DNA from: Candidatus Neomarinimicrobiota bacterium
GTDB taxonomy: Bacteria > Fidelibacterota > UBA2242 > B5-G15
Assembly (NCBI GenBank): GCA_017656425.1
Contig: JACDNV010000003.1
Span: 124,001 to 188,000, forward strand
Direction of reading: 5' to 3'
DNA length: 64,000 bases
Shown here: in pieces, positions 1-64,000 of the stretch
Layout: each line of letters starts with the position of its first letter
Position numbering within the stretch: the first letter of the stretch is position 1
Translations under genes and position numbers: made by a program
The notes under the pieces: model-generated
What the model was told of the DNA's origin: nothing
What the model saw: the letters and a program-made list of their open reading frames with translations, nothing else
Database searches by the model: none

Positions 1-650
1 AAACCTTCATTTGATATATCAATTTCCAGGAAACTTCCTGGATTGATCTTAAAAATTCTTTTGTAAATTGTTCTCTCTCCAGGTATATAATCATAAACAA
101 AATATTTTGCAATAGATGTAATATCATATTCAAATAACAATTCTGGATGCTTTTTTAAAGCCTTTATCTCACTGGCAAATGCGAAAATATCACCCTGTGT
201 CGTATAATATAGAGGCTTTTTCCCGAACCTATCTCTTGCCAGGATTAATTTTCTTCTATTTTTATCATAAATACCGATGGCATACATCCCATCAAGCTTG
301 CCAAATACATCTGTACCACACTCCTCATATGAATGAACTATTACCTCAGCATCTCCTCTCGAGTTAAATATATGTCCCTTTGCTTCTAATTTCTTTCTTA
401 ATTCTCTGAAATTGTAAATTTCACCATTAAAAATAACCCATATGCTTTTATCTTCATTACATATCGGCTGGTTAGATGCAGTGGATAAATCTATAATGGA
501 TAAGCGTCTATGACCAAGAGCAACCTTATCATCCAGATACACACCTTTAGCATCAGGGCCACGATGAATTAATGTATCCACCATAGTCTGTATTAAGTCT
601 TTTTCGGGATTTCTATTATTTTTATAGAAAAATCCAACAATCCCACACAT
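1..650 (-). CDS. asnB: Asparagine synthase (glutamine-hydrolysing), N-terminal part
   Basis: N-terminal 216 residues of a class II glutamine amidotransferase; the synthetase half lies beyond the left edge. The protein starts MCGIVGFF, so Cys2 is the expected nucleophile after Met removal, and HRGPD, LGHRRLSIIDLS and FNGEIYN are the usual glutaminase-domain motifs. In the family this domain releases ammonia from glutamine for an ATP-dependent amidation of aspartate or of a sugar or peptide carboxylate. The start codon follows the stop of the TPR-glycosyltransferase gene by 3 bases, so the two are co-transcribed. That pairing suggests surface-polysaccharide or flagellin-glycan modification rather than plain asparagine supply, but this is inference. 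Confidence 0.93.
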   Translation of the reverse strand, partial: MCGIVGFFYKNNRNPEKDLIQTMVDTLIHRGPDAKGVYLDDKVALGHRRLSIIDLSTASNQPICNEDKSIWVIFNGEIYNFRELRKKLEAKGHIFNSRGDAEVIVHSYEECGTDVFGKLDGMYAIGIYDKNRRKLILARDRFGKKPLYYTTQGDIFAFASEIKALKKHPELLFEYDITSIAKYFVYDYIPGERTIYKRIFKINPGSFLEIDISNEG

Positions 651-653
651 ACT

Positions 654-2594
654 TTATTTTTTGCCATATGTTATGACATTTTCAACAACATAGTCTGCTT
701 TATCCTGTGCTTCCAAAAAACCTCTCATAACGATTTCTCCGATTAATCCGACAATTATAAACTGCATTCCTCCTAGTATCGAGAACATTATCATCATAAG
801 AAATGTTTGAAAATCTACCCCCCATTCAAAAATAAATTTTGAAATAAAAAGCAATATTGAAAATACAGTCGAAATAAACCATACTGCAAAAGCTATTTTA
901 CCGAAAAACTGTAATGGTCTTGACCTGAATCCAGTGTAAAATCTGAGAGTTATCAGATCAAGTAAAACAGTCCCAACTCTGTTCAAACCATATTTAGTCT
1001 GCCCAAATTGTCGCGGATGATGTTTTACGGGTATTTCTGCTATCTTTATCCCGAGCCACGCGGCATATGCGGGTATAAATCTGTGCATTTCACCATAAAG
1101 TTTTAAATTCTTGAGTATACCTTTCTTGTACGCCTTTAATGAGCACCCAAAGTCATGTATTTTTACTTTCGTCCCCTCAATGAGCTTATTTATTATTCTA
1201 TTTGCTATCCAGGAAGGAATTTTTCTTGTAATAGCATTATCTTTCCTGTCTTTTCTCCATCCACTTACAAGATCATAGCCCTCGCTTAACTTTTCTAGAA
1301 GCTTTGGAATATCCTCAGGATCATTCTGCAGGTCAGCGTCCATTGTAATTATTACATCACCTGTTGCATATTTAAAGCCTGCAGCAAAAGCTGCAGTTTG
1401 CCCATAATTTTTTCTGAATTTAATAATTGCAACACTGCTATCTTTTTGAGCTATCTCATCCATTATCTTTAAAGAATTGTCTGTACTGCCATCATCAATA
1501 AAAATGATTTCATAATTCTTGCCCAACCCGCCAAGAACATTTTTCAGCTTATTGTATAATAACAAAAGAGAACCCTCTTCATTTAAAACAGGAATTACCA
1601 CAGATATTTCTATTTTTCTATCTTTCTTCTTATCAGCATAATCTAGAGACTCAACGATTTTAATTGGGCTTATCTTGGCAGGGATTATTTTTACATCTTT
1701 TTTCTGAACATCCTTTAAAATAGGAACAAATTCCTTCCATACGTCAATGGCTTGAGTAATCTTACCCTCAATTGCATAGGTCAATGCCATCATTGTCTGG
1801 ATGTTTTCATTATACGGATCCAGCCTGGAACATTTATGAAATATTTCCCGCGCCTTAATAACTTCACCCTTATTTAAATAGCAATATCCCTTGTGATACA
1901 ACACCTTAATATTGTTTTTATACTTTGAAAGTATTTTATCATATTCAGCTATTGCTTCATCATAGTTACCAAGTAGTTCATAGGCAATACCTTTGTTAAA
2001 AATTACATCATCATTTGATAAACCATTTTTTGAATATTTATTTATCAAATAAATTGCTTCCTCATATCTATCCGTCTCAATATATAAAGCGGATAAATTC
2101 ACAACAGCATGAGTAAAATTCGGATTTATATTTAAAGCTTCTATAAAACTCTCCTCTGCCTGCTTACTATCACCAAGTTGATTATATACAATGCCAAGAT
2201 CATTGTATACCTCAGCTTTTTTTAGTCCTCTATTTATGGATTTTCTAATATATTCAGCTGATTTATCAAAAGCTCCTTTCAGAAAATATACTCTACCAAT
2301 CCCATACAGGCTCTGCGGATTCTCAGGGTCTAATTGAATAGCTCTTGAAAAATAATTAAAGGATTCTCTCGGTTGAGCAATCTCAAGGTGTATTTCACCA
2401 AGAAGGAGATTCAAATGTACGTCATCCCCTTTTAATCGATATAAAGGTTCGAGAATCTCAAGCGCCGATTCAAAATCCTTTTTTTTCAGGAAATATTCCG
2501 CCTTATTCAGAATTTCTATGTCAGATCCATTTGTTTTCACTGCATTTTTCAATCCTTTGCCATTCTTAAAAAAATAATTCAAAACCCCCTCCAT
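654..2594 (-). CDS. TPR-repeat / GT2 glycosyltransferase fusion with two C-terminal membrane helices
   Basis: 646 residues. Residues 27-295 are tandem TPR repeats (for example around 60-160 with the A-L-P spacing). Residues 329-540 are a GT-A family 2 glycosyltransferase: SVVIPVLNEEG at 331, DDGS at 367-370 and the metal-binding DAD at 419-421. Hydrophobic helices at about 563-587 and 596-622 resemble polyprenyl-phosphate sugar transferases of the GtrB/ArnC/DPM1 type. The expected reaction is transfer of a sugar from a nucleotide donor to a membrane lipid carrier. A TPR domain fused in front is unusual and could recruit a protein acceptor. The gene follows csrA and precedes asnB at the end of the flgF operon, so flagellin or hook glycosylation is a reasonable guess, unproven. 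Its Shine-Dalgarno lies in a hairpin (see 2602-2628). Confidence 0.85.
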   Translation of the reverse strand: MEGVLNYFFKNGKGLKNAVKTNGSDIEILNKAEYFLKKKDFESALEILEPLYRLKGDDVHLNLLLGEIHLEIAQPRESFNYFSRAIQLDPENPQSLYGIGRVYFLKGAFDKSAEYIRKSINRGLKKAEVYNDLGIVYNQLGDSKQAEESFIEALNINPNFTHAVVNLSALYIETDRYEEAIYLINKYSKNGLSNDDVIFNKGIAYELLGNYDEAIAEYDKILSKYKNNIKVLYHKGYCYLNKGEVIKAREIFHKCSRLDPYNENIQTMMALTYAIEGKITQAIDVWKEFVPILKDVQKKDVKIIPAKISPIKIVESLDYADKKKDRKIEISVVIPVLNEEGSLLLLYNKLKNVLGGLGKNYEIIFIDDGSTDNSLKIMDEIAQKDSSVAIIKFRKNYGQTAAFAAGFKYATGDVIITMDADLQNDPEDIPKLLEKLSEGYDLVSGWRKDRKDNAITRKIPSWIANRIINKLIEGTKVKIHDFGCSLKAYKKGILKNLKLYGEMHRFIPAYAAWLGIKIAEIPVKHHPRQFGQTKYGLNRVGTVLLDLITLRFYTGFRSRPLQFFGKIAFAVWFISTVFSILLFISKFIFEWGVDFQTFLMMIMFSILGGMQFIIVGLIGEIVMRGFLEAQDKADYVVENVITYGKK

Positions 2595-2601
2595 AGCTTC
2601 G

Positions 2602-2628
2602 CCTCCTCAGTCCCATTTACTGAAGAGG
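2602..2628 (-). promoter_or_regulatory. Hairpin sequestering the Shine-Dalgarno of the TPR-glycosyltransferase gene; possible CsrA target
   Basis: On the transcript, CCTCTTCAGT and ACTGAGGAGG form a 10-bp stem (one G-U pair) around the 7-base loop AAATGGG. The 3' arm contains the AGGAGG ribosome-binding site, 7 bases before the ATG at 2594. GGA motifs occur at the loop/stem junction (GGGA) and in the SD. No U-run follows, so this is not an intrinsic terminator. Control by the adjacent csrA product is inferred. Confidence 0.6.
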
Positions 2629-2656
2629 TAATAAGTCACAATTTTTAAGTAAATAA

Positions 2657-2893
2657 TTACTTACCGTTATCGGAAAGCATATCGCTGATTTCCATATTAT
2701 CCAGACTTACGGTAATTATGCTTGATCTATTCTCCCGTAATATCCTCTGATAAACTTCTTCTCTATAAATAGGGATTTCACGCGGAGCTTCTATTCCAAT
2801 TTTTACATAATTTCCACTAACTTCTATAATTTTTATTTTTATGTTATTTCCGATTCGGATAACTTCATCACACTTCCTTGTAAGAACCAGCAT
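2657..2893 (-). CDS. csrA: Carbon storage regulator CsrA, translational regulator
   Basis: 78 residues, starting MLVLTRK with the family pattern through [18 protein letters not shown]. CsrA dimers bind GGA-containing hairpins in mRNA leaders and block ribosome entry; in flagellated bacteria they often repress flagellin translation. The C-terminal tail after residue 52 is longer than in E. coli CsrA (61 residues). Its antagonist gene fliW lies directly upstream, 36 bases away. The csrA ribosome-binding site itself forms a canonical CsrA-type hairpin (2894-2911), so autoregulation is likely. Confidence 0.97.
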
Positions 2894-2911
2894 CTCTCCC
2901 TCCCTGGAGAA
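2894..2911 (-). promoter_or_regulatory. ANGGAN hexaloop hairpin over the csrA ribosome-binding site (predicted autoregulatory CsrA site)
   Basis: Immediately before the csrA ATG the transcript reads TCTCC-AGGGAG-GGAGA: a 5-bp stem (plus one outer G-U pair) closed by the loop AGGGAG. That loop is an exact ANGGAN, the high-affinity CsrA/RsmE recognition loop. The same GGGAG is the best Shine-Dalgarno, 6 bases from the start codon. Bound CsrA would therefore occlude its own ribosome site. Confidence 0.65.
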
Positions 2912-2929
2912 TACGAAAGATCATATTAC

Positions 2930-3358
2930 TCATCTTTCTCTTTCATATATTTCTTTGTTATTTAGTTTTTCAATGAAAATTTGATAGCCTGTTTTGGAAT
3001 TACGATCTATAACAACGGGAGCTTCGTAATTAGCCACAAATTTTTTATTCTCTTTATCAATTTTTGCAACAAAATAGATATCTATATCACAATTATTATT
3101 ATTGAAAAAGATTTTCGTTTCTCTTTTTATTGTATCAAAAAAACTCTTTGTTTTTTCATCGGGCAAATATTTCATTAAGACCATAGATATGTTTGGATCA
3201 TCTTTTGCAAAAAGGACAGAAAAAAGAGGATTATTACTTATATCTGCTATCATAAAAGCTCTTATCCACTCGAATCCTGGTAACCCATATTTGAAATCAT
3301 ACTCTTCAATTTTTTCAACATCCAGCTTTTTTAAAAAATCAGGTACATTTACCTTCAT
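2930..3358 (-). CDS. fliW: FliW, flagellar assembly factor and CsrA antagonist
   Basis: 142 residues, typical FliW length. It carries the family pattern YGLPGFE at about residues 24-30, LFAKDDPNISMVLMKYLPDE near 48-67, and a C-terminal part ending in a basic tail. Known FliW proteins bind cytoplasmic flagellin and, when free, hold CsrA away from mRNA; this three-way switch couples hook completion to flagellin translation. The sequence is divergent, so the call rests partly on its csrA neighbour. It starts 18 bases after flgL and may have its own sigma-28 promoter inside flgL. Confidence 0.88.
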   Translation of the reverse strand: MKVNVPDFLKKLDVEKIEEYDFKYGLPGFEWIRAFMIADISNNPLFSVLFAKDDPNISMVLMKYLPDEKTKSFFDTIKRETKIFFNNNNCDIDIYFVAKIDKENKKFVANYEAPVVIDRNSKTGYQIFIEKLNNKEIYERER

Positions 3359-3376
3359 TCCACATCCCTTATCTTT

Positions 3377-4258
3377 TTACTGCAAGAAGCTGAAGAGTGT
3401 CAATTGAATTGCATTAGCAGTTACCCTCAATGCAGCTTTATAGGCTGTCTCTTCGACATTATAGCTTGTAATTGCTTCAGCCATATCAACATCTTCTGCC
3501 TGAGATAGATATGATGATAAATTTACATTTGCCATCTCAAGCCTGCTTTTTACAAGTTCCAGCTGCTTTCTAACAGAGCCAACACCTGCGTTCAGATTCA
3601 TAATCTTCTCCCCAACTTCATCTATATTTTCAATCAATGATGCAACTGTTGGCTGATCATCGGCAGCGAGAGCATCTCTTAAGTTGATCATTGTTTCAAA
3701 AATCCCGGTTGAAGCAAATTGACTACCAGTAACATTTAGAACTATCGAATAATTATCGGCAACTCTGCGGTAAATTTTACCTTCATTTCCATTATAGATA
3801 ACCTGATTACCATCGTATGTAAATGGTTTCTCCCCTTTCGTAGATGTCCCTGCAAATACATACTTTCCTAGATAGGTACTATTTGCAGCTGAGACAACAT
3901 TATCTATTATGGCTTCAACCTGTTCAGAAAGCGTCTTTCTTTCAAGATCGTTAAGTGACTTATCTGCACCCTGTATAGCAATTCCTTTAAGACGAATAAC
4001 ATTACTGTAAATATTATCAAGAATAGAATTAGTATTATCAACCCATCCTAAAGCATCCTCAACATTCTGAAGGAAGCTATTATTTCTCTCAATTTTTCTT
4101 TTAAAATTTTCTGCCTTTGAATAATTTACTGGATCTGAAGAAGGTTTCTCTATAGCTTTACCCGTAGATAACATTACCTGCTTTTTATGCAGGCTTTCTT
4201 TACTATGACTTAATGTTTGAAGCAACGTCCTTGTTATCACAGATTGTGTTACCCTCAT
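3377..4258 (-). CDS. flgL: FlgL (HAP3), hook-filament junction protein
   Basis: 293 residues, usual size. The flagellin-like N-terminal helix (MRVTQSVITRTLLQTL) and a C-terminal helix with YNVEETAYKAALRVTANAIQ form the D0/D1 coiled coil of the axial protein family. The middle has the FlgL-type segment STYLGKYVFAGTSTKGEKPF. The protein is exported by the flagellar type III apparatus and joins hook to filament together with FlgK, which is encoded just upstream. SD GAGGTGG precedes the ATG. A sigma-28 promoter sequence lies inside the gene at 3753-3779. Confidence 0.95.
   Translation of the reverse strand: MRVTQSVITRTLLQTLSHSKESLHKKQVMLSTGKAIEKPSSDPVNYSKAENFKRKIERNNSFLQNVEDALGWVDNTNSILDNIYSNVIRLKGIAIQGADKSLNDLERKTLSEQVEAIIDNVVSAANSTYLGKYVFAGTSTKGEKPFTYDGNQVIYNGNEGKIYRRVADNYSIVLNVTGSQFASTGIFETMINLRDALAADDQPTVASLIENIDEVGEKIMNLNAGVGSVRKQLELVKSRLEMANVNLSSYLSQAEDVDMAEAITSYNVEETAYKAALRVTANAIQLTLFSFLQ
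3753..3779 (-). promoter_or_regulatory. Sigma-28 (FliA) promoter inside flgL, reading towards fliW-csrA
   Basis: On the minus strand: TAAAATTT, 11 bases, GCCGATAA. Against the enterobacterial sigma-28 consensus TAAAGTTT-N11-GCCGATAA this matches 15 of 16 positions with exact spacing. The start point would be near 3745, about 390 bases before fliW. It lies within coding sequence, so chance cannot be excluded, but no other site of this quality was found by eye. fliA is in the window, so the cognate sigma factor is present. Confidence 0.6.
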
Positions 4259-4288
4259 TGGTTCCCCACCTCTTTTTTTGTTTAAACA

Positions 4289-5647
4289 TTATACCATATT
4301 CAAAATAGTTACTATCATCTCATCAACAGTTTTAATCATCTTTGCAGATGCCTCATAGGCGTGCTGGAATTCTATCATATTCGTCATTTCCTCATCAAGA
4401 GACACCCCTGATATGGAATCAAGAGTGTTCTGAAGGTTCGTAACTACTTTTTCCTGACTGCTTCTCAAGAATTCCGCCTCCTGTGCCTTTGCACCTACAT
4501 TGCTTATAAAAGAATTATAGTAATCCTCAATTGTAGTATCAGATATGATATCTCGGAATTGGAGATCGTGTATCGCTACTGCAACCTCGTTATTTCCAGG
4601 TTCATCAGGTTTTGAGCTTGCTACTACTAGTGATGGATCCCTGACTATTTCTGGATTTAGATCAAAATTAGACGCTCCCTGTACATCGGTTTTAAAAAAA
4701 TAGACACCTGTCTTTCCGTCGAGGGTATAACCACGGGAATGTAACATATTTACATAAAGAGAAATTGAGATTGCAATATTATCAAGTGTACTTATCATAT
4801 TTGGTATTTCATTATTAATAATATTCATCATGCTTCCTATTTCACCTGAATCAATATTTGCCAGCCTTGTGGTTCCGTCTGTATAAAGCTCTGCTTTGTA
4901 AACATTATTCTCCATTGTCAAATCAACAGTTATCTCAGAGGCAAGGTCTCCTGATAATACTATCTGATTACCCGCTAAGATAGTAAGAGAAGCATTTTTC
5001 TCTTCCTTTATTTTAACATTGAGATAATCTGACAATTCGCTTAGCAATTTATCTCTTTGGTCAAGGAGATCGCTTGTTCTTCTTGATACTATCTTCTTAT
5101 TAAGCTCTGCAAGTTGAGACAAGATATTATTTACTCTTTCGACCTTATTAACAATTTCATCTTTGGTATTTCGCTGTAATTCAACCAGATTATTGTAATA
5201 TCGCTGAATGGTATTAGTTAATATTACCCCTTTATCTTTTACAATATTTCGTGCTGCTATACTTTCAGGTTCAAGAGCCAGAGAGTTCCATGATTCCCAG
5301 AAATCCTGCAATACTTTAGATAAACCTGCATCAGTCGGCTCCGAAAATATATCTTCTATCTGTCCAAAAAGAGACTCATCCATTTTGTACTTAGCAAGAT
5401 TCTGCTTTTCATAATTAACCTGATTTTCTACGAAAGCATTCCTAATTCTAACTATATTCTCGCTAATCAATTCGCCACCGAGTTGATTAAAGCCACCTAT
5501 TGACTCACTAATACTGGAAAGTTCAACCCTTCTACGCTTGTATCCTTCAGTATTAATATTTGCAATATTTTTAGCTGTCACATTAATAGCTGAACGATAG
5601 TTAAAAATTGCTTTTTTTGATATATTTAAAATTTCAGATATAGCCAT
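4289..5647 (-). CDS. flgK: FlgK (HAP1), hook-filament junction protein
   Basis: 452 residues from the chosen ATG. N-terminal MAISEILNISKKAIFNYR... and NIANINTEGYKRRR are the rod/hook/HAP family signature; the C-terminus has EMTNMIEFQHAYEASAKMI. A longer frame opens with TTG at 5671, but the ATG at 5647 is preceded by GAGGT with good spacing, gives the standard family N-terminus and does not overlap flgN. Its product is exported with FlgN as likely chaperone (next gene upstream) and forms the first junction zone. It is shorter than enteric FlgK (about 550 residues), so the variable outer domain is reduced. Confidence 0.95.
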   Translation of the reverse strand: MAISEILNISKKAIFNYRSAINVTAKNIANINTEGYKRRRVELSSISESIGGFNQLGGELISENIVRIRNAFVENQVNYEKQNLAKYKMDESLFGQIEDIFSEPTDAGLSKVLQDFWESWNSLALEPESIAARNIVKDKGVILTNTIQRYYNNLVELQRNTKDEIVNKVERVNNILSQLAELNKKIVSRRTSDLLDQRDKLLSELSDYLNVKIKEEKNASLTILAGNQIVLSGDLASEITVDLTMENNVYKAELYTDGTTRLANIDSGEIGSMMNIINNEIPNMISTLDNIAISISLYVNMLHSRGYTLDGKTGVYFFKTDVQGASNFDLNPEIVRDPSLVVASSKPDEPGNNEVAVAIHDLQFRDIISDTTIEDYYNSFISNVGAKAQEAEFLRSSQEKVVTNLQNTLDSISGVSLDEEMTNMIEFQHAYEASAKMIKTVDEMIVTILNMV

Positions 5648-5654
5648 AGTTACC

Positions 5655-6170
5655 TCATATCTGAAAGTCAAGCATTTTATTGCATTTTGTTGGGGCGACC
5701 TTCACCCCCTTTGAATCATATATTTTCTCGGTTTCATTATCTAAATCGAGCAACAGATTGACCATATTCCTTGTAAAATCGATAGAAAAATTCAATAAAT
5801 ACTCATTTTCCCTGTTTAGTCTGGAAATTCTTTCAAGATTTGATAAAAGCACTTGTCTAATCTTAATAAGTTTATCTTTTACCTCAGTCGGTGAGAATTC
5901 TATTATATCACTCATCTTAATTTCTTTTTTATGAGCAAAGTCTTTCAACGCCTTTCTACAGGTTGTTTCTCTTTCTTTGATTAAGCCACTTATCTTTTTT
6001 ATCTCAGCCTGCTCGTCAGCAACAACACTTCTTAATGTATCAATATCGCTTTTAATTATTGCATTCTGCTTCTCCTCAAGAATACTTGTGAGCTTCTCAT
6101 ATTCACCTATCTCTTGATCCAGAATCTTAATTAGTTCAGTAAACACTTTAATTTTCGAACTATTCATCAT
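5655..6170 (-). CDS. flgN: FlgN-like export chaperone for FlgK/FlgL
   Basis: 171 residues, almost entirely helical, with the FlgN pattern of an N-terminal helix (LIKILDQEIGEYEKLTSILEEKQNAII), a turn, and a long second helix. FlgN-type chaperones keep the hook-associated proteins unpolymerised and deliver them to FlhA. The position between flgJ and flgK is the standard one. The ATG overlaps the end of flgJ by 11 bases, which suggests coupled translation. Confidence 0.85.
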   Translation of the reverse strand: MMNSSKIKVFTELIKILDQEIGEYEKLTSILEEKQNAIIKSDIDTLRSVVADEQAEIKKISGLIKERETTCRKALKDFAHKKEIKMSDIIEFSPTEVKDKLIKIRQVLLSNLERISRLNRENEYLLNFSIDFTRNMVNLLLDLDNETEKIYDSKGVKVAPTKCNKMLDFQI

Positions 6171-6531
6171 CGTTCTCCAGCAATCTTATCTTACTTCTAA
6201 TCAGATCAAGACCATCTAAGTAACTTTCTGTTTTTATCATTTCCATATTTTCAACCTCACCCTTCTTTTTCAGAGCTCTATATATAACCTTAGATAAACC
6301 CACTCCCCCATTTTCTGCTATTGCCTTTCCCATCATACTGCTGAAAAGCATGCTTACGAGATTATTTTTATCTCCAACAATACCTCCTTCCGGCAGAGTT
6401 TTTTCCATAGCCTTTATAACATATGAGAGAAATAAACCTTCAAACTCTTTACTTGCTTTTTTTAACTTTAAATCTTCTATTCTTTTTTGAATTTCAATAT
6501 TCTGTTCTGCAAACTTATTCTGAACTTTCAT
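6160..6531 (-). CDS. flgJ: FlgJ-type rod-binding protein (no muramidase domain)
   Basis: 123 residues corresponding only to the N-terminal rod-binding domain of FlgJ: ASKEFEGLFLSYVIKAMEKTLPEGG and MLFSSMMGKAIAENGGVGLSK are the conserved blocks. The peptidoglycan hydrolase half found in enteric FlgJ is absent, as in many other phyla, so wall opening for the rod must be done by another enzyme not seen here. It is likely a rod-cap or scaffold in the periplasm. It sits between flgI and flgN with 6 bases to flgI. Confidence 0.9.
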   Translation of the reverse strand: MKVQNKFAEQNIEIQKRIEDLKLKKASKEFEGLFLSYVIKAMEKTLPEGGIVGDKNNLVSMLFSSMMGKAIAENGGVGLSKVIYRALKKKGEVENMEMIKTESYLDGLDLIRSKIRLLENDDE

Positions 6532-6537
6532 ATCCTA

Positions 6538-7710
6538 TCACATGATTATTAATCTTGCATTTAATGCACCAGCCTCTTTAATAGCCTGAAAAATGGCTAT
6601 TATATCCCTTGGCTTCAAACCAAGTTCGTTTAATGCTTGGGCAAGATCAGCCACTGTAGTCGTTTCTCTTACTACGGCAGTTTTCGCTTCTGTTTCCTGT
6701 ATTGTAGTTTCTGTAATATAAGTAACAACAGTCTGTCCAGCAGAACTAAAAGGAGCAGATGGCTGCGAAATGACTGGCCTTCTCCTCACATGAATAGTTA
6801 AGGAACCATGTGATACCAACACTTCGCTCAGTTTAACATTTCCACCGGCTACAATAGTACCTGTCCTCTCGTTTATTACAACCCTTGCTTCAACATCAGG
6901 TCTTACTGTCAGCGTTTCAATACTTGCTATAAAGGTCACACCATCTTCAACATTTTTAACAAAATCTGGATACTTGACCTCAACAACATTGGCATTTATT
7001 GCCTTTGCAAGCGTTACCCCACTTTCTCGATTATAAAGTTTGTTTATTGCATCGGCAATCCTTGTAGCTGTAATAAAATCGGGATTATTAAGAATAAGTC
7101 TTAGCGGTACTGAAAGGTCAAAATCTTGGCCCTCTGGAGCTTTTTCAAGTATACCTCCATTCGGTACTCTCCCCACAAGAGCATGATTTTTACGAACTTT
7201 TTCTCCAGCCGTTGTTTCGATATTATAGCCACCAATTGATACCGGACCCTGGGCTACTCCATAATACATTCCATCGGGCCCCATCAAAGGGGTCAAAAGT
7301 AAAGTGCCACCTTCTAGACTTTTAGCATCACCAAGAGAGGAAACCACAACATCAAATCGTGATCCAACCCTTCCAAAGGCTGGAGTCTTCGCCGTCACCA
7401 TGACAGCGGCAACATTTCTCGTTCTCAGCTGTTCCTTAGGTACATTTATTCCAAACCGTTCGAGCATGTTACTGATACTCTGTACTGTAAATATAGCTCC
7501 CCTACGAGAAGCCGGTCTGTCGCCCGTACCATCAAGACCCACAACAAGACCATATCCGATTAGAATCTCCTGCTTCGCATTTTCTACCCGTGTAATATCT
7601 TTGATACGAACCTGCGAAAGTACGTTCGATACAATAATTAACAAAACAAATAAAACTCTCAATCCAGCCCCATAATACTTAATGCTATTAATCCTATTCC
7701 AATCGCCCAT
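6538..7710 (-). CDS. flgI: FlgI, flagellar P-ring protein
   Basis: 390 residues from the ATG at 7710. Conserved P-ring blocks are visible: RIKDITRVENAKQEILIGYGLVVGLDGTGD near residues 34-63 and a C-terminal LAQALNELGLKPRDIIAIFQAIKEAGAL. An N-terminal signal peptide ends at ...SNVLSQ. The ATG start overlaps flgH by 52 bases and has AGG 8 bases upstream. A TTG at 7662 that overlaps the flgH stop would give a cleaner signal peptide (MRVLFVLLIIVSNVLSQ) and is a real alternative. The product forms the periplasmic bushing around the rod. Confidence 0.95.
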   Translation of the reverse strand: MGDWNRINSIKYYGAGLRVLFVLLIIVSNVLSQVRIKDITRVENAKQEILIGYGLVVGLDGTGDRPASRRGAIFTVQSISNMLERFGINVPKEQLRTRNVAAVMVTAKTPAFGRVGSRFDVVVSSLGDAKSLEGGTLLLTPLMGPDGMYYGVAQGPVSIGGYNIETTAGEKVRKNHALVGRVPNGGILEKAPEGQDFDLSVPLRLILNNPDFITATRIADAINKLYNRESGVTLAKAINANVVEVKYPDFVKNVEDGVTFIASIETLTVRPDVEARVVINERTGTIVAGGNVKLSEVLVSHGSLTIHVRRRPVISQPSAPFSSAGQTVVTYITETTIQETEAKTAVVRETTTVADLAQALNELGLKPRDIIAIFQAIKEAGALNARLIIM

Positions 7711-8282
7711 GTTGTTAACCTTTGAAATGTCCCCGGCTTAAAAAGCTTGTTTTTTATTCCAGCTTTTCTGTATATGATTTTAACATCGGCAACATTATAT
7801 GAGTAAACGGTATTATTTTCCATTATATCACGAGGTCTCACATATCCCTCTATCTTCATAAGATTTCTCTCACCATTTACCTCTACCAGCTTTTCCCCCT
7901 TAATTCTTAATAGACCATTTTCTGTTCGCTCTACTACAAAAGCAGTTATCTTCCCTGTTAGTCTTTCTTTTTGCTCTGTGCCCTCACTTCCGCTATGACT
8001 ATTTGAAACTTTACTGGAAGCACCAAAAAGCGGTAAAAAATCTGTCAGATTTCCTTTTACCGAACCTTCAGCTCCTATATTGGATGAGGATGAAGAAGAT
8101 ATCTTTGATTCACGAGTAGCATTCGCACTTTCTACAATCAATACTGTAACAGCATCCCCAACATCGCATCCCTTTAAATCTGAAAATATTGATCTTGAGC
8201 TATTAAAACTCTGTGAGTTTGTAAAAGATAACAATAAAAGGAGTGACAATGTAATTTTAAATAATATAATTTTATTTTTCAT
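7659..8282 (-). CDS. flgH: FlgH, flagellar L-ring protein without a lipobox
   Basis: 207 residues. A signal peptide ([16 protein letters not shown]) is followed by the FlgH pattern DVGDAVTVLIVESANATRESK, LTGKITAFVVERTENGLLRIKGEKLVEVNGER and GYVRPRDI. Enteric FlgH is a lipoprotein, but there is no Cys at the signal junction here. Instead there is a hydrophobic C-terminal segment (about residues 190-205). Anchoring in the outer membrane must therefore differ; this is seen directly, its consequence is inferred. It overlaps flgA by 4 bases. Confidence 0.93.
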   Translation of the reverse strand: MKNKIILFKITLSLLLLLSFTNSQSFNSSRSIFSDLKGCDVGDAVTVLIVESANATRESKISSSSSSNIGAEGSVKGNLTDFLPLFGASSKVSNSHSGSEGTEQKERLTGKITAFVVERTENGLLRIKGEKLVEVNGERNLMKIEGYVRPRDIMENNTVYSYNVADVKIIYRKAGIKNKLFKPGTFQRLTTWAIGIGLIALSIMGLD

Positions 8283-8971
8283 TGCAACTCCACTACTACA
8301 AGTTCTTTTTCCTTTAAAACGCCGGTCAAAATTTTCCCAGCTGGTTCACATGCTACCCTTACTCGGCGATTCAAATATCCATCTTCCTTTAATACACCTT
8401 CAGTCATAACATCAAAGTTTTTTGACTCCAATTTGACCTTTACCCTGCTTCCCCTTGATACAAATGGTTTTTCCTTTATCATATGATCTCTTATAATCTC
8501 CCCTTTTCTTATAAATCTTTTTGCTACCATACCACTTATTTCTGGAAGGTCCTTTAATCTAAAAAAGTCAAGATTCCCACGTTCAATTTTTAATCTCCTA
8601 ATTTCAATCTTTTCATTATCTATAGTTTCCCCTGGCGAGATATTCTCTTTAGCAATTAAAACATCAAAGAAGGCAGATACTCTCAAGGTTATAGGAATCT
8701 TCTCTTTAATAATGCCCTTTGAATCTTTATATAAAAGCCAAACTGTTGTTAACCCCAACCTATTGTACATTCCATTCAGTCGAACCTCATATCCTTTGTC
8801 ATTATAAAATTTATTTTTATAATTAGAATTATATATTTGCAGTTCGATATCGCCTTTACTAATCCCATAGACATGGGAAAATTTTTCCAGAAGCTTGTCA
8901 CAAAGTTCATTATATTCTGAAGCTAAAACGAAAGAGGTTAAAATAAACAAAATCGATAGTTTAACTCGCAT
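8279..8971 (-). CDS. flgA: FlgA, P-ring assembly chaperone
   Basis: 230 residues with signal peptide (MRVKLSILFILTSFVLAS). The second half is an SAF-type domain: VLIAKENISPGETIDNEKIEIRR, then PEISGMVAKRFIRKGEIIRDHMI and SRGSRVKVKLESKNFDVMTEGV, with a final LTGVL. FlgA helps FlgI subunits assemble around the rod in the periplasm. It lies between flgG and flgH, the common order. Its ATG is 2 bases after the flgG stop. Confidence 0.9.
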   Translation of the reverse strand: MRVKLSILFILTSFVLASEYNELCDKLLEKFSHVYGISKGDIELQIYNSNYKNKFYNDKGYEVRLNGMYNRLGLTTVWLLYKDSKGIIKEKIPITLRVSAFFDVLIAKENISPGETIDNEKIEIRRLKIERGNLDFFRLKDLPEISGMVAKRFIRKGEIIRDHMIKEKPFVSRGSRVKVKLESKNFDVMTEGVLKEDGYLNRRVRVACEPAGKILTGVLKEKELVVVELQ

Positions 8972-8973
8972 AA

Positions 8974-9762
8974 TTACCTAACTAAAGCATTGGTCATTCT
9001 TAAAATCTCATCGGCTGTTCTTACCGCTCTTGAGTTTATTTCATATGCTCTTTGAGCTACTATCAAATCAATCATTTCCTGCACAACATCCACATTTGAT
9101 TTTTCAAGATACCCTTGCTCAACCTCGCCAAAGCCTTCTTCTCCAGGTAATCCAAAGACAGGAACACCTGAAGCATCAGTTTCCTCGAAGAGGTTTTCAC
9201 CTATCGGCTTCAACCCCGCAGGATTCATAAACATAGCAAGTTCTATCTGACCTATCTCCTCCGGTTCGGTTTGGTCTTCATATAGAACATAAATAACACC
9301 ATTTTTATCAATTTTTATACTAGAGGCATTTTCAGGAATAACTATTTCAGGGTACAGGAGGTATCCAGAATTGTTAACAATATTCCCATTTGCGTTAATG
9401 CGGAATGATCCATCTCTTGTATAAGCGATAGTACCATCTGGTCTCTGAACCTGAAAAAACCCTCTTCCATTTATCGCTATATCAAGAGGATTACCAGTCT
9501 GTTCTATCTCCCCTTGAGAAAATGCTCTATAGGTGGAAACAGGTCTATTTCCAAGACCTACCTGAATTTCAGCTGGTTTTTCATAACCATTACTTTTCTC
9601 CCCACTACCAAGAGTCAACGTTTCGTACAGTAAATCCTGAAATTCCATCTTAACCTTTTTATACCCATTTGTGTTAACATTTGCCAGGTTATTAGATATT
9701 ACATCTATATGCAATTGTTGAGCAGACATGCCTAAAGCCGCTGTTCTTAAAGACCTTAACAT
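8974..9762 (-). CDS. flgG: FlgG, distal rod protein
   Basis: 262 residues, typical length. N-terminal MLRSLRTAALGMSAQQLHIDVISNNLANVNTNGYKK and C-terminal SNVDVVQEMIDLIVAQRAYEINSRAVRTADEIL are diagnostic of the rod/hook family and specifically of FlgG. The product polymerises into the distal rod inside the P and L rings. SD GGAGGGG lies 8 bases upstream; flgF is 17 bases further upstream in the same operon. Confidence 0.97.
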   Translation of the reverse strand: MLRSLRTAALGMSAQQLHIDVISNNLANVNTNGYKKVKMEFQDLLYETLTLGSGEKSNGYEKPAEIQVGLGNRPVSTYRAFSQGEIEQTGNPLDIAINGRGFFQVQRPDGTIAYTRDGSFRINANGNIVNNSGYLLYPEIVIPENASSIKIDKNGVIYVLYEDQTEPEEIGQIELAMFMNPAGLKPIGENLFEETDASGVPVFGLPGEEGFGEVEQGYLEKSNVDVVQEMIDLIVAQRAYEINSRAVRTADEILRMTNALVR

Positions 9763-9779
9763 TTTACGTCCCCTCCAAG

Positions 9780-10496
9780 TTATGTTTTATATTTACCAAT
9801 ATTATTGGCTGCTTTTTTAAGCTGGTCATCCACCGATTTCAAAGCTTTTTGCGTTGACTCAAAATATCTTTGGACCGTTATTAAATTGATCATTTCCTTG
9901 ATTGGATTTACGTTTGAGCTTTCAAGAGCCCCTTGTGTTACTATAGGGTTCTCAAGCTCTACCACATCAACATTATTAGCTACATAATAGCCATTTGCTT
10001 CTCTTTCTAATAAGCCATAATCATCTATATCTACAATCAGAAAATCATCAATATAATCACCATCTACATATATCTCTCCCGATTGTGAAACTTCAACTTT
10101 CCCCGGTTTTACACCATCTATTGTTACATTTATTGGACCACCTTTACCAAGCACGAAATAACCGTCGGATGTTTTTAGAAATCCATCACTATCGACGGTG
10201 AAATGTCCATTCCTTGTGTATTTTTCCTCACCACTCTCGGTTTGTACTGCAAATAATCCTCTACCGTTTATTGCAAAATCAAGTGGGTTATCAGTTCTCT
10301 CAATAGCACCTTCCTTAAAATTCAACTTTACCTTCACATTCGATAATTGCTTTCCCTCAATTTCCATCAACTCAACAAAAACAAGATTTCCCTTATAACC
10401 CGTTGTTCCAACATTACTTAGATTATTAGATATTATATCAAGCTTAATTTCCTGAGATTTTAATGCATCTTTTAATTCATCAAACTTTATATCCAT
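9780..10496 (-). CDS. flgF: FlgF-type proximal rod protein
   Basis: 238 residues. It has the rod-family N-terminus (KLDIISNNLSNVGTTGYKG), the FlgF/FlgG middle block NPLDFAINGRGLFAVQTESGEEKYTRNGHF, and the C-terminal SNVNPIKEMINLITVQRYFEST. It is distinguished from FlgG by length and by coming first before flgG; whether it is strictly FlgF or a second FlgG-like rod protein is less certain. It is the first gene of the left-hand operon and lies about 20 bases after the predicted start point of a sigma-54 promoter. Confidence 0.88.
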   Translation of the reverse strand: MDIKFDELKDALKSQEIKLDIISNNLSNVGTTGYKGNLVFVELMEIEGKQLSNVKVKLNFKEGAIERTDNPLDFAINGRGLFAVQTESGEEKYTRNGHFTVDSDGFLKTSDGYFVLGKGGPINVTIDGVKPGKVEVSQSGEIYVDGDYIDDFLIVDIDDYGLLEREANGYYVANNVDVVELENPIVTQGALESSNVNPIKEMINLITVQRYFESTQKALKSVDDQLKKAANNIGKYKT

Positions 10497-10529
10497 CTCA
10501 ACTCATCACATTTACCATTTATAATTTTT

Positions 10530-10544
10530 GCAATAACACTGCCA
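10530..10544 (-). promoter_or_regulatory. Sigma-54 promoter of the flgF operon
   Basis: TGGCAGTGTTATTGC on the minus strand matches the consensus TGGCACG-N4-TTGC with the invariant GG and GC at the exact spacing. The predicted start is near 10518, 22 bases before the flgF ATG. An NtrC-type activator with sigma-54 contact loop is encoded at 39207-40586. Inverted-repeat sites lie upstream at 10559-10571 and 10690-10702. Confidence 0.8.
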
Positions 10545-10558
10545 ATGTTTTTTCATTA

Positions 10559-10571
10559 GGAAAAATTTCTA
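10559..10571. repeat. Degenerate copy of the 13-bp operon-junction inverted repeat
   Basis: GGAAAAATTTCTA: the left half and centre match the other copies but the final CC is lost. It lies 15 bases upstream of the -24 element of the flgF sigma-54 promoter. A weak member of the set on its own. Confidence 0.3.
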
Positions 10572-10689
10572 TTTAAGATTAAAACATTTATATTATATTG
10601 TTAATCAATGATTTATGAATTCTAATTACAAGCATATATTGATATAAAAACAATAAAGATTTGAGGTTAGGAATATTTTAACAAAGATG

Positions 10690-10702
10690 GGAAAGAATTT
10701 CC
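10690..10702. repeat. 13-bp operon-junction inverted repeat (flgF unit)
   Basis: GGAAAGAATTTCC, matching GGAAA-N4-T-N-CC. It lies 17 bases after the stop of the GAF-DHp gene and about 180 bases upstream of the flgF start point, a distance usual for enhancer sites of sigma-54 activators. Function is inferred from recurrence at other junctions. Confidence 0.5.
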
Positions 10703-10718
10703 GTGAATTTTTTACCTG

Positions 10719-11549
10719 TTATTCCTCAGGTAACTTTATCATTTTAATATCGCCAAAATACTTTTGATCTTTGAGCTCTCGAAGCTGACTCAATTTGTAG
10801 GTCACTTTCCTTATTCTTTTTGATTGTTCTAGAATTGCTCTTATACTTTCGCGTATCTTTTCAATACTTAGAGCAGGTAAGGAATATTCAAGTATTTCAG
10901 CGATATTAATAATAGATGTAAGAGGATTATTAATCTCATGGTTAATTGTAACAACAATTTCCCCGATAGCTGCAAGTTTTTCCTTCTCAACAAGTTCAGC
11001 CTGCAAATCTTTAAGTCTTCGCAGAGTTTTCTTTAAAATCCTGTTTTGTTTTTCAAGTTTACTTTTCATCTGAACTTTTTCAATTAGTACTGCCACATAA
11101 TTACCAAGGGTTTCATAGTCTTTTCTGTACTCAAGTTTATAAACCTCGGGTCTTTCATGAGCAAGGTTTAATACCCCTATCAATTTATTTTCTATTCGAA
11201 GTGGAATCGACAGGAAAGAAGAAAATCCATTATCCTGACAGGCTCTTGTCCTTTCCAGAGATGGTAGTATAATTGGTCTTTGATTTACAGAAGTCCATCC
11301 AGCTATCCCTTTCCCCTTTCCAAAATCGAAATCGCTTACAAGATCTACTATTACATTTCCCCTTTTATACTTAGGGACAATTCTATCCTCTTTTGCATCG
11401 TACAAGAAAAGTGTACATGCTGTAAAAGAAATAGTATTTTCCATAATATTAAAAATAGATTCGAAAAGTTTATCCCAGCTAACATCTTCCAACATTAAAT
11501 TGCTAATATCATGAAAAAGAGAATATCCAACTTTACCCATCAAACTCAT
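10719..11549 (-). CDS. GAF-domain protein with histidine-kinase DHp domain but no ATPase domain
   Basis: 276 residues. Residues about 20-160 form a GAF sensor domain, 160-195 a coiled coil, and 190-265 a HisKA dimerisation/phospho-acceptor domain with INHEINNPL and His204. The protein then ends; no HATPase motifs follow, and the 222 bases downstream hold no continuation in any frame. It therefore cannot autophosphorylate alone. The ATGA overlap with the complete PAS kinase upstream suggests the two are made together, so heterodimerisation or phosphorylation in trans is plausible (inference). It might instead be a cytosolic sensor that only dimerises. Confidence 0.8.
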   Translation of the reverse strand: MSLMGKVGYSLFHDISNLMLEDVSWDKLFESIFNIMENTISFTACTLFLYDAKEDRIVPKYKRGNVIVDLVSDFDFGKGKGIAGWTSVNQRPIILPSLERTRACQDNGFSSFLSIPLRIENKLIGVLNLAHERPEVYKLEYRKDYETLGNYVAVLIEKVQMKSKLEKQNRILKKTLRRLKDLQAELVEKEKLAAIGEIVVTINHEINNPLTSIINIAEILEYSLPALSIEKIRESIRAILEQSKRIRKVTYKLSQLRELKDQKYFGDIKMIKLPEE

Positions 11550-12754
11550 CCTTTATGCAATATTTCAATTAAATTTCTTAATTGGCTCGACTCACTTCTT
11601 TGCTCGAGTGGTAGAATAACCTTAAATGTAGTTCCTTCTCCTTCTCTTACTCCTACCTTTATATCCCCTCCCATGGAATTTATTATATTTTTACACATAG
11701 TCAGCCCAATGCCTGTATTTTTATCCACCTCTTTGGTTGTAAAGAAAGGTTCCCATATTTTATTTATTATGCTTTTATCAATACCTCCAGCATTATCCTC
11801 AACATATATCTCAATCCACTTCCCCGGGTTAACTCTCGTCATAATTTTTATATACTTAATTTCATCACGTCTCTTTGGATTATAGATAAAAGCATCTCGA
11901 GCATTAGAAATGAGATTAATCAAAACCTGCTCAATCAATAAAGGATTTGCCAGTATAAAAGGTAAACTATCTCTATGCTCCACCTTTAATTCAATACCAA
12001 GATTCCTTAGTTCATAAGAGAATATTTTAACCAAGTTATCAACTACATCCTGTATACTTACAAGCTCAAGAATATTTCCTTCAGTCTGCTGTGCAAACAA
12101 CCTCATACTATTAACAATACCAGTCATTTTACCAATCATTCTTTCAAAATCATCTATAAAGGACAGCAATTTATCCTTTGGTAACTTCCCTTTCTCCTTC
12201 AGTTTATTTTTTAGTAGCTCCAATCTCAGATTCATCGCATTTATCGGATGACTAATTTGATGTATCAAGCCAACAGTTAATTCACCAAGTGCCCTTAACC
12301 TATCTCTACTGACTGCGATAACCTGATTCCGTCTTAATTCCTTTTCCATTGCCTTAAACTCAGTAATATCTCTTATAACCATTATAATATAATCAACTTC
12401 ACCATCGCTATTCTTAATTGGACTAAATGAGATTAGCACATTGTTAACCTTTTGACCATTAACCAGATAACACTCGATATTCGTAAAAATTCCGCTACTA
12501 AGCTTATCTATAAGTGTCAAACGTTTTTTATTTTCAAAAAAATCTTCCTGTTCTTCAAATTCACCTTCATCTGCATCCATTATAAATTCATCAATAATCT
12601 TTCCCCTTATTTCATCAAATTTCACTTCCAACATATTAAGCACTGAACGATTGGCGTATTCAATCTTACCCTCTTTATTTAGTATAAATACACCATCGGA
12701 TATACTTTCAAGAATTAATACTGTTGTCTCATAATCTTTTATTTTGCTTCTCAT
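11546..12754 (-). CDS. PAS-domain sensor histidine kinase, candidate partner of the flagellar sigma-54 activator
   Basis: 402 residues, no membrane helices. PAS domain 10-135; HisKA with GLIHQISHPINAM, His165; HATPase with NLISNARDAF near 280-289, DNAGG at 320-324 and TGIGLTMCK at 347-355. The acidic residue normally after the phospho-His is Gln here; as I recall this HQ variant is also found in FleS/FlrB flagellar kinases. Its location at the end of the fliL-fliA operon, and the presence of an orphan NtrC-type regulator at 39207, make it the likely kinase for that regulator. SD GGGG precedes the ATG. Confidence 0.85.
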   Translation of the reverse strand: MRSKIKDYETTVLILESISDGVFILNKEGKIEYANRSVLNMLEVKFDEIRGKIIDEFIMDADEGEFEEQEDFFENKKRLTLIDKLSSGIFTNIECYLVNGQKVNNVLISFSPIKNSDGEVDYIIMVIRDITEFKAMEKELRRNQVIAVSRDRLRALGELTVGLIHQISHPINAMNLRLELLKNKLKEKGKLPKDKLLSFIDDFERMIGKMTGIVNSMRLFAQQTEGNILELVSIQDVVDNLVKIFSYELRNLGIELKVEHRDSLPFILANPLLIEQVLINLISNARDAFIYNPKRRDEIKYIKIMTRVNPGKWIEIYVEDNAGGIDKSIINKIWEPFFTTKEVDKNTGIGLTMCKNIINSMGGDIKVGVREGEGTTFKVILPLEQRSESSQLRNLIEILHKG

Positions 12755-12763
12755 AACCCCACT

Positions 12764-13033
12764 CTAATATACAACCAATTTTCCACTTTTGTATTCAATC
12801 TTGTTAAACTTCTCTCTGTTTATATCTACCAGAGATAACCTTGGAAACACCCTTTGAACCTTTAGTTCCATTTCTTCGCCAATTTGGAAATCTCTATTTG
12901 ATTCTACGTAAATATTTACTCCATATAACCTTATTATATATCTTTTATCACTAACCTTATCAATTACTCTGCATCTTACTAGGTCTCCGACTGAAAACCT
13001 TCTAAAAACTTTATAGTTACTGAAAAAGTTCAT
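12764..13033 (-). CDS. Small unknown protein, probable OB-like beta domain
   Basis: 89 residues, rich in beta-type hydrophobic alternation: VGDLVRCRVIDK, RYIIRLYGVNIYVESN, FQIGEEMELKVQRV, PRLSLVDI. This order (attach, value, gene-like strand, G-E-x-x-x-L-K-V) resembles the small OB-like segment found near the N-terminus of some FliK hook-length proteins. No catalytic motif is seen. It overlaps the stop of the 13030-13794 gene by 4 bases and precedes the PAS kinase by 9 bases, so it belongs to the flagellar operon. Function unknown. Confidence 0.7.
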   Translation of the reverse strand: MNFFSNYKVFRRFSVGDLVRCRVIDKVSDKRYIIRLYGVNIYVESNRDFQIGEEMELKVQRVFPRLSLVDINREKFNKIEYKSGKLVVY

Positions 13034-13794
13034 ATCCTGAAATCGATATTTTTATTATTCAGCTTACTCAAAATTTTTAACTCATCGTAGCTTAAATCTT
13101 GACTGCCATGTTTCAGCAAACTTGAACTACCAGTACTCTTGGAATTCTTTTCACCACGATTACTTTTGGAAGGTATACCAGATCTGCCCATATGATGGCT
13201 CTTCAATAGGATTAGAAGCTGTCTTGCGTGTTTGTCCCTGACAAGAAAATAAATTAATCCGATAACCATGAATAAAAAGGAAAGGAGGAACATGACTCTT
13301 GAAACAATTTTCAAATTTGTCATAAAAATAGCACTATTTTTAATCCTTTCAGCTGGATACTGTACCATCAAATTATCATTAAAGAAAGCAATACTTGGAT
13401 ACGTTATTTCAACTATATACTTATTTTCAAGAACATCGTAGGAAAAATTGGCACTTTTGAATGGTACTGTCATAATTTTAAACCTCACATAGAAAGAATC
13501 CATAACAGATGATTCAATTCTCAATATGGAATTTATATCTGATAACACTCCATATGTTATATACTCACTAATAGAGTTCCTATCAAAAGTTATATCCATT
13601 CTACCATTCTCAGGGTCTATTTTTATATCTGGCTTCATATAAATTTCTCCACCAGGAATAACAATAATTGAATTGCCTGTATTCCCTTTTATTTCCAATG
13701 TTTCAGCCTTCAACATTTTGCATGATATAATTATAAGTAGAAATAAAATACTATATAAAAATAAACCCTTTGATTTACCTTGCGAGAATGTCAA
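13030..13794 (-). CDS. Unknown exported, membrane-anchored protein
   Basis: 254 residues, not recognised. An N-terminal hydrophobic segment (LFLYSILFLLIIISC) looks like a signal peptide, the next about 130 residues are beta-rich, a transmembrane helix lies near 163-187, and a basic Ser/Asn-rich tail follows. Expected topology: periplasmic domain, one helix, cytoplasmic tail. The start is a TTG, chosen because GGAGGT lies 4 bases before it and no ATG exists before the end of the signal segment. It overlaps the 13775-14023 gene by 20 bases. Its operon position after fliA suggests a motility role. Confidence 0.65.
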   Translation of the reverse strand: MTFSQGKSKGLFLYSILFLLIIISCKMLKAETLEIKGNTGNSIIVIPGGEIYMKPDIKIDPENGRMDITFDRNSISEYITYGVLSDINSILRIESSVMDSFYVRFKIMTVPFKSANFSYDVLENKYIVEITYPSIAFFNDNLMVQYPAERIKNSAIFMTNLKIVSRVMFLLSFLFMVIGLIYFLVRDKHARQLLILLKSHHMGRSGIPSKSNRGEKNSKSTGSSSLLKHGSQDLSYDELKILSKLNNKNIDFRI

Positions 13795-14023
13795 TTTTAC
13801 CTCCTTTATTTTTAATACCTTTATTTATCTCTTCATCGATTTTCTTTTTCTCTTCCATTTTCTGATTCAAACTACTTATCTCTACCCTGTCTTTGTCCCT
13901 GGGCTTTTTCTTATTTTTATTATTTCTTTTTTCTCTCTTACTCTCCCTATCCACACCCCTAATCGAATGAATCGATTCAAGAGGATTCAAATCAGGAGAA
14001 GATACATTATCATCTAATGGCAT
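13775..14023 (-). CDS. Small charged protein directly after fliA; candidate divergent FlgM anti-sigma factor
   Basis: 82 residues, highly charged and probably disordered. The C-terminal half reads DRVEISSLNQ, then KKIDEEINKGIKNKGGKID, which resembles the FlgM layout: a D-x-V-E-I-S motif followed by an amphipathic helix pair ending in G-x-Y/K-x-I-D. It ends soon after this point, so it lacks the last FlgM residues. It overlaps the fliA stop by 14 bases and has SD GAGG. No other FlgM candidate was seen, although FlgM usually lies next to flgN. The similarity is short and could be coincidental. Confidence 0.4.
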   Translation of the reverse strand: MPLDDNVSSPDLNPLESIHSIRGVDRESKREKRNNKNKKKPRDKDRVEISSLNQKMEEKKKIDEEINKGIKNKGGKIDILAR

Positions 14024-14795
14024 TTCTTTCCTCTACTTTTTTTCTCAATAACCTTAACGTCTCATTTAAAATTTGCGAGACCCTTGATTCACTTACACCC
14101 AATACAAGACCAATATCAGCAAGTGTCAGCTCCTCATAGAAATACAATGCAAGAATCAATCTCTCCCTTTCATCTAACTCTTTAATGATATTCTTTAGAT
14201 AAGATTTCAAATCATCAAATTCAACTTTTTCTTCTGGGTTCATCTGGTCAGGATCAACTATCCTATCCTTAATTCTGATGCTATCCTCACCATCCTTATA
14301 CAGTTTATCGTCAAGAGACAAGGTATAACCAATGTCTATGATTTGCTGAATTTTAAAATATTCCTCTTCTGATATATTAACTTCTTTACAAATTTCCTCT
14401 ACGGTAGGCTCTCTCTTAAGTTTACTTCTGAGACGTTCAAGACCATCATTTAATTTCATTATTGATTTAACCTGACCTCTATTAAGAGCAGTTTCTCTTC
14501 TTATAGCATCAATTATTTCTCCGTATATTCTTTTATATGCAAAGGTTTTAAAACTAACTCCATATGAGAGATTATATCTCTCAAGGGCTTCAAGCAATCC
14601 TATTATGCCATATTGATATAAATCTTCTTTTTTTAATATCCAATTTTCAGGTATATGTAATCTACCCACTATATGCTTTATTAGGTTTATGTAGGATTTA
14701 ATAATCCTCTCTTTTAAACTTTCATTTTTTGTCGTTATATACTCCCTTACAAGATATTCAGCATCTTCCCGGATTTTTAATTTTTCATTCAGCAT
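14010..14795 (-). CDS. fliA: RNA polymerase sigma factor FliA (sigma-28)
   Basis: 261 residues. Region 2 is seen as LKKEDLYQYGIIGLLEALERYNLSYGVSFKTFAYKRIYGEIIDAIRRE; region 3 as EPTVEEICKEVNISEEEY; region 4 as ELTLADIGLVLGVSESRVSQILNETLRLLRKK, a helix-turn-helix reading the -35 box. Directs transcription of late flagellar genes. The only strong sigma-28 promoter visible here is inside flgL. Encoded after flhG and a small membrane protein, an arrangement common outside the enterics. Confidence 0.96.
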   Translation of the reverse strand: MLNEKLKIREDAEYLVREYITTKNESLKERIIKSYINLIKHIVGRLHIPENWILKKEDLYQYGIIGLLEALERYNLSYGVSFKTFAYKRIYGEIIDAIRRETALNRGQVKSIMKLNDGLERLRSKLKREPTVEEICKEVNISEEEYFKIQQIIDIGYTLSLDDKLYKDGEDSIRIKDRIVDPDQMNPEEKVEFDDLKSYLKNIIKELDERERLILALYFYEELTLADIGLVLGVSESRVSQILNETLRLLRKKVEERNAIR

Positions 14796-15033
14796 TTACT
14801 TTATTTCCTTCTTCTTTTTTTGCCTGTTCAACATTTTCTTTTTGACCTATTTCTTTCGGTCTCAATGCTACTGCCATTACTGCACTTGCGATAAAGAATA
14901 TAAACAATACACCTACAAACACAATTAGGGAACGGATAATCGATGTAAAAAGAGAAATATTGCTTAGTAGACAGAGTATAAATGTCAGAATTGAAATTGA
15001 AAGGGCAATACTATAAATAATTTTGGTTATCAT
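14785..15033 (-). CDS. Small two-helix membrane protein of unknown function
   Basis: 82 residues, not recognised. Two hydrophobic helices (about residues 7-27 and 31-56) are followed by a charged Lys/Glu-rich cytoplasmic tail. Start and stop overlap both neighbours (4 bases with flhG, 11 with fliA), so it is an integral part of the operon. Nothing else can be deduced from the sequence. Confidence 0.7.
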
Positions 15034-15905
15034 TCTCTACCTAAGATTATTTCTTTATTATCAATTAATCTATCAAAAACGTTAATTCCAAATCTTCTAT
15101 CCATAATGGGAATACTCATAAGTTTTTTAACTATTATTTTGAAATGTAATGTTGAAATGGAATTGGGATACTCCAATATAAATGGACTCTGTATTTTAAT
15201 TGCTCTCGCTATCTGTTCATCATCCACCAAATACCCTCCATAAATCAATTTTGAATTCAAGAACTTTTGCGCCATTAAATCCAGCTTTCTGAATAGCGAA
15301 TCACCCTCCTCCTGATTTTTGACCATATTAACAACGAGTATAATCGGCATATTAGGCTCAGTAGTCTTGACTATTTTCACAATCCCATAGGTATCAGCGA
15401 TAGAAGCTGGATCGGGGGTTGCTATCACTATAACCTTATCAGCACTCAATACAAACGATAGAACAGTTCTTGAAACTCCTGCTCCTGTATCAATCACTAT
15501 TGTATCATATTTATGCTGAATTTTTTTAAATTCAGCACTTATTTTTCTTAACACCTCATCCTCAGACTCTATCAGTTCCTTTACAACTGACGAAGCAGGT
15601 AAAAGGTCTATCCCCTGTGGACACTTGAAAATTATTTCTTCTATTGGTTTTTGATTTAAAATGAAATCGGAAATATTATAATCTGGATTAATACCAAGGA
15701 AAAGATCAATATTGCCAAGGTGAATATCAGCATCAATCAGCAATACCCTTTTACCAAACTGGCTTAAAAGTAAAGACAGATTAACACTAAGATTTGTCTT
15801 CCCTACCCCACCTTTTCCACTTGTAACGGCAATGATTTCCGCAGATTTCTTGTCACTGGCGTCACCAAACTTTAATAACCTTCCAAAAGCACTACCTTCA
15901 ACCAT
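15030..15905 (-). CDS. flhG: FlhG (FleN/YlxH), MinD-like ATPase controlling flagellar number
   Basis: 291 residues. Deviant Walker A KGGVGKT near residue 31, [10 protein letters not shown] (switch region) and VIDTGAG identify a MinD/ParA-type ATPase. FlhG restrains flagellar number and placement, acting with the GTPase FlhF encoded 6 bases upstream; in some species it also acts against the sigma-54 activator FlrA/FleQ. The N-terminal leader is short and I see no clear DQAxxLR helix used to stimulate FlhF. Confidence 0.94.
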
Positions 15906-15911
15906 AACACC

Positions 15912-16997
15912 TCAAAATTCTTTTATTATTTCTTTTGCCAGAACACTGGCATTAATAACATGCAGACTCTCCGGTATTTCATTACCCATTGTAAAAAAGA
16001 ATAACTTATGCTTAAAACTTTTTATCAAACTAAATATCCTGCCTTTATTTCTTACCTCATCAACCTTTGTTAGAACAATCCCTACACGTTTCAACGAATT
16101 AAATCTTTCCATATATCTATCAATTTCACCCGAGTCCAGATTAGCAGGTATACAAACAAGATGTAAAATGTCTGGGACCGTTAGAAGACCCCTGAATATA
16201 TCCTTATACCTATCTATATCACCAATCGGTGTATCAATAAGCACTAAACCTTTATCTATTTCATTAACAATTCTAAGCAATTCCTCAGGACTTTTAGCTT
16301 TTATTAACTTTATACCAGAAACCTGAGAAAATTTGTCGAGTCTATCCATTGAACCTATTCTATAAATATCGGTAGATATTATATTTTTATTCTTTATCTT
16401 ATTTAAAACTGGACTCAATGCCATCTCCATTAGTACTGTTGTTTTTCCACATCCAGTGGGACCCATAAAAGAAAAAACAGTCCGATCATTGTTAAACAAG
16501 TTATCTACATCCCCGAGTTTTTCCCCTATCTTTTCAACAATCCTCTTTCTCACTCTGGCTTTAAGTTCACTATAATCTATTACTTTGGTTTCGCCAGATT
16601 GATAATATATATCTTCAATAATAGCGATTGAATCGGAATACTCTATGCCTGTATCACATAGTTTTCTCCACGCATTCTCGTAAAACTCAGGTAATCCTAT
16701 ATTTAAAATATTACGGAAATAATTATAGAGTTTATCAAGCTGTCTTTTTACAATCAATTCCTCATTAGCGGATTTTTCCGGTTTCGATTTTTTCTTTTCT
16801 TCATGTTTTGGCTTAGCTTCAGTACTCTCTGGCTCTTCAATCTTAACAGTAAGTTTTACAAGATTCTTATTTTCCAGTAACAAACCATTACCCTTTATCT
16901 CTTTTGTTTCAAGAACAATTACATCTTCACCAAGCTCTTCTTTAGCTTGATTTAACGCCTCCTGCAACGTTTGTCCATAAAATGATTTAATTCTCAT
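15912..16997 (-). CDS. flhF: FlhF, SRP-family GTPase for flagellar placement
   Basis: 361 residues. N-terminal MRIKSFYGQTLQEALNQAKEELGEDVIVLETKEI is the FlhF B-domain start; a basic linker follows; the NG domain has FMGPTGCGKTT (P-loop) and VLTKVDE (G4). The G3 motif is unusual: DTPIGD where FlhF and Ffh have DTAGR, so one extra residue separates D and G and the Arg is lost. FlhF recruits the basal body to its site, usually a pole. It overlaps flhA by 11 bases. Confidence 0.93.
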   Translation of the reverse strand: MRIKSFYGQTLQEALNQAKEELGEDVIVLETKEIKGNGLLLENKNLVKLTVKIEEPESTEAKPKHEEKKKSKPEKSANEELIVKRQLDKLYNYFRNILNIGLPEFYENAWRKLCDTGIEYSDSIAIIEDIYYQSGETKVIDYSELKARVRKRIVEKIGEKLGDVDNLFNNDRTVFSFMGPTGCGKTTVLMEMALSPVLNKIKNKNIISTDIYRIGSMDRLDKFSQVSGIKLIKAKSPEELLRIVNEIDKGLVLIDTPIGDIDRYKDIFRGLLTVPDILHLVCIPANLDSGEIDRYMERFNSLKRVGIVLTKVDEVRNKGRIFSLIKSFKHKLFFFTMGNEIPESLHVINASVLAKEIIKEF

Positions 16998-19065
16998 TTG
17001 GATACTCCACTGAGCCTACAGTTTTTAATTCAGTATCTGGTGTTAATTCATTATATGAAAGCACAGCTAAATTTGGTAAAACCGGATCAATAAAGTTTCT
17101 AACATATCTTCGTATATGTGGAGAAGTTAATAGAACAGGTTTTACTCCCATCTGTATCGCTTTCTCAACTTTTTCGGCAAGGGAACTAAAAATTTTATTA
17201 ACCTGATCTGGTGTAAATCCAAGGTTTTGTGATCTACCATTACCACTTCTAACATTCTCCATAATTTTATCTTCAAGGCGCGGATCGAGAGTAATAACTG
17301 TTATATAGTTCTTATCCTGTTTGTAATATCCAGTTATCACCTCAGCAAGAGCATTTCTTACATACTCAGTTAAAACATCCGAATCCTTTGTCATTGCGCC
17401 ATAGTCCGCTAAGGTTTCCATAATAGTAACAAGATTTCTAATTGGTATTCTTTCTTTTAGCAAGTTTTTAAGTACTTGTGTAACTGTTCCAAGATTTACA
17501 ATATCTGGGACAACCCCCTCAACAACTGCCGGGTGAGTCTCTTTTAAATGGTCAAGCATCCTTTGGGTTTCCTGCCTGTCAAGCAATTTATAGGCATTAT
17601 TTTTTAATACTTCCATCAAATGAGTTGCAATTACTGCTACTGGTTCTATAACAGTGTAACCGGCAAGCTCTGCCTTCTCTTTTTCTGATTTTGGAATCCA
17701 CTTAGCTGGTAACCCAAACGTTGGTTCTACTGTATCAATGCCTTTTAACTCAGCTCGATCATCAGGATTCAATACAAGATAATACCCCATCATCAATTCA
17801 TATCTGGCACACTCAACTCCATAGATTTTGAAGACATATTCGTTAGATTTTAATTGGATGTTATCTCTTATTCTAATTGGTGGTACAATTACTCCAAGTT
17901 CTATAGCTATACTCTTTCTTATTGTTGATATTCTTCTTAATAAATTCCCGCCCTGATTCACATCAACAAGCGGTATCAGTCCATATCCTATTTCAACTTC
18001 AAAGGGATCAGGATGAAGGAACTCCTCTATTTTCTCTTCTGCTTCGGCTGTCTCTTCAACCTCTTCTTCCTTTGCCATGGCTTCTTGAATTTTCAAAGCT
18101 TTCTCAACTAAATAACCACTCCCTGCCATAATAGCAGCCATAATCATGAATGGGAAAAATGGCATCCCGGGCACAAGTCCCATCAGAGCGAGTACACCAG
18201 ATGTTACAAAAATTGCTTTGGGTTGCCTAGTGATCTGTGCCGATATATCCGTACCAAGGTTACTTTCAGAAGATGCCCTTGTAATAATTATACCTGCGGA
18301 AGTGGAAATAATTAAAGCTGGTATCTGAGCAACAAGACCATCCCCAACCGTGAGTATTGTATAGGTAGAAGCTGCCTCACCAATAGGCATTCCCCTTTGC
18401 AGAACTCCTATTATCAACCCACCAATAATATTTATTGCTGTAATCAGTAAACCTGCTATAGCATCTCCCCTTACAAACTTGGAGGCACCATCCATAGCTC
18501 CATAAAAATCAGCCTCTCTCACTATCTGTTCACGTCTTCTCTGAGCTTCCTGGTCATCTATCAAGCCAGCATTTAAATCTGCATCAATTGACATTTGCTT
18601 GCCAGGCATAGCATCAAGGGTAAACCTAGCTGATACTTCAGCTATCCTCGTAGCACCTTTTGTAATCACAATAAAGTTTATGATAACAAGAATTAAAAAT
18701 ATTATAATTCCAACAAAATAATTCCCCCTCACAACAAATGAACCAAAAGCCTGAATTAATTCACCAGCATAGGCTTGGGTCAAAATCAATCTCGTAGTAG
18801 CAACGTTTAGTGATAATCTGAAAAGAGTTACTATTAACAATAAACTAGGAAAAACAGAAAATTCCAATGGTTTCAGAATATAAATAGAAACGAATAACAT
18901 TACAAGAGCACCTGTTATATTCATTACAAGCAATACATCCATAAGGAAAGTTGGTAATGGAAGAATCATAACAGTAAGTATCAATATAACACCGGCTGCA
19001 AGAGCAACATTACTATTGCTCAATATGCGCATTACTCTATTTGATTGCACTACAGTTTCAGGCAT
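16987..19065 (-). CDS. flhA: FlhA, flagellar export gate subunit
   Basis: 692 residues, usual length. Eight hydrophobic helices fill residues 15-320, with the FHIPEP-family blocks ARFTLDAMPGKQMSIDADLN and GAMDGASKFVRGDA between them. The C-terminal cytoplasmic domain (about 350-692) includes SPHIRRYVRNFIDP and forms the nonameric export ring that docks chaperone-substrate complexes. It overlaps flhB by 8 bases. Confidence 0.98.
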   Translation of the reverse strand: MPETVVQSNRVMRILSNSNVALAAGVILILTVMILPLPTFLMDVLLVMNITGALVMLFVSIYILKPLEFSVFPSLLLIVTLFRLSLNVATTRLILTQAYAGELIQAFGSFVVRGNYFVGIIIFLILVIINFIVITKGATRIAEVSARFTLDAMPGKQMSIDADLNAGLIDDQEAQRRREQIVREADFYGAMDGASKFVRGDAIAGLLITAINIIGGLIIGVLQRGMPIGEAASTYTILTVGDGLVAQIPALIISTSAGIIITRASSESNLGTDISAQITRQPKAIFVTSGVLALMGLVPGMPFFPFMIMAAIMAGSGYLVEKALKIQEAMAKEEEVEETAEAEEKIEEFLHPDPFEVEIGYGLIPLVDVNQGGNLLRRISTIRKSIAIELGVIVPPIRIRDNIQLKSNEYVFKIYGVECARYELMMGYYLVLNPDDRAELKGIDTVEPTFGLPAKWIPKSEKEKAELAGYTVIEPVAVIATHLMEVLKNNAYKLLDRQETQRMLDHLKETHPAVVEGVVPDIVNLGTVTQVLKNLLKERIPIRNLVTIMETLADYGAMTKDSDVLTEYVRNALAEVITGYYKQDKNYITVITLDPRLEDKIMENVRSGNGRSQNLGFTPDQVNKIFSSLAEKVEKAIQMGVKPVLLTSPHIRRYVRNFIDPVLPNLAVLSYNELTPDTELKTVGSVEYPNEN

Positions 19066-20152
19066 CTATCAACTCTTTATTTACTGGATTATTATCCTTC
19101 CTCATTTGATACACATATGCTAATACTTCTGCTACAGCATGATAAAGAGTGAATGGTATCTCCATACCAACTTCACAGGACTCATATAAACTTCGAGCTA
19201 GTGGCTTATTCTCAACTATTGGTACATTATATTGAATTGCTATTGCTTTTATTTTCTCTGCAATTTTTCTTTTCCCCTTTGCTACAACCACAGGTGCATC
19301 GGTTCTTTTCTTTGGCTCATATTTAAGAGCAACAGCTATAAAGACTGGATTAGTAACTACAACTGTCGCTTCAGGAACAGCTGACATCATTCTTCTTCTT
19401 GCCATCTGAAATTGCAGAGATCTGATCCTGCTTTTAACTCTTGGATCGCCTTCATAGTCTTTCCATTCATCTTTTACTTCCTGTTTAGTCATCATTATCC
19501 TTTTTTCATAAGAATATTTTTGATAAAAATAATCACCAATAGCTAAAATAAGCAGAACTACTGCTATTTTAACCGTCAACTCAAACACCACACTACCGAA
19601 GAAACTAACCGCCTTCGGGACTGTACTGCTGAATAAAAGTAGATAATCTTCCGTATGTCTTTTTAAAACCGAATAAGCGATAAATCCAACTATTATAAAC
19701 TTCAACAAGCTTTTTAATAGTTCAACAATAGAGTTAAGTGAAAAAAGTTTTTTTAAACCATTAACAGGATTAAGTTTATCAAATTTAATTTTTATTGCTT
19801 CGCTTGCATAGACAAAGCCCACCTGAAGATAATTTATCAATAGACCTGTAAGCATTACACCCAAGAGAAAAGCACCAACAACAGGTCCAAAATAACGCAA
19901 AATGAACATAACCTGATATATTAGTGTATCATCTGTAACTTCATACACACTTACAGATTGATAAACCTCTATCATAAAGCGAAGAGTTCTTTCTATCAAT
20001 TCTTTGCCCAGAAAAATAAAAAGAAATATCCCTGCAAAAAGAATCGCAACAGAATTTAATTCCACGCTCCTTGCTACATTACCTTTTCTCCTTTCTTTAC
20101 CTCTCTTTCGTGGAGTCGCTTTTTCGGTCCTATCCTGCGCACCATCAGGCAT
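19058..20152 (-). CDS. flhB: FlhB, export-gate substrate-specificity switch with altered NPTH motif
   Basis: 364 residues. N-terminal DRTEKATPRKRGKERRKG, four membrane helices to about residue 210, then the cytoplasmic domain with RSLQFQMARRRMMSAVPEATVVVTNP. In FlhB the next residues are almost always TH, forming NPTH, the self-cleavage site needed for the switch from hook to filament export. Here the sequence is N268-P269-V270-F271. The codons read clearly, with no frameshift. Cleavage may be slowed or absent; see findings. Confidence 0.96.
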   Translation of the reverse strand: MPDGAQDRTEKATPRKRGKERRKGNVARSVELNSVAILFAGIFLFIFLGKELIERTLRFMIEVYQSVSVYEVTDDTLIYQVMFILRYFGPVVGAFLLGVMLTGLLINYLQVGFVYASEAIKIKFDKLNPVNGLKKLFSLNSIVELLKSLLKFIIVGFIAYSVLKRHTEDYLLLFSSTVPKAVSFFGSVVFELTVKIAVVLLILAIGDYFYQKYSYEKRIMMTKQEVKDEWKDYEGDPRVKSRIRSLQFQMARRRMMSAVPEATVVVTNPVFIAVALKYEPKKRTDAPVVVAKGKRKIAEKIKAIAIQYNVPIVENKPLARSLYESCEVGMEIPFTLYHAVAEVLAYVYQMRKDNNPVNKELIDA

Positions 20153-20155
20153 TTT

Positions 20156-20935
20156 TTAACCTCTTAAAAAAATCAAGATTGTATTAACATAATCAACCAT
20201 CTGAGAAAAGAAAGAATCAAATATTACCTGAAAAATACTTAAGGAAATTATAAGCACTACTATACCAGTGAAAATCTTTAATGGTAAAGTGACAAAAAAT
20301 ACATTCATCCTTGGCATTACCCTCGCCATAAAGGATATTGCAATATCTACAAGAAGTAAAAATACCATAGCAGGAGCTGCAAAGCCCACACCAATCCTAT
20401 ATAATATAGAGCCACCCTCTATCATATGTCTTCCAAGTCGAGGTGATAAACTACCCAGGCCAAGGGGAACAGCTTTAAAATTCTCAGCCAATAACGCAAC
20501 AAAATAGTAATGGGCATTAACTGCAAATACAAATGCCATCACAACTATTAACCAAAAATTGCTAATAATAGGAAGTTGCTGATGACTTGTAGGATCCATT
20601 ACATTTGCCAATCCAAGTGCCATTTGTCTTCCGATAAAACCACCTGCCATGTAGAAAGCTTCAAATATTAATCTGGCACCAAATCCTACTATCAAGCCTA
20701 TGAATACCTCTCTTGAAATATTAATAATTAACGATTCAACTGAATTTATATCTACACTTTGATTAACTGTTGGAAAAACTACTATAGCCAGCACGAAACC
20801 AATAAAAAATCTTAACCGCTGGGGAACTGATTGATAACCAAAAATTGGTAACACCATTAGCATGGAAACTATACGAAAAAATACCAACATAAATCCGGGC
20901 ATCAATTCGGACATTTTATCAATCAGTTCATACAT
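20156..20935 (-). CDS. fliR: FliR, flagellar export gate protein
   Basis: 259 residues with six predicted membrane segments and the FliR patterns PIFGYQSVPQRLRFFIGFVLA, RLIFEAFYMAGGFIGRQMALG and VGFAAPAMVFLLLVDIAISFMARVMPRMNVFFV. Forms the gate core together with FliP and FliQ, encoded next to it. 4 bases separate it from flhB. Confidence 0.97.
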   Translation of the reverse strand: MYELIDKMSELMPGFMLVFFRIVSMLMVLPIFGYQSVPQRLRFFIGFVLAIVVFPTVNQSVDINSVESLIINISREVFIGLIVGFGARLIFEAFYMAGGFIGRQMALGLANVMDPTSHQQLPIISNFWLIVVMAFVFAVNAHYYFVALLAENFKAVPLGLGSLSPRLGRHMIEGGSILYRIGVGFAAPAMVFLLLVDIAISFMARVMPRMNVFFVTLPLKIFTGIVVLIISLSIFQVIFDSFFSQMVDYVNTILIFLRG

Positions 20936-20939
20936 AACG

Positions 20940-21209
20940 CTACTCTACCATTAACGGTATTTGACTATAAACCTCCTGAACGAAGTCCATAATCATATTA
21001 AGTATCCAGGGCATCAGAATTAATAAAACAAGACCTACTACTGCAATCTTTGGAATAAAAGTCAAGGTCATTTCATGGATTGAGGTGATAGCCTGGAATA
21101 TTGCAATTGCAAGACCCACCAGAAGTGCACTACCTAAAACGGGCGCAAGTATAAAGATTGCAGTGGTCAATGTTTCCCTCCCTAAAAAAATTACATAATC
21201 TGTCGTCAT
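20940..21209 (-). CDS. fliQ: FliQ, flagellar export gate protein
   Basis: 89 residues, the standard FliQ size, with two long membrane helices and the signature LAIAIFQAITSIHEMTLTFIPKI. It overlaps fliP by 4 bases. Four FliQ copies pack around the FliP5-FliR1 core in known systems. Confidence 0.97.
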   Translation of the reverse strand: MTTDYVIFLGRETLTTAIFILAPVLGSALLVGLAIAIFQAITSIHEMTLTFIPKIAVVGLVLLILMPWILNMIMDFVQEVYSQIPLMVE

Positions 21210-21955
21210 CTCATAAATCCCTTTACTAAAGATTCAACAATCAAATGCCATCCATCCACAAGCACAAAAAGTAGTATTTTAAAAGGCATTGAAATCATAA
21301 TTGGAGGTAACATCATCATTCCAAGAGATAACAGAACACTAGCAACAAGCATATCTATCAGTAGCATTGGAAGGTAAAGGAGAAATCCTATCTGAAATCC
21401 TGTTTTAAGCTCACTTATTATAAAAGCAGGTACAACTATCGATAGAGAAAGCTCATCGGGGCTTTGCGGCAATCCTTCACCTCTCATATCTATAAACAGC
21501 TGTAAGTCCTTAGCTCTTGTCTGCGATAGCATAAATTTTTTCAAAGGCTTGATAGATCGCTCTATTGCTTGCGACTGCGTTATTTCCCTACTTAAATATG
21601 GCTGAATCGCATTTTCATTTATTTCATTAATTACAGGTTTCATGATGAAAAATGTTATGAATAACGCCAATCCAACAAGCAACTGATTTGGCGGGACTGT
21701 CTGAGTAGCAAGTGAAGTTCTAATAAAATGGAATACTATAATTAACCTTACAAAAGATGTCATCATAATTAAGATGGATGGTGCAAGCGCCAATATGGTA
21801 AGCAGTATAACTATCTTTATAGACAGCACAAAATCCTCGGGACGCTGAGATTCGTCAATTCCAATAGTTACCCTTGGCAATGGTGTTTGAGAATATACAA
21901 TCATAGGAGCCATTAAAAACGCCAATAATATGATTACCTTATATCTCTTTATCAT
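21206..21955 (-). CDS. fliP: FliP, flagellar export gate protein
   Basis: 249 residues. Cleavable signal peptide ending MIVYSQ, then LAPSILIMMTSFVRLIIVFHFIRTSLATQTVPPNQLLVGLALFITFF and the C-terminal AFIISELKTGFQIGFLLYLP, all conserved in FliP. It overlaps both fliO and fliQ by a few bases. Forms the pentameric core of the export pore. Confidence 0.98.
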   Translation of the reverse strand: MIKRYKVIILLAFLMAPMIVYSQTPLPRVTIGIDESQRPEDFVLSIKIVILLTILALAPSILIMMTSFVRLIIVFHFIRTSLATQTVPPNQLLVGLALFITFFIMKPVINEINENAIQPYLSREITQSQAIERSIKPLKKFMLSQTRAKDLQLFIDMRGEGLPQSPDELSLSIVVPAFIISELKTGFQIGFLLYLPMLLIDMLVASVLLSLGMMMLPPIMISMPFKILLFVLVDGWHLIVESLVKGFMR

Positions 21956-22499
21956 CCTGTCTTTTTTTCAGATTAATCTTCTCTATTATATTGCCTTCAA
22001 TTCTTTTTTTAGCATCTGATATACTATTTTCGGAAAACTCATCCTGAACTTCGAATTCATCTAATTTGTTAATGCTATGCTCAGTCACTCCAAGTAAAAT
22101 CTTTTTACCATATACATCGATTATTAATAAATACTGTTTTGGAGATAAATATTTCCTGCCAATGATTTTTATATTCTGCCCAAAAGTCGAATTTTTGAAT
22201 CCTTTTATTTTTATAAACCTAGCTATAATCAGTATCAGAATTATAATTATCCCCGTTATTAGCATAGTTTTAAGAATAAAAGTATAAAAATTAATCTCTT
22301 TGCCTGCCTGGTTTCCAACTATGCTTTCTTCAGACACCTTTATCGTATCCTCTATTGTCTTCTGAGACAGATTTTCATACGAAGGATTATTCACCATCAT
22401 CAAAATACCAATTAGAGCTATAGCAAAAAATATTGCCGCAAGTAATAAATTCCCCCTTTTTTTCTGGGAATTATTGTTACTTAAGAGGTTACTTCTCAT
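21939..22499 (-). CDS. fliO: FliO, assembly factor for the FliP pore
   Basis: 186 residues with hydrophobic segments at about 18-38 and 72-92, then the FliO core YLSPKQYLLIIDVYGKKILLGVTEHSI. Two hydrophobic stretches suggest a signal anchor plus a transmembrane helix. FliO stabilises FliP during pore assembly. Start and stop overlap fliY/N and fliP. Confidence 0.88.
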   Translation of the reverse strand: MRSNLLSNNNSQKKRGNLLLAAIFFAIALIGILMMVNNPSYENLSQKTIEDTIKVSEESIVGNQAGKEINFYTFILKTMLITGIIIILILIIARFIKIKGFKNSTFGQNIKIIGRKYLSPKQYLLIIDVYGKKILLGVTEHSINKLDEFEVQDEFSENSISDAKKRIEGNIIEKINLKKRQDDKEI

Positions 22500-23359
22500 C
22501 GTTTCATCCTGTTATTTGATGTAAACTGAGTTATTCTTATACCAAAAGCATCATCAACAACTACTACTTCACCCTCAGCAAATTTTCTTCCATTTACATA
22601 TATATCCAGTGGTTCTCCAGCAGCCTTATCCAACTCTACAACGCTTCCTTTACCAAGTCGTAAAAGATCTCTAATAGGTAAAATCTTTCTACCAAGTTCC
22701 GCTACTATCTCAAGCTCCACATCCATCAAAATATCCATATTGGTTGTCTCTTCAACAACTTTCTCCTCTACAAGATTTCTGAATTCTGCTTCACTTACCT
22801 CTATTTTATCCCCTCCCTTCTCAGTTTTCGAAACTTTTTCATAAGATATATAGTGAAATACTCTAAAGTTTAATTCTTCAGCTTTGAGACTATACGTTAC
22901 TAAAAAGTTCGAGTCCGTTTTCTCTATTCCATCAAGATAGGTACTTTTAGCTATTATCTGTACATCTATATCTGTTGCATTAATCTTCTCACCATCTTTT
23001 AAATTTGTCCTTATTTGGCCGAAGACCTGATTAAAAATTTCCTTGATGCCATCACAAGTCTCTTCACTTAATTGCATATCTTCATTTCCTTCACCCAATA
23101 ACATAGAATATAAAAAGTTACTGAATTCCTGATTAAGTAATATTACATTATTAAAAACTTTACTGGATTCAATCTTAAACTTTAAAGCTAGAAAAGGATA
23201 TTCAAAATCGATGTATTCAGGAAGCAAACTTGCCACACCCTCTATAGCATATTTTACTTTATATTCCTTACCTGTTATCTGACTTAGAACTTCATTGATT
23301 ATTTTAAACAAATTATCAAAATTATTTTCAAACTCTTTCTTAAATTCCTCAATCTTCAT
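22496..23359 (-). CDS. FliY/FliN-type motor switch protein with CheC-like N-terminal domain
   Basis: 287 residues: longer than FliN of enterics. Residues about 205-287 are the FliN SpoA domain (DVELEIVAELGRKILPIRDLLRLGKGSVVELDKAAGEPLDIYVNGRKFAEGEVVVVDDAFGIRITQ). The N-terminal 180 residues are CheC/FliY-like and contain D103-x3-E107-x2-N110, the catalytic pattern of CheY-P phosphatases. So it may both build the C-ring and remove phosphate from CheY, as FliY does in Bacillus. No EIDALL-type CheY-binding motif is present at its N-terminus. It overlaps fliM by 11 bases. Confidence 0.9.
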   Translation of the reverse strand: MKIEEFKKEFENNFDNLFKIINEVLSQITGKEYKVKYAIEGVASLLPEYIDFEYPFLALKFKIESSKVFNNVILLNQEFSNFLYSMLLGEGNEDMQLSEETCDGIKEIFNQVFGQIRTNLKDGEKINATDIDVQIIAKSTYLDGIEKTDSNFLVTYSLKAEELNFRVFHYISYEKVSKTEKGGDKIEVSEAEFRNLVEEKVVEETTNMDILMDVELEIVAELGRKILPIRDLLRLGKGSVVELDKAAGEPLDIYVNGRKFAEGEVVVVDDAFGIRITQFTSNNRMKR

Positions 23360-24335
23360 AATTATCCTCTCTTACTATTTCACTTACTTTTATAGCAATT
23401 TTATTTCTGGACTTTCCTGGGACACCCTTATATAAGAGTTTATTTGAACAATAAATATCAATGAGATCAGTTATTGATTTGTCAAGCCTTAAAATATCAC
23501 CTAGATCAAGTTCAAGAAATTCTTTCATTCTTATGTTCATCCTTCCAAGAATCGCCCGTAGTGTTACCGTCGTACCCCTTATATTATCATTTATAAGCTT
23601 TTTTTCTTCCTTTTCAACTTCCTTGCCTCCAAACATTATTTTTTCCTGCACATCTGACATGGAAAAGATTGTGGATATCCATATATAAGGATAGCACAGA
23701 TTCATCAGCGCACTCTTTCCTCTAATATTTAATTCAATACTTATAGCAACAACCGGTTCTGATGATGACAAAATTTGAACGAACTCTGGATCTCTTTCAA
23801 ATTGATTAAATCTGCAATCGAACTCCTTAAGAAATTTCCAATTATCTGAAATTTCCTTTGCAATTCTATCAACAATCTTTGTCATTACATTTTGCTCAAT
23901 TACTGAAATAGGGCGAAAAACCGTAGAAAGTGTCCCTCTTCCCCCAAAAAGCCTTTCAACAATAAAAATTACCACCTGTGGACTTATCTCAAGTACAAAC
24001 TTGGTAAAGGGTTCATTAATTGTACCGACCCATATAGCCGATGGTGAAGATAGTGACATCATAAATTCTGAATACATAATCTGGTCAATACCCAATAGCT
24101 TAACTTCAACTATCATCCTCATTTGCGCGGACAGAAATACACTTAAATTCCTGGCAAATCGTTCATGAATTTGTTCGAGTAGCCTCAACTGATCCTTGGA
24201 TATGATACTGGGTCTTCTAAAGTCATAGGTGGTAATTTTTTTCTTCTTTTTTATCTCGGCTGGTTCTTCTGTCTTACCTGATATTACACTACCTAATAAT
24301 TCATCTATTTCTTCCTGTGATAAAATTCTGCCCAT
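23349..24335 (-). CDS. fliM: FliM, flagellar motor switch protein
   Basis: 328 residues. N-terminal LSQEEIDELL is the CheY-P binding peptide; a flexible linker leads to the middle CheC-like domain from about residue 45 (DFRRPSIISKDQLRLLEQIHERFARNLSVFLS) and a C-terminal SpoA domain that pairs with FliN. Part of the cytoplasmic C-ring. 12 bases separate it from fliL. Confidence 0.97.
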   Translation of the reverse strand: MGRILSQEEIDELLGSVISGKTEEPAEIKKKKKITTYDFRRPSIISKDQLRLLEQIHERFARNLSVFLSAQMRMIVEVKLLGIDQIMYSEFMMSLSSPSAIWVGTINEPFTKFVLEISPQVVIFIVERLFGGRGTLSTVFRPISVIEQNVMTKIVDRIAKEISDNWKFLKEFDCRFNQFERDPEFVQILSSSEPVVAISIELNIRGKSALMNLCYPYIWISTIFSMSDVQEKIMFGGKEVEKEEKKLINDNIRGTTVTLRAILGRMNIRMKEFLELDLGDILRLDKSITDLIDIYCSNKLLYKGVPGKSRNKIAIKVSEIVREDNYED

Positions 24336-24347
24336 ATCAACCTTTCT

Positions 24348-25028
24348 CTATTGTAAAATCAATTTTGTATAATAGATACTATCTACCTTGCCAGAGCTGA
24401 GCATCTCATTTAATTTTTGCTTTAACTCCCTTTTTGATTGCTCTTGAAAATCTAACTTCGCGATTTCAAGAGCTGTTTTCGATCTGAAATAATTAATAAA
24501 GAAATCATTTAGCTGAGGTGATCTATCTTTTATTTCCTGTGCAACTTTCTTATCCATTGTTTCAATAGCCAGTGATACCAATACAAATCTTAATCCTTCT
24601 GATTTATTGGTATTCACTGTTATATCTTCAAATACTACAATATTCCCTATTTCTCTACCTCTTCCATCAGACTCTTTTTCTCCTTTTTTTCCAAATAACT
24701 TTGATAAAAACCCAGCGGATTTCTCTTCCACAGAATCTTTTTTAGCTAAAAGAGAATCAAATAAAGATGATGTATCTTTTATTTCAACTGCCAGGCTTTC
24801 TTCTCCAGAAAATATTTCCTCCTCTATACTCTGATCAGCGAGCACAGAATCCAATCCCAATTCGACCCTTATATCATTTCTTAACCTTTTTTCAAATATT
24901 TTTGGTAATATTACCCTACGCGTGATAAAAAAAGATGCTAACGAAATTACAATAGCTAACAAAGCAAATATCAAATACCTAAAGAACTTTCTGAGGCTAT
25001 CTTTTTGAGTCTTTTCTTCTTCTGGCAT
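24348..25028 (-). CDS. fliL: FliL, stator-associated basal body protein
   Basis: 226 residues. One membrane helix at about 18-42 and a periplasmic FliL domain at the C-terminus (NIVVFEDITVNTNKSEGLRFVLVSLAIETMD ... KTALEIAKLDFQEQSKRELKQKLNEML). It is longer than most FliL proteins (about 150-170) because of a charged linker from residue 50 to 120. FliL rings surround stator units. First gene of the fliL-to-10719 operon. Confidence 0.9.
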   Translation of the reverse strand: MPEEEKTQKDSLRKFFRYLIFALLAIVISLASFFITRRVILPKIFEKRLRNDIRVELGLDSVLADQSIEEEIFSGEESLAVEIKDTSSLFDSLLAKKDSVEEKSAGFLSKLFGKKGEKESDGRGREIGNIVVFEDITVNTNKSEGLRFVLVSLAIETMDKKVAQEIKDRSPQLNDFFINYFRSKTALEIAKLDFQEQSKRELKQKLNEMLSSGKVDSIYYTKLILQ

Positions 25029-25082
25029 ATATATAAACCTATTCTTCTTTCAATAAAACAAATTTATACATATTAGAAGATG

Positions 25083-25097
25083 TCAAATTTTATGCCA
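25083..25097 (-). promoter_or_regulatory. Possible sigma-54 promoter of fliL operon with variant -12 element
   Basis: TGGCATAAAATTTGA: good -24 element, correct spacing, but the -12 reads TTGA instead of TTGC. It would start transcription near 25071, 43 bases before fliL. The 271-base gap 25029-25299 contains no gene. Confidence 0.35.
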
Positions 25098-25256
25098 CCT
25101 GTTGGAATATTTATACTTTGTTTAGTTAATTTATTAATAAAACATAAATCATCATATATTACTGATATACAACAACATATTTCTTGAAATATTGATTTCA
25201 TTTATAAATAAAAAATTCAAAATCCCGCTTGTTTATAGCACATTACCTTTAGTGGA

Positions 25257-25269
25257 GGAAATATTTGCC
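25257..25269. repeat. 13-bp operon-junction inverted repeat (fliL unit)
   Basis: GGAAATATTTGCC, matching GGAAA-N4-T-N-CC, 31 bases after the motB stop and about 230 bases before fliL. It differs by one base from the copy at 40653. Confidence 0.5.
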
Positions 25270-25299
25270 GATTTTAATTTGTGTTTTTCCTATTCACTT

Positions 25300-25998
25300 T
25301 TATCGCCATGTAACAAGGAATTCAACACGTCTGTTTTTTTGTCTGTTTTCTTCACTTATATTCGGAGCAATTGGTCTATACTGAGAATATCCAGCAGACA
25401 CCAGTATTTCAGGAGGGACACCCACATTATTAATCAGATATTTCACAACGCTTAAAGCTCTTGCTGTAGATAGCTCCCAGTTGGATGGAAATTTACCAGA
25501 TCTTATAGGTAAGTCATCGGTGTGACCACATACAATAACTTCTGCTACATCCTCTTTTAACATATCTCCAACAATTTTTAATATCGGATATGCCTCAGGC
25601 TTCAAGTCCGCACTCCCTAAATCAAATAGAACTCTACTACCCATCCTTATTAGAAATCCTGTTGGAGTCTCCTCAACTGATATATCCTTTTCATACCCCA
25701 TCTTTCTGGCTATTTCTTTCATAGCATTTATGTTCCTATATAATGCTACTCTCCTTCTCTGATCAATCATGCTTTCCTTCGGCGTTGTAGGATTGTTTAA
25801 AATTGAAACGTTTTTATTCAAAACCCCTAAAGCGCCTCTTATAGAAAACATTGCTCTATCAAAAAGAATCTTATTTATTGATGAAAAAGATATAAGCAAC
25901 ACAAAAAATGTTAATAGAAGTGTAACCATATCAGAATATGTAGTCATCCAATGAGGGGAACCAGGTGGTTTTAAATCTTCTCTTTTTTTTCTAGCCAT
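25300..25998 (-). CDS. motB: MotB, stator peptidoglycan-anchoring subunit
   Basis: 232 residues. N-terminal TTYSDMVTLLLTFFVLLISFSS is the single membrane helix with the proton- or ion-carrying Asp22. The OmpA-like domain has LFDLGSADLKPEAYPIL and VIVCGHTDDLPIRSGKFPSNWELSTARA for peptidoglycan binding. The stop is followed by an inverted-repeat site. It touches motA (ATGG overlap by one base). Confidence 0.97.
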   Translation of the reverse strand: MARKKREDLKPPGSPHWMTTYSDMVTLLLTFFVLLISFSSINKILFDRAMFSIRGALGVLNKNVSILNNPTTPKESMIDQRRRVALYRNINAMKEIARKMGYEKDISVEETPTGFLIRMGSRVLFDLGSADLKPEAYPILKIVGDMLKEDVAEVIVCGHTDDLPIRSGKFPSNWELSTARALSVVKYLINNVGVPPEILVSAGYSQYRPIAPNISEENRQKNRRVEFLVTWR

Positions 25999-26771
25999 TA
26001 TTGCTCTTCCTTAGTTGATTCAATCCTCATCTTTGGTGGTAAGTAATTTAGCAACTTTTTATATAGAATTCTTGGATGTTCTCCATTTTGTATAGCAAGT
26101 ACACCCTCAATTATCATCTCTTTAATTATTACTTCATCATCGGACCTATTCTTCAATTTCCCCGCTATTGGCAGGAATACAAGATTGGCAGCAAGCACTC
26201 CATAAAATGTAGTTATCAATGCTAGTGCCATGCCTCCTCCTATTGCCGTCGGATCTTCCAATTTTCTTAACATAAGTATAAGCCCAATCAGGGTACCAAT
26301 CATTCCAAAAGCAGGTGAGAATGTCCCTAAGGATGTAAAAATTTGCTGCCCCTTTTTATGCCTTTCTATTAAATACGTCAATTCTGTTTCCATTATATCT
26401 CTTATCGTGTCCTGGTCCATTCCGTCGACAACCATCTCCAGTCCATTTCTCATATATTCATCACCAATTTTATTTAGTTCCTTATCAATTGATAGCAAAC
26501 CCTCTTTCCTTGACTTCTTCGACAACTCTACAAATTGATGAACAAGTGATATCGCCTTTCTCCTATCATCCGAAAATGCTTTCCTTACAACACTCATCAC
26601 ACTTATAATCTCAGACATGGGGAAATTAACAAGTATTGCAGCAAAAGTACCACCAAAAACAATAAGCATAGATGGAACATGAATAAAAGTTGTGAGGTCA
26701 CCACCAGATGTTATGGAATAAAATACTAACCCAAGCCCAGCTATAATACCCAAAATTGTCGCTAAATCCAT
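25998..26771 (-). CDS. motA: MotA, stator ion-channel subunit
   Basis: 257 residues with four membrane helices: DLATILGIIAGLGLVFYSI, LIVFGGTFAAILVNFP, PAFGMIGTLIGLILMLRKL and GGMALALITTFYGVLAANLVFLPIAG. The cytoplasmic loop has charged residues that contact FliG. Directly upstream of motB. Separated from flgE by an 89-base gap with a strong hairpin. Confidence 0.97.
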   Translation of the reverse strand: MDLATILGIIAGLGLVFYSITSGGDLTTFIHVPSMLIVFGGTFAAILVNFPMSEIISVMSVVRKAFSDDRRKAISLVHQFVELSKKSRKEGLLSIDKELNKIGDEYMRNGLEMVVDGMDQDTIRDIMETELTYLIERHKKGQQIFTSLGTFSPAFGMIGTLIGLILMLRKLEDPTAIGGGMALALITTFYGVLAANLVFLPIAGKLKNRSDDEVIIKEMIIEGVLAIQNGEHPRILYKKLLNYLPPKMRIESTKEEQ

Positions 26772-26800
26772 ACTATTCCCATATTTTTAAGAAAATGTAT

Positions 26801-26834
26801 GTCCAGCGTGGGAGCAATTACTACCACGCTGGAC
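26801..26834 (-). terminator. Strong hairpin between flgE and motA (attenuator or mRNA processing element)
   Basis: GTCCAGCGTGG and CCACGCTGGAC form a perfect 11-bp GC-rich stem with a 12-base loop, starting 26 bases after the flgE stop. No uninterrupted U-run follows on the minus strand (ATACATTTTCTT), so it is either a leaky terminator lowering motAB relative to flgE or a 3'-end stabiliser. The heptamer TCCAGCG is directly repeated at its upstream edge. Confidence 0.5.
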
Positions 26835-26860
26835 GCTGGATTTTAAAAATACAATTTCAA

Positions 26861-28786
26861 TTATCTCTTCAGATTCGTTGTTACATCTGCTATCTGTTCT
26901 AAAGTCGATACTACTCTTGCGGCTGCCTGATACGCCCTCTGAGCCTCTATCATCTTTGTAAATTCCTCAGCAAGATCAACTGTGGACAATTCCAAATTCC
27001 CTGATTCGATAGTACTATCCAGAGACTCTGCCTCTCCAATATTTGGAAAACCACTATTCTCAGTCGGTAGGAAATTACTTCCACCGGCTTTTTTCAATCC
27101 TGCTGGATTCGTAAACTTCGCAAGGGCTATCTGGGCAATTTTTGCTTCCTCTCCATTTGTAAAATATCCGATTATAGAACCATCACCTTCGATTTTAAAC
27201 TCACTTAAATAACCTGATTCACGTCCATCTCTATACTTTGTATGTAGAGTTGATACCGCGTTGTACTGTGTCACACCACTGGATACACCTTCCTGCTCTT
27301 CAGAATGTATCTTTATTTCCAGATCATCTGCTCCATTGGCAAGACGCAATCTTAATGCATCGACTCCTCCATCATAAAGGAATCCTACAAGATCACCATC
27401 GGCATCAAAAAGTATCCTTCCTGTACCGCCCGAAACTATTGTCTCTTCGGTAGATGTTTTGACTTCCCATTCCCACTCTCCAGCTGTACCAGTCTTCTTA
27501 AATACAATAGTTATATTATGACTTTGTCCAAGACTATCAAATACAACCATCGATGCTGAGGTATTGGCAGTATAACCAGCCACAGTATTAACAAAGCCCG
27601 GTACTGACATAACCCCCGTATTGCCAGTATCTGCGGTTAGACTGATTGTTGTTGAGCTATCACCTGGAACGTCATCAGAGAGAACTATTTTCCCATCGCT
27701 CAAAGTAGCTGTTGAATATCCTGAATATAGATTATTTATAACACTAATCAAATCACTTAAAGTTGTACCATCGTTTCCTGATCCATATGTGAAGGTCCCT
27801 GATATATTATTACCATCTTTGTCAGTACCACTTATATTAAAAGTATCTCCACCAATTAGATCCGAAGTAACCTGTAAAAGATCATTTAGCTCTGTTGACT
27901 CATCAGCTACATCTCCTGAAATAGCCTGAGCACCATCATTTATTCCGATATCATTTAGAAATGTGCCACTTCCTATTTCATTGAGAGTAATCTGCGTTCC
28001 ACTATATCCATCTATCGCTTTGATTCTAATATACTGCCCTGATGCATCAGCTTCAGCCTTAACTTTGCCATCAAGGCTGGTGCCCTGTATTTGTGTATTA
28101 ATTTCACTAGCTAAAGCATCAGCATCAGCATAATTACCCGCGGTAATCGTAATATCCTGTGTAATTGTCTCTCCAAACTGTGGATCAAAAATTATTCTGA
28201 ACTGGTCATTAGTTCCAGCTGTAATCGTAATTCCACCACTCAAATCGGTAGTTCCCTCAACAATAGCTTTCTTCCGAAATGCTGTACCAGTTGCCCATTC
28301 CTCACGGGTTGACTCCAGCCCCGCATTAAGATTACCTGAAAGCCATACATTTTCAGTTGCTCGAGCTGGCAATATCAGATCCGGATCTATTACAATATCT
28401 GTAATAGAGTTACTCACTCTTGTCTCACTGTTAGCTGTAATATCATACATCCATCCCTGTACATTATAACCATCCACATTTACAAGTTTACCCATTTCAT
28501 CTACCTGAAATGCACCAGCTCTGGTATAATAAGTTTCATCACCATGTTTCAGTATAAAGAAGCTCTTCCCCTTGATAGCTAGATCAGTAACATTACCTGT
28601 ATAAGTGAGAGCTCCCTGTCTAAACAGCATCTGATTTTTCCCAGTAACCGTCCCAAGTGCTTCTATAAAGGTTACTCTGCAATTTTTAAATCCCGGAGTG
28701 TTTAGATTTGCAATATTTTCACCCATTAGTTCAAGGGCTTTTTTCTGCTCATTTAATGCTGAAGTTGGAATGTAAAAGGAAAACAT
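26861..28786 (-). CDS. flgE: FlgE, flagellar hook protein with large central insertion
   Basis: 641 residues; enteric FlgE has about 400. The rod/hook N-terminus is MFSFYIPTSALNEQKKALELMGENIANLNTPGFKN and the C-terminus is ESGNLELSTVDLAEEFTKMIEAQRAYQAAARVVSTLEQ. Residues about 150-420 hold beta-rich material with hook-IN-like segments (ITITAGNYADADALASEINTQI, SLDGKVKAEAD) exposed on the hook surface. The gene has its own structured, GC-rich leader and a strong hairpin behind it. SD GGAGGG lies 6 bases before the ATG. Confidence 0.95.
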   Translation of the reverse strand: MFSFYIPTSALNEQKKALELMGENIANLNTPGFKNCRVTFIEALGTVTGKNQMLFRQGALTYTGNVTDLAIKGKSFFILKHGDETYYTRAGAFQVDEMGKLVNVDGYNVQGWMYDITANSETRVSNSITDIVIDPDLILPARATENVWLSGNLNAGLESTREEWATGTAFRKKAIVEGTTDLSGGITITAGTNDQFRIIFDPQFGETITQDITITAGNYADADALASEINTQIQGTSLDGKVKAEADASGQYIRIKAIDGYSGTQITLNEIGSGTFLNDIGINDGAQAISGDVADESTELNDLLQVTSDLIGGDTFNISGTDKDGNNISGTFTYGSGNDGTTLSDLISVINNLYSGYSTATLSDGKIVLSDDVPGDSSTTISLTADTGNTGVMSVPGFVNTVAGYTANTSASMVVFDSLGQSHNITIVFKKTGTAGEWEWEVKTSTEETIVSGGTGRILFDADGDLVGFLYDGGVDALRLRLANGADDLEIKIHSEEQEGVSSGVTQYNAVSTLHTKYRDGRESGYLSEFKIEGDGSIIGYFTNGEEAKIAQIALAKFTNPAGLKKAGGSNFLPTENSGFPNIGEAESLDSTIESGNLELSTVDLAEEFTKMIEAQRAYQAAARVVSTLEQIADVTTNLKR

Positions 28787-28805
28787 AATGACCCTCCTTT
28801 CCTAT

Positions 28806-28859
28806 TATCCACCTCAGTCGATCGGTGGATAGAGGGCCCCCCTAACCGGGACCGGCCCT
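28806..28859 (-). promoter_or_regulatory. Structured 5' leader of flgE (two adjacent hairpins)
   Basis: Two hairpins in tandem: AGGGCC/GGCCCT at 28833-28859 with a nested CCC/GGG pair, and TATCCACC/GGTGGATA (8 bp, 10-base loop) at 28806-28831. Between hairpin 2 and the ATG lie two GGA motifs, the second (AAGGAG, an ANGGAN match) being the Shine-Dalgarno. The GC-rich block stands out in this A+T-rich DNA. Candidate regulatory RNA or stabiliser; I cannot assign it to a known class. Confidence 0.5.
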
Positions 28860-28883
28860 ATTTTTGTCTTTAGTTTCTTTGTT

Positions 28884-29285
28884 TCACACAACTGCAACAC
28901 TATCAATGTTTGTAAATACATTTCCTTTCAACCTCTCCTCTGTCAAAGCCGTAACAATAACTTTGTTTTTTACACTCACTATGAATGCCCGATTCCCCAT
29001 TAAAATAAGGGAATTTCTCGCACCTTTCTCCCCAACCATATTTACGCCTTCTCTCAATCTTCTAATCTCATCGGAATTTAAATCAATATTTCTTTCTTCT
29101 AGTCTCTTAATTGCATGAGCAGAAAACTTCAAACCATTCAAACCTTCAACCTTAGTTTTGAGTACATCCTGGAAGCATAAGTTTTTCTTATTCTCCATTT
29201 GTTTCTGGATATTCTCGGTCTTTTTCTCATTAATTTTCTGAGCAGAATCAACTTGCTTTGAAATACTTAGTTCATAAACCTTCAT
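28884..29285 (-). CDS. Flagellar operon protein of the TIGR02530 family
   Basis: 133 residues. The second half KFSAHAIKRLEERNIDLNSDEIRRLREGVNMVGEKGARNSLILMGNRAFIVSVKNKVIVTAL is the conserved core of a small protein regularly encoded between flgD and flgE (TIGR02530, sometimes annotated as a flagellar operon protein). Its exact role is not established; the position suggests hook assembly. It overlaps flgD by 4 bases. Confidence 0.85.
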   Translation of the reverse strand: MKVYELSISKQVDSAQKINEKKTENIQKQMENKKNLCFQDVLKTKVEGLNGLKFSAHAIKRLEERNIDLNSDEIRRLREGVNMVGEKGARNSLILMGNRAFIVSVKNKVIVTALTEERLKGNVFTNIDSVAVV

Positions 29286-29995
29286 AGCTCATCCTCACTG
29301 ATCTTTTTTACTATATTTCCCATATCCAGAATTTCCATAACATTCGAAAAAGCAATTTTTTCGTCACCAACCATAAGTATTGCTCTACCATCTTCATACT
29401 TAACTCCAGAAACTATTCCAACCAGATATGTGGTCACATTAATACTATTTCCGTCTTTATCATACGCTTTTACTTCAAATCTGTATTCTCCGTCAATGAC
29501 TGTATTACCATCGGAATCTTTTGCATCCCACTTAATGCTATTTTCACCTGATGACACATTTTCTTTTTCAATTTTTTTTACAAGGTTACCGGATGAATCA
29601 TAAATACTAGCAACCACCTTTTTGGCACTAGAATTCAACCTGAAATAGATGCTTTCTGCCTGACCATTTGAAATATTGATCGTACTGCCAATTGCCTTAA
29701 CTTTCTTACCTATTAGTGTAGTAGCAAGAGTATTATTTAATATTTGAGTTAGGTAGGTATCAACTTGTATTCCTTCCTGAAGACTTTTATTAATACTGCT
29801 TAGCTGCTCTAGAGAAGACAGTTGTGCAAGATGTGAAGTGAATTCCTGGTTACTCATTGGTGATAAAGGATCCTGATACTGAAGTTCCTTGATTAAAAGC
29901 TGTAAAAACTCATTCTTATTTAGCTTAAAATTTTCTGTCAGCCCCTCCAGGCTTTGTGACAGATTATTTGAGGTTATTCCACTTAACTCATCCAT
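29282..29995 (-). CDS. flgD: FlgD, hook cap / hook assembly scaffold
   Basis: 237 residues. N-terminal NKNEFLQLLIKELQYQDPLSPMSNQEFTSHLAQLSSLEQL is the FlgD signature. The C-terminal half has the FlgD Ig/TUDOR region including AKKVVASIYDSSGNLVKKIEKENVSSGENSIKWDAKDSDGNTVIDGEYRFEV. FlgD caps the growing hook and is replaced by FlgK. 15 bases from fliK. Confidence 0.96.
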   Translation of the reverse strand: MDELSGITSNNLSQSLEGLTENFKLNKNEFLQLLIKELQYQDPLSPMSNQEFTSHLAQLSSLEQLSSINKSLQEGIQVDTYLTQILNNTLATTLIGKKVKAIGSTINISNGQAESIYFRLNSSAKKVVASIYDSSGNLVKKIEKENVSSGENSIKWDAKDSDGNTVIDGEYRFEVKAYDKDGNSINVTTYLVGIVSGVKYEDGRAILMVGDEKIAFSNVMEILDMGNIVKKISEDEL

Positions 29996-30010
29996 GATGA
30001 ACCTCCCCCT

Positions 30011-31897
30011 CTATGCGAGGATTTCCATTGTGTTATAACCAAGGTCCTTAAAACCTTTTACCTCCTTTCTATCATCATTTTTTTCTGATAAATCAGAAAT
30101 TTTTTCTGAATGGAAATTATTATTATTATTGGTATGATCACCTGCGCTATGTCTATTCTCCTTTCTGTTATTGAAAACCTCCACATCTATATTATCAACT
30201 GAAAACCCTTTCTGATAGATTCTATTCTGTATATCAGGCAAAATTTTCCTTATCTGTTCTTTTATATTTTCATTCTGAACCAGTATTTCAATCCTTTCAT
30301 TATCCTCATTTTTTCTTCCAATAAACACCATATCTCCATATTCACCGGCATCAACACGAATAGTTGTCCTGAAAATTCTGTTTGAACTACCAAACATCTG
30401 ATTGTGAACCTCGATAATCCTATTTATCAATAAATTTCTGATATTAACCTGCTGATACCTGTCGTTTATTTCACCCTTCGCCTGGGTAACTTTTTGCTCA
30501 AAAGCTATGCTCTTATCGGTAGAAGATTCATTTTTTACCTGCCTACCATCCAATTTTGTGTTATTGTTTCTGGTTACCAGTTCCTTTTTGACATCTTTTC
30601 CTGCAAAATCAGATAATTGTCTATCTTCATCAATAATTTTTGTGGAATCTTGTTTCTTATCAGACTCATAATCGACCCTCAAATTAGATATCCTACCAGT
30701 TTGATTCTTTAGGGTAAGATTTAACCGCTCATTAAGATCTTTATTATCACCAACAGCATTCTTCTTTCTACTTTCATCAGCTTCAATAGGTTCATTAACT
30801 TTCTGAGGATCAACTCCTGAATGACTTACTTTTTGAGTTTTTCTTTCTTTAGCAGAATTTACTATTACAAAATCCCTATTATCTAAATGCTTTCCTAACT
30901 CTACGCTCTGCTTTTTACCTTCCACAACTTCTTCTTTAGTATTAACTATATTATGGCCTAAAGCATTATTTTTATCTTTTGCAATTACACTTTTTTGGTT
31001 ATTAATCTTAATTTTTCTATCAACTAAACCATCTGTCTTAACCTTAATATGCCTCTTAAAATCATTATCACTACTCTGAGAAACCTTTAAACTACTATTA
31101 TTAAATTTACCAGCTTCCTGCTGTCTTTCACTTTTTGGGTTTTGTTTCAGAGTAGGATCAATATTTACCGCTACTTTTGTATTTGTTTCTATTCTTTTAC
31201 CACGATCTAACTTTAATTTATCATTATTTGTTGTTACAATATCTGAGCCACGCATTTTAATAATATCTGCCTTTTCATTAGTCTTTAAATCATTTATCCC
31301 ATCAGTTAACTTTCCGTGGTTTTCAGGGGATTTAATTATAACACTTTTTCTATGAGGAAATAATTCCCCTTCCCGATCTATAATTCCACCCTTTTGAACT
31401 CTTAGCTCTCCATCTTCTACAATATCCTTTACAGACTTGGCTGAAACTTTAACATTGCTACTTTTTAGTACCACTTCATGATTATCTGTGATATTATATG
31501 TTTCTCCAAACTTATCGCTTTTAGCATCCACAATATTCTTATCTACAGAGATACTGCAACGAATGTTTTCTAGGACGTTATGTTTCTCATTTTCATCACT
31601 TCCTATCCTAATACCATTATTTTTTCTTAAAAGTATACTAATTGACTTTGCAGAAATACTTTTAATCCCTGAAATATCTTTTATATCAGCGTACTTACAT
31701 AAATTCGACCCCCTGCTACTTTTTAAATTTTTCGCAAGAATATGCAGATTAATCGAACCGATTTTACCTGAAAGATTTTTCATCAGTATTTCAAGAAAAC
31801 TCTTAGGGAATGTATTTGCAGGTTTAATTCCTATACCGGGAATCACGCCAATTCCATTTTTTTTCAGTAACTCTAATAAATTGATTTTCTCGTTCAT
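30011..31897 (-). CDS. fliK: FliK, hook-length control protein
   Basis: 628 residues, largely low-complexity, Lys/Asp/Asn/Ser-rich and probably disordered from residue 90 to 480. The C-terminal block FRTTIRVDAGEYGDMVFIGRKNEDNERIEILVQNENIKEQIRKILPDIQNRIYQKGFSVDNIDVEVF is the FliK/Flg_hook domain that contacts FlhB. It is longer than enteric FliK (about 400), consistent with a long or altered ruler. Its partner FlhB lacks the usual NPTH motif here, so the switch mechanism deserves attention. It overlaps the motE-like gene by 4 bases. Confidence 0.88.
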   Translation of the reverse strand: MNEKINLLELLKKNGIGVIPGIGIKPANTFPKSFLEILMKNLSGKIGSINLHILAKNLKSSRGSNLCKYADIKDISGIKSISAKSISILLRKNNGIRIGSDENEKHNVLENIRCSISVDKNIVDAKSDKFGETYNITDNHEVVLKSSNVKVSAKSVKDIVEDGELRVQKGGIIDREGELFPHRKSVIIKSPENHGKLTDGINDLKTNEKADIIKMRGSDIVTTNNDKLKLDRGKRIETNTKVAVNIDPTLKQNPKSERQQEAGKFNNSSLKVSQSSDNDFKRHIKVKTDGLVDRKIKINNQKSVIAKDKNNALGHNIVNTKEEVVEGKKQSVELGKHLDNRDFVIVNSAKERKTQKVSHSGVDPQKVNEPIEADESRKKNAVGDNKDLNERLNLTLKNQTGRISNLRVDYESDKKQDSTKIIDEDRQLSDFAGKDVKKELVTRNNNTKLDGRQVKNESSTDKSIAFEQKVTQAKGEINDRYQQVNIRNLLINRIIEVHNQMFGSSNRIFRTTIRVDAGEYGDMVFIGRKNEDNERIEILVQNENIKEQIRKILPDIQNRIYQKGFSVDNIDVEVFNNRKENRHSAGDHTNNNNNFHSEKISDLSEKNDDRKEVKGFKDLGYNTMEILA

Positions 31898-32424
31898 GAG
31901 CCACCCATCTCAGCGATTTTTTTCGTTAAACGTGCTGCTCTTTCAGAGGGAAGAGCCCTAAGAATATTTTGCCTCTTCCTTGATGTCATATTAAAGTATA
32001 TATTAATTATTGTATTATCATCGACATTACTTAAGATAGGGGCAATTTCTTCAGGCGTCATCGCCTCATAGGTTTTTGCAAGTTCCTTTATACTATTTTC
32101 CCTAACTGTATACATCTCAAGCTGCTTTTTTAAATCTTCAATAGTTTTCTCATACCTATAAACAAGAGCTGATTTTGTAGAAAGTTCATTCTCAAGACTA
32201 TCAGATAAAACCCTATATTTAAATAATTCTCTTCTCAGTCCATAATTAATTTTTTTCAAACTATCAATAGCTGTATATATCATATCATTTTTTATACTTT
32301 CAATTTTCCCCTCTCCAATATATCCTCCTTCTATCGGAAATAGGAAAGTAAGTAAAACGGTAAGTACGCCACTAAGAATAAAAAAGATAACCACCATTAC
32401 TAACAGCATTTTAAAGCTTGGCAT
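31894..32424 (-). CDS. MotE-like flagellar protein with MgtE-N domain
   Basis: 176 residues. One N-terminal membrane helix (MLLVMVVIFFILSGVLTVLLTFLF), a coiled coil at about 50-110, then a MgtE-N type domain: YEAMTPEEIAPILSNVDDNTIINIYFNMTSRKRQNILRALPSERAARLTKKIAEMG. Such proteins occur between fliJ and fliK in many phyla; relatives include MotE (a periplasmic chaperone of MotC in Rhizobiales) and the spirochaete collar protein FlbB. A periplasmic basal-body or stator-linked role is inferred. Confidence 0.82.
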   Translation of the reverse strand: MPSFKMLLVMVVIFFILSGVLTVLLTFLFPIEGGYIGEGKIESIKNDMIYTAIDSLKKINYGLRRELFKYRVLSDSLENELSTKSALVYRYEKTIEDLKKQLEMYTVRENSIKELAKTYEAMTPEEIAPILSNVDDNTIINIYFNMTSRKRQNILRALPSERAARLTKKIAEMGGS

Positions 32425-32427
32425 ATT

Positions 32428-32865
32428 CTATTTACCTTTTGCTGCTGTTATTTTTCTCAATGCTATTTCACTATTGATTTTTGTTTCCTCTTTTTTTTGT
32501 AAGTTTAAAGTATCTAGTTTAAACTTTTCCTCTAACTGTTCCATAATTCTTTTTTCTTTATGAACCTTTGATAGTTCATCCCTCACTTTATCAACTTTCT
32601 CTGCAAAATCTGAAACAGTCTTAATCTGCTCATCTATCATCCTGTTTAACTGCTGAATATATTCGGATTTTAACCTGAGATAAATAAGAGAATTATCATG
32701 AGTATCCTTTTCTAAGGTTTCTTCTTTAATAGAGTTAAGTCCTTTTAACTTTTCTTTTTCAACCTCGAGTTCAGAAACTCGTGCTTTTAATTCAATCTTT
32801 TTATTGTCCTCTAGCGACTTCTTTACATCTAAAATTTTTCTATATGGAAATTTCCTTCTCTTCAT
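32428..32865 (-). CDS. fliJ: FliJ, export-apparatus stalk protein
   Basis: 145 residues, two long antiparallel helices, starting with a basic stretch KRRKFPYRKILDVKKSLEDNKKIEL as FliJ does. Conservation is by shape and position (directly after fliI) rather than by motif. FliJ fits into the FliI hexamer and links it to FlhA. 1-base gap to fliI. Confidence 0.85.
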   Translation of the reverse strand: MKRRKFPYRKILDVKKSLEDNKKIELKARVSELEVEKEKLKGLNSIKEETLEKDTHDNSLIYLRLKSEYIQQLNRMIDEQIKTVSDFAEKVDKVRDELSKVHKEKRIMEQLEEKFKLDTLNLQKKEETKINSEIALRKITAAKGK

Positions 32866-32866
32866 A

Positions 32867-34198
32867 CTACTGTATCCTGCTAATTCTGTTATATATTTCT
32901 TTCAATTGATTTAAAGTTTCCTCAAAGCTGCATCTCTCTTTCATATCCTGTCTGAGGAATCTATTAATGTGGTTTATATTTTCAATTGCCAGATCAACCT
33001 CTGGATTACTACCTCTTTTATAAGCTCCAATGTTTATCAAGTCCTCAGACTCAGTGTAATTTGCCAGTACTTCGAGAAATCTCTGAATGCATCTTTTATG
33101 TTCTGTAGAGCAAATCTCACTTCGCAACCTGCTTACACTTGCCAATACATCGATGGCGGGATAATGACCTTTATTAGCAAGCTTTCTTGATAATACAATA
33201 TGTCCGTCGAGTATTGCTCGAGATGCATCACTAATCGGTTCATCGAGATCATCACCCTCAACAAGGACGGCATATATTCCCGTTATGCTACCCTTATCTG
33301 ATGTTCCTGCTCTTTCTAATAATCTCGGCAAAAGTGCAAATACTGAAGGCGTGTAACCTTTCGTTGTTGGAGGTTCACCCGATGCCAGTCCAATTTCCCT
33401 TTGAGCCATTGCCACTCTTGTTAGAGAATCCATCAACAACAACACATCCTTCCCCTGGTCCCTGAAATATTCAGCGATGGTAGTAGCAATCAGTGCCCCT
33501 TTAACCCTGACCATTGCAGCTTGATCTGATGTAGCCACTACAAGGACGGAATTTTTTAAACCCTCTTCACCAAGATCTCTTTCAATAAACTCACGGACCT
33601 CCCTACCTCTTTCACCTATAAGTGCTATAACATTTACATCAGCATCCGTAAATCTTGCCATCATCCCCAATAATACACTTTTACCAACACCACTGGCAGA
33701 GAAAATTCCTATCCTCTGACCTTTACCAATTGTAACAATACCATCTATAGCCTTTATTCCTGTCACCAGAATATCTTTTATCCTTTTTCTCTTCAATGGA
33801 GAAGGAGGTTGGTTATAAACTGGGTATTTTAAATCGGAGTATATTATTCCTTTTCCATCTATGGGCATACCCATTCCATCCAGTATCCTGCCCAGAAGAT
33901 TTTCTCCCACAAAAATAGATAAAGGTTTTGGACTTCTTCTTACTTTATTCCCCGGAGAAACACCCACTGTTTCATCCAAAGGCATCAAAAGAACACTATT
34001 TTCAGAAAATCCCACTACCTCTGCTTTGATTTTATATCCAGTGTCAGTATAGACGTAACATAGTTCTCCAATAGTTGCCCCAGGAAGTGTTGCCTGCATA
34101 ATTAAGCCGATTAGTTTTTGGACTTTTCCATCGATCTGGGTTGACTCAATCTTTTCAAGCAATTCTTCTTTTTCGGATATAATATTGCTAAAGCTCAT
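32867..34198 (-). CDS. fliI: FliI, flagellum-specific ATPase
   Basis: 443 residues. Walker A SASGVGKSVLLG, Walker B VLLLMDSLTRVAMAQREIGLA, and ALIGERGREVREF with the F1-beta-like fold. It energises export and dissociates chaperone-substrate complexes. It lies between fliH and fliJ in the usual order. Confidence 0.98.
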   Translation of the reverse strand: MSFSNIISEKEELLEKIESTQIDGKVQKLIGLIMQATLPGATIGELCYVYTDTGYKIKAEVVGFSENSVLLMPLDETVGVSPGNKVRRSPKPLSIFVGENLLGRILDGMGMPIDGKGIIYSDLKYPVYNQPPSPLKRKRIKDILVTGIKAIDGIVTIGKGQRIGIFSASGVGKSVLLGMMARFTDADVNVIALIGERGREVREFIERDLGEEGLKNSVLVVATSDQAAMVRVKGALIATTIAEYFRDQGKDVLLLMDSLTRVAMAQREIGLASGEPPTTKGYTPSVFALLPRLLERAGTSDKGSITGIYAVLVEGDDLDEPISDASRAILDGHIVLSRKLANKGHYPAIDVLASVSRLRSEICSTEHKRCIQRFLEVLANYTESEDLINIGAYKRGSNPEVDLAIENINHINRFLRQDMKERCSFEETLNQLKEIYNRISRIQ

Positions 34199-34885
34199 TT
34201 AAAATTCCTTAAAAAGCTCTGATTCAATATTTTCAAGTTCTCTTCTAATAGTGCTCTCAATTATATAATTATCTGTTTCGAGGATGCACTCCCCAGGTTT
34301 TAAGCAATCATCCTCAATAATAATAATTCTTTGATTTGGTGTTATAGGAAAATCTGGGTTTTCACCAATATCACCAAAACTACCAGCGATCTGCGGGCTG
34401 AGTTTTATAGTAATTTTCACCTGATCTGTAAGTTTCTTGAGTAATGTTTTAATTTTATTTCTTGCAATTTCGATACTCTTATCTTCAACTGTTGTATGAA
34501 TAATTTTCTCAGCTACTTTAAGAGAGTAACGAACTAGCGGATCTTCCAGAGATTCAATCGCCTGATTAAACTGCTCTTTTAGATTTAAAATACTTTGCTG
34601 TAACTCAACTTTTAATGTTTCTATCTCTTCTTTCACTTCTTTTCGACCTATTTTAATACCTTCTTCATAACCTGCCTTATAGTAAATCTGCGATGCTTTA
34701 GCAAGTTTTTCTTCTATCTCTTTAATTCTTTTTAGATAAATATTTTCTGTTATAGTATCTTTTTCACCATTCCCACCGGCTAATATTTCCTCCTGAGGGA
34801 TATTTCCTACCTTACCTTCTTTCTGCAATTCTCGGTTCAAGTATATATTCTTTACTTCCTTCTCAAGTCTTAATTTAAATTTCAT
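34199..34885 (-). CDS. fliH: FliH, negative regulator/adaptor of FliI
   Basis: 228 residues. A central helical stretch (YKAGYEEGIKIGRKEVKEEIETLKVELQQSILNLKEQFNQAIESL) and C-terminal V-type E-subunit-like domain with VRYSLKVAEKIIHTTVEDKS and KLSPQIAGSFGD... NQRIIIIEDDCLKPGECILETDNYIIESTIRRELENI. FliH dimers tether FliI to the C-ring. 4-base overlap with fliG. Confidence 0.93.
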   Translation of the reverse strand: MKFKLRLEKEVKNIYLNRELQKEGKVGNIPQEEILAGGNGEKDTITENIYLKRIKEIEEKLAKASQIYYKAGYEEGIKIGRKEVKEEIETLKVELQQSILNLKEQFNQAIESLEDPLVRYSLKVAEKIIHTTVEDKSIEIARNKIKTLLKKLTDQVKITIKLSPQIAGSFGDIGENPDFPITPNQRIIIIEDDCLKPGECILETDNYIIESTIRRELENIESELFKEF

Positions 34886-35889
34886 TCAATTATTTCCTCT
34901 TCTTCTGTTGTAAGCACTATTTCTCCAGACTGTTCTAAGTCTCTGGCAATGTCAACGATTCTCCTTTGTGCTGCTTCAACATCTCTAACTCTTACAGGAC
35001 CAAGATACTCCATTTCATCCTTTAGCATTTCTGCAACGCGCTCCGAAACATTTCTCATTATCTTTTCTTTTAACTCTTCACTTGCTGCCTTTAACGCCAA
35101 GGCAAGGGTTTTTGTGTCAACCTCCTTCAAAATTCTTTGTATAGCAAAATCTGAAACTTTGACCATATCTTCAAACAGAAACATCATACTTGCTATCTGA
35201 TCCGCAAGCTCAGGGTCCTTTTGCCTGATACTATCCAGAACTGACCTCTCAATTGACCTGCTAACAGAATTTAATATCGATGCTACCGTTTCGGGTCCGC
35301 CAACTTTTTGTAAATCTGAACCAAATGCTGTATCAATTTGTTGCTTTAATATTGATTCTATATCCTTTATGAATTCCTGACTGGTCCTTTCCATAGTAGC
35401 GATTCGGAAAGCAATATCCGCCTGCATATTTTCAGGTAGCTGGGAGATTATAGAAGCTGCCTGTTTCGGCTTCAAGTTTGAAAGAATTAAAGCAGCTGTC
35501 TGTGGATTTTCATTACCAAGAAAATTGATGAGTTGCTTTTCATCAAGACTTTGCAGCAGATGAAATGCGCTTACCTCAGTGGCAGCTTCAACTCTTTCAA
35601 TTAACTCCTCAGCTTTTTCCCTTCCATACGCTGCCTCAAGCACTTCCCTGGCATATTCAATACCACCTTGCAGTATATACTCATTAGTTAGTGTTAGCTG
35701 ATAAAATTCTTCAATTACCTGTCCCAGTACATCAGCCGATATCTCTTTTAATTGAGCAATCTCAATACTTAGCGCTTCAATTTCTGATTCGGATAAATGC
35801 TTCATTATCTCAGCTGCTGTTTGTGTTCCTAATGCTATCATTATTATTGCTGCTTTCTTTTGTGGCGTCAGCTTCTCCTTTTCCGCCAT
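34882..35889 (-). CDS. fliG: FliG, motor switch protein
   Basis: 335 residues from the ATG at 35889, chosen over an in-frame GTG one codon earlier because AGGAGG then spaces correctly. The start matches FliG (TPQKKAAIIMIALGTQTAAEIMKHLSESEIEALSIEIAQL). The middle has HPQ-less but otherwise normal armadillo blocks (NPQTAALILSNLKPKQAASIISQLPENMQADIAFRIATMER), and the C-terminus has the torque helix region VRVRDVEAAQRRIVDIARDLEQSGEIVL. FliG connects MS-ring, C-ring and stator. Confidence 0.97.
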   Translation of the reverse strand: MAEKEKLTPQKKAAIIMIALGTQTAAEIMKHLSESEIEALSIEIAQLKEISADVLGQVIEEFYQLTLTNEYILQGGIEYAREVLEAAYGREKAEELIERVEAATEVSAFHLLQSLDEKQLINFLGNENPQTAALILSNLKPKQAASIISQLPENMQADIAFRIATMERTSQEFIKDIESILKQQIDTAFGSDLQKVGGPETVASILNSVSRSIERSVLDSIRQKDPELADQIASMMFLFEDMVKVSDFAIQRILKEVDTKTLALALKAASEELKEKIMRNVSERVAEMLKDEMEYLGPVRVRDVEAAQRRIVDIARDLEQSGEIVLTTEEEEIIE

Positions 35890-35905
35890 CACTCCTCCTG
35901 AAGAG

Positions 35906-37510
35906 TTAAGATGTTGACTGCTTAATTAAAGATTTGATTAGCTGAGCAGCTCCTTCGGGGTTTTTCTTTGCATATTCTATGACTTGCTGAGTCATTTTAT
36001 CTTTTGCTCTAAGTTTAGCCCTGGCTTCAGGTGACAGTTTGGTTAAATACTTTTCTTCAAGTTCTTCAATAGCTTTTTCTTCTTCTATCTTTTCAGGGGA
36101 TGGTAGCTCAGCCCCTGGTTTTGAAGGTGGTAATTGTTGAGCTTTCTGCATAGCGGGTAATTCCCCCAAAACAGTTGTTGTCGTTTTTATCAAACCTTTT
36201 ATTAAGAAAAATACAGCGACAATTGCAACAAATAACAAAGCCTTTGTCAAAATGTTCTTAAATAAATCCCTCTTTTGTAACTGGGTAAAATATTCCTTTT
36301 CCATTTCTACAGCTGTCTGGTCAAATTTTAAATTTTGGACTTCAACTATATCCCCTCTATCTTCACTATATCCTATTGCACTTTTTACAAGAGAAGCGAT
36401 CTGGTTTAATTCTCTATTATCACGAGGTATATATCTTTTTACTTCTCTTCCCCTATTATCTCTTACTGTTTCGTATCTACCATTAACAAGAACAGCAACG
36501 GATATCCTTTTTATCCTGCTCGGCTCGCTGGAATAATGCTCAACTATTTTCCCGAGCTCATAGTTTGTAACCACATTTTCCCTTTTATGCTGTTCGGTTG
36601 CATTGTTTGCGGTATCACTTGATACGATAGCTTCGGAGTGATTTTCTTCACTGACAACCACAACATTGTCTGGATCATATCTTTCCACTGTCCTTTCAAC
36701 CCTATCAAAGCTCAAATCAACCGCCACCTTTACAACTGCATTATTTTTTCCGACAACATTTTCAACAATTTCTTTAACTTTTTTCTGTAACTTATCTTCT
36801 ATGTTATGCTTCAAATCCCATTGAGTACCAGCTGCACCAAGTTTTGACTCCTCCTCAGGACTTCTTGTTAAGATATTGCCTTCAGTGTCTACCACAACTA
36901 CATCAGAAGCATTAATACCATCAACACTATTTGCAACGAGGGACTGAATACCTTTTACCTGACTATCAGTTAGATATCTTCCCGGCTCAAGAAATAATAC
37001 AACTGATGCAGAACCATTCTTTCTTTCTTCAAATAACCTTTCCTCAGGTAGGACGATATGAACTCTACAGCTTTTTACTTCGGGAAACTGGCTGATGGTT
37101 TTCGTTAACTCACCCTCAAGAGCCCGTCTCATATTAAGCCTTTGCATAAATGTGGTCATACCCACTTTAGCATTATCAAAAATCTCGTAACCAACAATCT
37201 TCATCCCCGAATATCCTTTCTCGGCAAAATTTAACCTTAATTCAGCAACTTTATCAGAAGGAACCAGTATAGTTCTTCCACCATCACGTAGTCGATAGTT
37301 GACTTTCATTTCTCTCAGCTCAGTAACAATTTCACCCGCAATAGCAGGATCCATCTCTGTATACAATACGCTATACTCAGGTCTGTTTGCCCATATAACT
37401 AAAGCAATAATAGAAGATATAATACCTACAAATATTGCAATTATCAATATTCTCTGACCAATAGTGTAACGCTGCAAAAATTTCCCTAATAATTCTATCA
37501 ACCTTCTCAT
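35906..37510 (-). CDS. fliF: FliF, MS-ring protein
   Basis: 534 residues. N-terminal membrane helix at about 20-43, periplasmic ring-building motifs (YSVLYTEMDPAIAGEIVTELREMKVNYRLRDGGRTILVPSDKV, YEIFDNAKVGMTTFMQRLNMRRALEGEL), C-terminal membrane helix near 428-452 and a FliG-binding tail. The N-terminal helix precedes YTIGQRILIIA. The first structure assembled in the basal body. fliE lies 3 bases upstream. Confidence 0.97.
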   Translation of the reverse strand: MRRLIELLGKFLQRYTIGQRILIIAIFVGIISSIIALVIWANRPEYSVLYTEMDPAIAGEIVTELREMKVNYRLRDGGRTILVPSDKVAELRLNFAEKGYSGMKIVGYEIFDNAKVGMTTFMQRLNMRRALEGELTKTISQFPEVKSCRVHIVLPEERLFEERKNGSASVVLFLEPGRYLTDSQVKGIQSLVANSVDGINASDVVVVDTEGNILTRSPEEESKLGAAGTQWDLKHNIEDKLQKKVKEIVENVVGKNNAVVKVAVDLSFDRVERTVERYDPDNVVVVSEENHSEAIVSSDTANNATEQHKRENVVTNYELGKIVEHYSSEPSRIKRISVAVLVNGRYETVRDNRGREVKRYIPRDNRELNQIASLVKSAIGYSEDRGDIVEVQNLKFDQTAVEMEKEYFTQLQKRDLFKNILTKALLFVAIVAVFFLIKGLIKTTTTVLGELPAMQKAQQLPPSKPGAELPSPEKIEEEKAIEELEEKYLTKLSPEARAKLRAKDKMTQQVIEYAKKNPEGAAQLIKSLIKQSTS

Positions 37511-37513
37511 ATC

Positions 37514-37810
37514 TTATACCGGCATCCTCTCAATTTCTTTATAGGCCTCTACCAACTTATTACGTATTTCAAGCATTAAATTGAAACTTAATCTAGCTTC
37601 TTCCATTTTCACCATCGCTTCAGTCAAATCATCTGATTTGCCCGTTATAACATCACTAACTTTTTCTTGTGACTCCTTTTGTGCAGAGTTAACGGCTTCA
37701 AGAAAATTCTTAATTGTCTCACCAAAATTAATTTCCTTAGTTTTCTGGTCCTTTTTAATCTTCTCAACTTCATTTATAAGATTTAAATTTACAGCATCAT
37801 TTACTTTCAA
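37514..37810 (-). CDS. fliE: FliE, MS-ring/rod junction protein
   Basis: 98 residues, standard size. The FliE core is ETIKNFLEAVNSAQKESQEKVSDVITGKSDDLTEAMVKMEEARLSFNLMLEIRNKLVEAYKEIERMPV. The start is TTG, supported by AAGGAGGG 4 bases upstream; there is no ATG that would keep the N-terminus. Joins the rod to FliF and sits at the entry of the export channel. Confidence 0.95.
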   Translation of the reverse strand: MKVNDAVNLNLINEVEKIKKDQKTKEINFGETIKNFLEAVNSAQKESQEKVSDVITGKSDDLTEAMVKMEEARLSFNLMLEIRNKLVEAYKEIERMPV

Positions 37811-37820
37811 TTTTCCCTCC

Positions 37821-38117
37821 TTAGCCTTTTACATCCAAAAGCTTCCCTTTGACAATTTGATCAATATTAACTTTACTACTATAGAAATTGAATTCTTCCG
37901 GTTTACTATATCCAAATAGGAAATACAGCGTTATTTTCTCCTCCTCAGTCAATAATTCTTTACCTTTTTTTTCATTTAAAATTTCCTCATTTTCGATAAT
38001 CTTTAAATTATCGGAAAATTTATCCTGCAGGTTTTTCTCATCTCTAATTAACTTCTCCGACTTATTAAATTCTTTAATAAGGTTGTTATAATTGTTTATT
38101 ACATCATTGATTTTCAT
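37821..38117 (-). CDS. Unknown 98-residue protein between flgC and fliE
   Basis: Not recognised. Charged, helical N-terminal half (residues 1-60), then ITLYFLFGYSKPEEFNFYSSKVNIDQIVKGKLLDVKG, a short ordered C-terminal tail. No signal peptide or membrane helix. 7 bases after flgC and 10 before fliE, so co-expressed with the rod genes. The tail looks conserved-domain-like and could be an export or assembly motif; no function can be assigned. Confidence 0.7.
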   Translation of the reverse strand: MKINDVINNYNNLIKEFNKSEKLIRDEKNLQDKFSDNLKIIENEEILNEKKGKELLTEEEKITLYFLFGYSKPEEFNFYSSKVNIDQIVKGKLLDVKG

Positions 38118-38124
38118 ATAAAAC

Positions 38125-38610
38125 CTATAACCTCAAAATCCTTTTCGCCATTTCTTTTGCTGAATCCATTATTGTCACATTTGCCTCATAACTTCTGACT
38201 GCCGAGATCATATCTACCATTTCATTTATCACCTCTACATTTGGCATTCTTACAAATCCATTCTCATCAGCTTTAGGATTATCAGGATCATAAACCAGTT
38301 TTTCACCTGGTATCTCTTTAACCTTAAAAATCATTTTTTTGTCTTTAACATTATCCTTTAAAAAGTGAGGCCGGTTAATATGTTTAGTATTAGTAGTTTT
38401 TAAACTCACTTTCAACTCATCAAAAAAACCGAAACCTGATTTTTCCCTGTCGACAAATTCGACAACTTTTCTATGATAAAGGTTTCCTTTCTCATCCGGT
38501 AGTTTTTCAGCATTGGCAATATTTTCTGATATTAATTCAACTTTTTTCATATAGGTACTTAAACCCTGAAAAGCATTTTTAAAAACCTTAAACACACCAC
38601 CCATATCCAT
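38125..38610 (-). CDS. flgC: FlgC, proximal rod protein
   Basis: 161 residues. Rod-family ends are intact: ENIANAEKLPDEKGNLYHRKVVEF near the N-terminus and PNVEVINEMVDMISAVRSYEANVTIMDSAKEMAKRIL at the C-terminus. Somewhat longer than enteric FlgC (134) because of a central insertion. 8 bases after flgB. Confidence 0.96.
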   Translation of the reverse strand: MDMGGVFKVFKNAFQGLSTYMKKVELISENIANAEKLPDEKGNLYHRKVVEFVDREKSGFGFFDELKVSLKTTNTKHINRPHFLKDNVKDKKMIFKVKEIPGEKLVYDPDNPKADENGFVRMPNVEVINEMVDMISAVRSYEANVTIMDSAKEMAKRILRL

Positions 38611-38618
38611 GACTACCT

Positions 38619-39062
38619 CTATAATTTCCCTTTAATACTTGAATTTAATTTATCATAAATACCTCTTAAGACCCTTGTCACGAAATCATGTCTTACCTGG
38701 TTTTCAGCTAATTCTGACATTTCTCTATTAATGTCGACTTCGGAATCACCTTTCTTTATACTCAATGTGCTCTCTGTTATTTCATCAGGTAGACCTTGCA
38801 CGTGCTTATTACGCGTGATATGTAGTTTTGATAATTTTTCCTCTGTCTGTAGAATATGTCTGAAATCGGTATTTTTCCGCCTATAATATGGATTAGCAAC
38901 ATTTGAAATGTTTTCCGAAATAGCCTCGTGCTGCTTTTCAAGCGCCTTTATCGCTCTCTTTACCAAGTTTATATATTCATTATCGATCAAGTTCACACTC
39001 ATACCAATTTTAACATATCCAATATCTGTGCCATAAATATATTTCTTTGGTTTTAATTCCAT
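38619..39062 (-). CDS. flgB: FlgB, proximal rod protein
   Basis: 147 residues from the ATG at 39062. KALEKQHEAISENISNVANPYYRRKNTDFRHIL is the FlgB/rod signature, and VDINREMSELAENQVRHDFVTRVLRG the C-terminal one. The first 21 residues extend beyond the usual FlgB start; an ATG at 38999 (MSVNLIDNEY) would fit the family better. Neither start has a strong Shine-Dalgarno. First gene of the flgB-motB operon. Confidence 0.93.
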   Translation of the reverse strand: MELKPKKYIYGTDIGYVKIGMSVNLIDNEYINLVKRAIKALEKQHEAISENISNVANPYYRRKNTDFRHILQTEEKLSKLHITRNKHVQGLPDEITESTLSIKKGDSEVDINREMSELAENQVRHDFVTRVLRGIYDKLNSSIKGKL

Positions 39063-39170
39063 AAAATATTACAATCTCGTATTGCATTGTATTTCAATTT
39101 ATTATTGGATTATGCTTATTTATAAAGGACTAAATATAGCTGTTATATTTTGTTGGGGATACTTTAAAAG

Positions 39171-39183
39171 GGAAAAATTTTCC
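39171..39183. repeat. 13-bp operon-junction inverted repeat (flgB unit)
   Basis: GGAAAAATTTTCC, fully palindromic apart from the centre base and embedded in a longer imperfect palindrome. It lies 24 bases after the stop of the sigma-54 activator gene and about 110 bases before flgB, in a 144-base gap with no gene and no clear sigma-54 or sigma-28 promoter. Confidence 0.55.
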
Positions 39184-39206
39184 ACTTTAATGAATTATTA
39201 TCAGTC

Positions 39207-40586
39207 TTATACAAATTCCTCAGGTAGCAAGCCAAGTTTCCTGTATTCATTTAATTTATTACGCAGTGTCCTGACGCTAATTCCCAGTAATTTTGCTGCG
39301 TGAGTTCTGTTGTTTCGTGTCTTCTTCAAGGCATTAAATATAAGTTTGCGTTCCATTTCCGCAAGACTCATAACATAGTCAAATTCACTCGTTTCCTTTG
39401 AACCAATCTCATCTATTTCCACCTGTAAATGTTTCCGCTTTATAACACTTTCTTCTCCACTTAATAGTATTGCCCTTTTTATTACATTCTCCAGCTGTCT
39501 TATATTTCCAGGCCAACGGTACTTCATCAAATGACCTATAGTTTCAGGATCAACCCTCTTTTCTCTACAATTATTATATTTATCCCCATACTTTCTAATA
39601 AAATGCTCTACAAGTAAAGGTATATCCTCTATCCTCTCTCTTAGCGGTGGGATATAAATAGGAAACACATTCAGCCTAAAAAACAGATCCTCTCTAAACT
39701 TACCACTGACAACTAGTTGTTTAATGTCTCTATTTGTGGTAGCTATTATTCTTACATCAACAGGGATTTCCTTTGTGGAACCGACCCTAGTAATTTTACC
39801 CTCTTGTAAAACTCTGAGTAGTTTAACCTGCATTGAAATAGGTATTTCACTTATTTCATCAAGTAAAAATGTCCCTCCATTGGCTTCCTCGAACATTCCT
39901 TTAAATGTTCGCATGGCGTTTGTAAAAGCACCTTTCTCATGACCAAAAAGAGTACTTTCGAAAAGTGTCTCTGGTATAGCGGAACAATTAACCCTTATAA
40001 ATGGACCATCATTTCTATCACTACTATAATGAATTGCCTCAGCAATTAATTCTTTTCCAGTACCACTTTCACCCTGGATAAAAACAGGCATATCTGTCCT
40101 TGCAACAATATCAATCTGCTCGAGAATTTTCTTAATAACCTCACTTTTCCCCACTATCTTTTTGTATTTTTCCTCCCTATCCAGTTTTCTCTTTAGCTCC
40201 TTATTTTCATTTTTCAAATACTGATAGTTGAAAAAGTTTTCTATCCTGGTCTTTAAATGAGATATCGAAAAGGGTTTGGTAATAAAATCGTATGCACCCT
40301 TTTGAAGTGCTTCAACAGCTCTTTCCACTGTTCCATACGCTGTAATTATAAATACTCCTATCCCCGGATATTTTATCTTTATAATCTCCAGTAACTTAAT
40401 TCCATCCATGCCTGGCATCATAAGATCAGATATAACGAGATCATAACTATTTTCCTCGAGCATATTCAGTGCAGTCTCACCATCCTTGGCATCAGAAACT
40501 TCATAACCTGATTCTTCCAGAGCTTCTTTTAAAATTGTCCTCATACTATAATCATCTTCAACTATTAGTAATTTTTTCCCAGGCAT
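39207..40586 (-). CDS. NtrC/FlrC-type sigma-54-dependent response regulator
   Basis: 459 residues. Receiver domain 1-115 with phospho-acceptor Asp54 and Lys104; AAA+ domain with GESGTGKE at 172-179, GGTFLLDEI at 237-245 and R-finger region; Fis-type helix-turn-helix at the C-terminus (NNRTHAAKLLGISVRTLRNKLNEYRK). The loop that contacts sigma-54 reads GAFTNA (219-224) rather than GAFTGA. It has its own transcription unit in the middle of the locus and is the obvious activator of the flgF sigma-54 promoter. Likely partner: the PAS kinase at 11546-12754. Confidence 0.92.
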   Translation of the reverse strand: MPGKKLLIVEDDYSMRTILKEALEESGYEVSDAKDGETALNMLEENSYDLVISDLMMPGMDGIKLLEIIKIKYPGIGVFIITAYGTVERAVEALQKGAYDFITKPFSISHLKTRIENFFNYQYLKNENKELKRKLDREEKYKKIVGKSEVIKKILEQIDIVARTDMPVFIQGESGTGKELIAEAIHYSSDRNDGPFIRVNCSAIPETLFESTLFGHEKGAFTNAMRTFKGMFEEANGGTFLLDEISEIPISMQVKLLRVLQEGKITRVGSTKEIPVDVRIIATTNRDIKQLVVSGKFREDLFFRLNVFPIYIPPLRERIEDIPLLVEHFIRKYGDKYNNCREKRVDPETIGHLMKYRWPGNIRQLENVIKRAILLSGEESVIKRKHLQVEIDEIGSKETSEFDYVMSLAEMERKLIFNALKKTRNNRTHAAKLLGISVRTLRNKLNEYRKLGLLPEEFV

Positions 40587-40652
40587 AACCCCCTACCTAT
40601 CCAATAACTAACAAAAATTAATAATATTATATTAATACGTAAATAAAAATAT

Positions 40653-40665
40653 GGAAAAATTTGCC
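40653..40665. repeat. 13-bp operon-junction inverted repeat (sigma-54 activator unit)
   Basis: GGAAAAATTTGCC, 13 bases after the stop of the 40678 gene and 67 bases before the start of the activator gene, in a 91-base gap. Autoregulation by the activator would be possible. Confidence 0.5.
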
Positions 40666-40677
40666 TAATTTACAATT

Positions 40678-41235
40678 TCACTTAGGCTCTTCTTCATCTT
40701 TTATATCATAGGCTCTTGATAGAGTCTCGCGGTCTGCTCCAACTTTTTTATATATTTCTCCAGGTATGTTTCTTTTTATATCAGTCGATGGAATTAGCTT
40801 TTTGACTTCCTTTTCAAGATTCTCTTTCTCTTTTTTCAAATTTGAAATTTGACTATCTTTGGATTTTAGTTCACGGCGCATTTTAAAATATCTGGTAGCT
40901 ACTTTGATGGCTACCGCCACCAACTCCGATCTAATTGGCTCCATTATAAAAAAATCGGCAATTCCCTGATCAAATAGTTCCTTTACGTCTAAAACCTGGG
41001 TGATATCATAAGTTATTATAACAAACCGATTCTCAAGACTAAGTATAAATTGTTTTAACTGCTGATTAATTAAGGAATTTTCAATAACAATGATAAAAAA
41101 TTCCTGATTATTTTTTTCGATCTCGGAGATACCATTATATATCTTGATATCAGCTTCTATATCTTCGATGGAATATTTTACAAGTTTTCTTAAATATTCA
41201 TTAGATGTTATTACGCACAGATTTATATTGTCCAT
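40678..41235 (-). CDS. Pseudo-receiver protein with coiled-coil tail
   Basis: 185 residues. Residues 1-115 have receiver-like alternating strands and helices (INLCVITSNEYLRKLVKYSI, FFIIVIEN, FVIITYDI, DQGIADFFIMEPIRSELVAVAIKVATRYF), but the acidic pocket and phospho-acceptor Asp are missing (Glu at the strand-3 end: VIEN). A coiled coil at 115-148 and a disordered tail follow. Probably a phosphorylation-independent adaptor. It is joined by overlap to the 41235-42587 gene (1 base), suggesting joint function. Confidence 0.7.
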   Translation of the reverse strand: MDNINLCVITSNEYLRKLVKYSIEDIEADIKIYNGISEIEKNNQEFFIIVIENSLINQQLKQFILSLENRFVIITYDITQVLDVKELFDQGIADFFIMEPIRSELVAVAIKVATRYFKMRRELKSKDSQISNLKKEKENLEKEVKKLIPSTDIKRNIPGEIYKKVGADRETLSRAYDIKDEEEPK

Positions 41236-42587
41236 TATGAAATAATTGATTTAAAAAGATTTTCTTTAAGGCTTATAAATATATCTCCGAATTTTTCGCC
41301 ATCTTCTGGATAGTTTGCAAATCCGTATGCTAAGGCAATATAACTTTTCTTAACTTGATTAAAATATTTATCCTTTATTCTCTTTCTAATTTCCTCATAT
41401 CCCTTCTCGATGTCAATTGGATGTAATCTGGGTATAGCTACAATCAAAGTATCTATGCCATCGTTTAAGACCTCTATATCACTACCGAACTTATTTTTTA
41501 TCTCAGATTCAACGTCACTTAAAACTGCATTTATATCTTTGGTTTCATCAAAATCCACTATAGGAATTAACCTAACAAGTGAAAAAGTCACACCTTCGTT
41601 GAGATTTTGAGCCTCACGTAATTTATCTCTAATCAGCTTTTGAACGACACTCTCATAATTTGATTCGGTTTTGATTCCCCCGCAGATCATTCCAATCGCT
41701 GGCGCAATTTGTATTGAGATAATACTCCAGAGTTTTATATAATCCTCGATAGAAAAAACACCATCACTAGGCAGGTCAAAAACACAAAGGAATCCATATA
41801 CCTCATCCATATACTTTATTGGAACTACAAAAGATAAACCATAATCTTCTTTTATATCCAGACTTCTTGAACCAACCTTTATCTCCTTATTAAGTTTATC
41901 CAAAACTATTATCTCTTCACCATTGATCTTTTTCCCATTAATTTCTTCTCCTAAGGAGAAATAAAAATTTTTACCAAACTTATCAGAAATGCCATGTGAG
42001 GAATCAACAACGAACCTATCCCCCTTCTTTAAAAGGAGCGCCATCTTTTTAATTTTCAATCCTTCGGTTATTGTATCAATTATGATACCTTTTGCAAAGT
42101 CTACATTATCAACCTGATAAAGTATAGAACAAACCTCATAAAGTGTAGTTACAGTATAAAGCATTTCTTTCATTTTATTTGTAAGCGCAGAATTTTCTCT
42201 GCTCAGATATAACTTTTCTGCAGCTCTATTTAAAACTACAAGGAGTTCCTTCAAATTAAATGGCTTACGTATATAATCATACACCCCATATTTTATTGCT
42301 TCGATTGCACTATCTGTGGTTGCAAAACCTGTAATTATTATAACCTGAGAATCCTTGTTTAAATCTTTTAACTTTTTTACTATATCCATACCAGTAAAAT
42401 GAGGCATTACTAGGTCAGTAAGTATTATATCGAAGTTCTTTTCTTCAATCATTGACATAGCCACTTTAGAATCGTCAGTTACCTCCACATTATATCCTTT
42501 TTCAGATAAAAAGAATTTCAATTGATCCAATATTAATTTTTCATCATCAATAATTAATACTTTTACATCCTCAGGTTTAATTTCCAT
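41235..42587 (-). CDS. Response regulator with GAF domain and degenerate GGDEF output
   Basis: 450 residues. Receiver 8-125 with DD14-15, Asp58 (ILTDLVMP) and Lys108; a GAF-like domain at about 150-305; and a C-terminal domain 320-447 with GGDEF-like ends (FSLVRLIPIVDFDE ... SYIALAYGFANYPEDGEKFGDIFISLKENL), while the catalytic GGDEF motif is replaced by VLNDGIDTLIVAIP. So it should not make cyclic di-GMP. Co-encoded with fapA and the pseudo-receiver, it may relay phosphorylation to an adaptor complex. Function inferred only. Confidence 0.78.
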   Translation of the reverse strand: MEIKPEDVKVLIIDDEKLILDQLKFFLSEKGYNVEVTDDSKVAMSMIEEKNFDIILTDLVMPHFTGMDIVKKLKDLNKDSQVIIITGFATTDSAIEAIKYGVYDYIRKPFNLKELLVVLNRAAEKLYLSRENSALTNKMKEMLYTVTTLYEVCSILYQVDNVDFAKGIIIDTITEGLKIKKMALLLKKGDRFVVDSSHGISDKFGKNFYFSLGEEINGKKINGEEIIVLDKLNKEIKVGSRSLDIKEDYGLSFVVPIKYMDEVYGFLCVFDLPSDGVFSIEDYIKLWSIISIQIAPAIGMICGGIKTESNYESVVQKLIRDKLREAQNLNEGVTFSLVRLIPIVDFDETKDINAVLSDVESEIKNKFGSDIEVLNDGIDTLIVAIPRLHPIDIEKGYEEIRKRIKDKYFNQVKKSYIALAYGFANYPEDGEKFGDIFISLKENLFKSIIS

Positions 42588-43959
42588 CTACTTTCTCCTC
42601 ATCTAATTTTTCAAAAATTAACTCATCACCCAACTTATAAACCTTTACTCGTTCGTAACTTTTTGTGGTAAGATGATTATAATTTCCAAAGGTTAGAATG
42701 ACATTGCGATGAAGCACTTTATTCACTATTATACATTTATCAGAAAGGACCTCCTTATCAAAATGATCACTCTCTTTTTCTTCCTCCAGTAACTTATTAT
42801 ATTGTTCTTCAAGTTCCTTCAGCTTCACTATGGATTCAACGAGTTCCCTAATTTTAGCTTCTGATAATGAGGGTGCTCTCTCTTTAAGAAGTTTCAGGAA
42901 TGCTACCTTTTTACTCACTAAAGAAATCTGTTCATTAAGTTCTTCTCTCATCTCAGCAAATTTACTCTTACGAAACTCCACTTCTAATAATTCAGTAGCA
43001 GCAATGCCAACTTCAGTTAGGATTCCCTGCTCACTTCCTATTTCATTAGCTATGATTTTGTTTTTTGCAAATACTTTTCCACCTCTGATTATTCCCTCAT
43101 TATTATTAACTATAACATTTCCATCACATTCGACATTTGAATTTATTATATATCTTTCTACAAGAATATCATTCTTCACTTTAACAAAGGCGTCCTGTAT
43201 GTAAGTAGACTTAAGATTGTTACCCGACTTAATTCTCGCCCTGCCATGCCCAATAATACCTAATCCAATTATTACATCCCCATTTTTGGATGTTACATAA
43301 CCTGCTTCTACACTTCCACCAATGTGAACCGTCCCAGCAGCTTCAACAAGAAAACCTGATTTTACATCTCCTTCCACATTTAGAGATCCAAGGGTTTTAA
43401 TATTTCCACTACTATAATCAACATTTTTCACTGTGATAACTTTATCAACATTTACTTTACCATTCTTAAGGTATGCATATCCATCTATATCAGCATAAAG
43501 TGTGAGCCCATCTTCTGAAATAGTTGTATTTTTGCCACCTGGCAAACTTACATCTTTGCCTGGGATAACAATTTCCTCACCAGTCACTGCTATCCCGGGT
43601 CTACCAGATGTCCTCGGGAGCTTACTTACAATCTCCTGACCTTTCTTCACATATTCAAACAATTTGAGCTCTTTTAAATCTACATAATCTTCTTCATTAT
43701 CAATTGGCTTTGTTGATATGTCAACATACCATACAAGTTTAGCATCTTCGCCAGGTACTGGAGGAGTCCCATCAGCAATTAACAAATTTTTAACAGGCTC
43801 TTTTTTCTCTAGCAATTTATTTATAATATTTTCTTTTATCCCATGTGTTACTCCAGACTTCCATATCATGTCCATTAATTCCACTTTTGAAGGGATTTTA
43901 TCCTTTTCATCAATTGTTATATAAGCTTTTAGCTTATCCTCAGATATCTCTATTTTCAT
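42577..43959 (-). CDS. FapA-type DUF342 beta-helix protein
   Basis: 460 residues. N-terminal helical region, then a long beta-solenoid from about 100 to 310 (GYAYLKNGKVNVDKVITVKN ... GSLNVEGDVKSGFLVEAAGTVHIGGSVEAGYVTSKNGDVIIGLGIIGHGRARI), then a coiled coil 320-400 and a C-terminal tail. This is the FapA/DUF342 architecture, cytoplasmic scaffold-like proteins found in motility and developmental loci. It overlaps the REC-GAF gene by 11 bases. Confidence 0.85.
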   Translation of the reverse strand: MKIEISEDKLKAYITIDEKDKIPSKVELMDMIWKSGVTHGIKENIINKLLEKKEPVKNLLIADGTPPVPGEDAKLVWYVDISTKPIDNEEDYVDLKELKLFEYVKKGQEIVSKLPRTSGRPGIAVTGEEIVIPGKDVSLPGGKNTTISEDGLTLYADIDGYAYLKNGKVNVDKVITVKNVDYSSGNIKTLGSLNVEGDVKSGFLVEAAGTVHIGGSVEAGYVTSKNGDVIIGLGIIGHGRARIKSGNNLKSTYIQDAFVKVKNDILVERYIINSNVECDGNVIVNNNEGIIRGGKVFAKNKIIANEIGSEQGILTEVGIAATELLEVEFRKSKFAEMREELNEQISLVSKKVAFLKLLKERAPSLSEAKIRELVESIVKLKELEEQYNKLLEEEKESDHFDKEVLSDKCIIVNKVLHRNVILTFGNYNHLTTKSYERVKVYKLGDELIFEKLDEEKVDGN

Positions 43960-43974
43960 TTTAATGTCACCACA

Positions 43975-44211
43975 TCATTTATATTCAAAATACACTTCTG
44001 CTTCATTTCCACAACCACATATGAATTTAATGCCCACAATTTCATCACCATCATAAATTGGGTCAATTTTTACTTCACGCTCTTTCTTTAAATCACCACC
44101 TATAATTTTTTTATCACCTTTAACAGAAGCACTTTTTAATACCTTTGGAATTCTTTTTGCACTTTCCTGTATAAAAGGCAAATCTTTTAAAATATCAGAT
44201 TTATTTTTCAT
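43975..44211 (-). CDS. Unknown 78-residue protein with Cys-Gly-Cys-Gly motif
   Basis: Not recognised. Basic N-terminal 45 residues, then IDPIYDGDEIVGIKFICGCGNEAEVYFEYK, a compact C-terminal strand pair containing CGCG. This could bind a metal with only two Cys per chain if it dimerises, but no further Cys are present. It overlaps the CheZ-like gene by 4 bases (translational coupling), so it probably works with that phosphatase or with FapA. Confidence 0.65.
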   Translation of the reverse strand: MKNKSDILKDLPFIQESAKRIPKVLKSASVKGDKKIIGGDLKKEREVKIDPIYDGDEIVGIKFICGCGNEAEVYFEYK

Positions 44212-44846
44212 TCAATATCCCCGCTCTTAAATATATTATCAATATCTTCCTGACTTATATTTTTATGTCTAACTTTATCCTCAATCTTATTTTTAAATTC
44301 CTCACTTAATCTATTAAAACCTTCGGTCTGCATCTCTGCCTCTATAGCTGCAATGATTTGTTTACCTACCTTTGTTTTTATTTTTATACCCCTTATCTTT
44401 TTAAATAATTCTGTAAACTTCTGATTTATCGCTGTAAGTATCTCATTAGCATGCTCCAGTTTCTGAGCGGTTATATCCTGAAACTGCAGAGCATACATAA
44501 TATTCATTAGATCATCCTTTAGCCTTTCTATTTTGTCAAAATTTTCTTTTGTAGTCTCCTTTTCTATATATTCGAGGGTTTTAAAGACATTCTCAAGTCT
44601 ATCCAAAATCTCTTGAGTAGCCATTTCTGTTGTTTTATTCACATCAATAATTCTATCTTTTGCATCAGGCAGAGTAAACTTGGTATCAGTAATAGAACTA
44701 ATTGCATGAGAAAGAAGAGGGACTACTTCTTTAACAAATTTAAACAAATCACTCAAGAATGGTAGGATCTCATCTCCAATTCTAAAAAATTCACGCATTT
44801 CTTCAATTTTAATAAGTATCTCCTCATAGTTTTCACTTACCTTCAT
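44208..44846 (-). CDS. cheZ: CheZ-like CheY-P phosphatase
   Basis: 212 residues, all helical. LQFQDITAQKLEHA (catalytic pair Asp124/Gln128 by analogy to CheZ Asp143/Gln147) lies in the hairpin bundle. The protein ends SQEDIDNIFKSGDIE, which resembles the CheZ C-terminal CheY-binding peptide. The long middle differs from enteric CheZ. It lies 9 bases after cheY1. CheX and a CheC-like FliY/N domain are also in the window, so three candidate CheY-P phosphatases coexist. Confidence 0.78.
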   Translation of the reverse strand: MKVSENYEEILIKIEEMREFFRIGDEILPFLSDLFKFVKEVVPLLSHAISSITDTKFTLPDAKDRIIDVNKTTEMATQEILDRLENVFKTLEYIEKETTKENFDKIERLKDDLMNIMYALQFQDITAQKLEHANEILTAINQKFTELFKKIRGIKIKTKVGKQIIAAIEAEMQTEGFNRLSEEFKNKIEDKVRHKNISQEDIDNIFKSGDIE

Positions 44847-44855
44847 AACGCCACC

Positions 44856-45230
44856 CTATTTATTTAAAACATCATCAATTTTCTCTTTCAAAACATCCGG
44901 AGTAAATGGCTTGATTATATAACCTTTTACTCCGAGTTTTACTGCTGTTATCACATCTTCTTTCATCCCCCTTGTCGTAATCATTATAATAGGAATATCT
45001 CTCAGTGAATCATTCTTTTTTAATTCAGTAACAAATTGCTCACCATTCATCTCAGGCATATTCCAATCAGTTAATATTAAGTCATAGCTTTCCTTACCAA
45101 GCATCTCTAAAGCTTCCAGCCCTCCTGACGCTTCGCCAATATCCGTATATCCAATTTTATTTAATGCATTCACAATAATTCTTCTCATCGTGGGAGAATC
45201 ATCAACAATTAATATTTTAATATTAGCCAT
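44856..45230 (-). CDS. cheY: CheY, chemotaxis response regulator (copy 1)
   Basis: 124-residue single receiver: DD10-11, phospho-acceptor Asp55 (ILTDWNMPEMNG), Thr in MITTRG, Lys in YIIKPF. This is closer to classical CheY (DWNMP) than the second copy at 47700. It binds FliM (LSQEEIDELL) when phosphorylated by CheA. 2 bases after the HDOD gene. Confidence 0.95.
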   Translation of the reverse strand: MANIKILIVDDSPTMRRIIVNALNKIGYTDIGEASGGLEALEMLGKESYDLILTDWNMPEMNGEQFVTELKKNDSLRDIPIIMITTRGMKEDVITAVKLGVKGYIIKPFTPDVLKEKIDDVLNK

Positions 45231-45232
45231 TT

Positions 45233-46114
45233 TTAAATTTCCTCCTGTTGAATAAAATCCTTTATTTTTTCAAGACTGAGCTGGATATCTTCCTCCAAAT
45301 CATTTAAACTTATATCTTCAAGGACATCAAACCTTTCTTTCAAATAATTAATACTTTTTGTATCATTTAAAATATTGGTACTCATAAATCCTAACTCTAT
45401 ACGATTTGCAAGATAATCTGCTAAATTTATAATACTCGCGATATCTTTCATATATATATTTTCAATCTTATCGATTTCATGATGCTTTCCAATTATTATG
45501 ACAAACTCCTCTGGTAAATTCCACTCTTGTGCAATTAGCTCTCCTGCTTGATCATGAGAAATTCTCAAATACTTTTTCTCTATTTCAGCACCAATCTTAT
45601 CAGTATCGCTTGTTTCTTCAAAAGCTTCAATGAACCTTTTCTCATCTATGCGATAAAGAACTATTTTACCAATGTCATGAAGTAATCCATGGGAATAGAT
45701 TCCGCTATGTACAGGCACACCAACTCTATCCGCAAGCGTTTGGGCTATATAACCACAGGCTATTGAATGTTTCCATAGTTGTTTCCAATTAATTTTGTGT
45801 TTTCCAGATGGGGTTAGTATCTTTATTATAGAAAAAGCAATTGCTATTCTGCTTATTTCATTGAAACCAAGCAAAACAATCGCATGCTTTAGTGATTTTA
45901 CTCCGTACCTCAGACCATAATATGCCGAATTAGCAACCCTTAACACTTTCATTGCTAGAGGAGGATCCTTTTCTATTACTTCAAGAATTTTATTTATAGT
46001 TATATCTTCATCTCTGACAATTCTTAGTATTTCTGTAGCTATACTCGGCAATGTTGGAAGATTTTTTATCTCTTTTATCCTTTGAGCTATTTCATAATTC
46101 ATTACGTCACTCAT
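45233..46114 (-). CDS. HDOD-domain signalling protein (copy 1)
   Basis: 293 residues. IKNLPTLPSIATEILRIV, KDPPLAMKVLRVANSAYYGL and LKHAIVLLGFNEISRIA are the HDOD core; HGLLHDIGKIVLY retains His-Asp residues but the full HD-GYP set is absent. HDOD proteins bind nucleotides or act as partners in signalling. A paralogue lies at 48094. An 86-base gap separates it from cheB, so it may start a sub-operon. Confidence 0.9.
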   Translation of the reverse strand: MSDVMNYEIAQRIKEIKNLPTLPSIATEILRIVRDEDITINKILEVIEKDPPLAMKVLRVANSAYYGLRYGVKSLKHAIVLLGFNEISRIAIAFSIIKILTPSGKHKINWKQLWKHSIACGYIAQTLADRVGVPVHSGIYSHGLLHDIGKIVLYRIDEKRFIEAFEETSDTDKIGAEIEKKYLRISHDQAGELIAQEWNLPEEFVIIIGKHHEIDKIENIYMKDIASIINLADYLANRIELGFMSTNILNDTKSINYLKERFDVLEDISLNDLEEDIQLSLEKIKDFIQQEEI

Positions 46115-46134
46115 AATATTTCATTCTCAATTTC

Positions 46135-46149
46135 TCAAATCAAATGCCA
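46135..46149 (-). promoter_or_regulatory. Sigma-54-like element with TTGA -12 box upstream of the HDOD-cheY unit
   Basis: TGGCATTTGATTTGA, same TGGCAT-N5-TTGA form as the fliL element (25083). A start near 46124 would leave only a 9-base leader before the ATG at 46114, so this is a weak call. Confidence 0.25.
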
Positions 46150-46200
46150 AATACATTCTCAGTCATGTTAGTACTTCCCATAAAAAGCAAATAGGGAATT

Positions 46201-47232
<1,032 letters not shown>

Positions 47233-47697
47233 CTAATCCTCAAATTGAAAATGTATTAAAACTGGATAATCATCAACAATACAAAGAATTGAGTCCTCGT
47301 TATTATAATAGGAGTTCCAGTCCTTCTTCTTTATTCTTTTAATCTGAGGAACAGTGAGATCAAAAACCGCTTTTTTCCCTTTTAAATCAGTAAGCACATG
47401 ACCACAGGTAACATTTAATATCTCTTTTAAAGCGTCCTCAGCACAACTCGAAACTTTTTCATCGTCCGGCTCTACGCCCAAGAAATTGGCAGCGATCTCC
47501 GGGCACATCTTTTCAGGGACAATCAGTGATAACTTGCCTCTTCCTTCACCCTTAAAAGTCATAAATGCCAGTAGAAAACTATCGTATTCAATCTCAAGCT
47601 CCTCTTCATCCACTTCATCACCAAACATAAATGCCGATTTTTCAATAGTCTCATAAAACGCATTTTTAATAATCTCCTTAGACTCATCACTCAACAT
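47233..47697 (-). CDS. cheX: CheX-like CheY-P phosphatase
   Basis: 154 residues. Single catalytic signature D88-x3-E92-x2-N95 (EDALKEILNVTCG), with the CheC/CheX alpha-beta pattern around it. Removes phosphate from CheY. It stands between cheY2 and cheB, which suggests it acts on the adjacent CheY. Confidence 0.82.
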   Translation of the reverse strand: MLSDESKEIIKNAFYETIEKSAFMFGDEVDEEELEIEYDSFLLAFMTFKGEGRGKLSLIVPEKMCPEIAANFLGVEPDDEKVSSCAEDALKEILNVTCGHVLTDLKGKKAVFDLTVPQIKRIKKKDWNSYYNNEDSILCIVDDYPVLIHFQFED

Positions 47698-47699
47698 AC

Positions 47700-48080
47700 T
47701 TAAACTCCCCCTACTACTTCATCAACAACTTTCTTTAACATCTCTGGTTTAAAAGGTTTTCTAATATATGCACGCACTCCCTTTGATTTTAAATCATCGA
47801 TTCTTGTCTCACTTCCTTCTGTGGAAATTATTACAACAGGAATTGAACTCAATATTCCATCCCTATTCATAATATCTATCATTTCCAACCCTGTCATAAC
47901 TGGCATGTTTATATCAACAAAAACAAGGTCAATCCATTCCTTATTCAATATTTCCAGTCCTTCTCTACCATTTTCTGCTTCAAATACAGTACTAGTTGGT
48001 ACACCGGCTATATCAAGAGATTTCTTAATAACAAACCTAACAACCTTCGAATCATCAACAATTAAAACATTAAGTCCCAC
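47700..48080 (-). CDS. CheY-like single-domain response regulator (copy 2)
   Basis: 126 residues: DD9-10, Asp in VFVDINMPVMTG, Thr in ISTEGS, Lys in YIRKPFKPE. The start is GTG, chosen because GGAGGATTAAAG precedes it. About one-third identical to copy 1 by eye; adjacency to cheX suggests a phosphate-sink or a specialised role. Confidence 0.9.
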   Translation of the reverse strand: MGLNVLIVDDSKVVRFVIKKSLDIAGVPTSTVFEAENGREGLEILNKEWIDLVFVDINMPVMTGLEMIDIMNRDGILSSIPVVIISTEGSETRIDDLKSKGVRAYIRKPFKPEMLKKVVDEVVGGV

Positions 48081-48093
48081 CTTTAATCCTCCT

Positions 48094-48942
48094 TTATAGA
48101 GAAAATAAACTTACTTTAATTTTTTCAAGTTCGTCTATCATAAAGCTAGCTGTTTTTTCAATTACTTTTGAAGTGATTTTATATTTCTTCAACAAACTAC
48201 AGTCAGCTCTATAAAAAAGGCCATCGACCCCCATTCCGAATCCCACAATCCTGGATATCGAATCCGATATATGAACACAAATAAGAGATATATTATTTTC
48301 ATTATACCTGTTAATGTCATGGTGCCCCTTCACAACTTTTATTATACTCTCTGGCAATTCCCATGCTTCAAGCAGCATCCCTCCAATTTCTCCATGGTCA
48401 ATACCTATGACCTCCCTTTCCGCTTCATTATAAGGGACACAATTACTAATCGAATAATCTATAACCTTGCTAATATCTATATTAAGGTAATTTCCAATTA
48501 CAATCTTACCTATATCATGGAGAATACCCGTTGTGTACAAATAATCAGGTTTTCTAACACCAAGCAAGTCTGCCAGTCTTTCAGCCCCAATAGCTGTTGT
48601 AACCGAATGTTCCCATAGTTTTCCTGGAGGTATATCATAACCTTTTACCTCTTTAGACAATGTCGGTGTCAAAAAGTACATTGTTACTATTTCAAAAATT
48701 TTAGTTGCACCTAAACGAACTACTGCTTGTCTTATATCATCAATAGGTTTTATTGAACCATAATATGCTGAATTAACCACCTTTAAAATATATGCAACCA
48801 GTGCAGGATCATATTTAACTATCTCTGAAAGCCTCTTAAAGTCCACATCAGGACTATTGACAATTTCATAGATTTCCATAACGATAGCAGGTATTGCTGG
48901 TATCTCCTTTATTTTTGATAATATATTTTCCTTTTTAATCAT
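48094..48942 (-). CDS. HDOD-domain signalling protein (copy 2)
   Basis: 282 residues. IKEIPAIPAIVMEIYEIVNSPDVDF, KYDPALVAYILKVVNSAYYGSIKPIDDIRQAVVRLGATKIFEIVTMYF and TTGILHDIGKIVIGNYL are the HDOD blocks. Paralogous to 45233-46114. It overlaps the cheD stop by 4 bases. Confidence 0.9.
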   Translation of the reverse strand: MIKKENILSKIKEIPAIPAIVMEIYEIVNSPDVDFKRLSEIVKYDPALVAYILKVVNSAYYGSIKPIDDIRQAVVRLGATKIFEIVTMYFLTPTLSKEVKGYDIPPGKLWEHSVTTAIGAERLADLLGVRKPDYLYTTGILHDIGKIVIGNYLNIDISKVIDYSISNCVPYNEAEREVIGIDHGEIGGMLLEAWELPESIIKVVKGHHDINRYNENNISLICVHISDSISRIVGFGMGVDGLFYRADCSLLKKYKITSKVIEKTASFMIDELEKIKVSLFSL

Positions 48943-49415
48943 ATTTCATACTCTTCTTTGCCTGATTTGACTATAACTTTGCCTGATCCCATATCAAGCA
49001 ACATAGTTCTGGGCTTCGAACCTCCCACATCCTCACCAGAAATCAAAATGTTATTTTTCCATAAAAATTTTCTTACAACCATATAATTTTTTTCTCCAAT
49101 TCTGAAAAAGTTATTATCATCAAGTAATGTAGCACCACCCGCCACTTTTGCAATAAGATTTTTTCTTTCGCCACCAAGGTCAAATACTTTTTTCAATAAT
49201 AATTCCATTCCCAGATCAGTAAACATGAATGGATTTCTCTTTGCTTTATCGGGATCAGCTTTCGATAATGGTAACATACTGTGTAACATTGCACCAACTA
49301 GATTCTCAGGATCATATAATACCACGCCAATACATGATCCAAGGGCATATGTTATAAGCACATCTCCATTCCCAGTAGTAAATTTCATATCTGCTATTTC
49401 AACAACTTTTATCAC
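48939..49415 (-). CDS. cheD: CheD, receptor glutamine deamidase
   Basis: 158 residues. YALGSCIGVVLYDPENLVGAMLHSMLPLS contains the catalytic Cys and His, and AKVAGGATLLDD and RKFLWKNNILISGEDVGGSKPRTM follow the CheD pattern. Deamidates receptor Gln residues and in some species cooperates with CheC/CheX. The start is GTG with GAGGTATAAAG upstream. Confidence 0.95.
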   Translation of the reverse strand: MIKVVEIADMKFTTGNGDVLITYALGSCIGVVLYDPENLVGAMLHSMLPLSKADPDKAKRNPFMFTDLGMELLLKKVFDLGGERKNLIAKVAGGATLLDDNNFFRIGEKNYMVVRKFLWKNNILISGEDVGGSKPRTMLLDMGSGKVIVKSGKEEYEI

Positions 49416-49450
49416 CTTTATACCTCACTTTTAGATATTACCTTTTACCA

Positions 49451-50116
49451 TCACAAATTCAATATATTTTGCCTGCTTACATACTCAATTGCTTTATAAG
49501 ATGTTATCTTTGATAATCTGTTAACAATATCAACAACTATTTCCATCTGTCTGTTTATAATCTTTATAATCTCAAGTACCTTCTCATACTCACCTTTATC
49601 AAAAAGGGGATATATCATTTCGAAATAACCGGACATTACCTGTAAAGGCTGATTTAACTCATGACATACAGCTCCCGTAAGCTCCAACATCCCTTTTAAT
49701 TTTTCTCTTTCCATAAATTCATATTTAACCTTACTCTTTTCTAAAGCTAATAATAAAGTCTTCACAAATAATCCAACCTGTAAAGTCTCCCTTATCAAAT
49801 AATCATCTGCTCCATTCTTTAAAAAATCCATAATTAAACTTTCGCTATCCTTCATAGAAACAAGAACAACAACAGGTAAGTCTTTATATGTACTCCTGAA
49901 AATTTTGAACCGCCCAATTCTATCGCCACTTTCAATAATTGAATCATATATAACTAAATCTATACCATTAAAAATATTTCGATTTTTGCTTTCCATATGA
50001 TAAACACACCCAACAAAAAAGGTGATCTTCTTATAATTATTCAAAACCGACATTAAGGTTTTACTGAACTTATCATCATCTGATACTATTTTAATTTTAA
50101 ATGGATTATTCTTCAT
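49451..50116 (-). CDS. Receiver-like protein with orphan HisKA (DHp) domain and no ATPase
   Basis: 221 residues. Residues 5-125 are receiver-like with Asp58 (VIYDSI) and a Lys-to-Arg change at ADDYLIRE. Residues 140-210 are a HisKA domain with CHELNQPLQV, His152. It ends there, with no HATPase domain; cheR starts in overlap (11 bases) so there is no missing part downstream. This is the second DHp-only protein of the locus (see 10719). It may be phosphorylated in trans by CheA or the PAS kinase, or serve as a phosphohistidine relay. Inference. Confidence 0.78.
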   Translation of the reverse strand: MKNNPFKIKIVSDDDKFSKTLMSVLNNYKKITFFVGCVYHMESKNRNIFNGIDLVIYDSIIESGDRIGRFKIFRSTYKDLPVVVLVSMKDSESLIMDFLKNGADDYLIRETLQVGLFVKTLLLALEKSKVKYEFMEREKLKGMLELTGAVCHELNQPLQVMSGYFEMIYPLFDKGEYEKVLEIIKIINRQMEIVVDIVNRLSKITSYKAIEYVSRQNILNL

Positions 50117-50936
50117 CCTTTTCCACCGATGGCTTTAAATATACAGATGGCTTAACTACTTTAAAACCGACTTCCATACCAATAATACTCTCAGAATGTC
50201 CTAGAAAAAGGTATCCTCCTGGTTTCAATAATCTATATAATTCCCTTACAAGAGACTCCCTTATAGAACTGCCAAAATATATCATAACGTTTCTACAAAA
50301 TATCACATCAAGAGGACCTTTAAGCGGTAAGGGGAAATAAGATAGATTCAATCTTCGAAAAATAATATAGTTCTTAACAAAATCTGTAACTTTATATTTA
50401 ACCTGACCATTTTCAATTGTCCGTATAAAAAATCTCTTCTGATAGTTGTACGGAACGTTCCGCATTTTCTCCTCATCATATTCACCCTTCTTAGCCCTAT
50501 TTATAACATCAGTAGATATATCCGACCCAAGAATTCTTAAATCCATATCAGCATATGTGGGGATTGAATTTAAAATTGTAAAAGCAATACTATAAGTTTC
50601 CTCGCCCGTAGAGCATCCTGCTGACCATATTCTAAATCTTCTATATCCACTATTGACCCAGCTTATCATTATTTCCTTAAGAAAATCAAAATGATCAGCT
50701 TCTCTAAAGAAACTTGTAACATTTGTAGTGATCACATCAATCATCTGTATTATTTCATTACCCTCTCTATCATTAATCAGATACTCAAGGTAATCATTAT
50801 ATGAATCTATCCTTAATGCCCTTAACCTTTTATTTAGCCTTGCACTTACTAATGCTTTTTTCTGATCAGTCAATCTTATACCACTTAGGTTATACACTAT
50901 TTTTCTTAATTCTTCAAAAGTCTTATCATCTATCAT
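50106..50936 (-). CDS. cheR: CheR, receptor methyltransferase
   Basis: 276 residues. N-terminal helical domain, then TSFFREADHFDFL, RIWSAGCSTGEETYSIAF (SAM site), LGSDISTDVINRAKKGEY and DVIFCRNVMIYFGSSIRESLVRELYRLLKPGGYLFLGHSESI. Methylates glutamates of the two receptors. Lies directly after MCP1. Confidence 0.97.
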   Translation of the reverse strand: MIDDKTFEELRKIVYNLSGIRLTDQKKALVSARLNKRLRALRIDSYNDYLEYLINDREGNEIIQMIDVITTNVTSFFREADHFDFLKEIMISWVNSGYRRFRIWSAGCSTGEETYSIAFTILNSIPTYADMDLRILGSDISTDVINRAKKGEYDEEKMRNVPYNYQKRFFIRTIENGQVKYKVTDFVKNYIIFRRLNLSYFPLPLKGPLDVIFCRNVMIYFGSSIRESLVRELYRLLKPGGYLFLGHSESIIGMEVGFKVVKPSVYLKPSVEKDEE

Positions 50937-50943
50937 CTACACT

Positions 50944-52995
50944 CTAAAAATCTTCTGAAATATCATCATCTTCTAAGCCAATTACTTTTTTATCTTTTAT
51001 TTGTAATCCTTTTTCTTTTGCCAAATTTTCCGAATCTTTAATTTCTACCAAATCTAATTTACCTTCCACTGACTCTGTACCATCGCCACTCAGTGTAAAG
51101 GATTCAATCATTGATGAAAGTTCCATTGCTTGAGAATTTAACTCTCCCGCTATACTTGCGGACTGTTCAGAGTTGGAAGCATTCTTTTGAGTAACTGCGT
51201 TCATCTGATTTACGGAGATGTTCACCTGTTCAATACCTTCTGCCTGCTCCTTACTTGCAGCCGCTATCTCCTCAATTATCTGCAATACCTTATTAGCACT
51301 CTCCGCTATCCTATCAAATACCTCTATCGTCCTGTTTACCTTCTCTACACCCCTGTCTGCACTCCTACCTGAACCCTCTATCATTACTGCCGTATTCTTC
51401 GCCGCCTCCGCTGACCTCTGTGCTAAATTCCTTACCTCCTCTGCTACTACCGCAAACCCTTTCCCTGCTTCTCCTGCTCTCGCCGCCTCTACCGCCGCAT
51501 TCAACGCTAACAGATTCGTCTGAAACGCTATCTCATCTATCGTGTTCACTATCTTACTCGTCTCTACCGAACTCTCCTTTATCTGCTTTATCGCTTCCTC
51601 TAACTCCCTTATTGCCTCTCTCCCCTCCTTTATTACCCTGTCTGACTCATTCATCATCACTCTCGCTTGACCTGTATTGTCTGCATTCTGCTTCACCATA
51701 CTGCTCATCTCTTCCAAACTGCTCGATATCTCCTCAAGTGAACTCGCCTGCTCATTTGCACCCTCCGCCAAACTCTGACTGCCTGCAGCAATCTGCTTTG
51801 CAATCGAAACTACTCTACCAACCGCTATTTTTACCTGCTTCAGAGTCTCCTCAAGGTTATCCAATGCTTTATTTACATTATTCTTGAATTCTGCAAGCTC
51901 ACCTTTATATTCACCTTTAACCCGAACTCTCATCTCTTTTTCAGCAACCCCTTCAAAAACTTCCATAACTTCTTTCATTGGAGTTATCAAAGCGTCAAGA
52001 GTTCTATTAATTCCTTCCACCAGACTTGCATATTCTCCTTTGAACTTTTCTGGATTACCTCTCCGACTTAAATCACCTTCTAATGCAGCATTATTGAGCG
52101 TTTTTATCTCATCAATTACCCCTCTTAAGGAATCTATAGAAGAATTAATACCTCTTTTTAGTTCATCAAAATAGCCTTTGTATTCAATTCGAATCTCATC
52201 AGGCAATTCACCATTACCAATCTGATTTATATAATCCCCTACAATTTCCAGTGGTTCAACAAGAGAATCTATCGTACTATTAACAACGACACCAATATCT
52301 TCAAAATCTACTCCAAGCCCTTTTTTATCAATCCTTTCATCAATATTTCCATTTTTTATTTCCCTTCCAAGGGCTTTAATCCTATCAACTAATCTTTCAA
52401 TGTTAGCTGTTATAACATTCCCAAGTAAAATAGTAATCACAACCATGGAAATGCCCATCAAAATAGAAAAATTCAATAAGGTTTTTCTCATATTGGAGTG
52501 GGTTTCCTTTAATCCCGAAATGCTTGTCCCTGTTATTAAACTATAATTTTTCCTAAAAATTTCAATATCTGACTTCCTTAATATAACATTAGGAGCAATA
52601 AGTACTCCAACAGAATCAAAAGCATTTAAACTTATACTATCTGTAAATGTTGTATCTCTGTATAGAGCGAAAGATTCACCCTGCTCATTTCTTACTTCAA
52701 GGTATTTTATCTCTTCAGATGAACCCACTCTATTAAAAACATCCTGGATAGACTCATAATCACTGAATTCGAGATATGTTTCTATAGACTGAAGAAGCAT
52801 TTTAGACATTGTTTCATTTTGCTTTAAAAATAAATCCAGACTAGCTTTATATGTGCTTTTGGGAACTATAACACCAAATAAAATGGAAGCTGCAATTCCT
52901 ATCATTAATATTACAATAACATATCTGCCTCTTATACTTATCCAGTACTTTAGTGTTAAAAACTGGGAGAAAAACTTTAATATCCTTTTAAACAT
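50944..52995 (-). CDS. Methyl-accepting chemotaxis protein (receptor 1) with poly-HAMP
   Basis: 683 residues from the ATG at 52995 (an in-frame TTG four codons earlier was rejected; GGGGG sits 5 bases before the ATG). Membrane helix at about 20-42, a short periplasmic domain of about 115 residues, a second helix near 165-185, several HAMP units in series to about residue 400, then the signalling hairpin [38 protein letters not shown]. Positions 51221-51787 are identical in DNA to receptor 2. The protein ends ISEDF. Confidence 0.95.
51221..51787. repeat. 567-bp perfect direct repeat, copy 1 (chemoreceptor signalling domain)
   Basis: Identical line by line to 53920-54486 (offset 2699). It encodes the signalling tip and flanking helices of the receptors. 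Flanks diverge abruptly at both ends. By direct count 51481-51540 has 31 G/C in 60 against 22 in 60 at 52261-52320 in the same gene, so base composition also differs from its surroundings. Confidence 0.95.
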
Positions 52996-53012
52996 TTTAA
53001 CCCCCAAATCTA

Positions 53013-53576
53013 TTATTGAGTCTGCTTAGTAATTATATAATCAGGGCTCTCATTTATAGGAAAATTTAAAACCTGTCTTACCTGCTCATTTACAACAATT
53101 TCCACTGGTTCAGTATTTTTTATATAAATTAATGCTCCATTTTCAAGCCAGCCCTCTTGCATAACTATTAAAGGTATTTTTTTCAGTTTACTCATTTTGC
53201 ATATATTTTTAATAATAAAAGGATCTGACATGGCCTCTGAAGGCCAGACAAATATAGCATTACATTGTTTTTCATTTACAAGAACTGTGAAATCATTAAA
53301 TATATCACCTGCAATCAATTTTGATTGGGTTACATAAATTCGCATGGACCTCGGTGGTGCCGTCTGCAATTGAGCAAGCCTGTTAATTACATTATCAGGT
53401 AAACCATCCGATAATATTCCAAGAGTAATAATTACAAAATTTAATTGTTTAATAGTTTTTATAACTTTATCTACTGGTATATTCTTGTTTTGAGAATTAA
53501 TTTGGTTAACTGTAAGAATAGTAAAAGCCAAAATACAAATGCTCAGATTTCTCAACCTCACATCTACCTCCCGCAT
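53013..53576 (-). CDS. Unknown exported protein between two chemoreceptors
   Basis: 187 residues. Signal peptide ending at NQINSQ. The rest has alternating strands and helices: [75 protein letters not shown]. The second half resembles YfiR/DUF4154-type or ABC-substrate-like periplasmic proteins with their GAxI...P/V-EI-x-VN pattern, but this is tentative. It might present a ligand to the neighbouring receptors. 24 bases after MCP2, 17 before MCP1. Confidence 0.7.
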
Positions 53577-53600
53577 TTTTATTGTAATAATCCCAAATAA

Positions 53601-56228
53601 TTAAAAATCTTCCAGGTTCTCAAGATTATCATTAAAAGGGATTATCTCCTCTGGTTTTAGCTTCTTCTTCCCAACCATTTCCTCTTTCTTCTCTTCTATA
53701 TCCATAATTTCTTTTTTTCTTGCTTTCTCTTTTACACCTTTTTCAATATTACTCTTTTTAATGACTTCCTTTTTTTCAAACCTTCCACTTAGTCTGAATG
53801 ATCTTATCATTGTTGATAATTCCTGAGACTGAATATTTAACCTTCCTATAATATTTGCCACTTCTTCTGATTTCGACGCATTTCTCTGAGTCACTGTATT
53901 CATCTGGCTAACAGCTACATTCACCTGTTCAATACCTTCTGCCTGCTCCTTACTTGCAGCCGCTATCTCCTCAATTATCTGCAATACCTTATTAGCACTC
54001 TCCGCTATCCTATCAAATACCTCTATCGTCCTGTTTACCTTCTCTACACCCCTGTCTGCACTCCTACCTGAACCCTCTATCATTACTGCCGTATTCTTCG
54101 CCGCCTCCGCTGACCTCTGTGCTAAATTCCTTACCTCCTCTGCTACTACCGCAAACCCTTTCCCTGCTTCTCCTGCTCTCGCCGCCTCTACCGCCGCATT
54201 CAACGCTAACAGATTCGTCTGAAACGCTATCTCATCTATCGTGTTCACTATCTTACTCGTCTCTACCGAACTCTCCTTTATCTGCTTTATCGCTTCCTCT
54301 AACTCCCTTATTGCCTCTCTCCCCTCCTTTATTACCCTGTCTGACTCATTCATCATCACTCTCGCTTGACCTGTATTGTCTGCATTCTGCTTCACCATAC
54401 TGCTCATCTCTTCCAAACTGCTCGATATCTCCTCAAGTGAACTCGCCTGCTCATTTGCACCCTCCGCCAAACTCTGACTGCCTGCATAAACCTGATTTGT
54501 CGCTGACAGTACCTCACTGGTAACAGCTGAAACACTTGACAAAGCATCCTCCAAGGAATCCAGAGTTTTATTTATATCGTTTTTTAACTCATCAAATTTA
54601 CCCATATATTCTCCTTTAATACGATGTGTAAAATCCTTTTTAGCTGCGCTATTCATAACCTCAGAAATTTCTTCTATGGGTGTTTTTATACTGCCAACAA
54701 GTCTGTTGAGACCCTCAACAAGGCTTATATATTTCCCTTCAAATTTACTCTCATCTATTTTTACATCAAGATTACCACTACTAATCTCTTCAATCATATT
54801 GTTCAGATTCTCCGTGACATCTAATAAAACCTGCTTCATCCTTGACAATGCTCTTCCAATAGTATCCTTATCTGATCTTATATTAACTTCTACACTTAAA
54901 TCTCCGTGAGAAATACTACGAATTTTTTCAGCCTGATCTCTAAGAGATGAAATTAAAGACCTTAAACTATCAGCTAATAAACCAATTTCATCATCAGCCT
55001 GGTAATCCACTTCTTGATCCAGATCCCCCATTGATATAGCTTTCAATGTCCTATTAAAATATTCAATGGGCTTTAATACTTTTGTCTTGTATCTTCTAGA
55101 CATAGTTACCGCTGTTGCAAAAAATACAAAGGTTATAATGACTATAATCCCTAGTGTTACCCATTTAACAAAGCTGACACCACCACTGGCAGAGATAAAA
55201 TCACGTTCAAAAGCATTTGCAACAATTACCCAGTCCCATGGTTCAAAATATTTTATGCCGGCTAAATATCTCTCGGAAGATTTTTGTTCACCAAGCGAAT
55301 AATCAATGAATAATATATCATTTTTCTTATCAATCGATTCAGTGATCATTTTCTGAATAATATACCTGTCCTTATTGTCTTTCATACTCCACAGGATTTT
55401 GCCAGTTTCAAATGAGCCACCAGAAATTAAACATCTACCCCTATCGATCCCTTTCCCCTTTATTATGGATATATATCCATTCTTTCCAACATTTGTACTT
55501 TTAATCAGCTCTACCAAATCTGTCAAATCATATCCTTTAGTAATAGAAATCATACCAATTACAGAACCTTCATTTGTTGATAGTGGCATATAAGCATCTA
55601 TTAACATGGTTTTATTATTTATTCTATAGGTATAATAATTTTCACCTTTCAGAATATTAGTAATTATTGGATTTGCTATTCCTGATTGGCTCTTGTTCGG
55701 GATCAACACCCCAAGATTCTTCAGATCTTCATTATTATTTGTAGCAACCTTAATCATATTTCCATCTATATCTATTCTTTGGTAAAAAGCAACTTCTCCA
55801 TCTGTGTCAGAAAGTCTCGCAAACAAAGGGTTAATCGTACTTAAGTTATTAATACTATTCAAAACTATTTCAGAAACTTTTATCTCGGGTAAGTTGACAT
55901 CACGTACCACCTTACCACTATAGTCTTTCAAACCCCAAGTATGTTGTACAGAAGAATTAACATCCAATTCTTCTAAATTCAGTAAAATTTTTATCTTATC
56001 AAGGTCTCTATCTGCATTGTTCCTAATAGATTCTTCTCTATCTTCAATTAATTTATACACAAGGTTAGCGACTTGTTCTATATTTAATTTCATTAAGGAT
56101 TTATTTTGTACAATATTAAACACATCACCTTTTTGATTTATTAAACTAAGTATCAATACAAAAATTACAACAGACATGAGTACAAATAAGGTTATATAAA
56201 TCCATCTGTTTTGCAATGAAAGCTTCAT
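53601..56228 (-). CDS. Methyl-accepting chemotaxis protein (receptor 2) with dCache-type sensor and HAMP array
   Basis: 875 residues. Membrane helix at about 13-33, a large periplasmic dCache-type domain to about 350 ([53 protein letters not shown]), second helix near 356-376, then HAMP units and the same signalling domain as receptor 1 (DNA identical at 53920-54486). It carries a long Lys/Glu-rich tail ending NLEDF. Both receptors thus share the last residues EDF. The 104-base gap upstream holds GGGGGACAG before the ATG. Confidence 0.95.
53920..54486. repeat. 567-bp perfect direct repeat, copy 2 (chemoreceptor signalling domain)
   Basis: Identical to 51221-51787. Ends at the same codons. 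Likely the product of recent gene conversion between receptor genes. Confidence 0.95.
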
Positions 56229-56332
56229 ACGTAACTGTCCCCCAAGTTTGGAAATTTAAAATAATTCTTAAAGTATTTATAATAAACATTTATTTTGAGC
56301 TTAACATATACAATCATCATTTTAATAGACTA

Positions 56333-56923
56333 TTACTTCTTCTTCTTTTTAGCAGACTTCCCTTTTTCAGCCTTCTCCGCCCCCGTCTCCAGCTTATCTT
56401 TAATGTCCGCAATCTTGGTAACCTCATCTGTACTCAAAATTTTGTCAATATTCAATAGTATCTTGATACCATCTTTCGCCTTTGCCATTCCCAATATGAA
56501 ACTGGTATCTATTTCAGCTCCAAAGGAAGGGGCATCCTCTATATCATTTGCCTCAATATCAAGAACCTCAGAAACATTATCAACGAGTAATCCAGCCTGT
56601 ACAAGGGTATCATTTCTATATACGTCGACCACAATTATACAAGTATCCTCGGTAATCTCAGCCTCCTCCAGTCCAAATTTTTTCCTTAAGTCAACAATTG
56701 GAATAATCTTTCCACGAAGATTTATAACCCCCCTTACAAAATCGGGAGTCCTTGGTACATAGGTTATATCCATTACTCCAATTATTTCTCTAACCTTTAG
56801 TATTTCAATCCCATACTCTTCATTGCTAAGTTTAAAAGTCAAATATTTCCCCGCCCTGCTTTTGTTTCTTTCGTTTTTTGTATTTTTTACTTCTAACTCT
56901 TCATTTTCAACATTAATGGGCAT
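56333..56923 (-). CDS. cheW: CheW, receptor-kinase coupling protein
   Basis: 196 residues. CheW fold from about 28 to 165: YLTFKLSNEEYGIEILKVREIIGVMDITYVPRTPDFVRGVINLRGKIIPIVDLRKKFG. A basic tail ends in KSAKKKKK, an extension beyond ordinary CheW of about 160 residues. Two-base gap to cheA. Confidence 0.96.
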   Translation of the reverse strand: MPINVENEELEVKNTKNERNKSRAGKYLTFKLSNEEYGIEILKVREIIGVMDITYVPRTPDFVRGVINLRGKIIPIVDLRKKFGLEEAEITEDTCIIVVDVYRNDTLVQAGLLVDNVSEVLDIEANDIEDAPSFGAEIDTSFILGMAKAKDGIKILLNIDKILSTDEVTKIADIKDKLETGAEKAEKGKSAKKKKK

Positions 56924-56925
56924 AA

Positions 56926-59574
56926 TTACCTCCCAATCACCTTTTCAATTACATTTGACTCTCTCGATAATCTTATAAGTCCTGCAACATCAATTATAAG
57001 CCCAACTCGACCATCTGGCATAATAGCACCACCAGAAATGCCAGGGACTTTTTTTAACAAAGTACCAAGCGGTTTTATCACTACCTGTTGCTGACCAATT
57101 AAATCATCAGCAAGAATGCCAACTTTTATATTCTCTGATTCGACTACAACAACAAGAGCATTGTAGGGGTCTTCCTTGGCATTTTCAATATCAAAGAGCT
57201 TATAAAGCCTGATAAGAGGTAAAAGCTCTCCATGAAAAGAGATAATCTCGCCTTTTTTCATTAATGTACTTATATCATTATTTCTTGGACGAAAAGTAGT
57301 AACAACCGAAAGTGTCGGTATGATATACCGCTCACTTCCAACTTTAATTACCATTCCATCAATAATCGCTAGTGTAAGGGGTAAAATTAACCGAAAAGTC
57401 GTACCTTCACCAGACTTAGTATAAACATCAATCCTGCCTCTTATTGACTCAATATTTCTCTTAACCACGTCCAGACCTACACCCCTTCCAGATACGTCTG
57501 TTACAACATCAGCAGTAGAAAAACCTGGGGAAAAGATCAAATTCCATACTTCATTATCGGATAATTCTTTATCTTCCTTAACAAGTCCCCTTTCAATAGC
57601 TTTTCTTAATATTTTGTCTCTATCAAGTCCCTTACCATCATCTGAAACTTCTATTATGATATTGCCACCTCTGTGGTAAGCTCTGAGTTCAATTTTTCCA
57701 TACTCTGGTTTGCCCCTTTTTATACGTTCCTCAGGATTATCTTCTATACCGTGATCAATTGAATTTCTTATCATATGAACAAGAGGGTCACCAATTTTGT
57801 CAACAACCGATTTATCAAGTTCTGTGTCCTCACCATAGGTTACAAATTCAATCTTCTTCCCCGCTTTCTTGGATAAATCACGTACCAATCTTGCCATTTT
57901 TTGAAAAGTAGATTTTATCGGGATCATTCTTAATGAAGTACCGAGCTCCTGTAATTCCCGTGTGATTTTATCAAGTTGCGAAACATATTTTGCAAGCCTT
58001 GGTGATTCAATACTTTTTACTTCAGGTGCTTGAGTAACCATTGATTCAGCAATAACCAACTCACCTATTGTATCTACTAACCTATCAAGTCTATCAGCAT
58101 CGATTTTTATAATCTCTTTCAGCTTTACTTTTTGTACCTCAACATCAGCTTTTTCCACTTCAGGGCTGACATCAGGTGCTATATGTTGATCATCTTTGCT
58201 TTTTTCATCCTGGGCCGGCTCTTCAACGACAGTGGCAGTCTCTTCATCCCTATCCTTAGGCTGTTCTTCTTTAACTTTCTTTTGTCCCAAAACTGGTTTC
58301 TTTTCTTCTACCCTTTCCTCCACTTCTATAATACCTTCATCAACAAGCCTGATTAAATTTTCTATATCTTTTATAAGTTGATAGAATTCTCGCCCTTGAG
58401 GCTTAACTACTCCTGTTTTTGTAACCTCTTCAAGATCCTTTATCATTTCTTTCAACTTATCGACAGCTCTAAAAACCAAATCAATATTTTCCCCTTCCAA
58501 TACTACTTTACCGTTTCTGGCTTTATCCAGAAGATTCTCAGCTCTATGGGACAACTCTTGTATTTCTTTTAACCCGATAAAGCCTGCAACTCCTTTAATT
58601 GTATGAAAAGATCGAAATACAGCATTTAATGCTTCAGCGTTCGAAGGGTCATTCTCAATTGTCAAAAGATTCAAATCAGCATTTTCAATATGCTCATTTG
58701 CTTCGTTAATAAAATCAGGTAACAACTCTACATCTACACTGTAAGGCTCTACGACTTCGAATTCTTCCTCTGGTTCTTCCTCTGGTTCTTCAATCAGTAT
58801 CGGTTCCGATTTTTCCTCATTTACAATTTCTTCCTTTTTTCTCTTTTCCTTCTTCCTTTTTTTCTTCTTTTTCACCTTCCTTTCTTTTTTATCTCCAGGT
58901 TCCAATAAACCTATTATCTCTTTGACATGAGTGTAAGCATCTCTCTGCCCTGAATAATATTCAACAACCTCTTCACACCAGTCTTTGACCCTATATAAAA
59001 TATCAACATCAATATCTTCATTATCCGATAAAAAATCCTCCAGTGCATGACAGACTTTATTCAGATCATCTACTCCTACAAGCCCCGATTCACCTTTTAT
59101 TGTATGAATTATTCTCTTTAATTGATTTAGATCTTCCTGTTTACCAGTATTTTCATAATCAAGAATTAAATTTTCGATTTCCTGAAGATTACCTTCAAGA
59201 GATGTGATAAACTCCTCAAATATGCTTTTATCAACCACTTCATTATATTCGAATACTTCTTTCCTTTTATTTTTACCTCTTTCACTATCACGAACAATTG
59301 AATTTATAAGAGTTTGCAGATCTGAAAATCTTTTTGAGACTTCATTAAAAACCTCTGCAGGACTATCTGTTTCCCCAACTATTATCTTCTCAATAGTAGC
59401 TTTAAGCCACTCAACATGATCATTAATTTGTTTATTTTTTAAATCAGAGCTCAGTTTTTCAACCTTATCCAGATCATTTAAAATTTCACCAAGAACAGGC
59501 AGATCTGAAACATCGGTAAGAACAATTTTTTCTCCAAGCCTTTCCAATAGGCTAACTAAATCATTTTTACTCAT
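56926..59574 (-). CDS. cheA: CheA, chemotaxis histidine kinase with two Hpt domains
   Basis: 882 residues. Two Hpt domains: one with IIHTIKGESG (His157) and one with SFHTIKGVAG (His324), separated by a Lys/Glu linker. A helical N-terminal region of about 110 residues precedes them. Then dimerisation (P3), HATPase with MIRNSIDHGIEDNPEERIKRGKP, DDGKGLD and GRGVGLDVVKRNIESIRG, and a CheW-like P5. No P2 CheY-binding domain is recognisable. The double Hpt would allow two separate phosphoryl pools for the two CheYs. It is the first gene of the chemotaxis unit. Confidence 0.95.
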   Translation of the reverse strand: MSKNDLVSLLERLGEKIVLTDVSDLPVLGEILNDLDKVEKLSSDLKNKQINDHVEWLKATIEKIIVGETDSPAEVFNEVSKRFSDLQTLINSIVRDSERGKNKRKEVFEYNEVVDKSIFEEFITSLEGNLQEIENLILDYENTGKQEDLNQLKRIIHTIKGESGLVGVDDLNKVCHALEDFLSDNEDIDVDILYRVKDWCEEVVEYYSGQRDAYTHVKEIIGLLEPGDKKERKVKKKKKRKKEKRKKEEIVNEEKSEPILIEEPEEEPEEEFEVVEPYSVDVELLPDFINEANEHIENADLNLLTIENDPSNAEALNAVFRSFHTIKGVAGFIGLKEIQELSHRAENLLDKARNGKVVLEGENIDLVFRAVDKLKEMIKDLEEVTKTGVVKPQGREFYQLIKDIENLIRLVDEGIIEVEERVEEKKPVLGQKKVKEEQPKDRDEETATVVEEPAQDEKSKDDQHIAPDVSPEVEKADVEVQKVKLKEIIKIDADRLDRLVDTIGELVIAESMVTQAPEVKSIESPRLAKYVSQLDKITRELQELGTSLRMIPIKSTFQKMARLVRDLSKKAGKKIEFVTYGEDTELDKSVVDKIGDPLVHMIRNSIDHGIEDNPEERIKRGKPEYGKIELRAYHRGGNIIIEVSDDGKGLDRDKILRKAIERGLVKEDKELSDNEVWNLIFSPGFSTADVVTDVSGRGVGLDVVKRNIESIRGRIDVYTKSGEGTTFRLILPLTLAIIDGMVIKVGSERYIIPTLSVVTTFRPRNNDISTLMKKGEIISFHGELLPLIRLYKLFDIENAKEDPYNALVVVVESENIKVGILADDLIGQQQVVIKPLGTLLKKVPGISGGAIMPDGRVGLIIDVAGLIRLSRESNVIEKVIGR

Positions 59575-59710
59575 TTCACATACCTGAAAAATCTCCCCAA
59601 AAATACAATTTTAGGATGTAAAAAAGCCATTAATTTTTTGTCAAAATCTATGCCTTAAACAAAGTCAGACGTATCAATTCCATTGAATCACAATAATTTT
59701 TAAAAGAGGT

Positions 59711-59723
59711 GGAAATTTTTACC
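59711..59723. repeat. 13-bp operon-junction inverted repeat (cheA / hybrid kinase divergent gap), site 1
   Basis: GGAAATTTTTACC in the 269-base divergent gap 59575-59843, which contains no gene. Its centre is 21 bp from site 2, two helical turns. Confidence 0.5.
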
Positions 59724-59731
59724 GAACTACA

Positions 59732-59744
59732 GGAAAGGAATTCC
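59732..59744. repeat. 13-bp operon-junction inverted repeat, site 2
   Basis: GGAAAGGAATTCC. Together with site 1 it forms a pair on the same face of the helix, 138 and 159 bases before and after the divergent starts of cheA and the hybrid kinase in round terms. Confidence 0.5.
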
Positions 59745-59843
59745 CTTTTTTTTAATCTTAACTTTTTATTTTTACTTTTAGTTAATTAAATTAAAATTGT
59801 AATTTACACTTATGTATAACTTTTTTAAAATAAAAATAAAAGA

Positions 59844-61700
59844 ATGAAAGCAAAAAGTAAAGAAGAAGCAGTATTAATAACGGATCATAATTATGAAATA
59901 ATCGGATGGGATAAATACGCAAAGCAACTGTATGGTTATTCTGAAGACGAGATTATTGGTAATAAAATTTTCAAAATAATTCCAACAGAATACCAAAAGA
60001 CCTTTTTAAATATTCTTAAAAATGCCTATTATAGCGAAGTGACAGATGAAGTCGAAGGACTTCGAGTAAACAAAAAAGGTGAAATATTTTATGTAAACTC
60101 TCTGATAAAACCATTGAAAGATGAAGAAACCGGGGAAATTACTTTTGCGATTTACGAAACCGATGTTACAAATAGAGTCAATGCACGAACGAAAATATTA
60201 GAGAGTGAAGAAAAATACCGCAAACTGATAGAAAATTTATGCGACGGCATATTACTGCTTGACAATAAATTTAACATAGCTCTTGCAAATCCTGCATTTC
60301 AAGAGCTAATGGAAATAAAATCTTTGAATTTACACAATGTTCCCTTAGAAAATATTATTGAGAAAGAAGTTTTTAAAAAGATAGTTGATTATGCAAAAGA
60401 GTTAAATAAAAAAAACGTGGTAAGATTCGAAACTAACCTAAGGATAGGTAATAATATTAAAACTGTAGATATAACAATAATACCGGTTAAATCGATAAAA
60501 AACCAATTAATAACTGGTTTCATACTTATATTCAGAGACATTACGTCAAACAAAAAAGTCGAAGAGGAATTAATAAAAGCCGCAAGGTTGGAAACAACCG
60601 AGAAAATCGCTGGGGGTATTGCCCATGATTTTAACAATATTTTAACGATAATACTTGGTAACATTTCATTATTGAAAATTTCATCAGATGTAACAGATAA
60701 GATACTAAAAAGAATTGAAAAAATAGAAAAAGCATCTCTACGGGCACGTGAATTAACTCAAAAACTGATGACTTTCACAAGGAGTGGCGAACCAATTAAA
60801 AAGATTACATCTGTTAAAAAAGCTATAATTGAGAGTGTAAGCCTCACTTCAGCAGGAACAAGCATCACGATAGATGTAGATATTCAAAAAGACTTATGGG
60901 GAGCAGAAATTGACGAAGAACAAATCATTTATGTATTAAACAATCTACTAGTAAATGCCCAGCAAGCTATGATGTCTGGAGGCAAGGTTCTCGTAAAAGC
61001 AGAAAATTTTCTTTTAAAAGAAAAAAATGATAAACTATTTGAATTACAACCAGGCAAATATATAAAAATCACTGTAAAAGATAATGGCCCAGGTATCCCC
61101 TCGGACATCTTAGACCACATATTTGAACCTTATTTTACGACAAAGGACAAAAAACATGGACTTGGACTCAGTACTTCCTACATAATAGTAAAAAGACACA
61201 ATGGCACAATTAAAGTTGAATCTGAACATGGCAAAGGTACAGCATTTTACATATACTTGCCATCAATAGGAAAATATATAGAATCCGAGGAAGAAAAACC
61301 AGACCACTTTTATAAAGGAGAGGGTAAAATTTTAATCATGGATGATGAAGAAGAAATAAGAGAAATGGCTGGAATTATGCTTCAGAACATAGGTTATAAA
61401 GTTGATTTTGCCGCCGATGGTGAGGAGGCAATAAGAAAATACAAAAAACAGATGATGTTGGAGAAAAAGTTTGATGCAGTTATACTTGATCTTACTGTAC
61501 CGGGCGGTATGGGTGGAAAAGAAACAATAACCGAATTGTTAAAAATAGACCCTGATGTGAAAGCAATAGTATCAAGTGGCTATTCGAATGATCCCATTAT
61601 GACGAAATACAAGCAACATGGATTTTCTGGCGTTGTTAGAAAGCCCTACAGACCACTTGAGCTAGGTAAAGTCATAAAAAAAATAATAAGTAAAAAATAG
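59844..61700 (+). CDS. Hybrid histidine kinase (PAS-PAS-HisKA-HATPase-receiver)
   Basis: 618 residues, no membrane helix. PAS at about 8-110 and 125-235; HisKA with AGGIAHDFNNIL, His261; HATPase with NNLLVNAQQAMM near 366-377, DNGPGIP at 413-419 and HGLGLS; C-terminal receiver with Asp549 (VILDLTVPGG) and Lys in VVRKPYRP. This cytoplasmic hybrid kinase could send phosphate to an unseen Hpt or regulator. It heads a three-gene plus-strand unit. Confidence 0.93.
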   Translation: MKAKSKEEAVLITDHNYEIIGWDKYAKQLYGYSEDEIIGNKIFKIIPTEYQKTFLNILKNAYYSEVTDEVEGLRVNKKGEIFYVNSLIKPLKDEETGEITFAIYETDVTNRVNARTKILESEEKYRKLIENLCDGILLLDNKFNIALANPAFQELMEIKSLNLHNVPLENIIEKEVFKKIVDYAKELNKKNVVRFETNLRIGNNIKTVDITIIPVKSIKNQLITGFILIFRDITSNKKVEEELIKAARLETTEKIAGGIAHDFNNILTIILGNISLLKISSDVTDKILKRIEKIEKASLRARELTQKLMTFTRSGEPIKKITSVKKAIIESVSLTSAGTSITIDVDIQKDLWGAEIDEEQIIYVLNNLLVNAQQAMMSGGKVLVKAENFLLKEKNDKLFELQPGKYIKITVKDNGPGIPSDILDHIFEPYFTTKDKKHGLGLSTSYIIVKRHNGTIKVESEHGKGTAFYIYLPSIGKYIESEEEKPDHFYKGEGKILIMDDEEEIREMAGIMLQNIGYKVDFAADGEEAIRKYKKQMMLEKKFDAVILDLTVPGGMGGKETITELLKIDPDVKAIVSSGYSNDPIMTKYKQHGFSGVVRKPYRPLELGKVIKKIISKK

Positions 61701-61714
61701 TTATAGGAGATATT

Positions 61715-62485
61715 ATGAAAAAAATTTTAAATCTAGTCTACCTTATTTTGTTTCTAATTGTCACAAGAACCTTGTGTCAATATAATGATGTATATCCCCA
61801 ACCGGTAAATCTAATTACAAATCCCACAGCTGGTACTATACCGCGTGGTTCATACCTAATAGAAACAAGATTATTTAAATCAGGGGGCATAACAGCAGGA
61901 ATCTACGTTGGATTAACTACAAGGTTCATGTTTGGAATTTCATATGGTGGAAACAATATAATTGGCGATAGCTCAGTTAATCTATATGAGCAACCTGGAA
62001 TAGAACTAAAATATAGAGTTATAGAAGAAAAACAAAACGTTCCGGCAATACTTATAGGATTTACTTCTCAAGGATACGGAAAATACGACAGAACATTGGA
62101 CAGATATGAGACAAAGGCAAAGGGGTTTTATATAGTTGCAAGTAAAAATTATCGATTTCTTGGCAATACGGGGTTCCACTTTGGTATAAATTATAACAAT
62201 TTAGAAATAAAAGATAATGATAAAGACCCATCTTTCTTCTGTGGAATTGATAAAGAAATTAATCCAGAGTTAACTCTCATGGTAGAATACGATGCAGCTC
62301 TAAACGACAATGAAACCAATGAAATTAATTTTGGAAAGGGAAAAGGATATCTAAATGCTGGGATAAGATGGACTTTTGTACAAAAATTTCACTTGGAATT
62401 GGACTTTAATAACATTTTACTCAACAGAAGAAATGTCGAGTATTTTTCAAGAGAAATTAAAATCACATTCATTGAATTTTTCTAA
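61715..62485 (+). CDS. Outer-membrane beta-barrel protein, YjbH-like
   Basis: 256 residues. Signal peptide ending TRTLCQ; then repeated amphipathic strands (GSYLIETRLFKSGGITAGIYVGLTTRFMFGISYGG..., YEQPGIELKYRVIEEKQNVPAILIGFTSQGYGKYD). The last residues IKITFIEFF end in an aromatic, as expected for BAM-dependent barrels. Probable small outer-membrane barrel of the YjbH-like type. SD AGGAG precedes the ATG; 14 bases after the kinase gene. Confidence 0.72.
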   Translation: MKKILNLVYLILFLIVTRTLCQYNDVYPQPVNLITNPTAGTIPRGSYLIETRLFKSGGITAGIYVGLTTRFMFGISYGGNNIIGDSSVNLYEQPGIELKYRVIEEKQNVPAILIGFTSQGYGKYDRTLDRYETKAKGFYIVASKNYRFLGNTGFHFGINYNNLEIKDNDKDPSFFCGIDKEINPELTLMVEYDAALNDNETNEINFGKGKGYLNAGIRWTFVQKFHLELDFNNILLNRRNVEYFSREIKITFIEFF

Positions 62486-62505
62486 AAAATAAAAGTGGAA
62501 TTAAT

Positions 62506-63276
62506 ATGAAAACTAAAAAGATTTTAACCGTACCAACACTTATATTTTTACTTTCCATACTGGTTTTTGCTACTAGTGATAACCTAAAAGAAATTATTTC
62601 AAAAGCCGATTACCTTGATGATCAAAAGCTTTATCAAGAAGAGTTAAAAATATTAAAAAAAGCACATGACTCCTACAAGGACTCCCCTGAAATACTCTGG
62701 CGATTAGCAAGGGCACATTTTAACATAGCAGATCAAAATTCCGATGATTTAGATCTACAAAAGGAAAATCTCTATCCAGGCTTTGAATACGCCAAAAAAT
62801 GTATCGAAATTGATAAGAATTCCGCTGGTGGGCACAAGTATTATGCAATACTAATTGGCAGAATTGGTGAAATTGAAGGTACAAAACAAAAAATCACAAA
62901 CTCCTACGCAGTCAAAGAGCATGCTCTAATCGCTATTAAACTCGATCCCACTGACGATGCCAACTATCATCTCATGGGGAGGTGGCACTACGCTCTTTCA
63001 GATCTGAGCTGGATTGAAAGGCAGATTGCTACTGTTGTATATGGGAAACTTCCAAAGGCAAGCTTTGAGGAAGCTGAATTCTTCTTCAAAAAGGCACACG
63101 AACTTGCCCCGGATGATCCAAGACACCTTCTATGGCTTGGTAAGACTCAGTTAAAACTTGGTAAAAAAGAGGAAGCAAAAAAAGCTTTTGAAATGATAAC
63201 GAAAATAAAACCAAAATCGGACTCAGAAAAAAGGAGCATAAAAGAAGCAAGTGAGTTATTAAAAAAGATAAGATAA
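62506..63276 (+). CDS. TPR protein resembling RMDN (regulator of microtubule dynamics) family, exported
   Basis: 256 residues. Signal peptide (PTLIFLLSILVFATS), then TPR-like helices. RLARAHFNIAD, GHKYYAILIG, YHLMGRWHYALSDLSWIERQIATVVYGKLPKASFEEAEFFFKKAHELAPDD match the layout of RMDN1/FAM82-type proteins (GRW-x-F/Y and LSWIER segments). Bacterial members exist in several phyla; function unknown. 20 bases after the barrel gene, so likely periplasmic partner. Confidence 0.75.
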   Translation: MKTKKILTVPTLIFLLSILVFATSDNLKEIISKADYLDDQKLYQEELKILKKAHDSYKDSPEILWRLARAHFNIADQNSDDLDLQKENLYPGFEYAKKCIEIDKNSAGGHKYYAILIGRIGEIEGTKQKITNSYAVKEHALIAIKLDPTDDANYHLMGRWHYALSDLSWIERQIATVVYGKLPKASFEEAEFFFKKAHELAPDDPRHLLWLGKTQLKLGKKEEAKKAFEMITKIKPKSDSEKRSIKEASELLKKIR

Positions 63277-63676
63277 TTCCAACTTTTTTAAATATAAGTT
63301 CTTATAAAATTAATTCAGATTAAAATAATTTTTTTGTTACATGTACTGCTTCTTTGATAAACTTAAAATGAATGATTTAACAATTTATTATTAATCTAAA
63401 TAGGCAAACAGGTTATCACAATTAGAAAATATCAGTTAATGACAAAGTGATTTGCTATGCAAAACAAAAGGACTATATAAATTAACCATTACACGTTCTT
63501 ACTTAATTCACTTACTCTACGTAAATAGCTTCGTCCACATATGCTTGACCTACAACAATCCGATAAAATTAGTAAATTGATTAATTTTTAAAATAAGTAT
63601 CGGGTAATCAAAATGATTAGTATGCTTACCCATGCTTCTAAAAATTCCGATATAATAAAAAAGTCATAAAAATATT

Positions 63677-63705
63677 TTGCATTATTTGGTATACCTAATT
63701 ATATT
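63677..63705 (+). promoter_or_regulatory. Sigma-70-type promoter of the DtxR/MntR-like gene
   Basis: TTGCAT (-35), 17-base spacer, TATATT (-10). Start near 63712, about 24 bases before the ATG. Confidence 0.65.
63681..63702. promoter_or_regulatory. DtxR/MntR-type operator overlapping the promoter spacer
   Basis: Inverted repeat centred between 63691 and 63692, core TTTGGTATACCTAA, with 9 of 11 positions symmetric in each half. The TTAGG-like half-sites fit the DtxR/IdeR/MntR style. It covers the spacer, so bound repressor would block polymerase (autoregulation). Confidence 0.5.
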
Positions 63706-63735
63706 ATGCATGCTTATTATAATGAGGGAAATCTT

Positions 63736-64000
63736 ATGAACATTTCAAGCTCACTACAAGATTACCTAAAATTTATATATGAAATATCTCAACAAAAAAA
63801 ATATGCACGGATTAAAGACATAGCTCGACTGAAAAAGGTTAGTATGCCCTCTGCAACCGAAGCTATGAGAAAACTATCAAAACTCGGACTGATACAATAC
63901 CATGCCTATGAATTTATTCAACTCACAGAAAAGGGTGAAAACATGGCTCATTACATGTTTAGTCTTCAAAATTTTCTGGTGAAATTTTTAAAAGAAATCT
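63736..64000 (+). CDS. DtxR/MntR-family metal-dependent transcriptional regulator, N-terminal part
   Basis: First 88 residues; the rest lies beyond the right edge. MNISSSLQDYLKFIYEIS, then RIKDIARLKKVSMPSATEAMRKLSKLGLIQY and IQLTEKGENMA form the winged helix-turn-helix of DtxR/MntR proteins. The metal-binding dimerisation domain is not visible, so iron versus manganese cannot be decided. SD GAGGG sits 7 bases before the ATG. Confidence 0.85.
   Translation, partial: MNISSSLQDYLKFIYEISQQKKYARIKDIARLKKVSMPSATEAMRKLSKLGLIQYHAYEFIQLTEKGENMAHYMFSLQNFLVKFLKEI

Follow-up and report, generated by a model that had tools for sequence, protein, structure and literature searches.

Conserved 13-bp inverted repeats as probable enhancer sites of a sigma-54 flagellar and chemotaxis regulon in a Candidatus Neomarinimicrobiota bacterium

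The motility locus within the 64,000 nucleotides of Candidatus Neomarinimicrobiota DNA analyzed here (the window) carries six 13-bp sites, GG-N-A(A/T)-N3-(A/T)T-N-CC, spread across five of its intergenic gaps. Their sequence and placement make it very probable that these inverted repeats are enhancer sites of a sigma-54 flagellar and chemotaxis regulon, most probably bound by the NtrC-family regulator encoded at 39207-40586. The sigma-54 promoters, which were overlooked in a preliminary description of this DNA, account for the arrangement of the sites, and control through such sites is a known kind of regulation, ordinary in type. The features concerned are as follows.

10530-10544, reverse strand: sigma-54 promoter TGGCAGTGTTATTGC, flgF/flgG (9780-10496 onward)
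10690-10702, reverse strand: putative enhancer site, flgF/flgG operon (GGAAATTCTTTCC as read on that strand)
25083-25097, reverse strand: sigma-54 promoter TGGCATAAAATTTGA, fliL operon
25257-25269, reverse strand: putative enhancer site, fliL-fliM...flhB-flhA operon (GGCAAATATTTCC)
38619-39002, reverse strand: flgB, start corrected; named by its position upstream of flgC
39019-39033, reverse strand: sigma-54 promoter TGGCACAGATATTGG, flgB; within the over-called N-terminus of ORF 38619-39062
39171-39183, reverse strand: putative enhancer site, flgB-flgC-fliE-fliF operon (GGAAAATTTTTCC)
39207-40586, reverse strand: NtrC-family regulator, proposed site-binding protein, with FlbD-type recognition helix
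40653-40665, reverse strand: site in the gap upstream of the regulator gene (GGCAAATTTTTCC)
46135-46149, reverse strand: further sigma-54-like promoter (TGGCATTTGATTTGA), HDOD/cheY/cheZ genes
59641-59655, reverse strand: sigma-54 promoter AGGCATAGATTTTGA, cheA operon
59711-59723, reverse strand: putative enhancer site, cheA operon, first of a pair (GGTAAAAATTTCC); 68 bp to the -24 GG
59732-59744, reverse strand: putative enhancer site, cheA operon, second of the pair (GGAATTCCTTTCC); 89 bp to the -24 GG

All six sites of the preliminary description were found where it had placed them, the cheA pair with the reported 21 bp centre to centre, and a decayed copy (GGAAAAATTTCTA) lies at 10559. Its claim of at least one site in each of five junctions totaling about 1 kb was likewise borne out: the five gaps sum to 1055 bp, in which shuffles gave an expectation of 0.03 sites, and in 5000 shuffles not one placed a site in every gap. 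The statement that all junctions are so marked holds for these five gaps and fails for four others in the locus (26772-26860, 28787-28883, 43960-44207 and 46115-46200), which are without a site. Over the whole window GGAAANNNNTNCC gave 16 strand-hits (13 places) versus 2.1 in shuffles, a count reached in 0 of 100 window shuffles. The enrichment is local, since the genome-wide count was not raised overall (118 versus 108 in a reversed control) and the palindromic form showed only a mild excess (72 versus 51).

Coding matches within the window occur at 7809, 8876, 14019, 15828, 27070, 30237 and 31356; of two coding matches pointed out earlier, that at 8876 fits the pattern and that at 38013 (GGAAAATTTATCC) does not. 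The density of the pattern in unrelated intergenic DNA had been proposed as a check, and nothing comparable to the locus was seen among the sampled matches beyond it, almost all of which proved to be coding when the stretches around them were examined. A further intact site, located upstream of the window (G000:C3:123428), was rejected and sits within an asparagine-synthase-like gene, and perfect palindromes at C1:124446, C2:22351, C16:37939 and C18:21948 were all coding. Two further perfect palindromes lie between convergent genes (C3:64464) and amid sugar/glycosyltransferase genes (C27:10459). The flagellin genes and a distant MCP gene were searched for the site and none was found there.

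Conservation at equivalent junctions, the other check that had been proposed, was examined in relatives that included some with 56-62% identical regulators plus more distant genomes. A relaxed form of the site was present in 19 of 27 orthologous operon-head regions versus 0.95 expected from shuffles, and a strict form in 12 of 27 versus 0.35. Sites are kept at the flgB, fliL, flgF/G and cheA junctions while the flanks diverge, with orthologous sites for the fliL operon in G018, G004, G009, G030 and G017, for the flgB operon in G018, G003, G030, G004 and G028, and with paired cheA sites, spaced 22-23 bp, in G030, G018 and G034. The regulator-gap site is kept in the one same-family genome, and G001 holds it (L219:12092, GGAAAATATTTCC) in a gap otherwise diverged. 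An open search of all inverted repeats with 5-bp arms and gaps of 0-12 ranked GGAAA-N3-TTTCC first (12 of 32 regions), and the runner-up, GAAAT-N1 (7 regions), overlaps the core of that repeat. This conservation, with the sparse density in the sampled other DNA, supports the operator role put forward in the preliminary description.

Downstream of most sites, usually 130-190 bp off, is a sigma-54 promoter of the form TGGCA-N6-TTG(A/C/G). The -24/-12 element lies between site and gene in four of the five site-bearing gaps, the exception being the regulator's own upstream gap, which contains no sigma-54 promoter; the -12 element is GC or GA, and GG at flgB. The flgF/flgG site is 158 bp upstream of the -24 GG, and this arrangement recurs in G004, G017 and G030, the orthologous promoters being TGGCAATATTCTTGC, TGGCAACCTTCTTGC and TGGCATTCAAATTGC. 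For fliL the promoter in relatives is TGGCATAAATTTTGA (G018, G009), TGGCACGAATTTTGA (G004) or TGGCATAAAATTTGA (G002, G003). The flgB ORF had no Pfam hit, and alignment with its homologues starts at residue 21 of the ORF as first called, giving a corrected N-terminus of MSVNLIDNEY...; the start is near 39002 and not 39062, and the flgB gap is therefore longer than it appeared. The flgB promoter of relatives is TGGCATAGYAATTGA, 28-47 bp upstream of the gene. The promoter at 46135-46149 sits in the gap 46115-46200, upstream of the HDOD gene, and this genome has no 13-bp site close to it; the promoter is conserved in G001 and G018, and G018 has a site pair there. The genome encodes rpoN (PF04552, E 8.4e-59), and sigma-54 promoter-like sequences are enriched in it (62 versus 15 in the control). 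We rejected the idea that flagellar promoters have a TTGA -12 element of their own, matched to the GAFTNA loop of the regulator: TTGA looks genome-wide, because the intergenic sigma-54-like promoters elsewhere are also mostly TTGA (L269, L276, L283, L298, L307), with TTGC among them only at L321.

The regulator at 39207-40586 consists of a receiver, a sigma-54 AAA+ domain and a Fis-type HTH. Its recognition helix, NNRTHAAKLLGISVRTLRNKLNEY, fits the FlbD pattern NRTHAA..LGIS.RTLRNKL and shares 18 (Maricaulis) and 19 (Pseudokordiimonas) of 24 residues with the two alphaproteobacterial FlbD proteins examined, whose genes both adjoin flhA. The FlbD-type helix is common to flagellar orthologues and absent from paralogues. 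A tree supported the side holding the flagellar regulators and FlbD at 91/90, with an open fork, long branches and a midpoint root. The NCBIfam FlbD equivalog model NF050807 scored 373 bits, below its cut-off of 750, and the model therefore does not place the regulator among FlbD orthologues. The NtrC-type activator, which the preliminary description had named as a possible binder, is the best candidate because its helix matches FlbD and the published FlbD operator, CCCGGCAxxxxxTGCCGGG (PMC3333781), shares the frame of the sites.

Among the closest known systems is that of Caulobacter crescentus FlbD and the ftr enhancers, likewise a sigma-54 flagellar regulon with an NtrC-family activator. 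The outer site frames are alike (GGCA-N5-TGCC for FlbD, GG-N-A-N5-T-N-CC here), but position 3 is mostly A in the window whereas FlbD prefers C. The receiver keeps the canonical acidic and phospho-acceptor residues (E10-D11, D54, T, K), unlike the atypical FlbD receiver, that of Maricaulis being degenerate, and the activator loop at 219-224 is GAFTNA instead of exact GAFTGA. Counted against a FlbD-type reading are this loop, the A at position 3, the siteless HDOD promoter and the siteless flagellin and MCP genes. A FliA-type sigma factor (14010-14795) is present in the window, whereas Caulobacter does not use one (PMC3930126). Outside the Alphaproteobacteria, the FlbD homologue DVU1063 of Desulfovibrio vulgaris has GGCAxxxxTGCC sites at flagellar sigma-54 promoters, as here (PMC3333781, PMC4641369). 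Its inner spacing is written as 4, compared with 5 in the window, its receiver is atypical, unlike that of our regulator, and of the sites that the Desulfovibrio study located 40-70 bp downstream of promoters most are DVU1063 sites, whereas those of the window are upstream. The histidine kinases within the locus are a further difference from the Caulobacter FlbD system. In Pseudomonas, FleSR, a kinase and a sigma-54 flagellar activator, controls middle flagellar operons. Together with Vibrio FlrBC, which likewise pairs a kinase with such an activator, it resembles the window in having a phosphorylatable NtrC-family flagellar regulator that uses sigma-54; Vibrio FlrC acts on middle flagellar operons (PMC3930126).

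The sites might be real operators bound by another protein, either a different NtrC-family activator or a repressor. The genome holds 39 matches to the regulator, and therefore another NtrC-family protein could bind them, and the 40653 site, without a sigma-54 promoter, is as a repressor site might look. We regard such a binder as unlikely, since a FlbD-type helix coincides with a FlbD-type site frame, the regulator gene lies inside the flagellar locus and adjoins the conserved flgB site wherever that junction was assembled, and the spacing between sites and sigma-54 promoters is that of enhancers, which suits an activator of this class.

That the repeat acts in the transcript, as an RNA 3'-end or processing element just past the upstream stop codon, was the alternative offered in the preliminary description, and four window sites do lie about 12-31 bases past a stop codon. 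At the flgB junction of five genomes, though, the site follows the upstream stop by 23, 399, 170, 112 and 44 bp, while the distance from site to promoter stays at 147-162 bp, and the RNA reading fails on this contrast. Predicted RNA folds did not surpass those of shuffled sequences (z 0.06, -0.77, -0.88, 0.35), no terminator-like site was found at 39000-41300, the sites did not qualify as intrinsic terminators (a stable hairpin and T run tied to a stop codon), and the cheA pair is not behind any gene end; we thus hold an RNA role to be very improbable. Chance or composition, with AT-rich gaps yielding palindromes, would fit the absent or mild genome-wide enrichment, but it is scarcely credible given the 6 sites found in the gaps and 19 in relatives against shuffled expectations of 0.03 and 0.95, and it is contradicted by conservation at orthologous positions.

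Under the preferred explanation, enhancer sites of a sigma-54 regulon, the FlbD/NtrC-family regulator would bind at sites some 70-190 bp upstream of each promoter, the DNA would loop, and the AAA+ ring of the activator would contact sigma-54 RNA polymerase at the TGGCA-N6-TTG(A/C/G) promoters of flgB, fliL, flgF/G and cheA. The 40653 site, with no adjacent sigma-54 promoter, most likely serves autoregulation, which would be either positive or negative; a precedent is FlbD, which can activate as well as repress from its ftr sites (PMC3930126). Substitutions in the GAFTGA motif severely impair most such activators, yet NorR G266N, with the same residue as the N of the window regulator, still activates (PMC2941729). 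The orthologues of the clade have G(A/S)FT(N/S/H)A, and it is a tentative and rather doubtful suggestion that a clade of flagellar enhancer-binding proteins lost the second Gly of the otherwise near-invariant GAFTGA (GAFTNA, GSFTNA, GAFTSA, GAFTHA) and kept the FlbD-type helix and operator. If true, this clade would carry, as a fixed natural variant, the equivalent of the NorR G266N/D bypass mutations, and would imply a flagellar-assembly activator with different gating.

The sites would give a complete wiring diagram for flagellar control shared with relatives, comprising activator, operator, promoters and operons, and would extend a FlbD-like recognition code past the Caulobacter and Desulfovibrio cases of the studies cited here. 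The fixed GAFTGA substitution may in turn offer a natural case for the gating of the sigma-54 contact loop.

All six copies of the 13-bp inverted repeat GGAAA-N4-T-N-CC that had been described were found, at 10690, 25257, 39171, 40653, 59711 and 59732. The pattern was approximately 7-fold over-represented within the window and was without enrichment in the whole genome (118 matches vs 108 for a reversed control). The five gaps before flgF/G, fliL, flgB, the regulator gene and cheA, 1055 bp with the corrected flgB start, contain six sites vs 0.03 expected from dinucleotide shuffles, and 0 of 5000 such shuffles put a site in all five. When every inverted repeat with 5-bp arms was counted in the upstream regions compared between genomes, GGAAA-N3-TTTCC took first place. 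Roughly 20 more places elsewhere in the genome were inspected: nearly all of the matches there were intragenic, none of the three intergenic ones adjoined a sigma-54 promoter, and unrelated intergenic DNA in this sample did not reach the density of the gaps.

Genes (by Pfam unless noted) and sigma-54 promoters of the locus
9780: FlgF/G; promoter 10530-10544, with the decayed site copy at 10559 about 15 bp upstream, to which we ascribe no role
10719 and 11546: kinase-like proteins
14010: FliA-type sigma factor
24348: FliL; promoter 25083-25097
25300: MotB
38619-39062: flgB, solely by position; promoter 39019-39033
39207-40586: receiver/AAA+/HTH regulator
45233: HDOD protein
56926: CheA; promoter 59641-59655
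59844: hybrid kinase

Pfam also assigned FlhB, FliI, FliF, FlgC, FlgE, FlgI, FlgK, CheZ, CheB, CheD, CheW and MCPs; tblastn matches and the usual content of such operons point to genes that we take to be FlhA, FliM and FliP. Two proteins, 10719-11549 (GAF-HisKA) and 49451-50116 (receiver-HisKA), had a HisKA domain with no HATPase domain detected, and are candidate partial kinases of the flagellar locus.

The promoters, TGGCA-N6-TTG(A/C/G), lie between site and gene, a layout that is standard sigma-54 enhancer architecture (PMC4641369). Promoter-like matches were enriched genome-wide (62 vs 15 in the control), and the genome encodes rpoN. The flgB promoter falls inside the ORF as predicted, within its first 20 codons; since homologues start at residue 21, the ORF is over-called by 20 codons and the true start lies near 39002. 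Another sigma-54-like promoter (46135-46149) precedes the HDOD gene, which lies with cheY and cheZ; the 13-bp site is absent there in this genome. Site-promoter spacing was 68-336 bp overall, mostly 130-190. A role at RNA 3' ends, the alternative offered in the preliminary description, is contradicted by several results. At flgB in five genomes the distance from stop codon to site was 23, 399, 170, 112 and 44 bp, unlike the nearly fixed distance to the promoter (147-162 bp); predicted RNA folds around four sites were no better than shuffles, and the stretch 39000-41300 yielded no terminator-like structure.

Regulator orthologues, 56-62% identical, were found in 10 relatives in a first search, with additional ones in G004 (partial at a contig edge, 63%) and G001 (cut off by the contig end). 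The sequence around orthologous sites has diverged, and the palindrome is retained at the same junctions.

Palindrome at orthologous positions in relatives (G numbers are genomes)
flgB: G018, G003, G030, G004, G028
fliL: G018, G004, G009, G030, G017; relaxed in G002, G003
flgF/G: G017; relaxed in G004, G030
cheA: G007
upstream of HDOD gene: pair in G018; relaxed in G002, G003, G006
regulator's own gap (site 40653): G001

A strict site was present in 12 of 27 orthologous upstream regions (0.35 in shuffles) and a relaxed site in 19 of 27 (0.95 in shuffles), under the mild selection of leaving out flgF/G matches without a sigma-54-like sequence (paralogous rod-gene) and one cheA match. Upstream of operon-internal genes, 3 of 36 regions had a site, two of which (G023, G034) proved to be actual operon heads with a sigma-54 promoter. 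Downstream of site 40653 no sigma-54 promoter was found, and this site probably serves autoregulation of the regulator gene, by activation or repression. When 26 sites were aligned and read toward the gene, position 3 was other than A in seven and position 11 was T in all 26, a possible operator polarity, although the numbers are small.

The protein encoded at 39207-40586, already suggested as a possible binder, is the most likely one, because it is co-located with the sites, its helix matches that of FlbD and their outer frame matches that of the FlbD operator. Its recognition helix, NNRTHAAKLLGISVRTLRNKLNEY, is identical at 18 of 24 positions to FlbD of Maricaulis and at 19 of 24 to that of Pseudokordiimonas, both encoded beside flhA; it is common to flagellar orthologues from other families of the phylum and absent from paralogues. 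The published operators are CCCGGCAxxxxxTGCCGGG for FlbD and GGCAxxxxTGCC for Desulfovibrio DVU1063 (PMC3333781). The FlbD operator shares the outer frame of our sites but has C at position 3, where most of ours have A.

The sigma-54 contact loop of the regulator (residues 219-224) reads GAFTNA. Among sigma-54 activators the GAFTGA loop is near-invariant. In clade orthologues whose loop could be read, N, S or H takes the place of the second glycine; that glycine is retained in the flagellar regulators of G023, G028 and G034, which are more distant, and in all paralogues examined. NorR with N or D in place of the equivalent residue is constitutively active and remains competent as an activator (PMC2941729). 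We also tested whether the loop change is paired with a particular -12 sequence at the promoters of flagellar operons; the -12 of sigma-54-like promoters in the source genome is mostly TTGA, not TTGC, flagellar or otherwise, and since TTGA seems genome-wide we claim no such link. In G025, where flhA was not detected, the orthologue has the loop GSLTNG and lies close to CheW-like genes and a site, GGAAATATTTTCC (L011, L126-L127).

Conservation at the same junctions, together with the rarity of intergenic matches among the places sampled elsewhere, supports the operator proposed in the preliminary description, and the sites are best read as putative enhancers of the FlbD type, belonging to a flagellar regulon that depends on sigma-54. 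The sites themselves are real, conserved and explainable, and are already known in kind.
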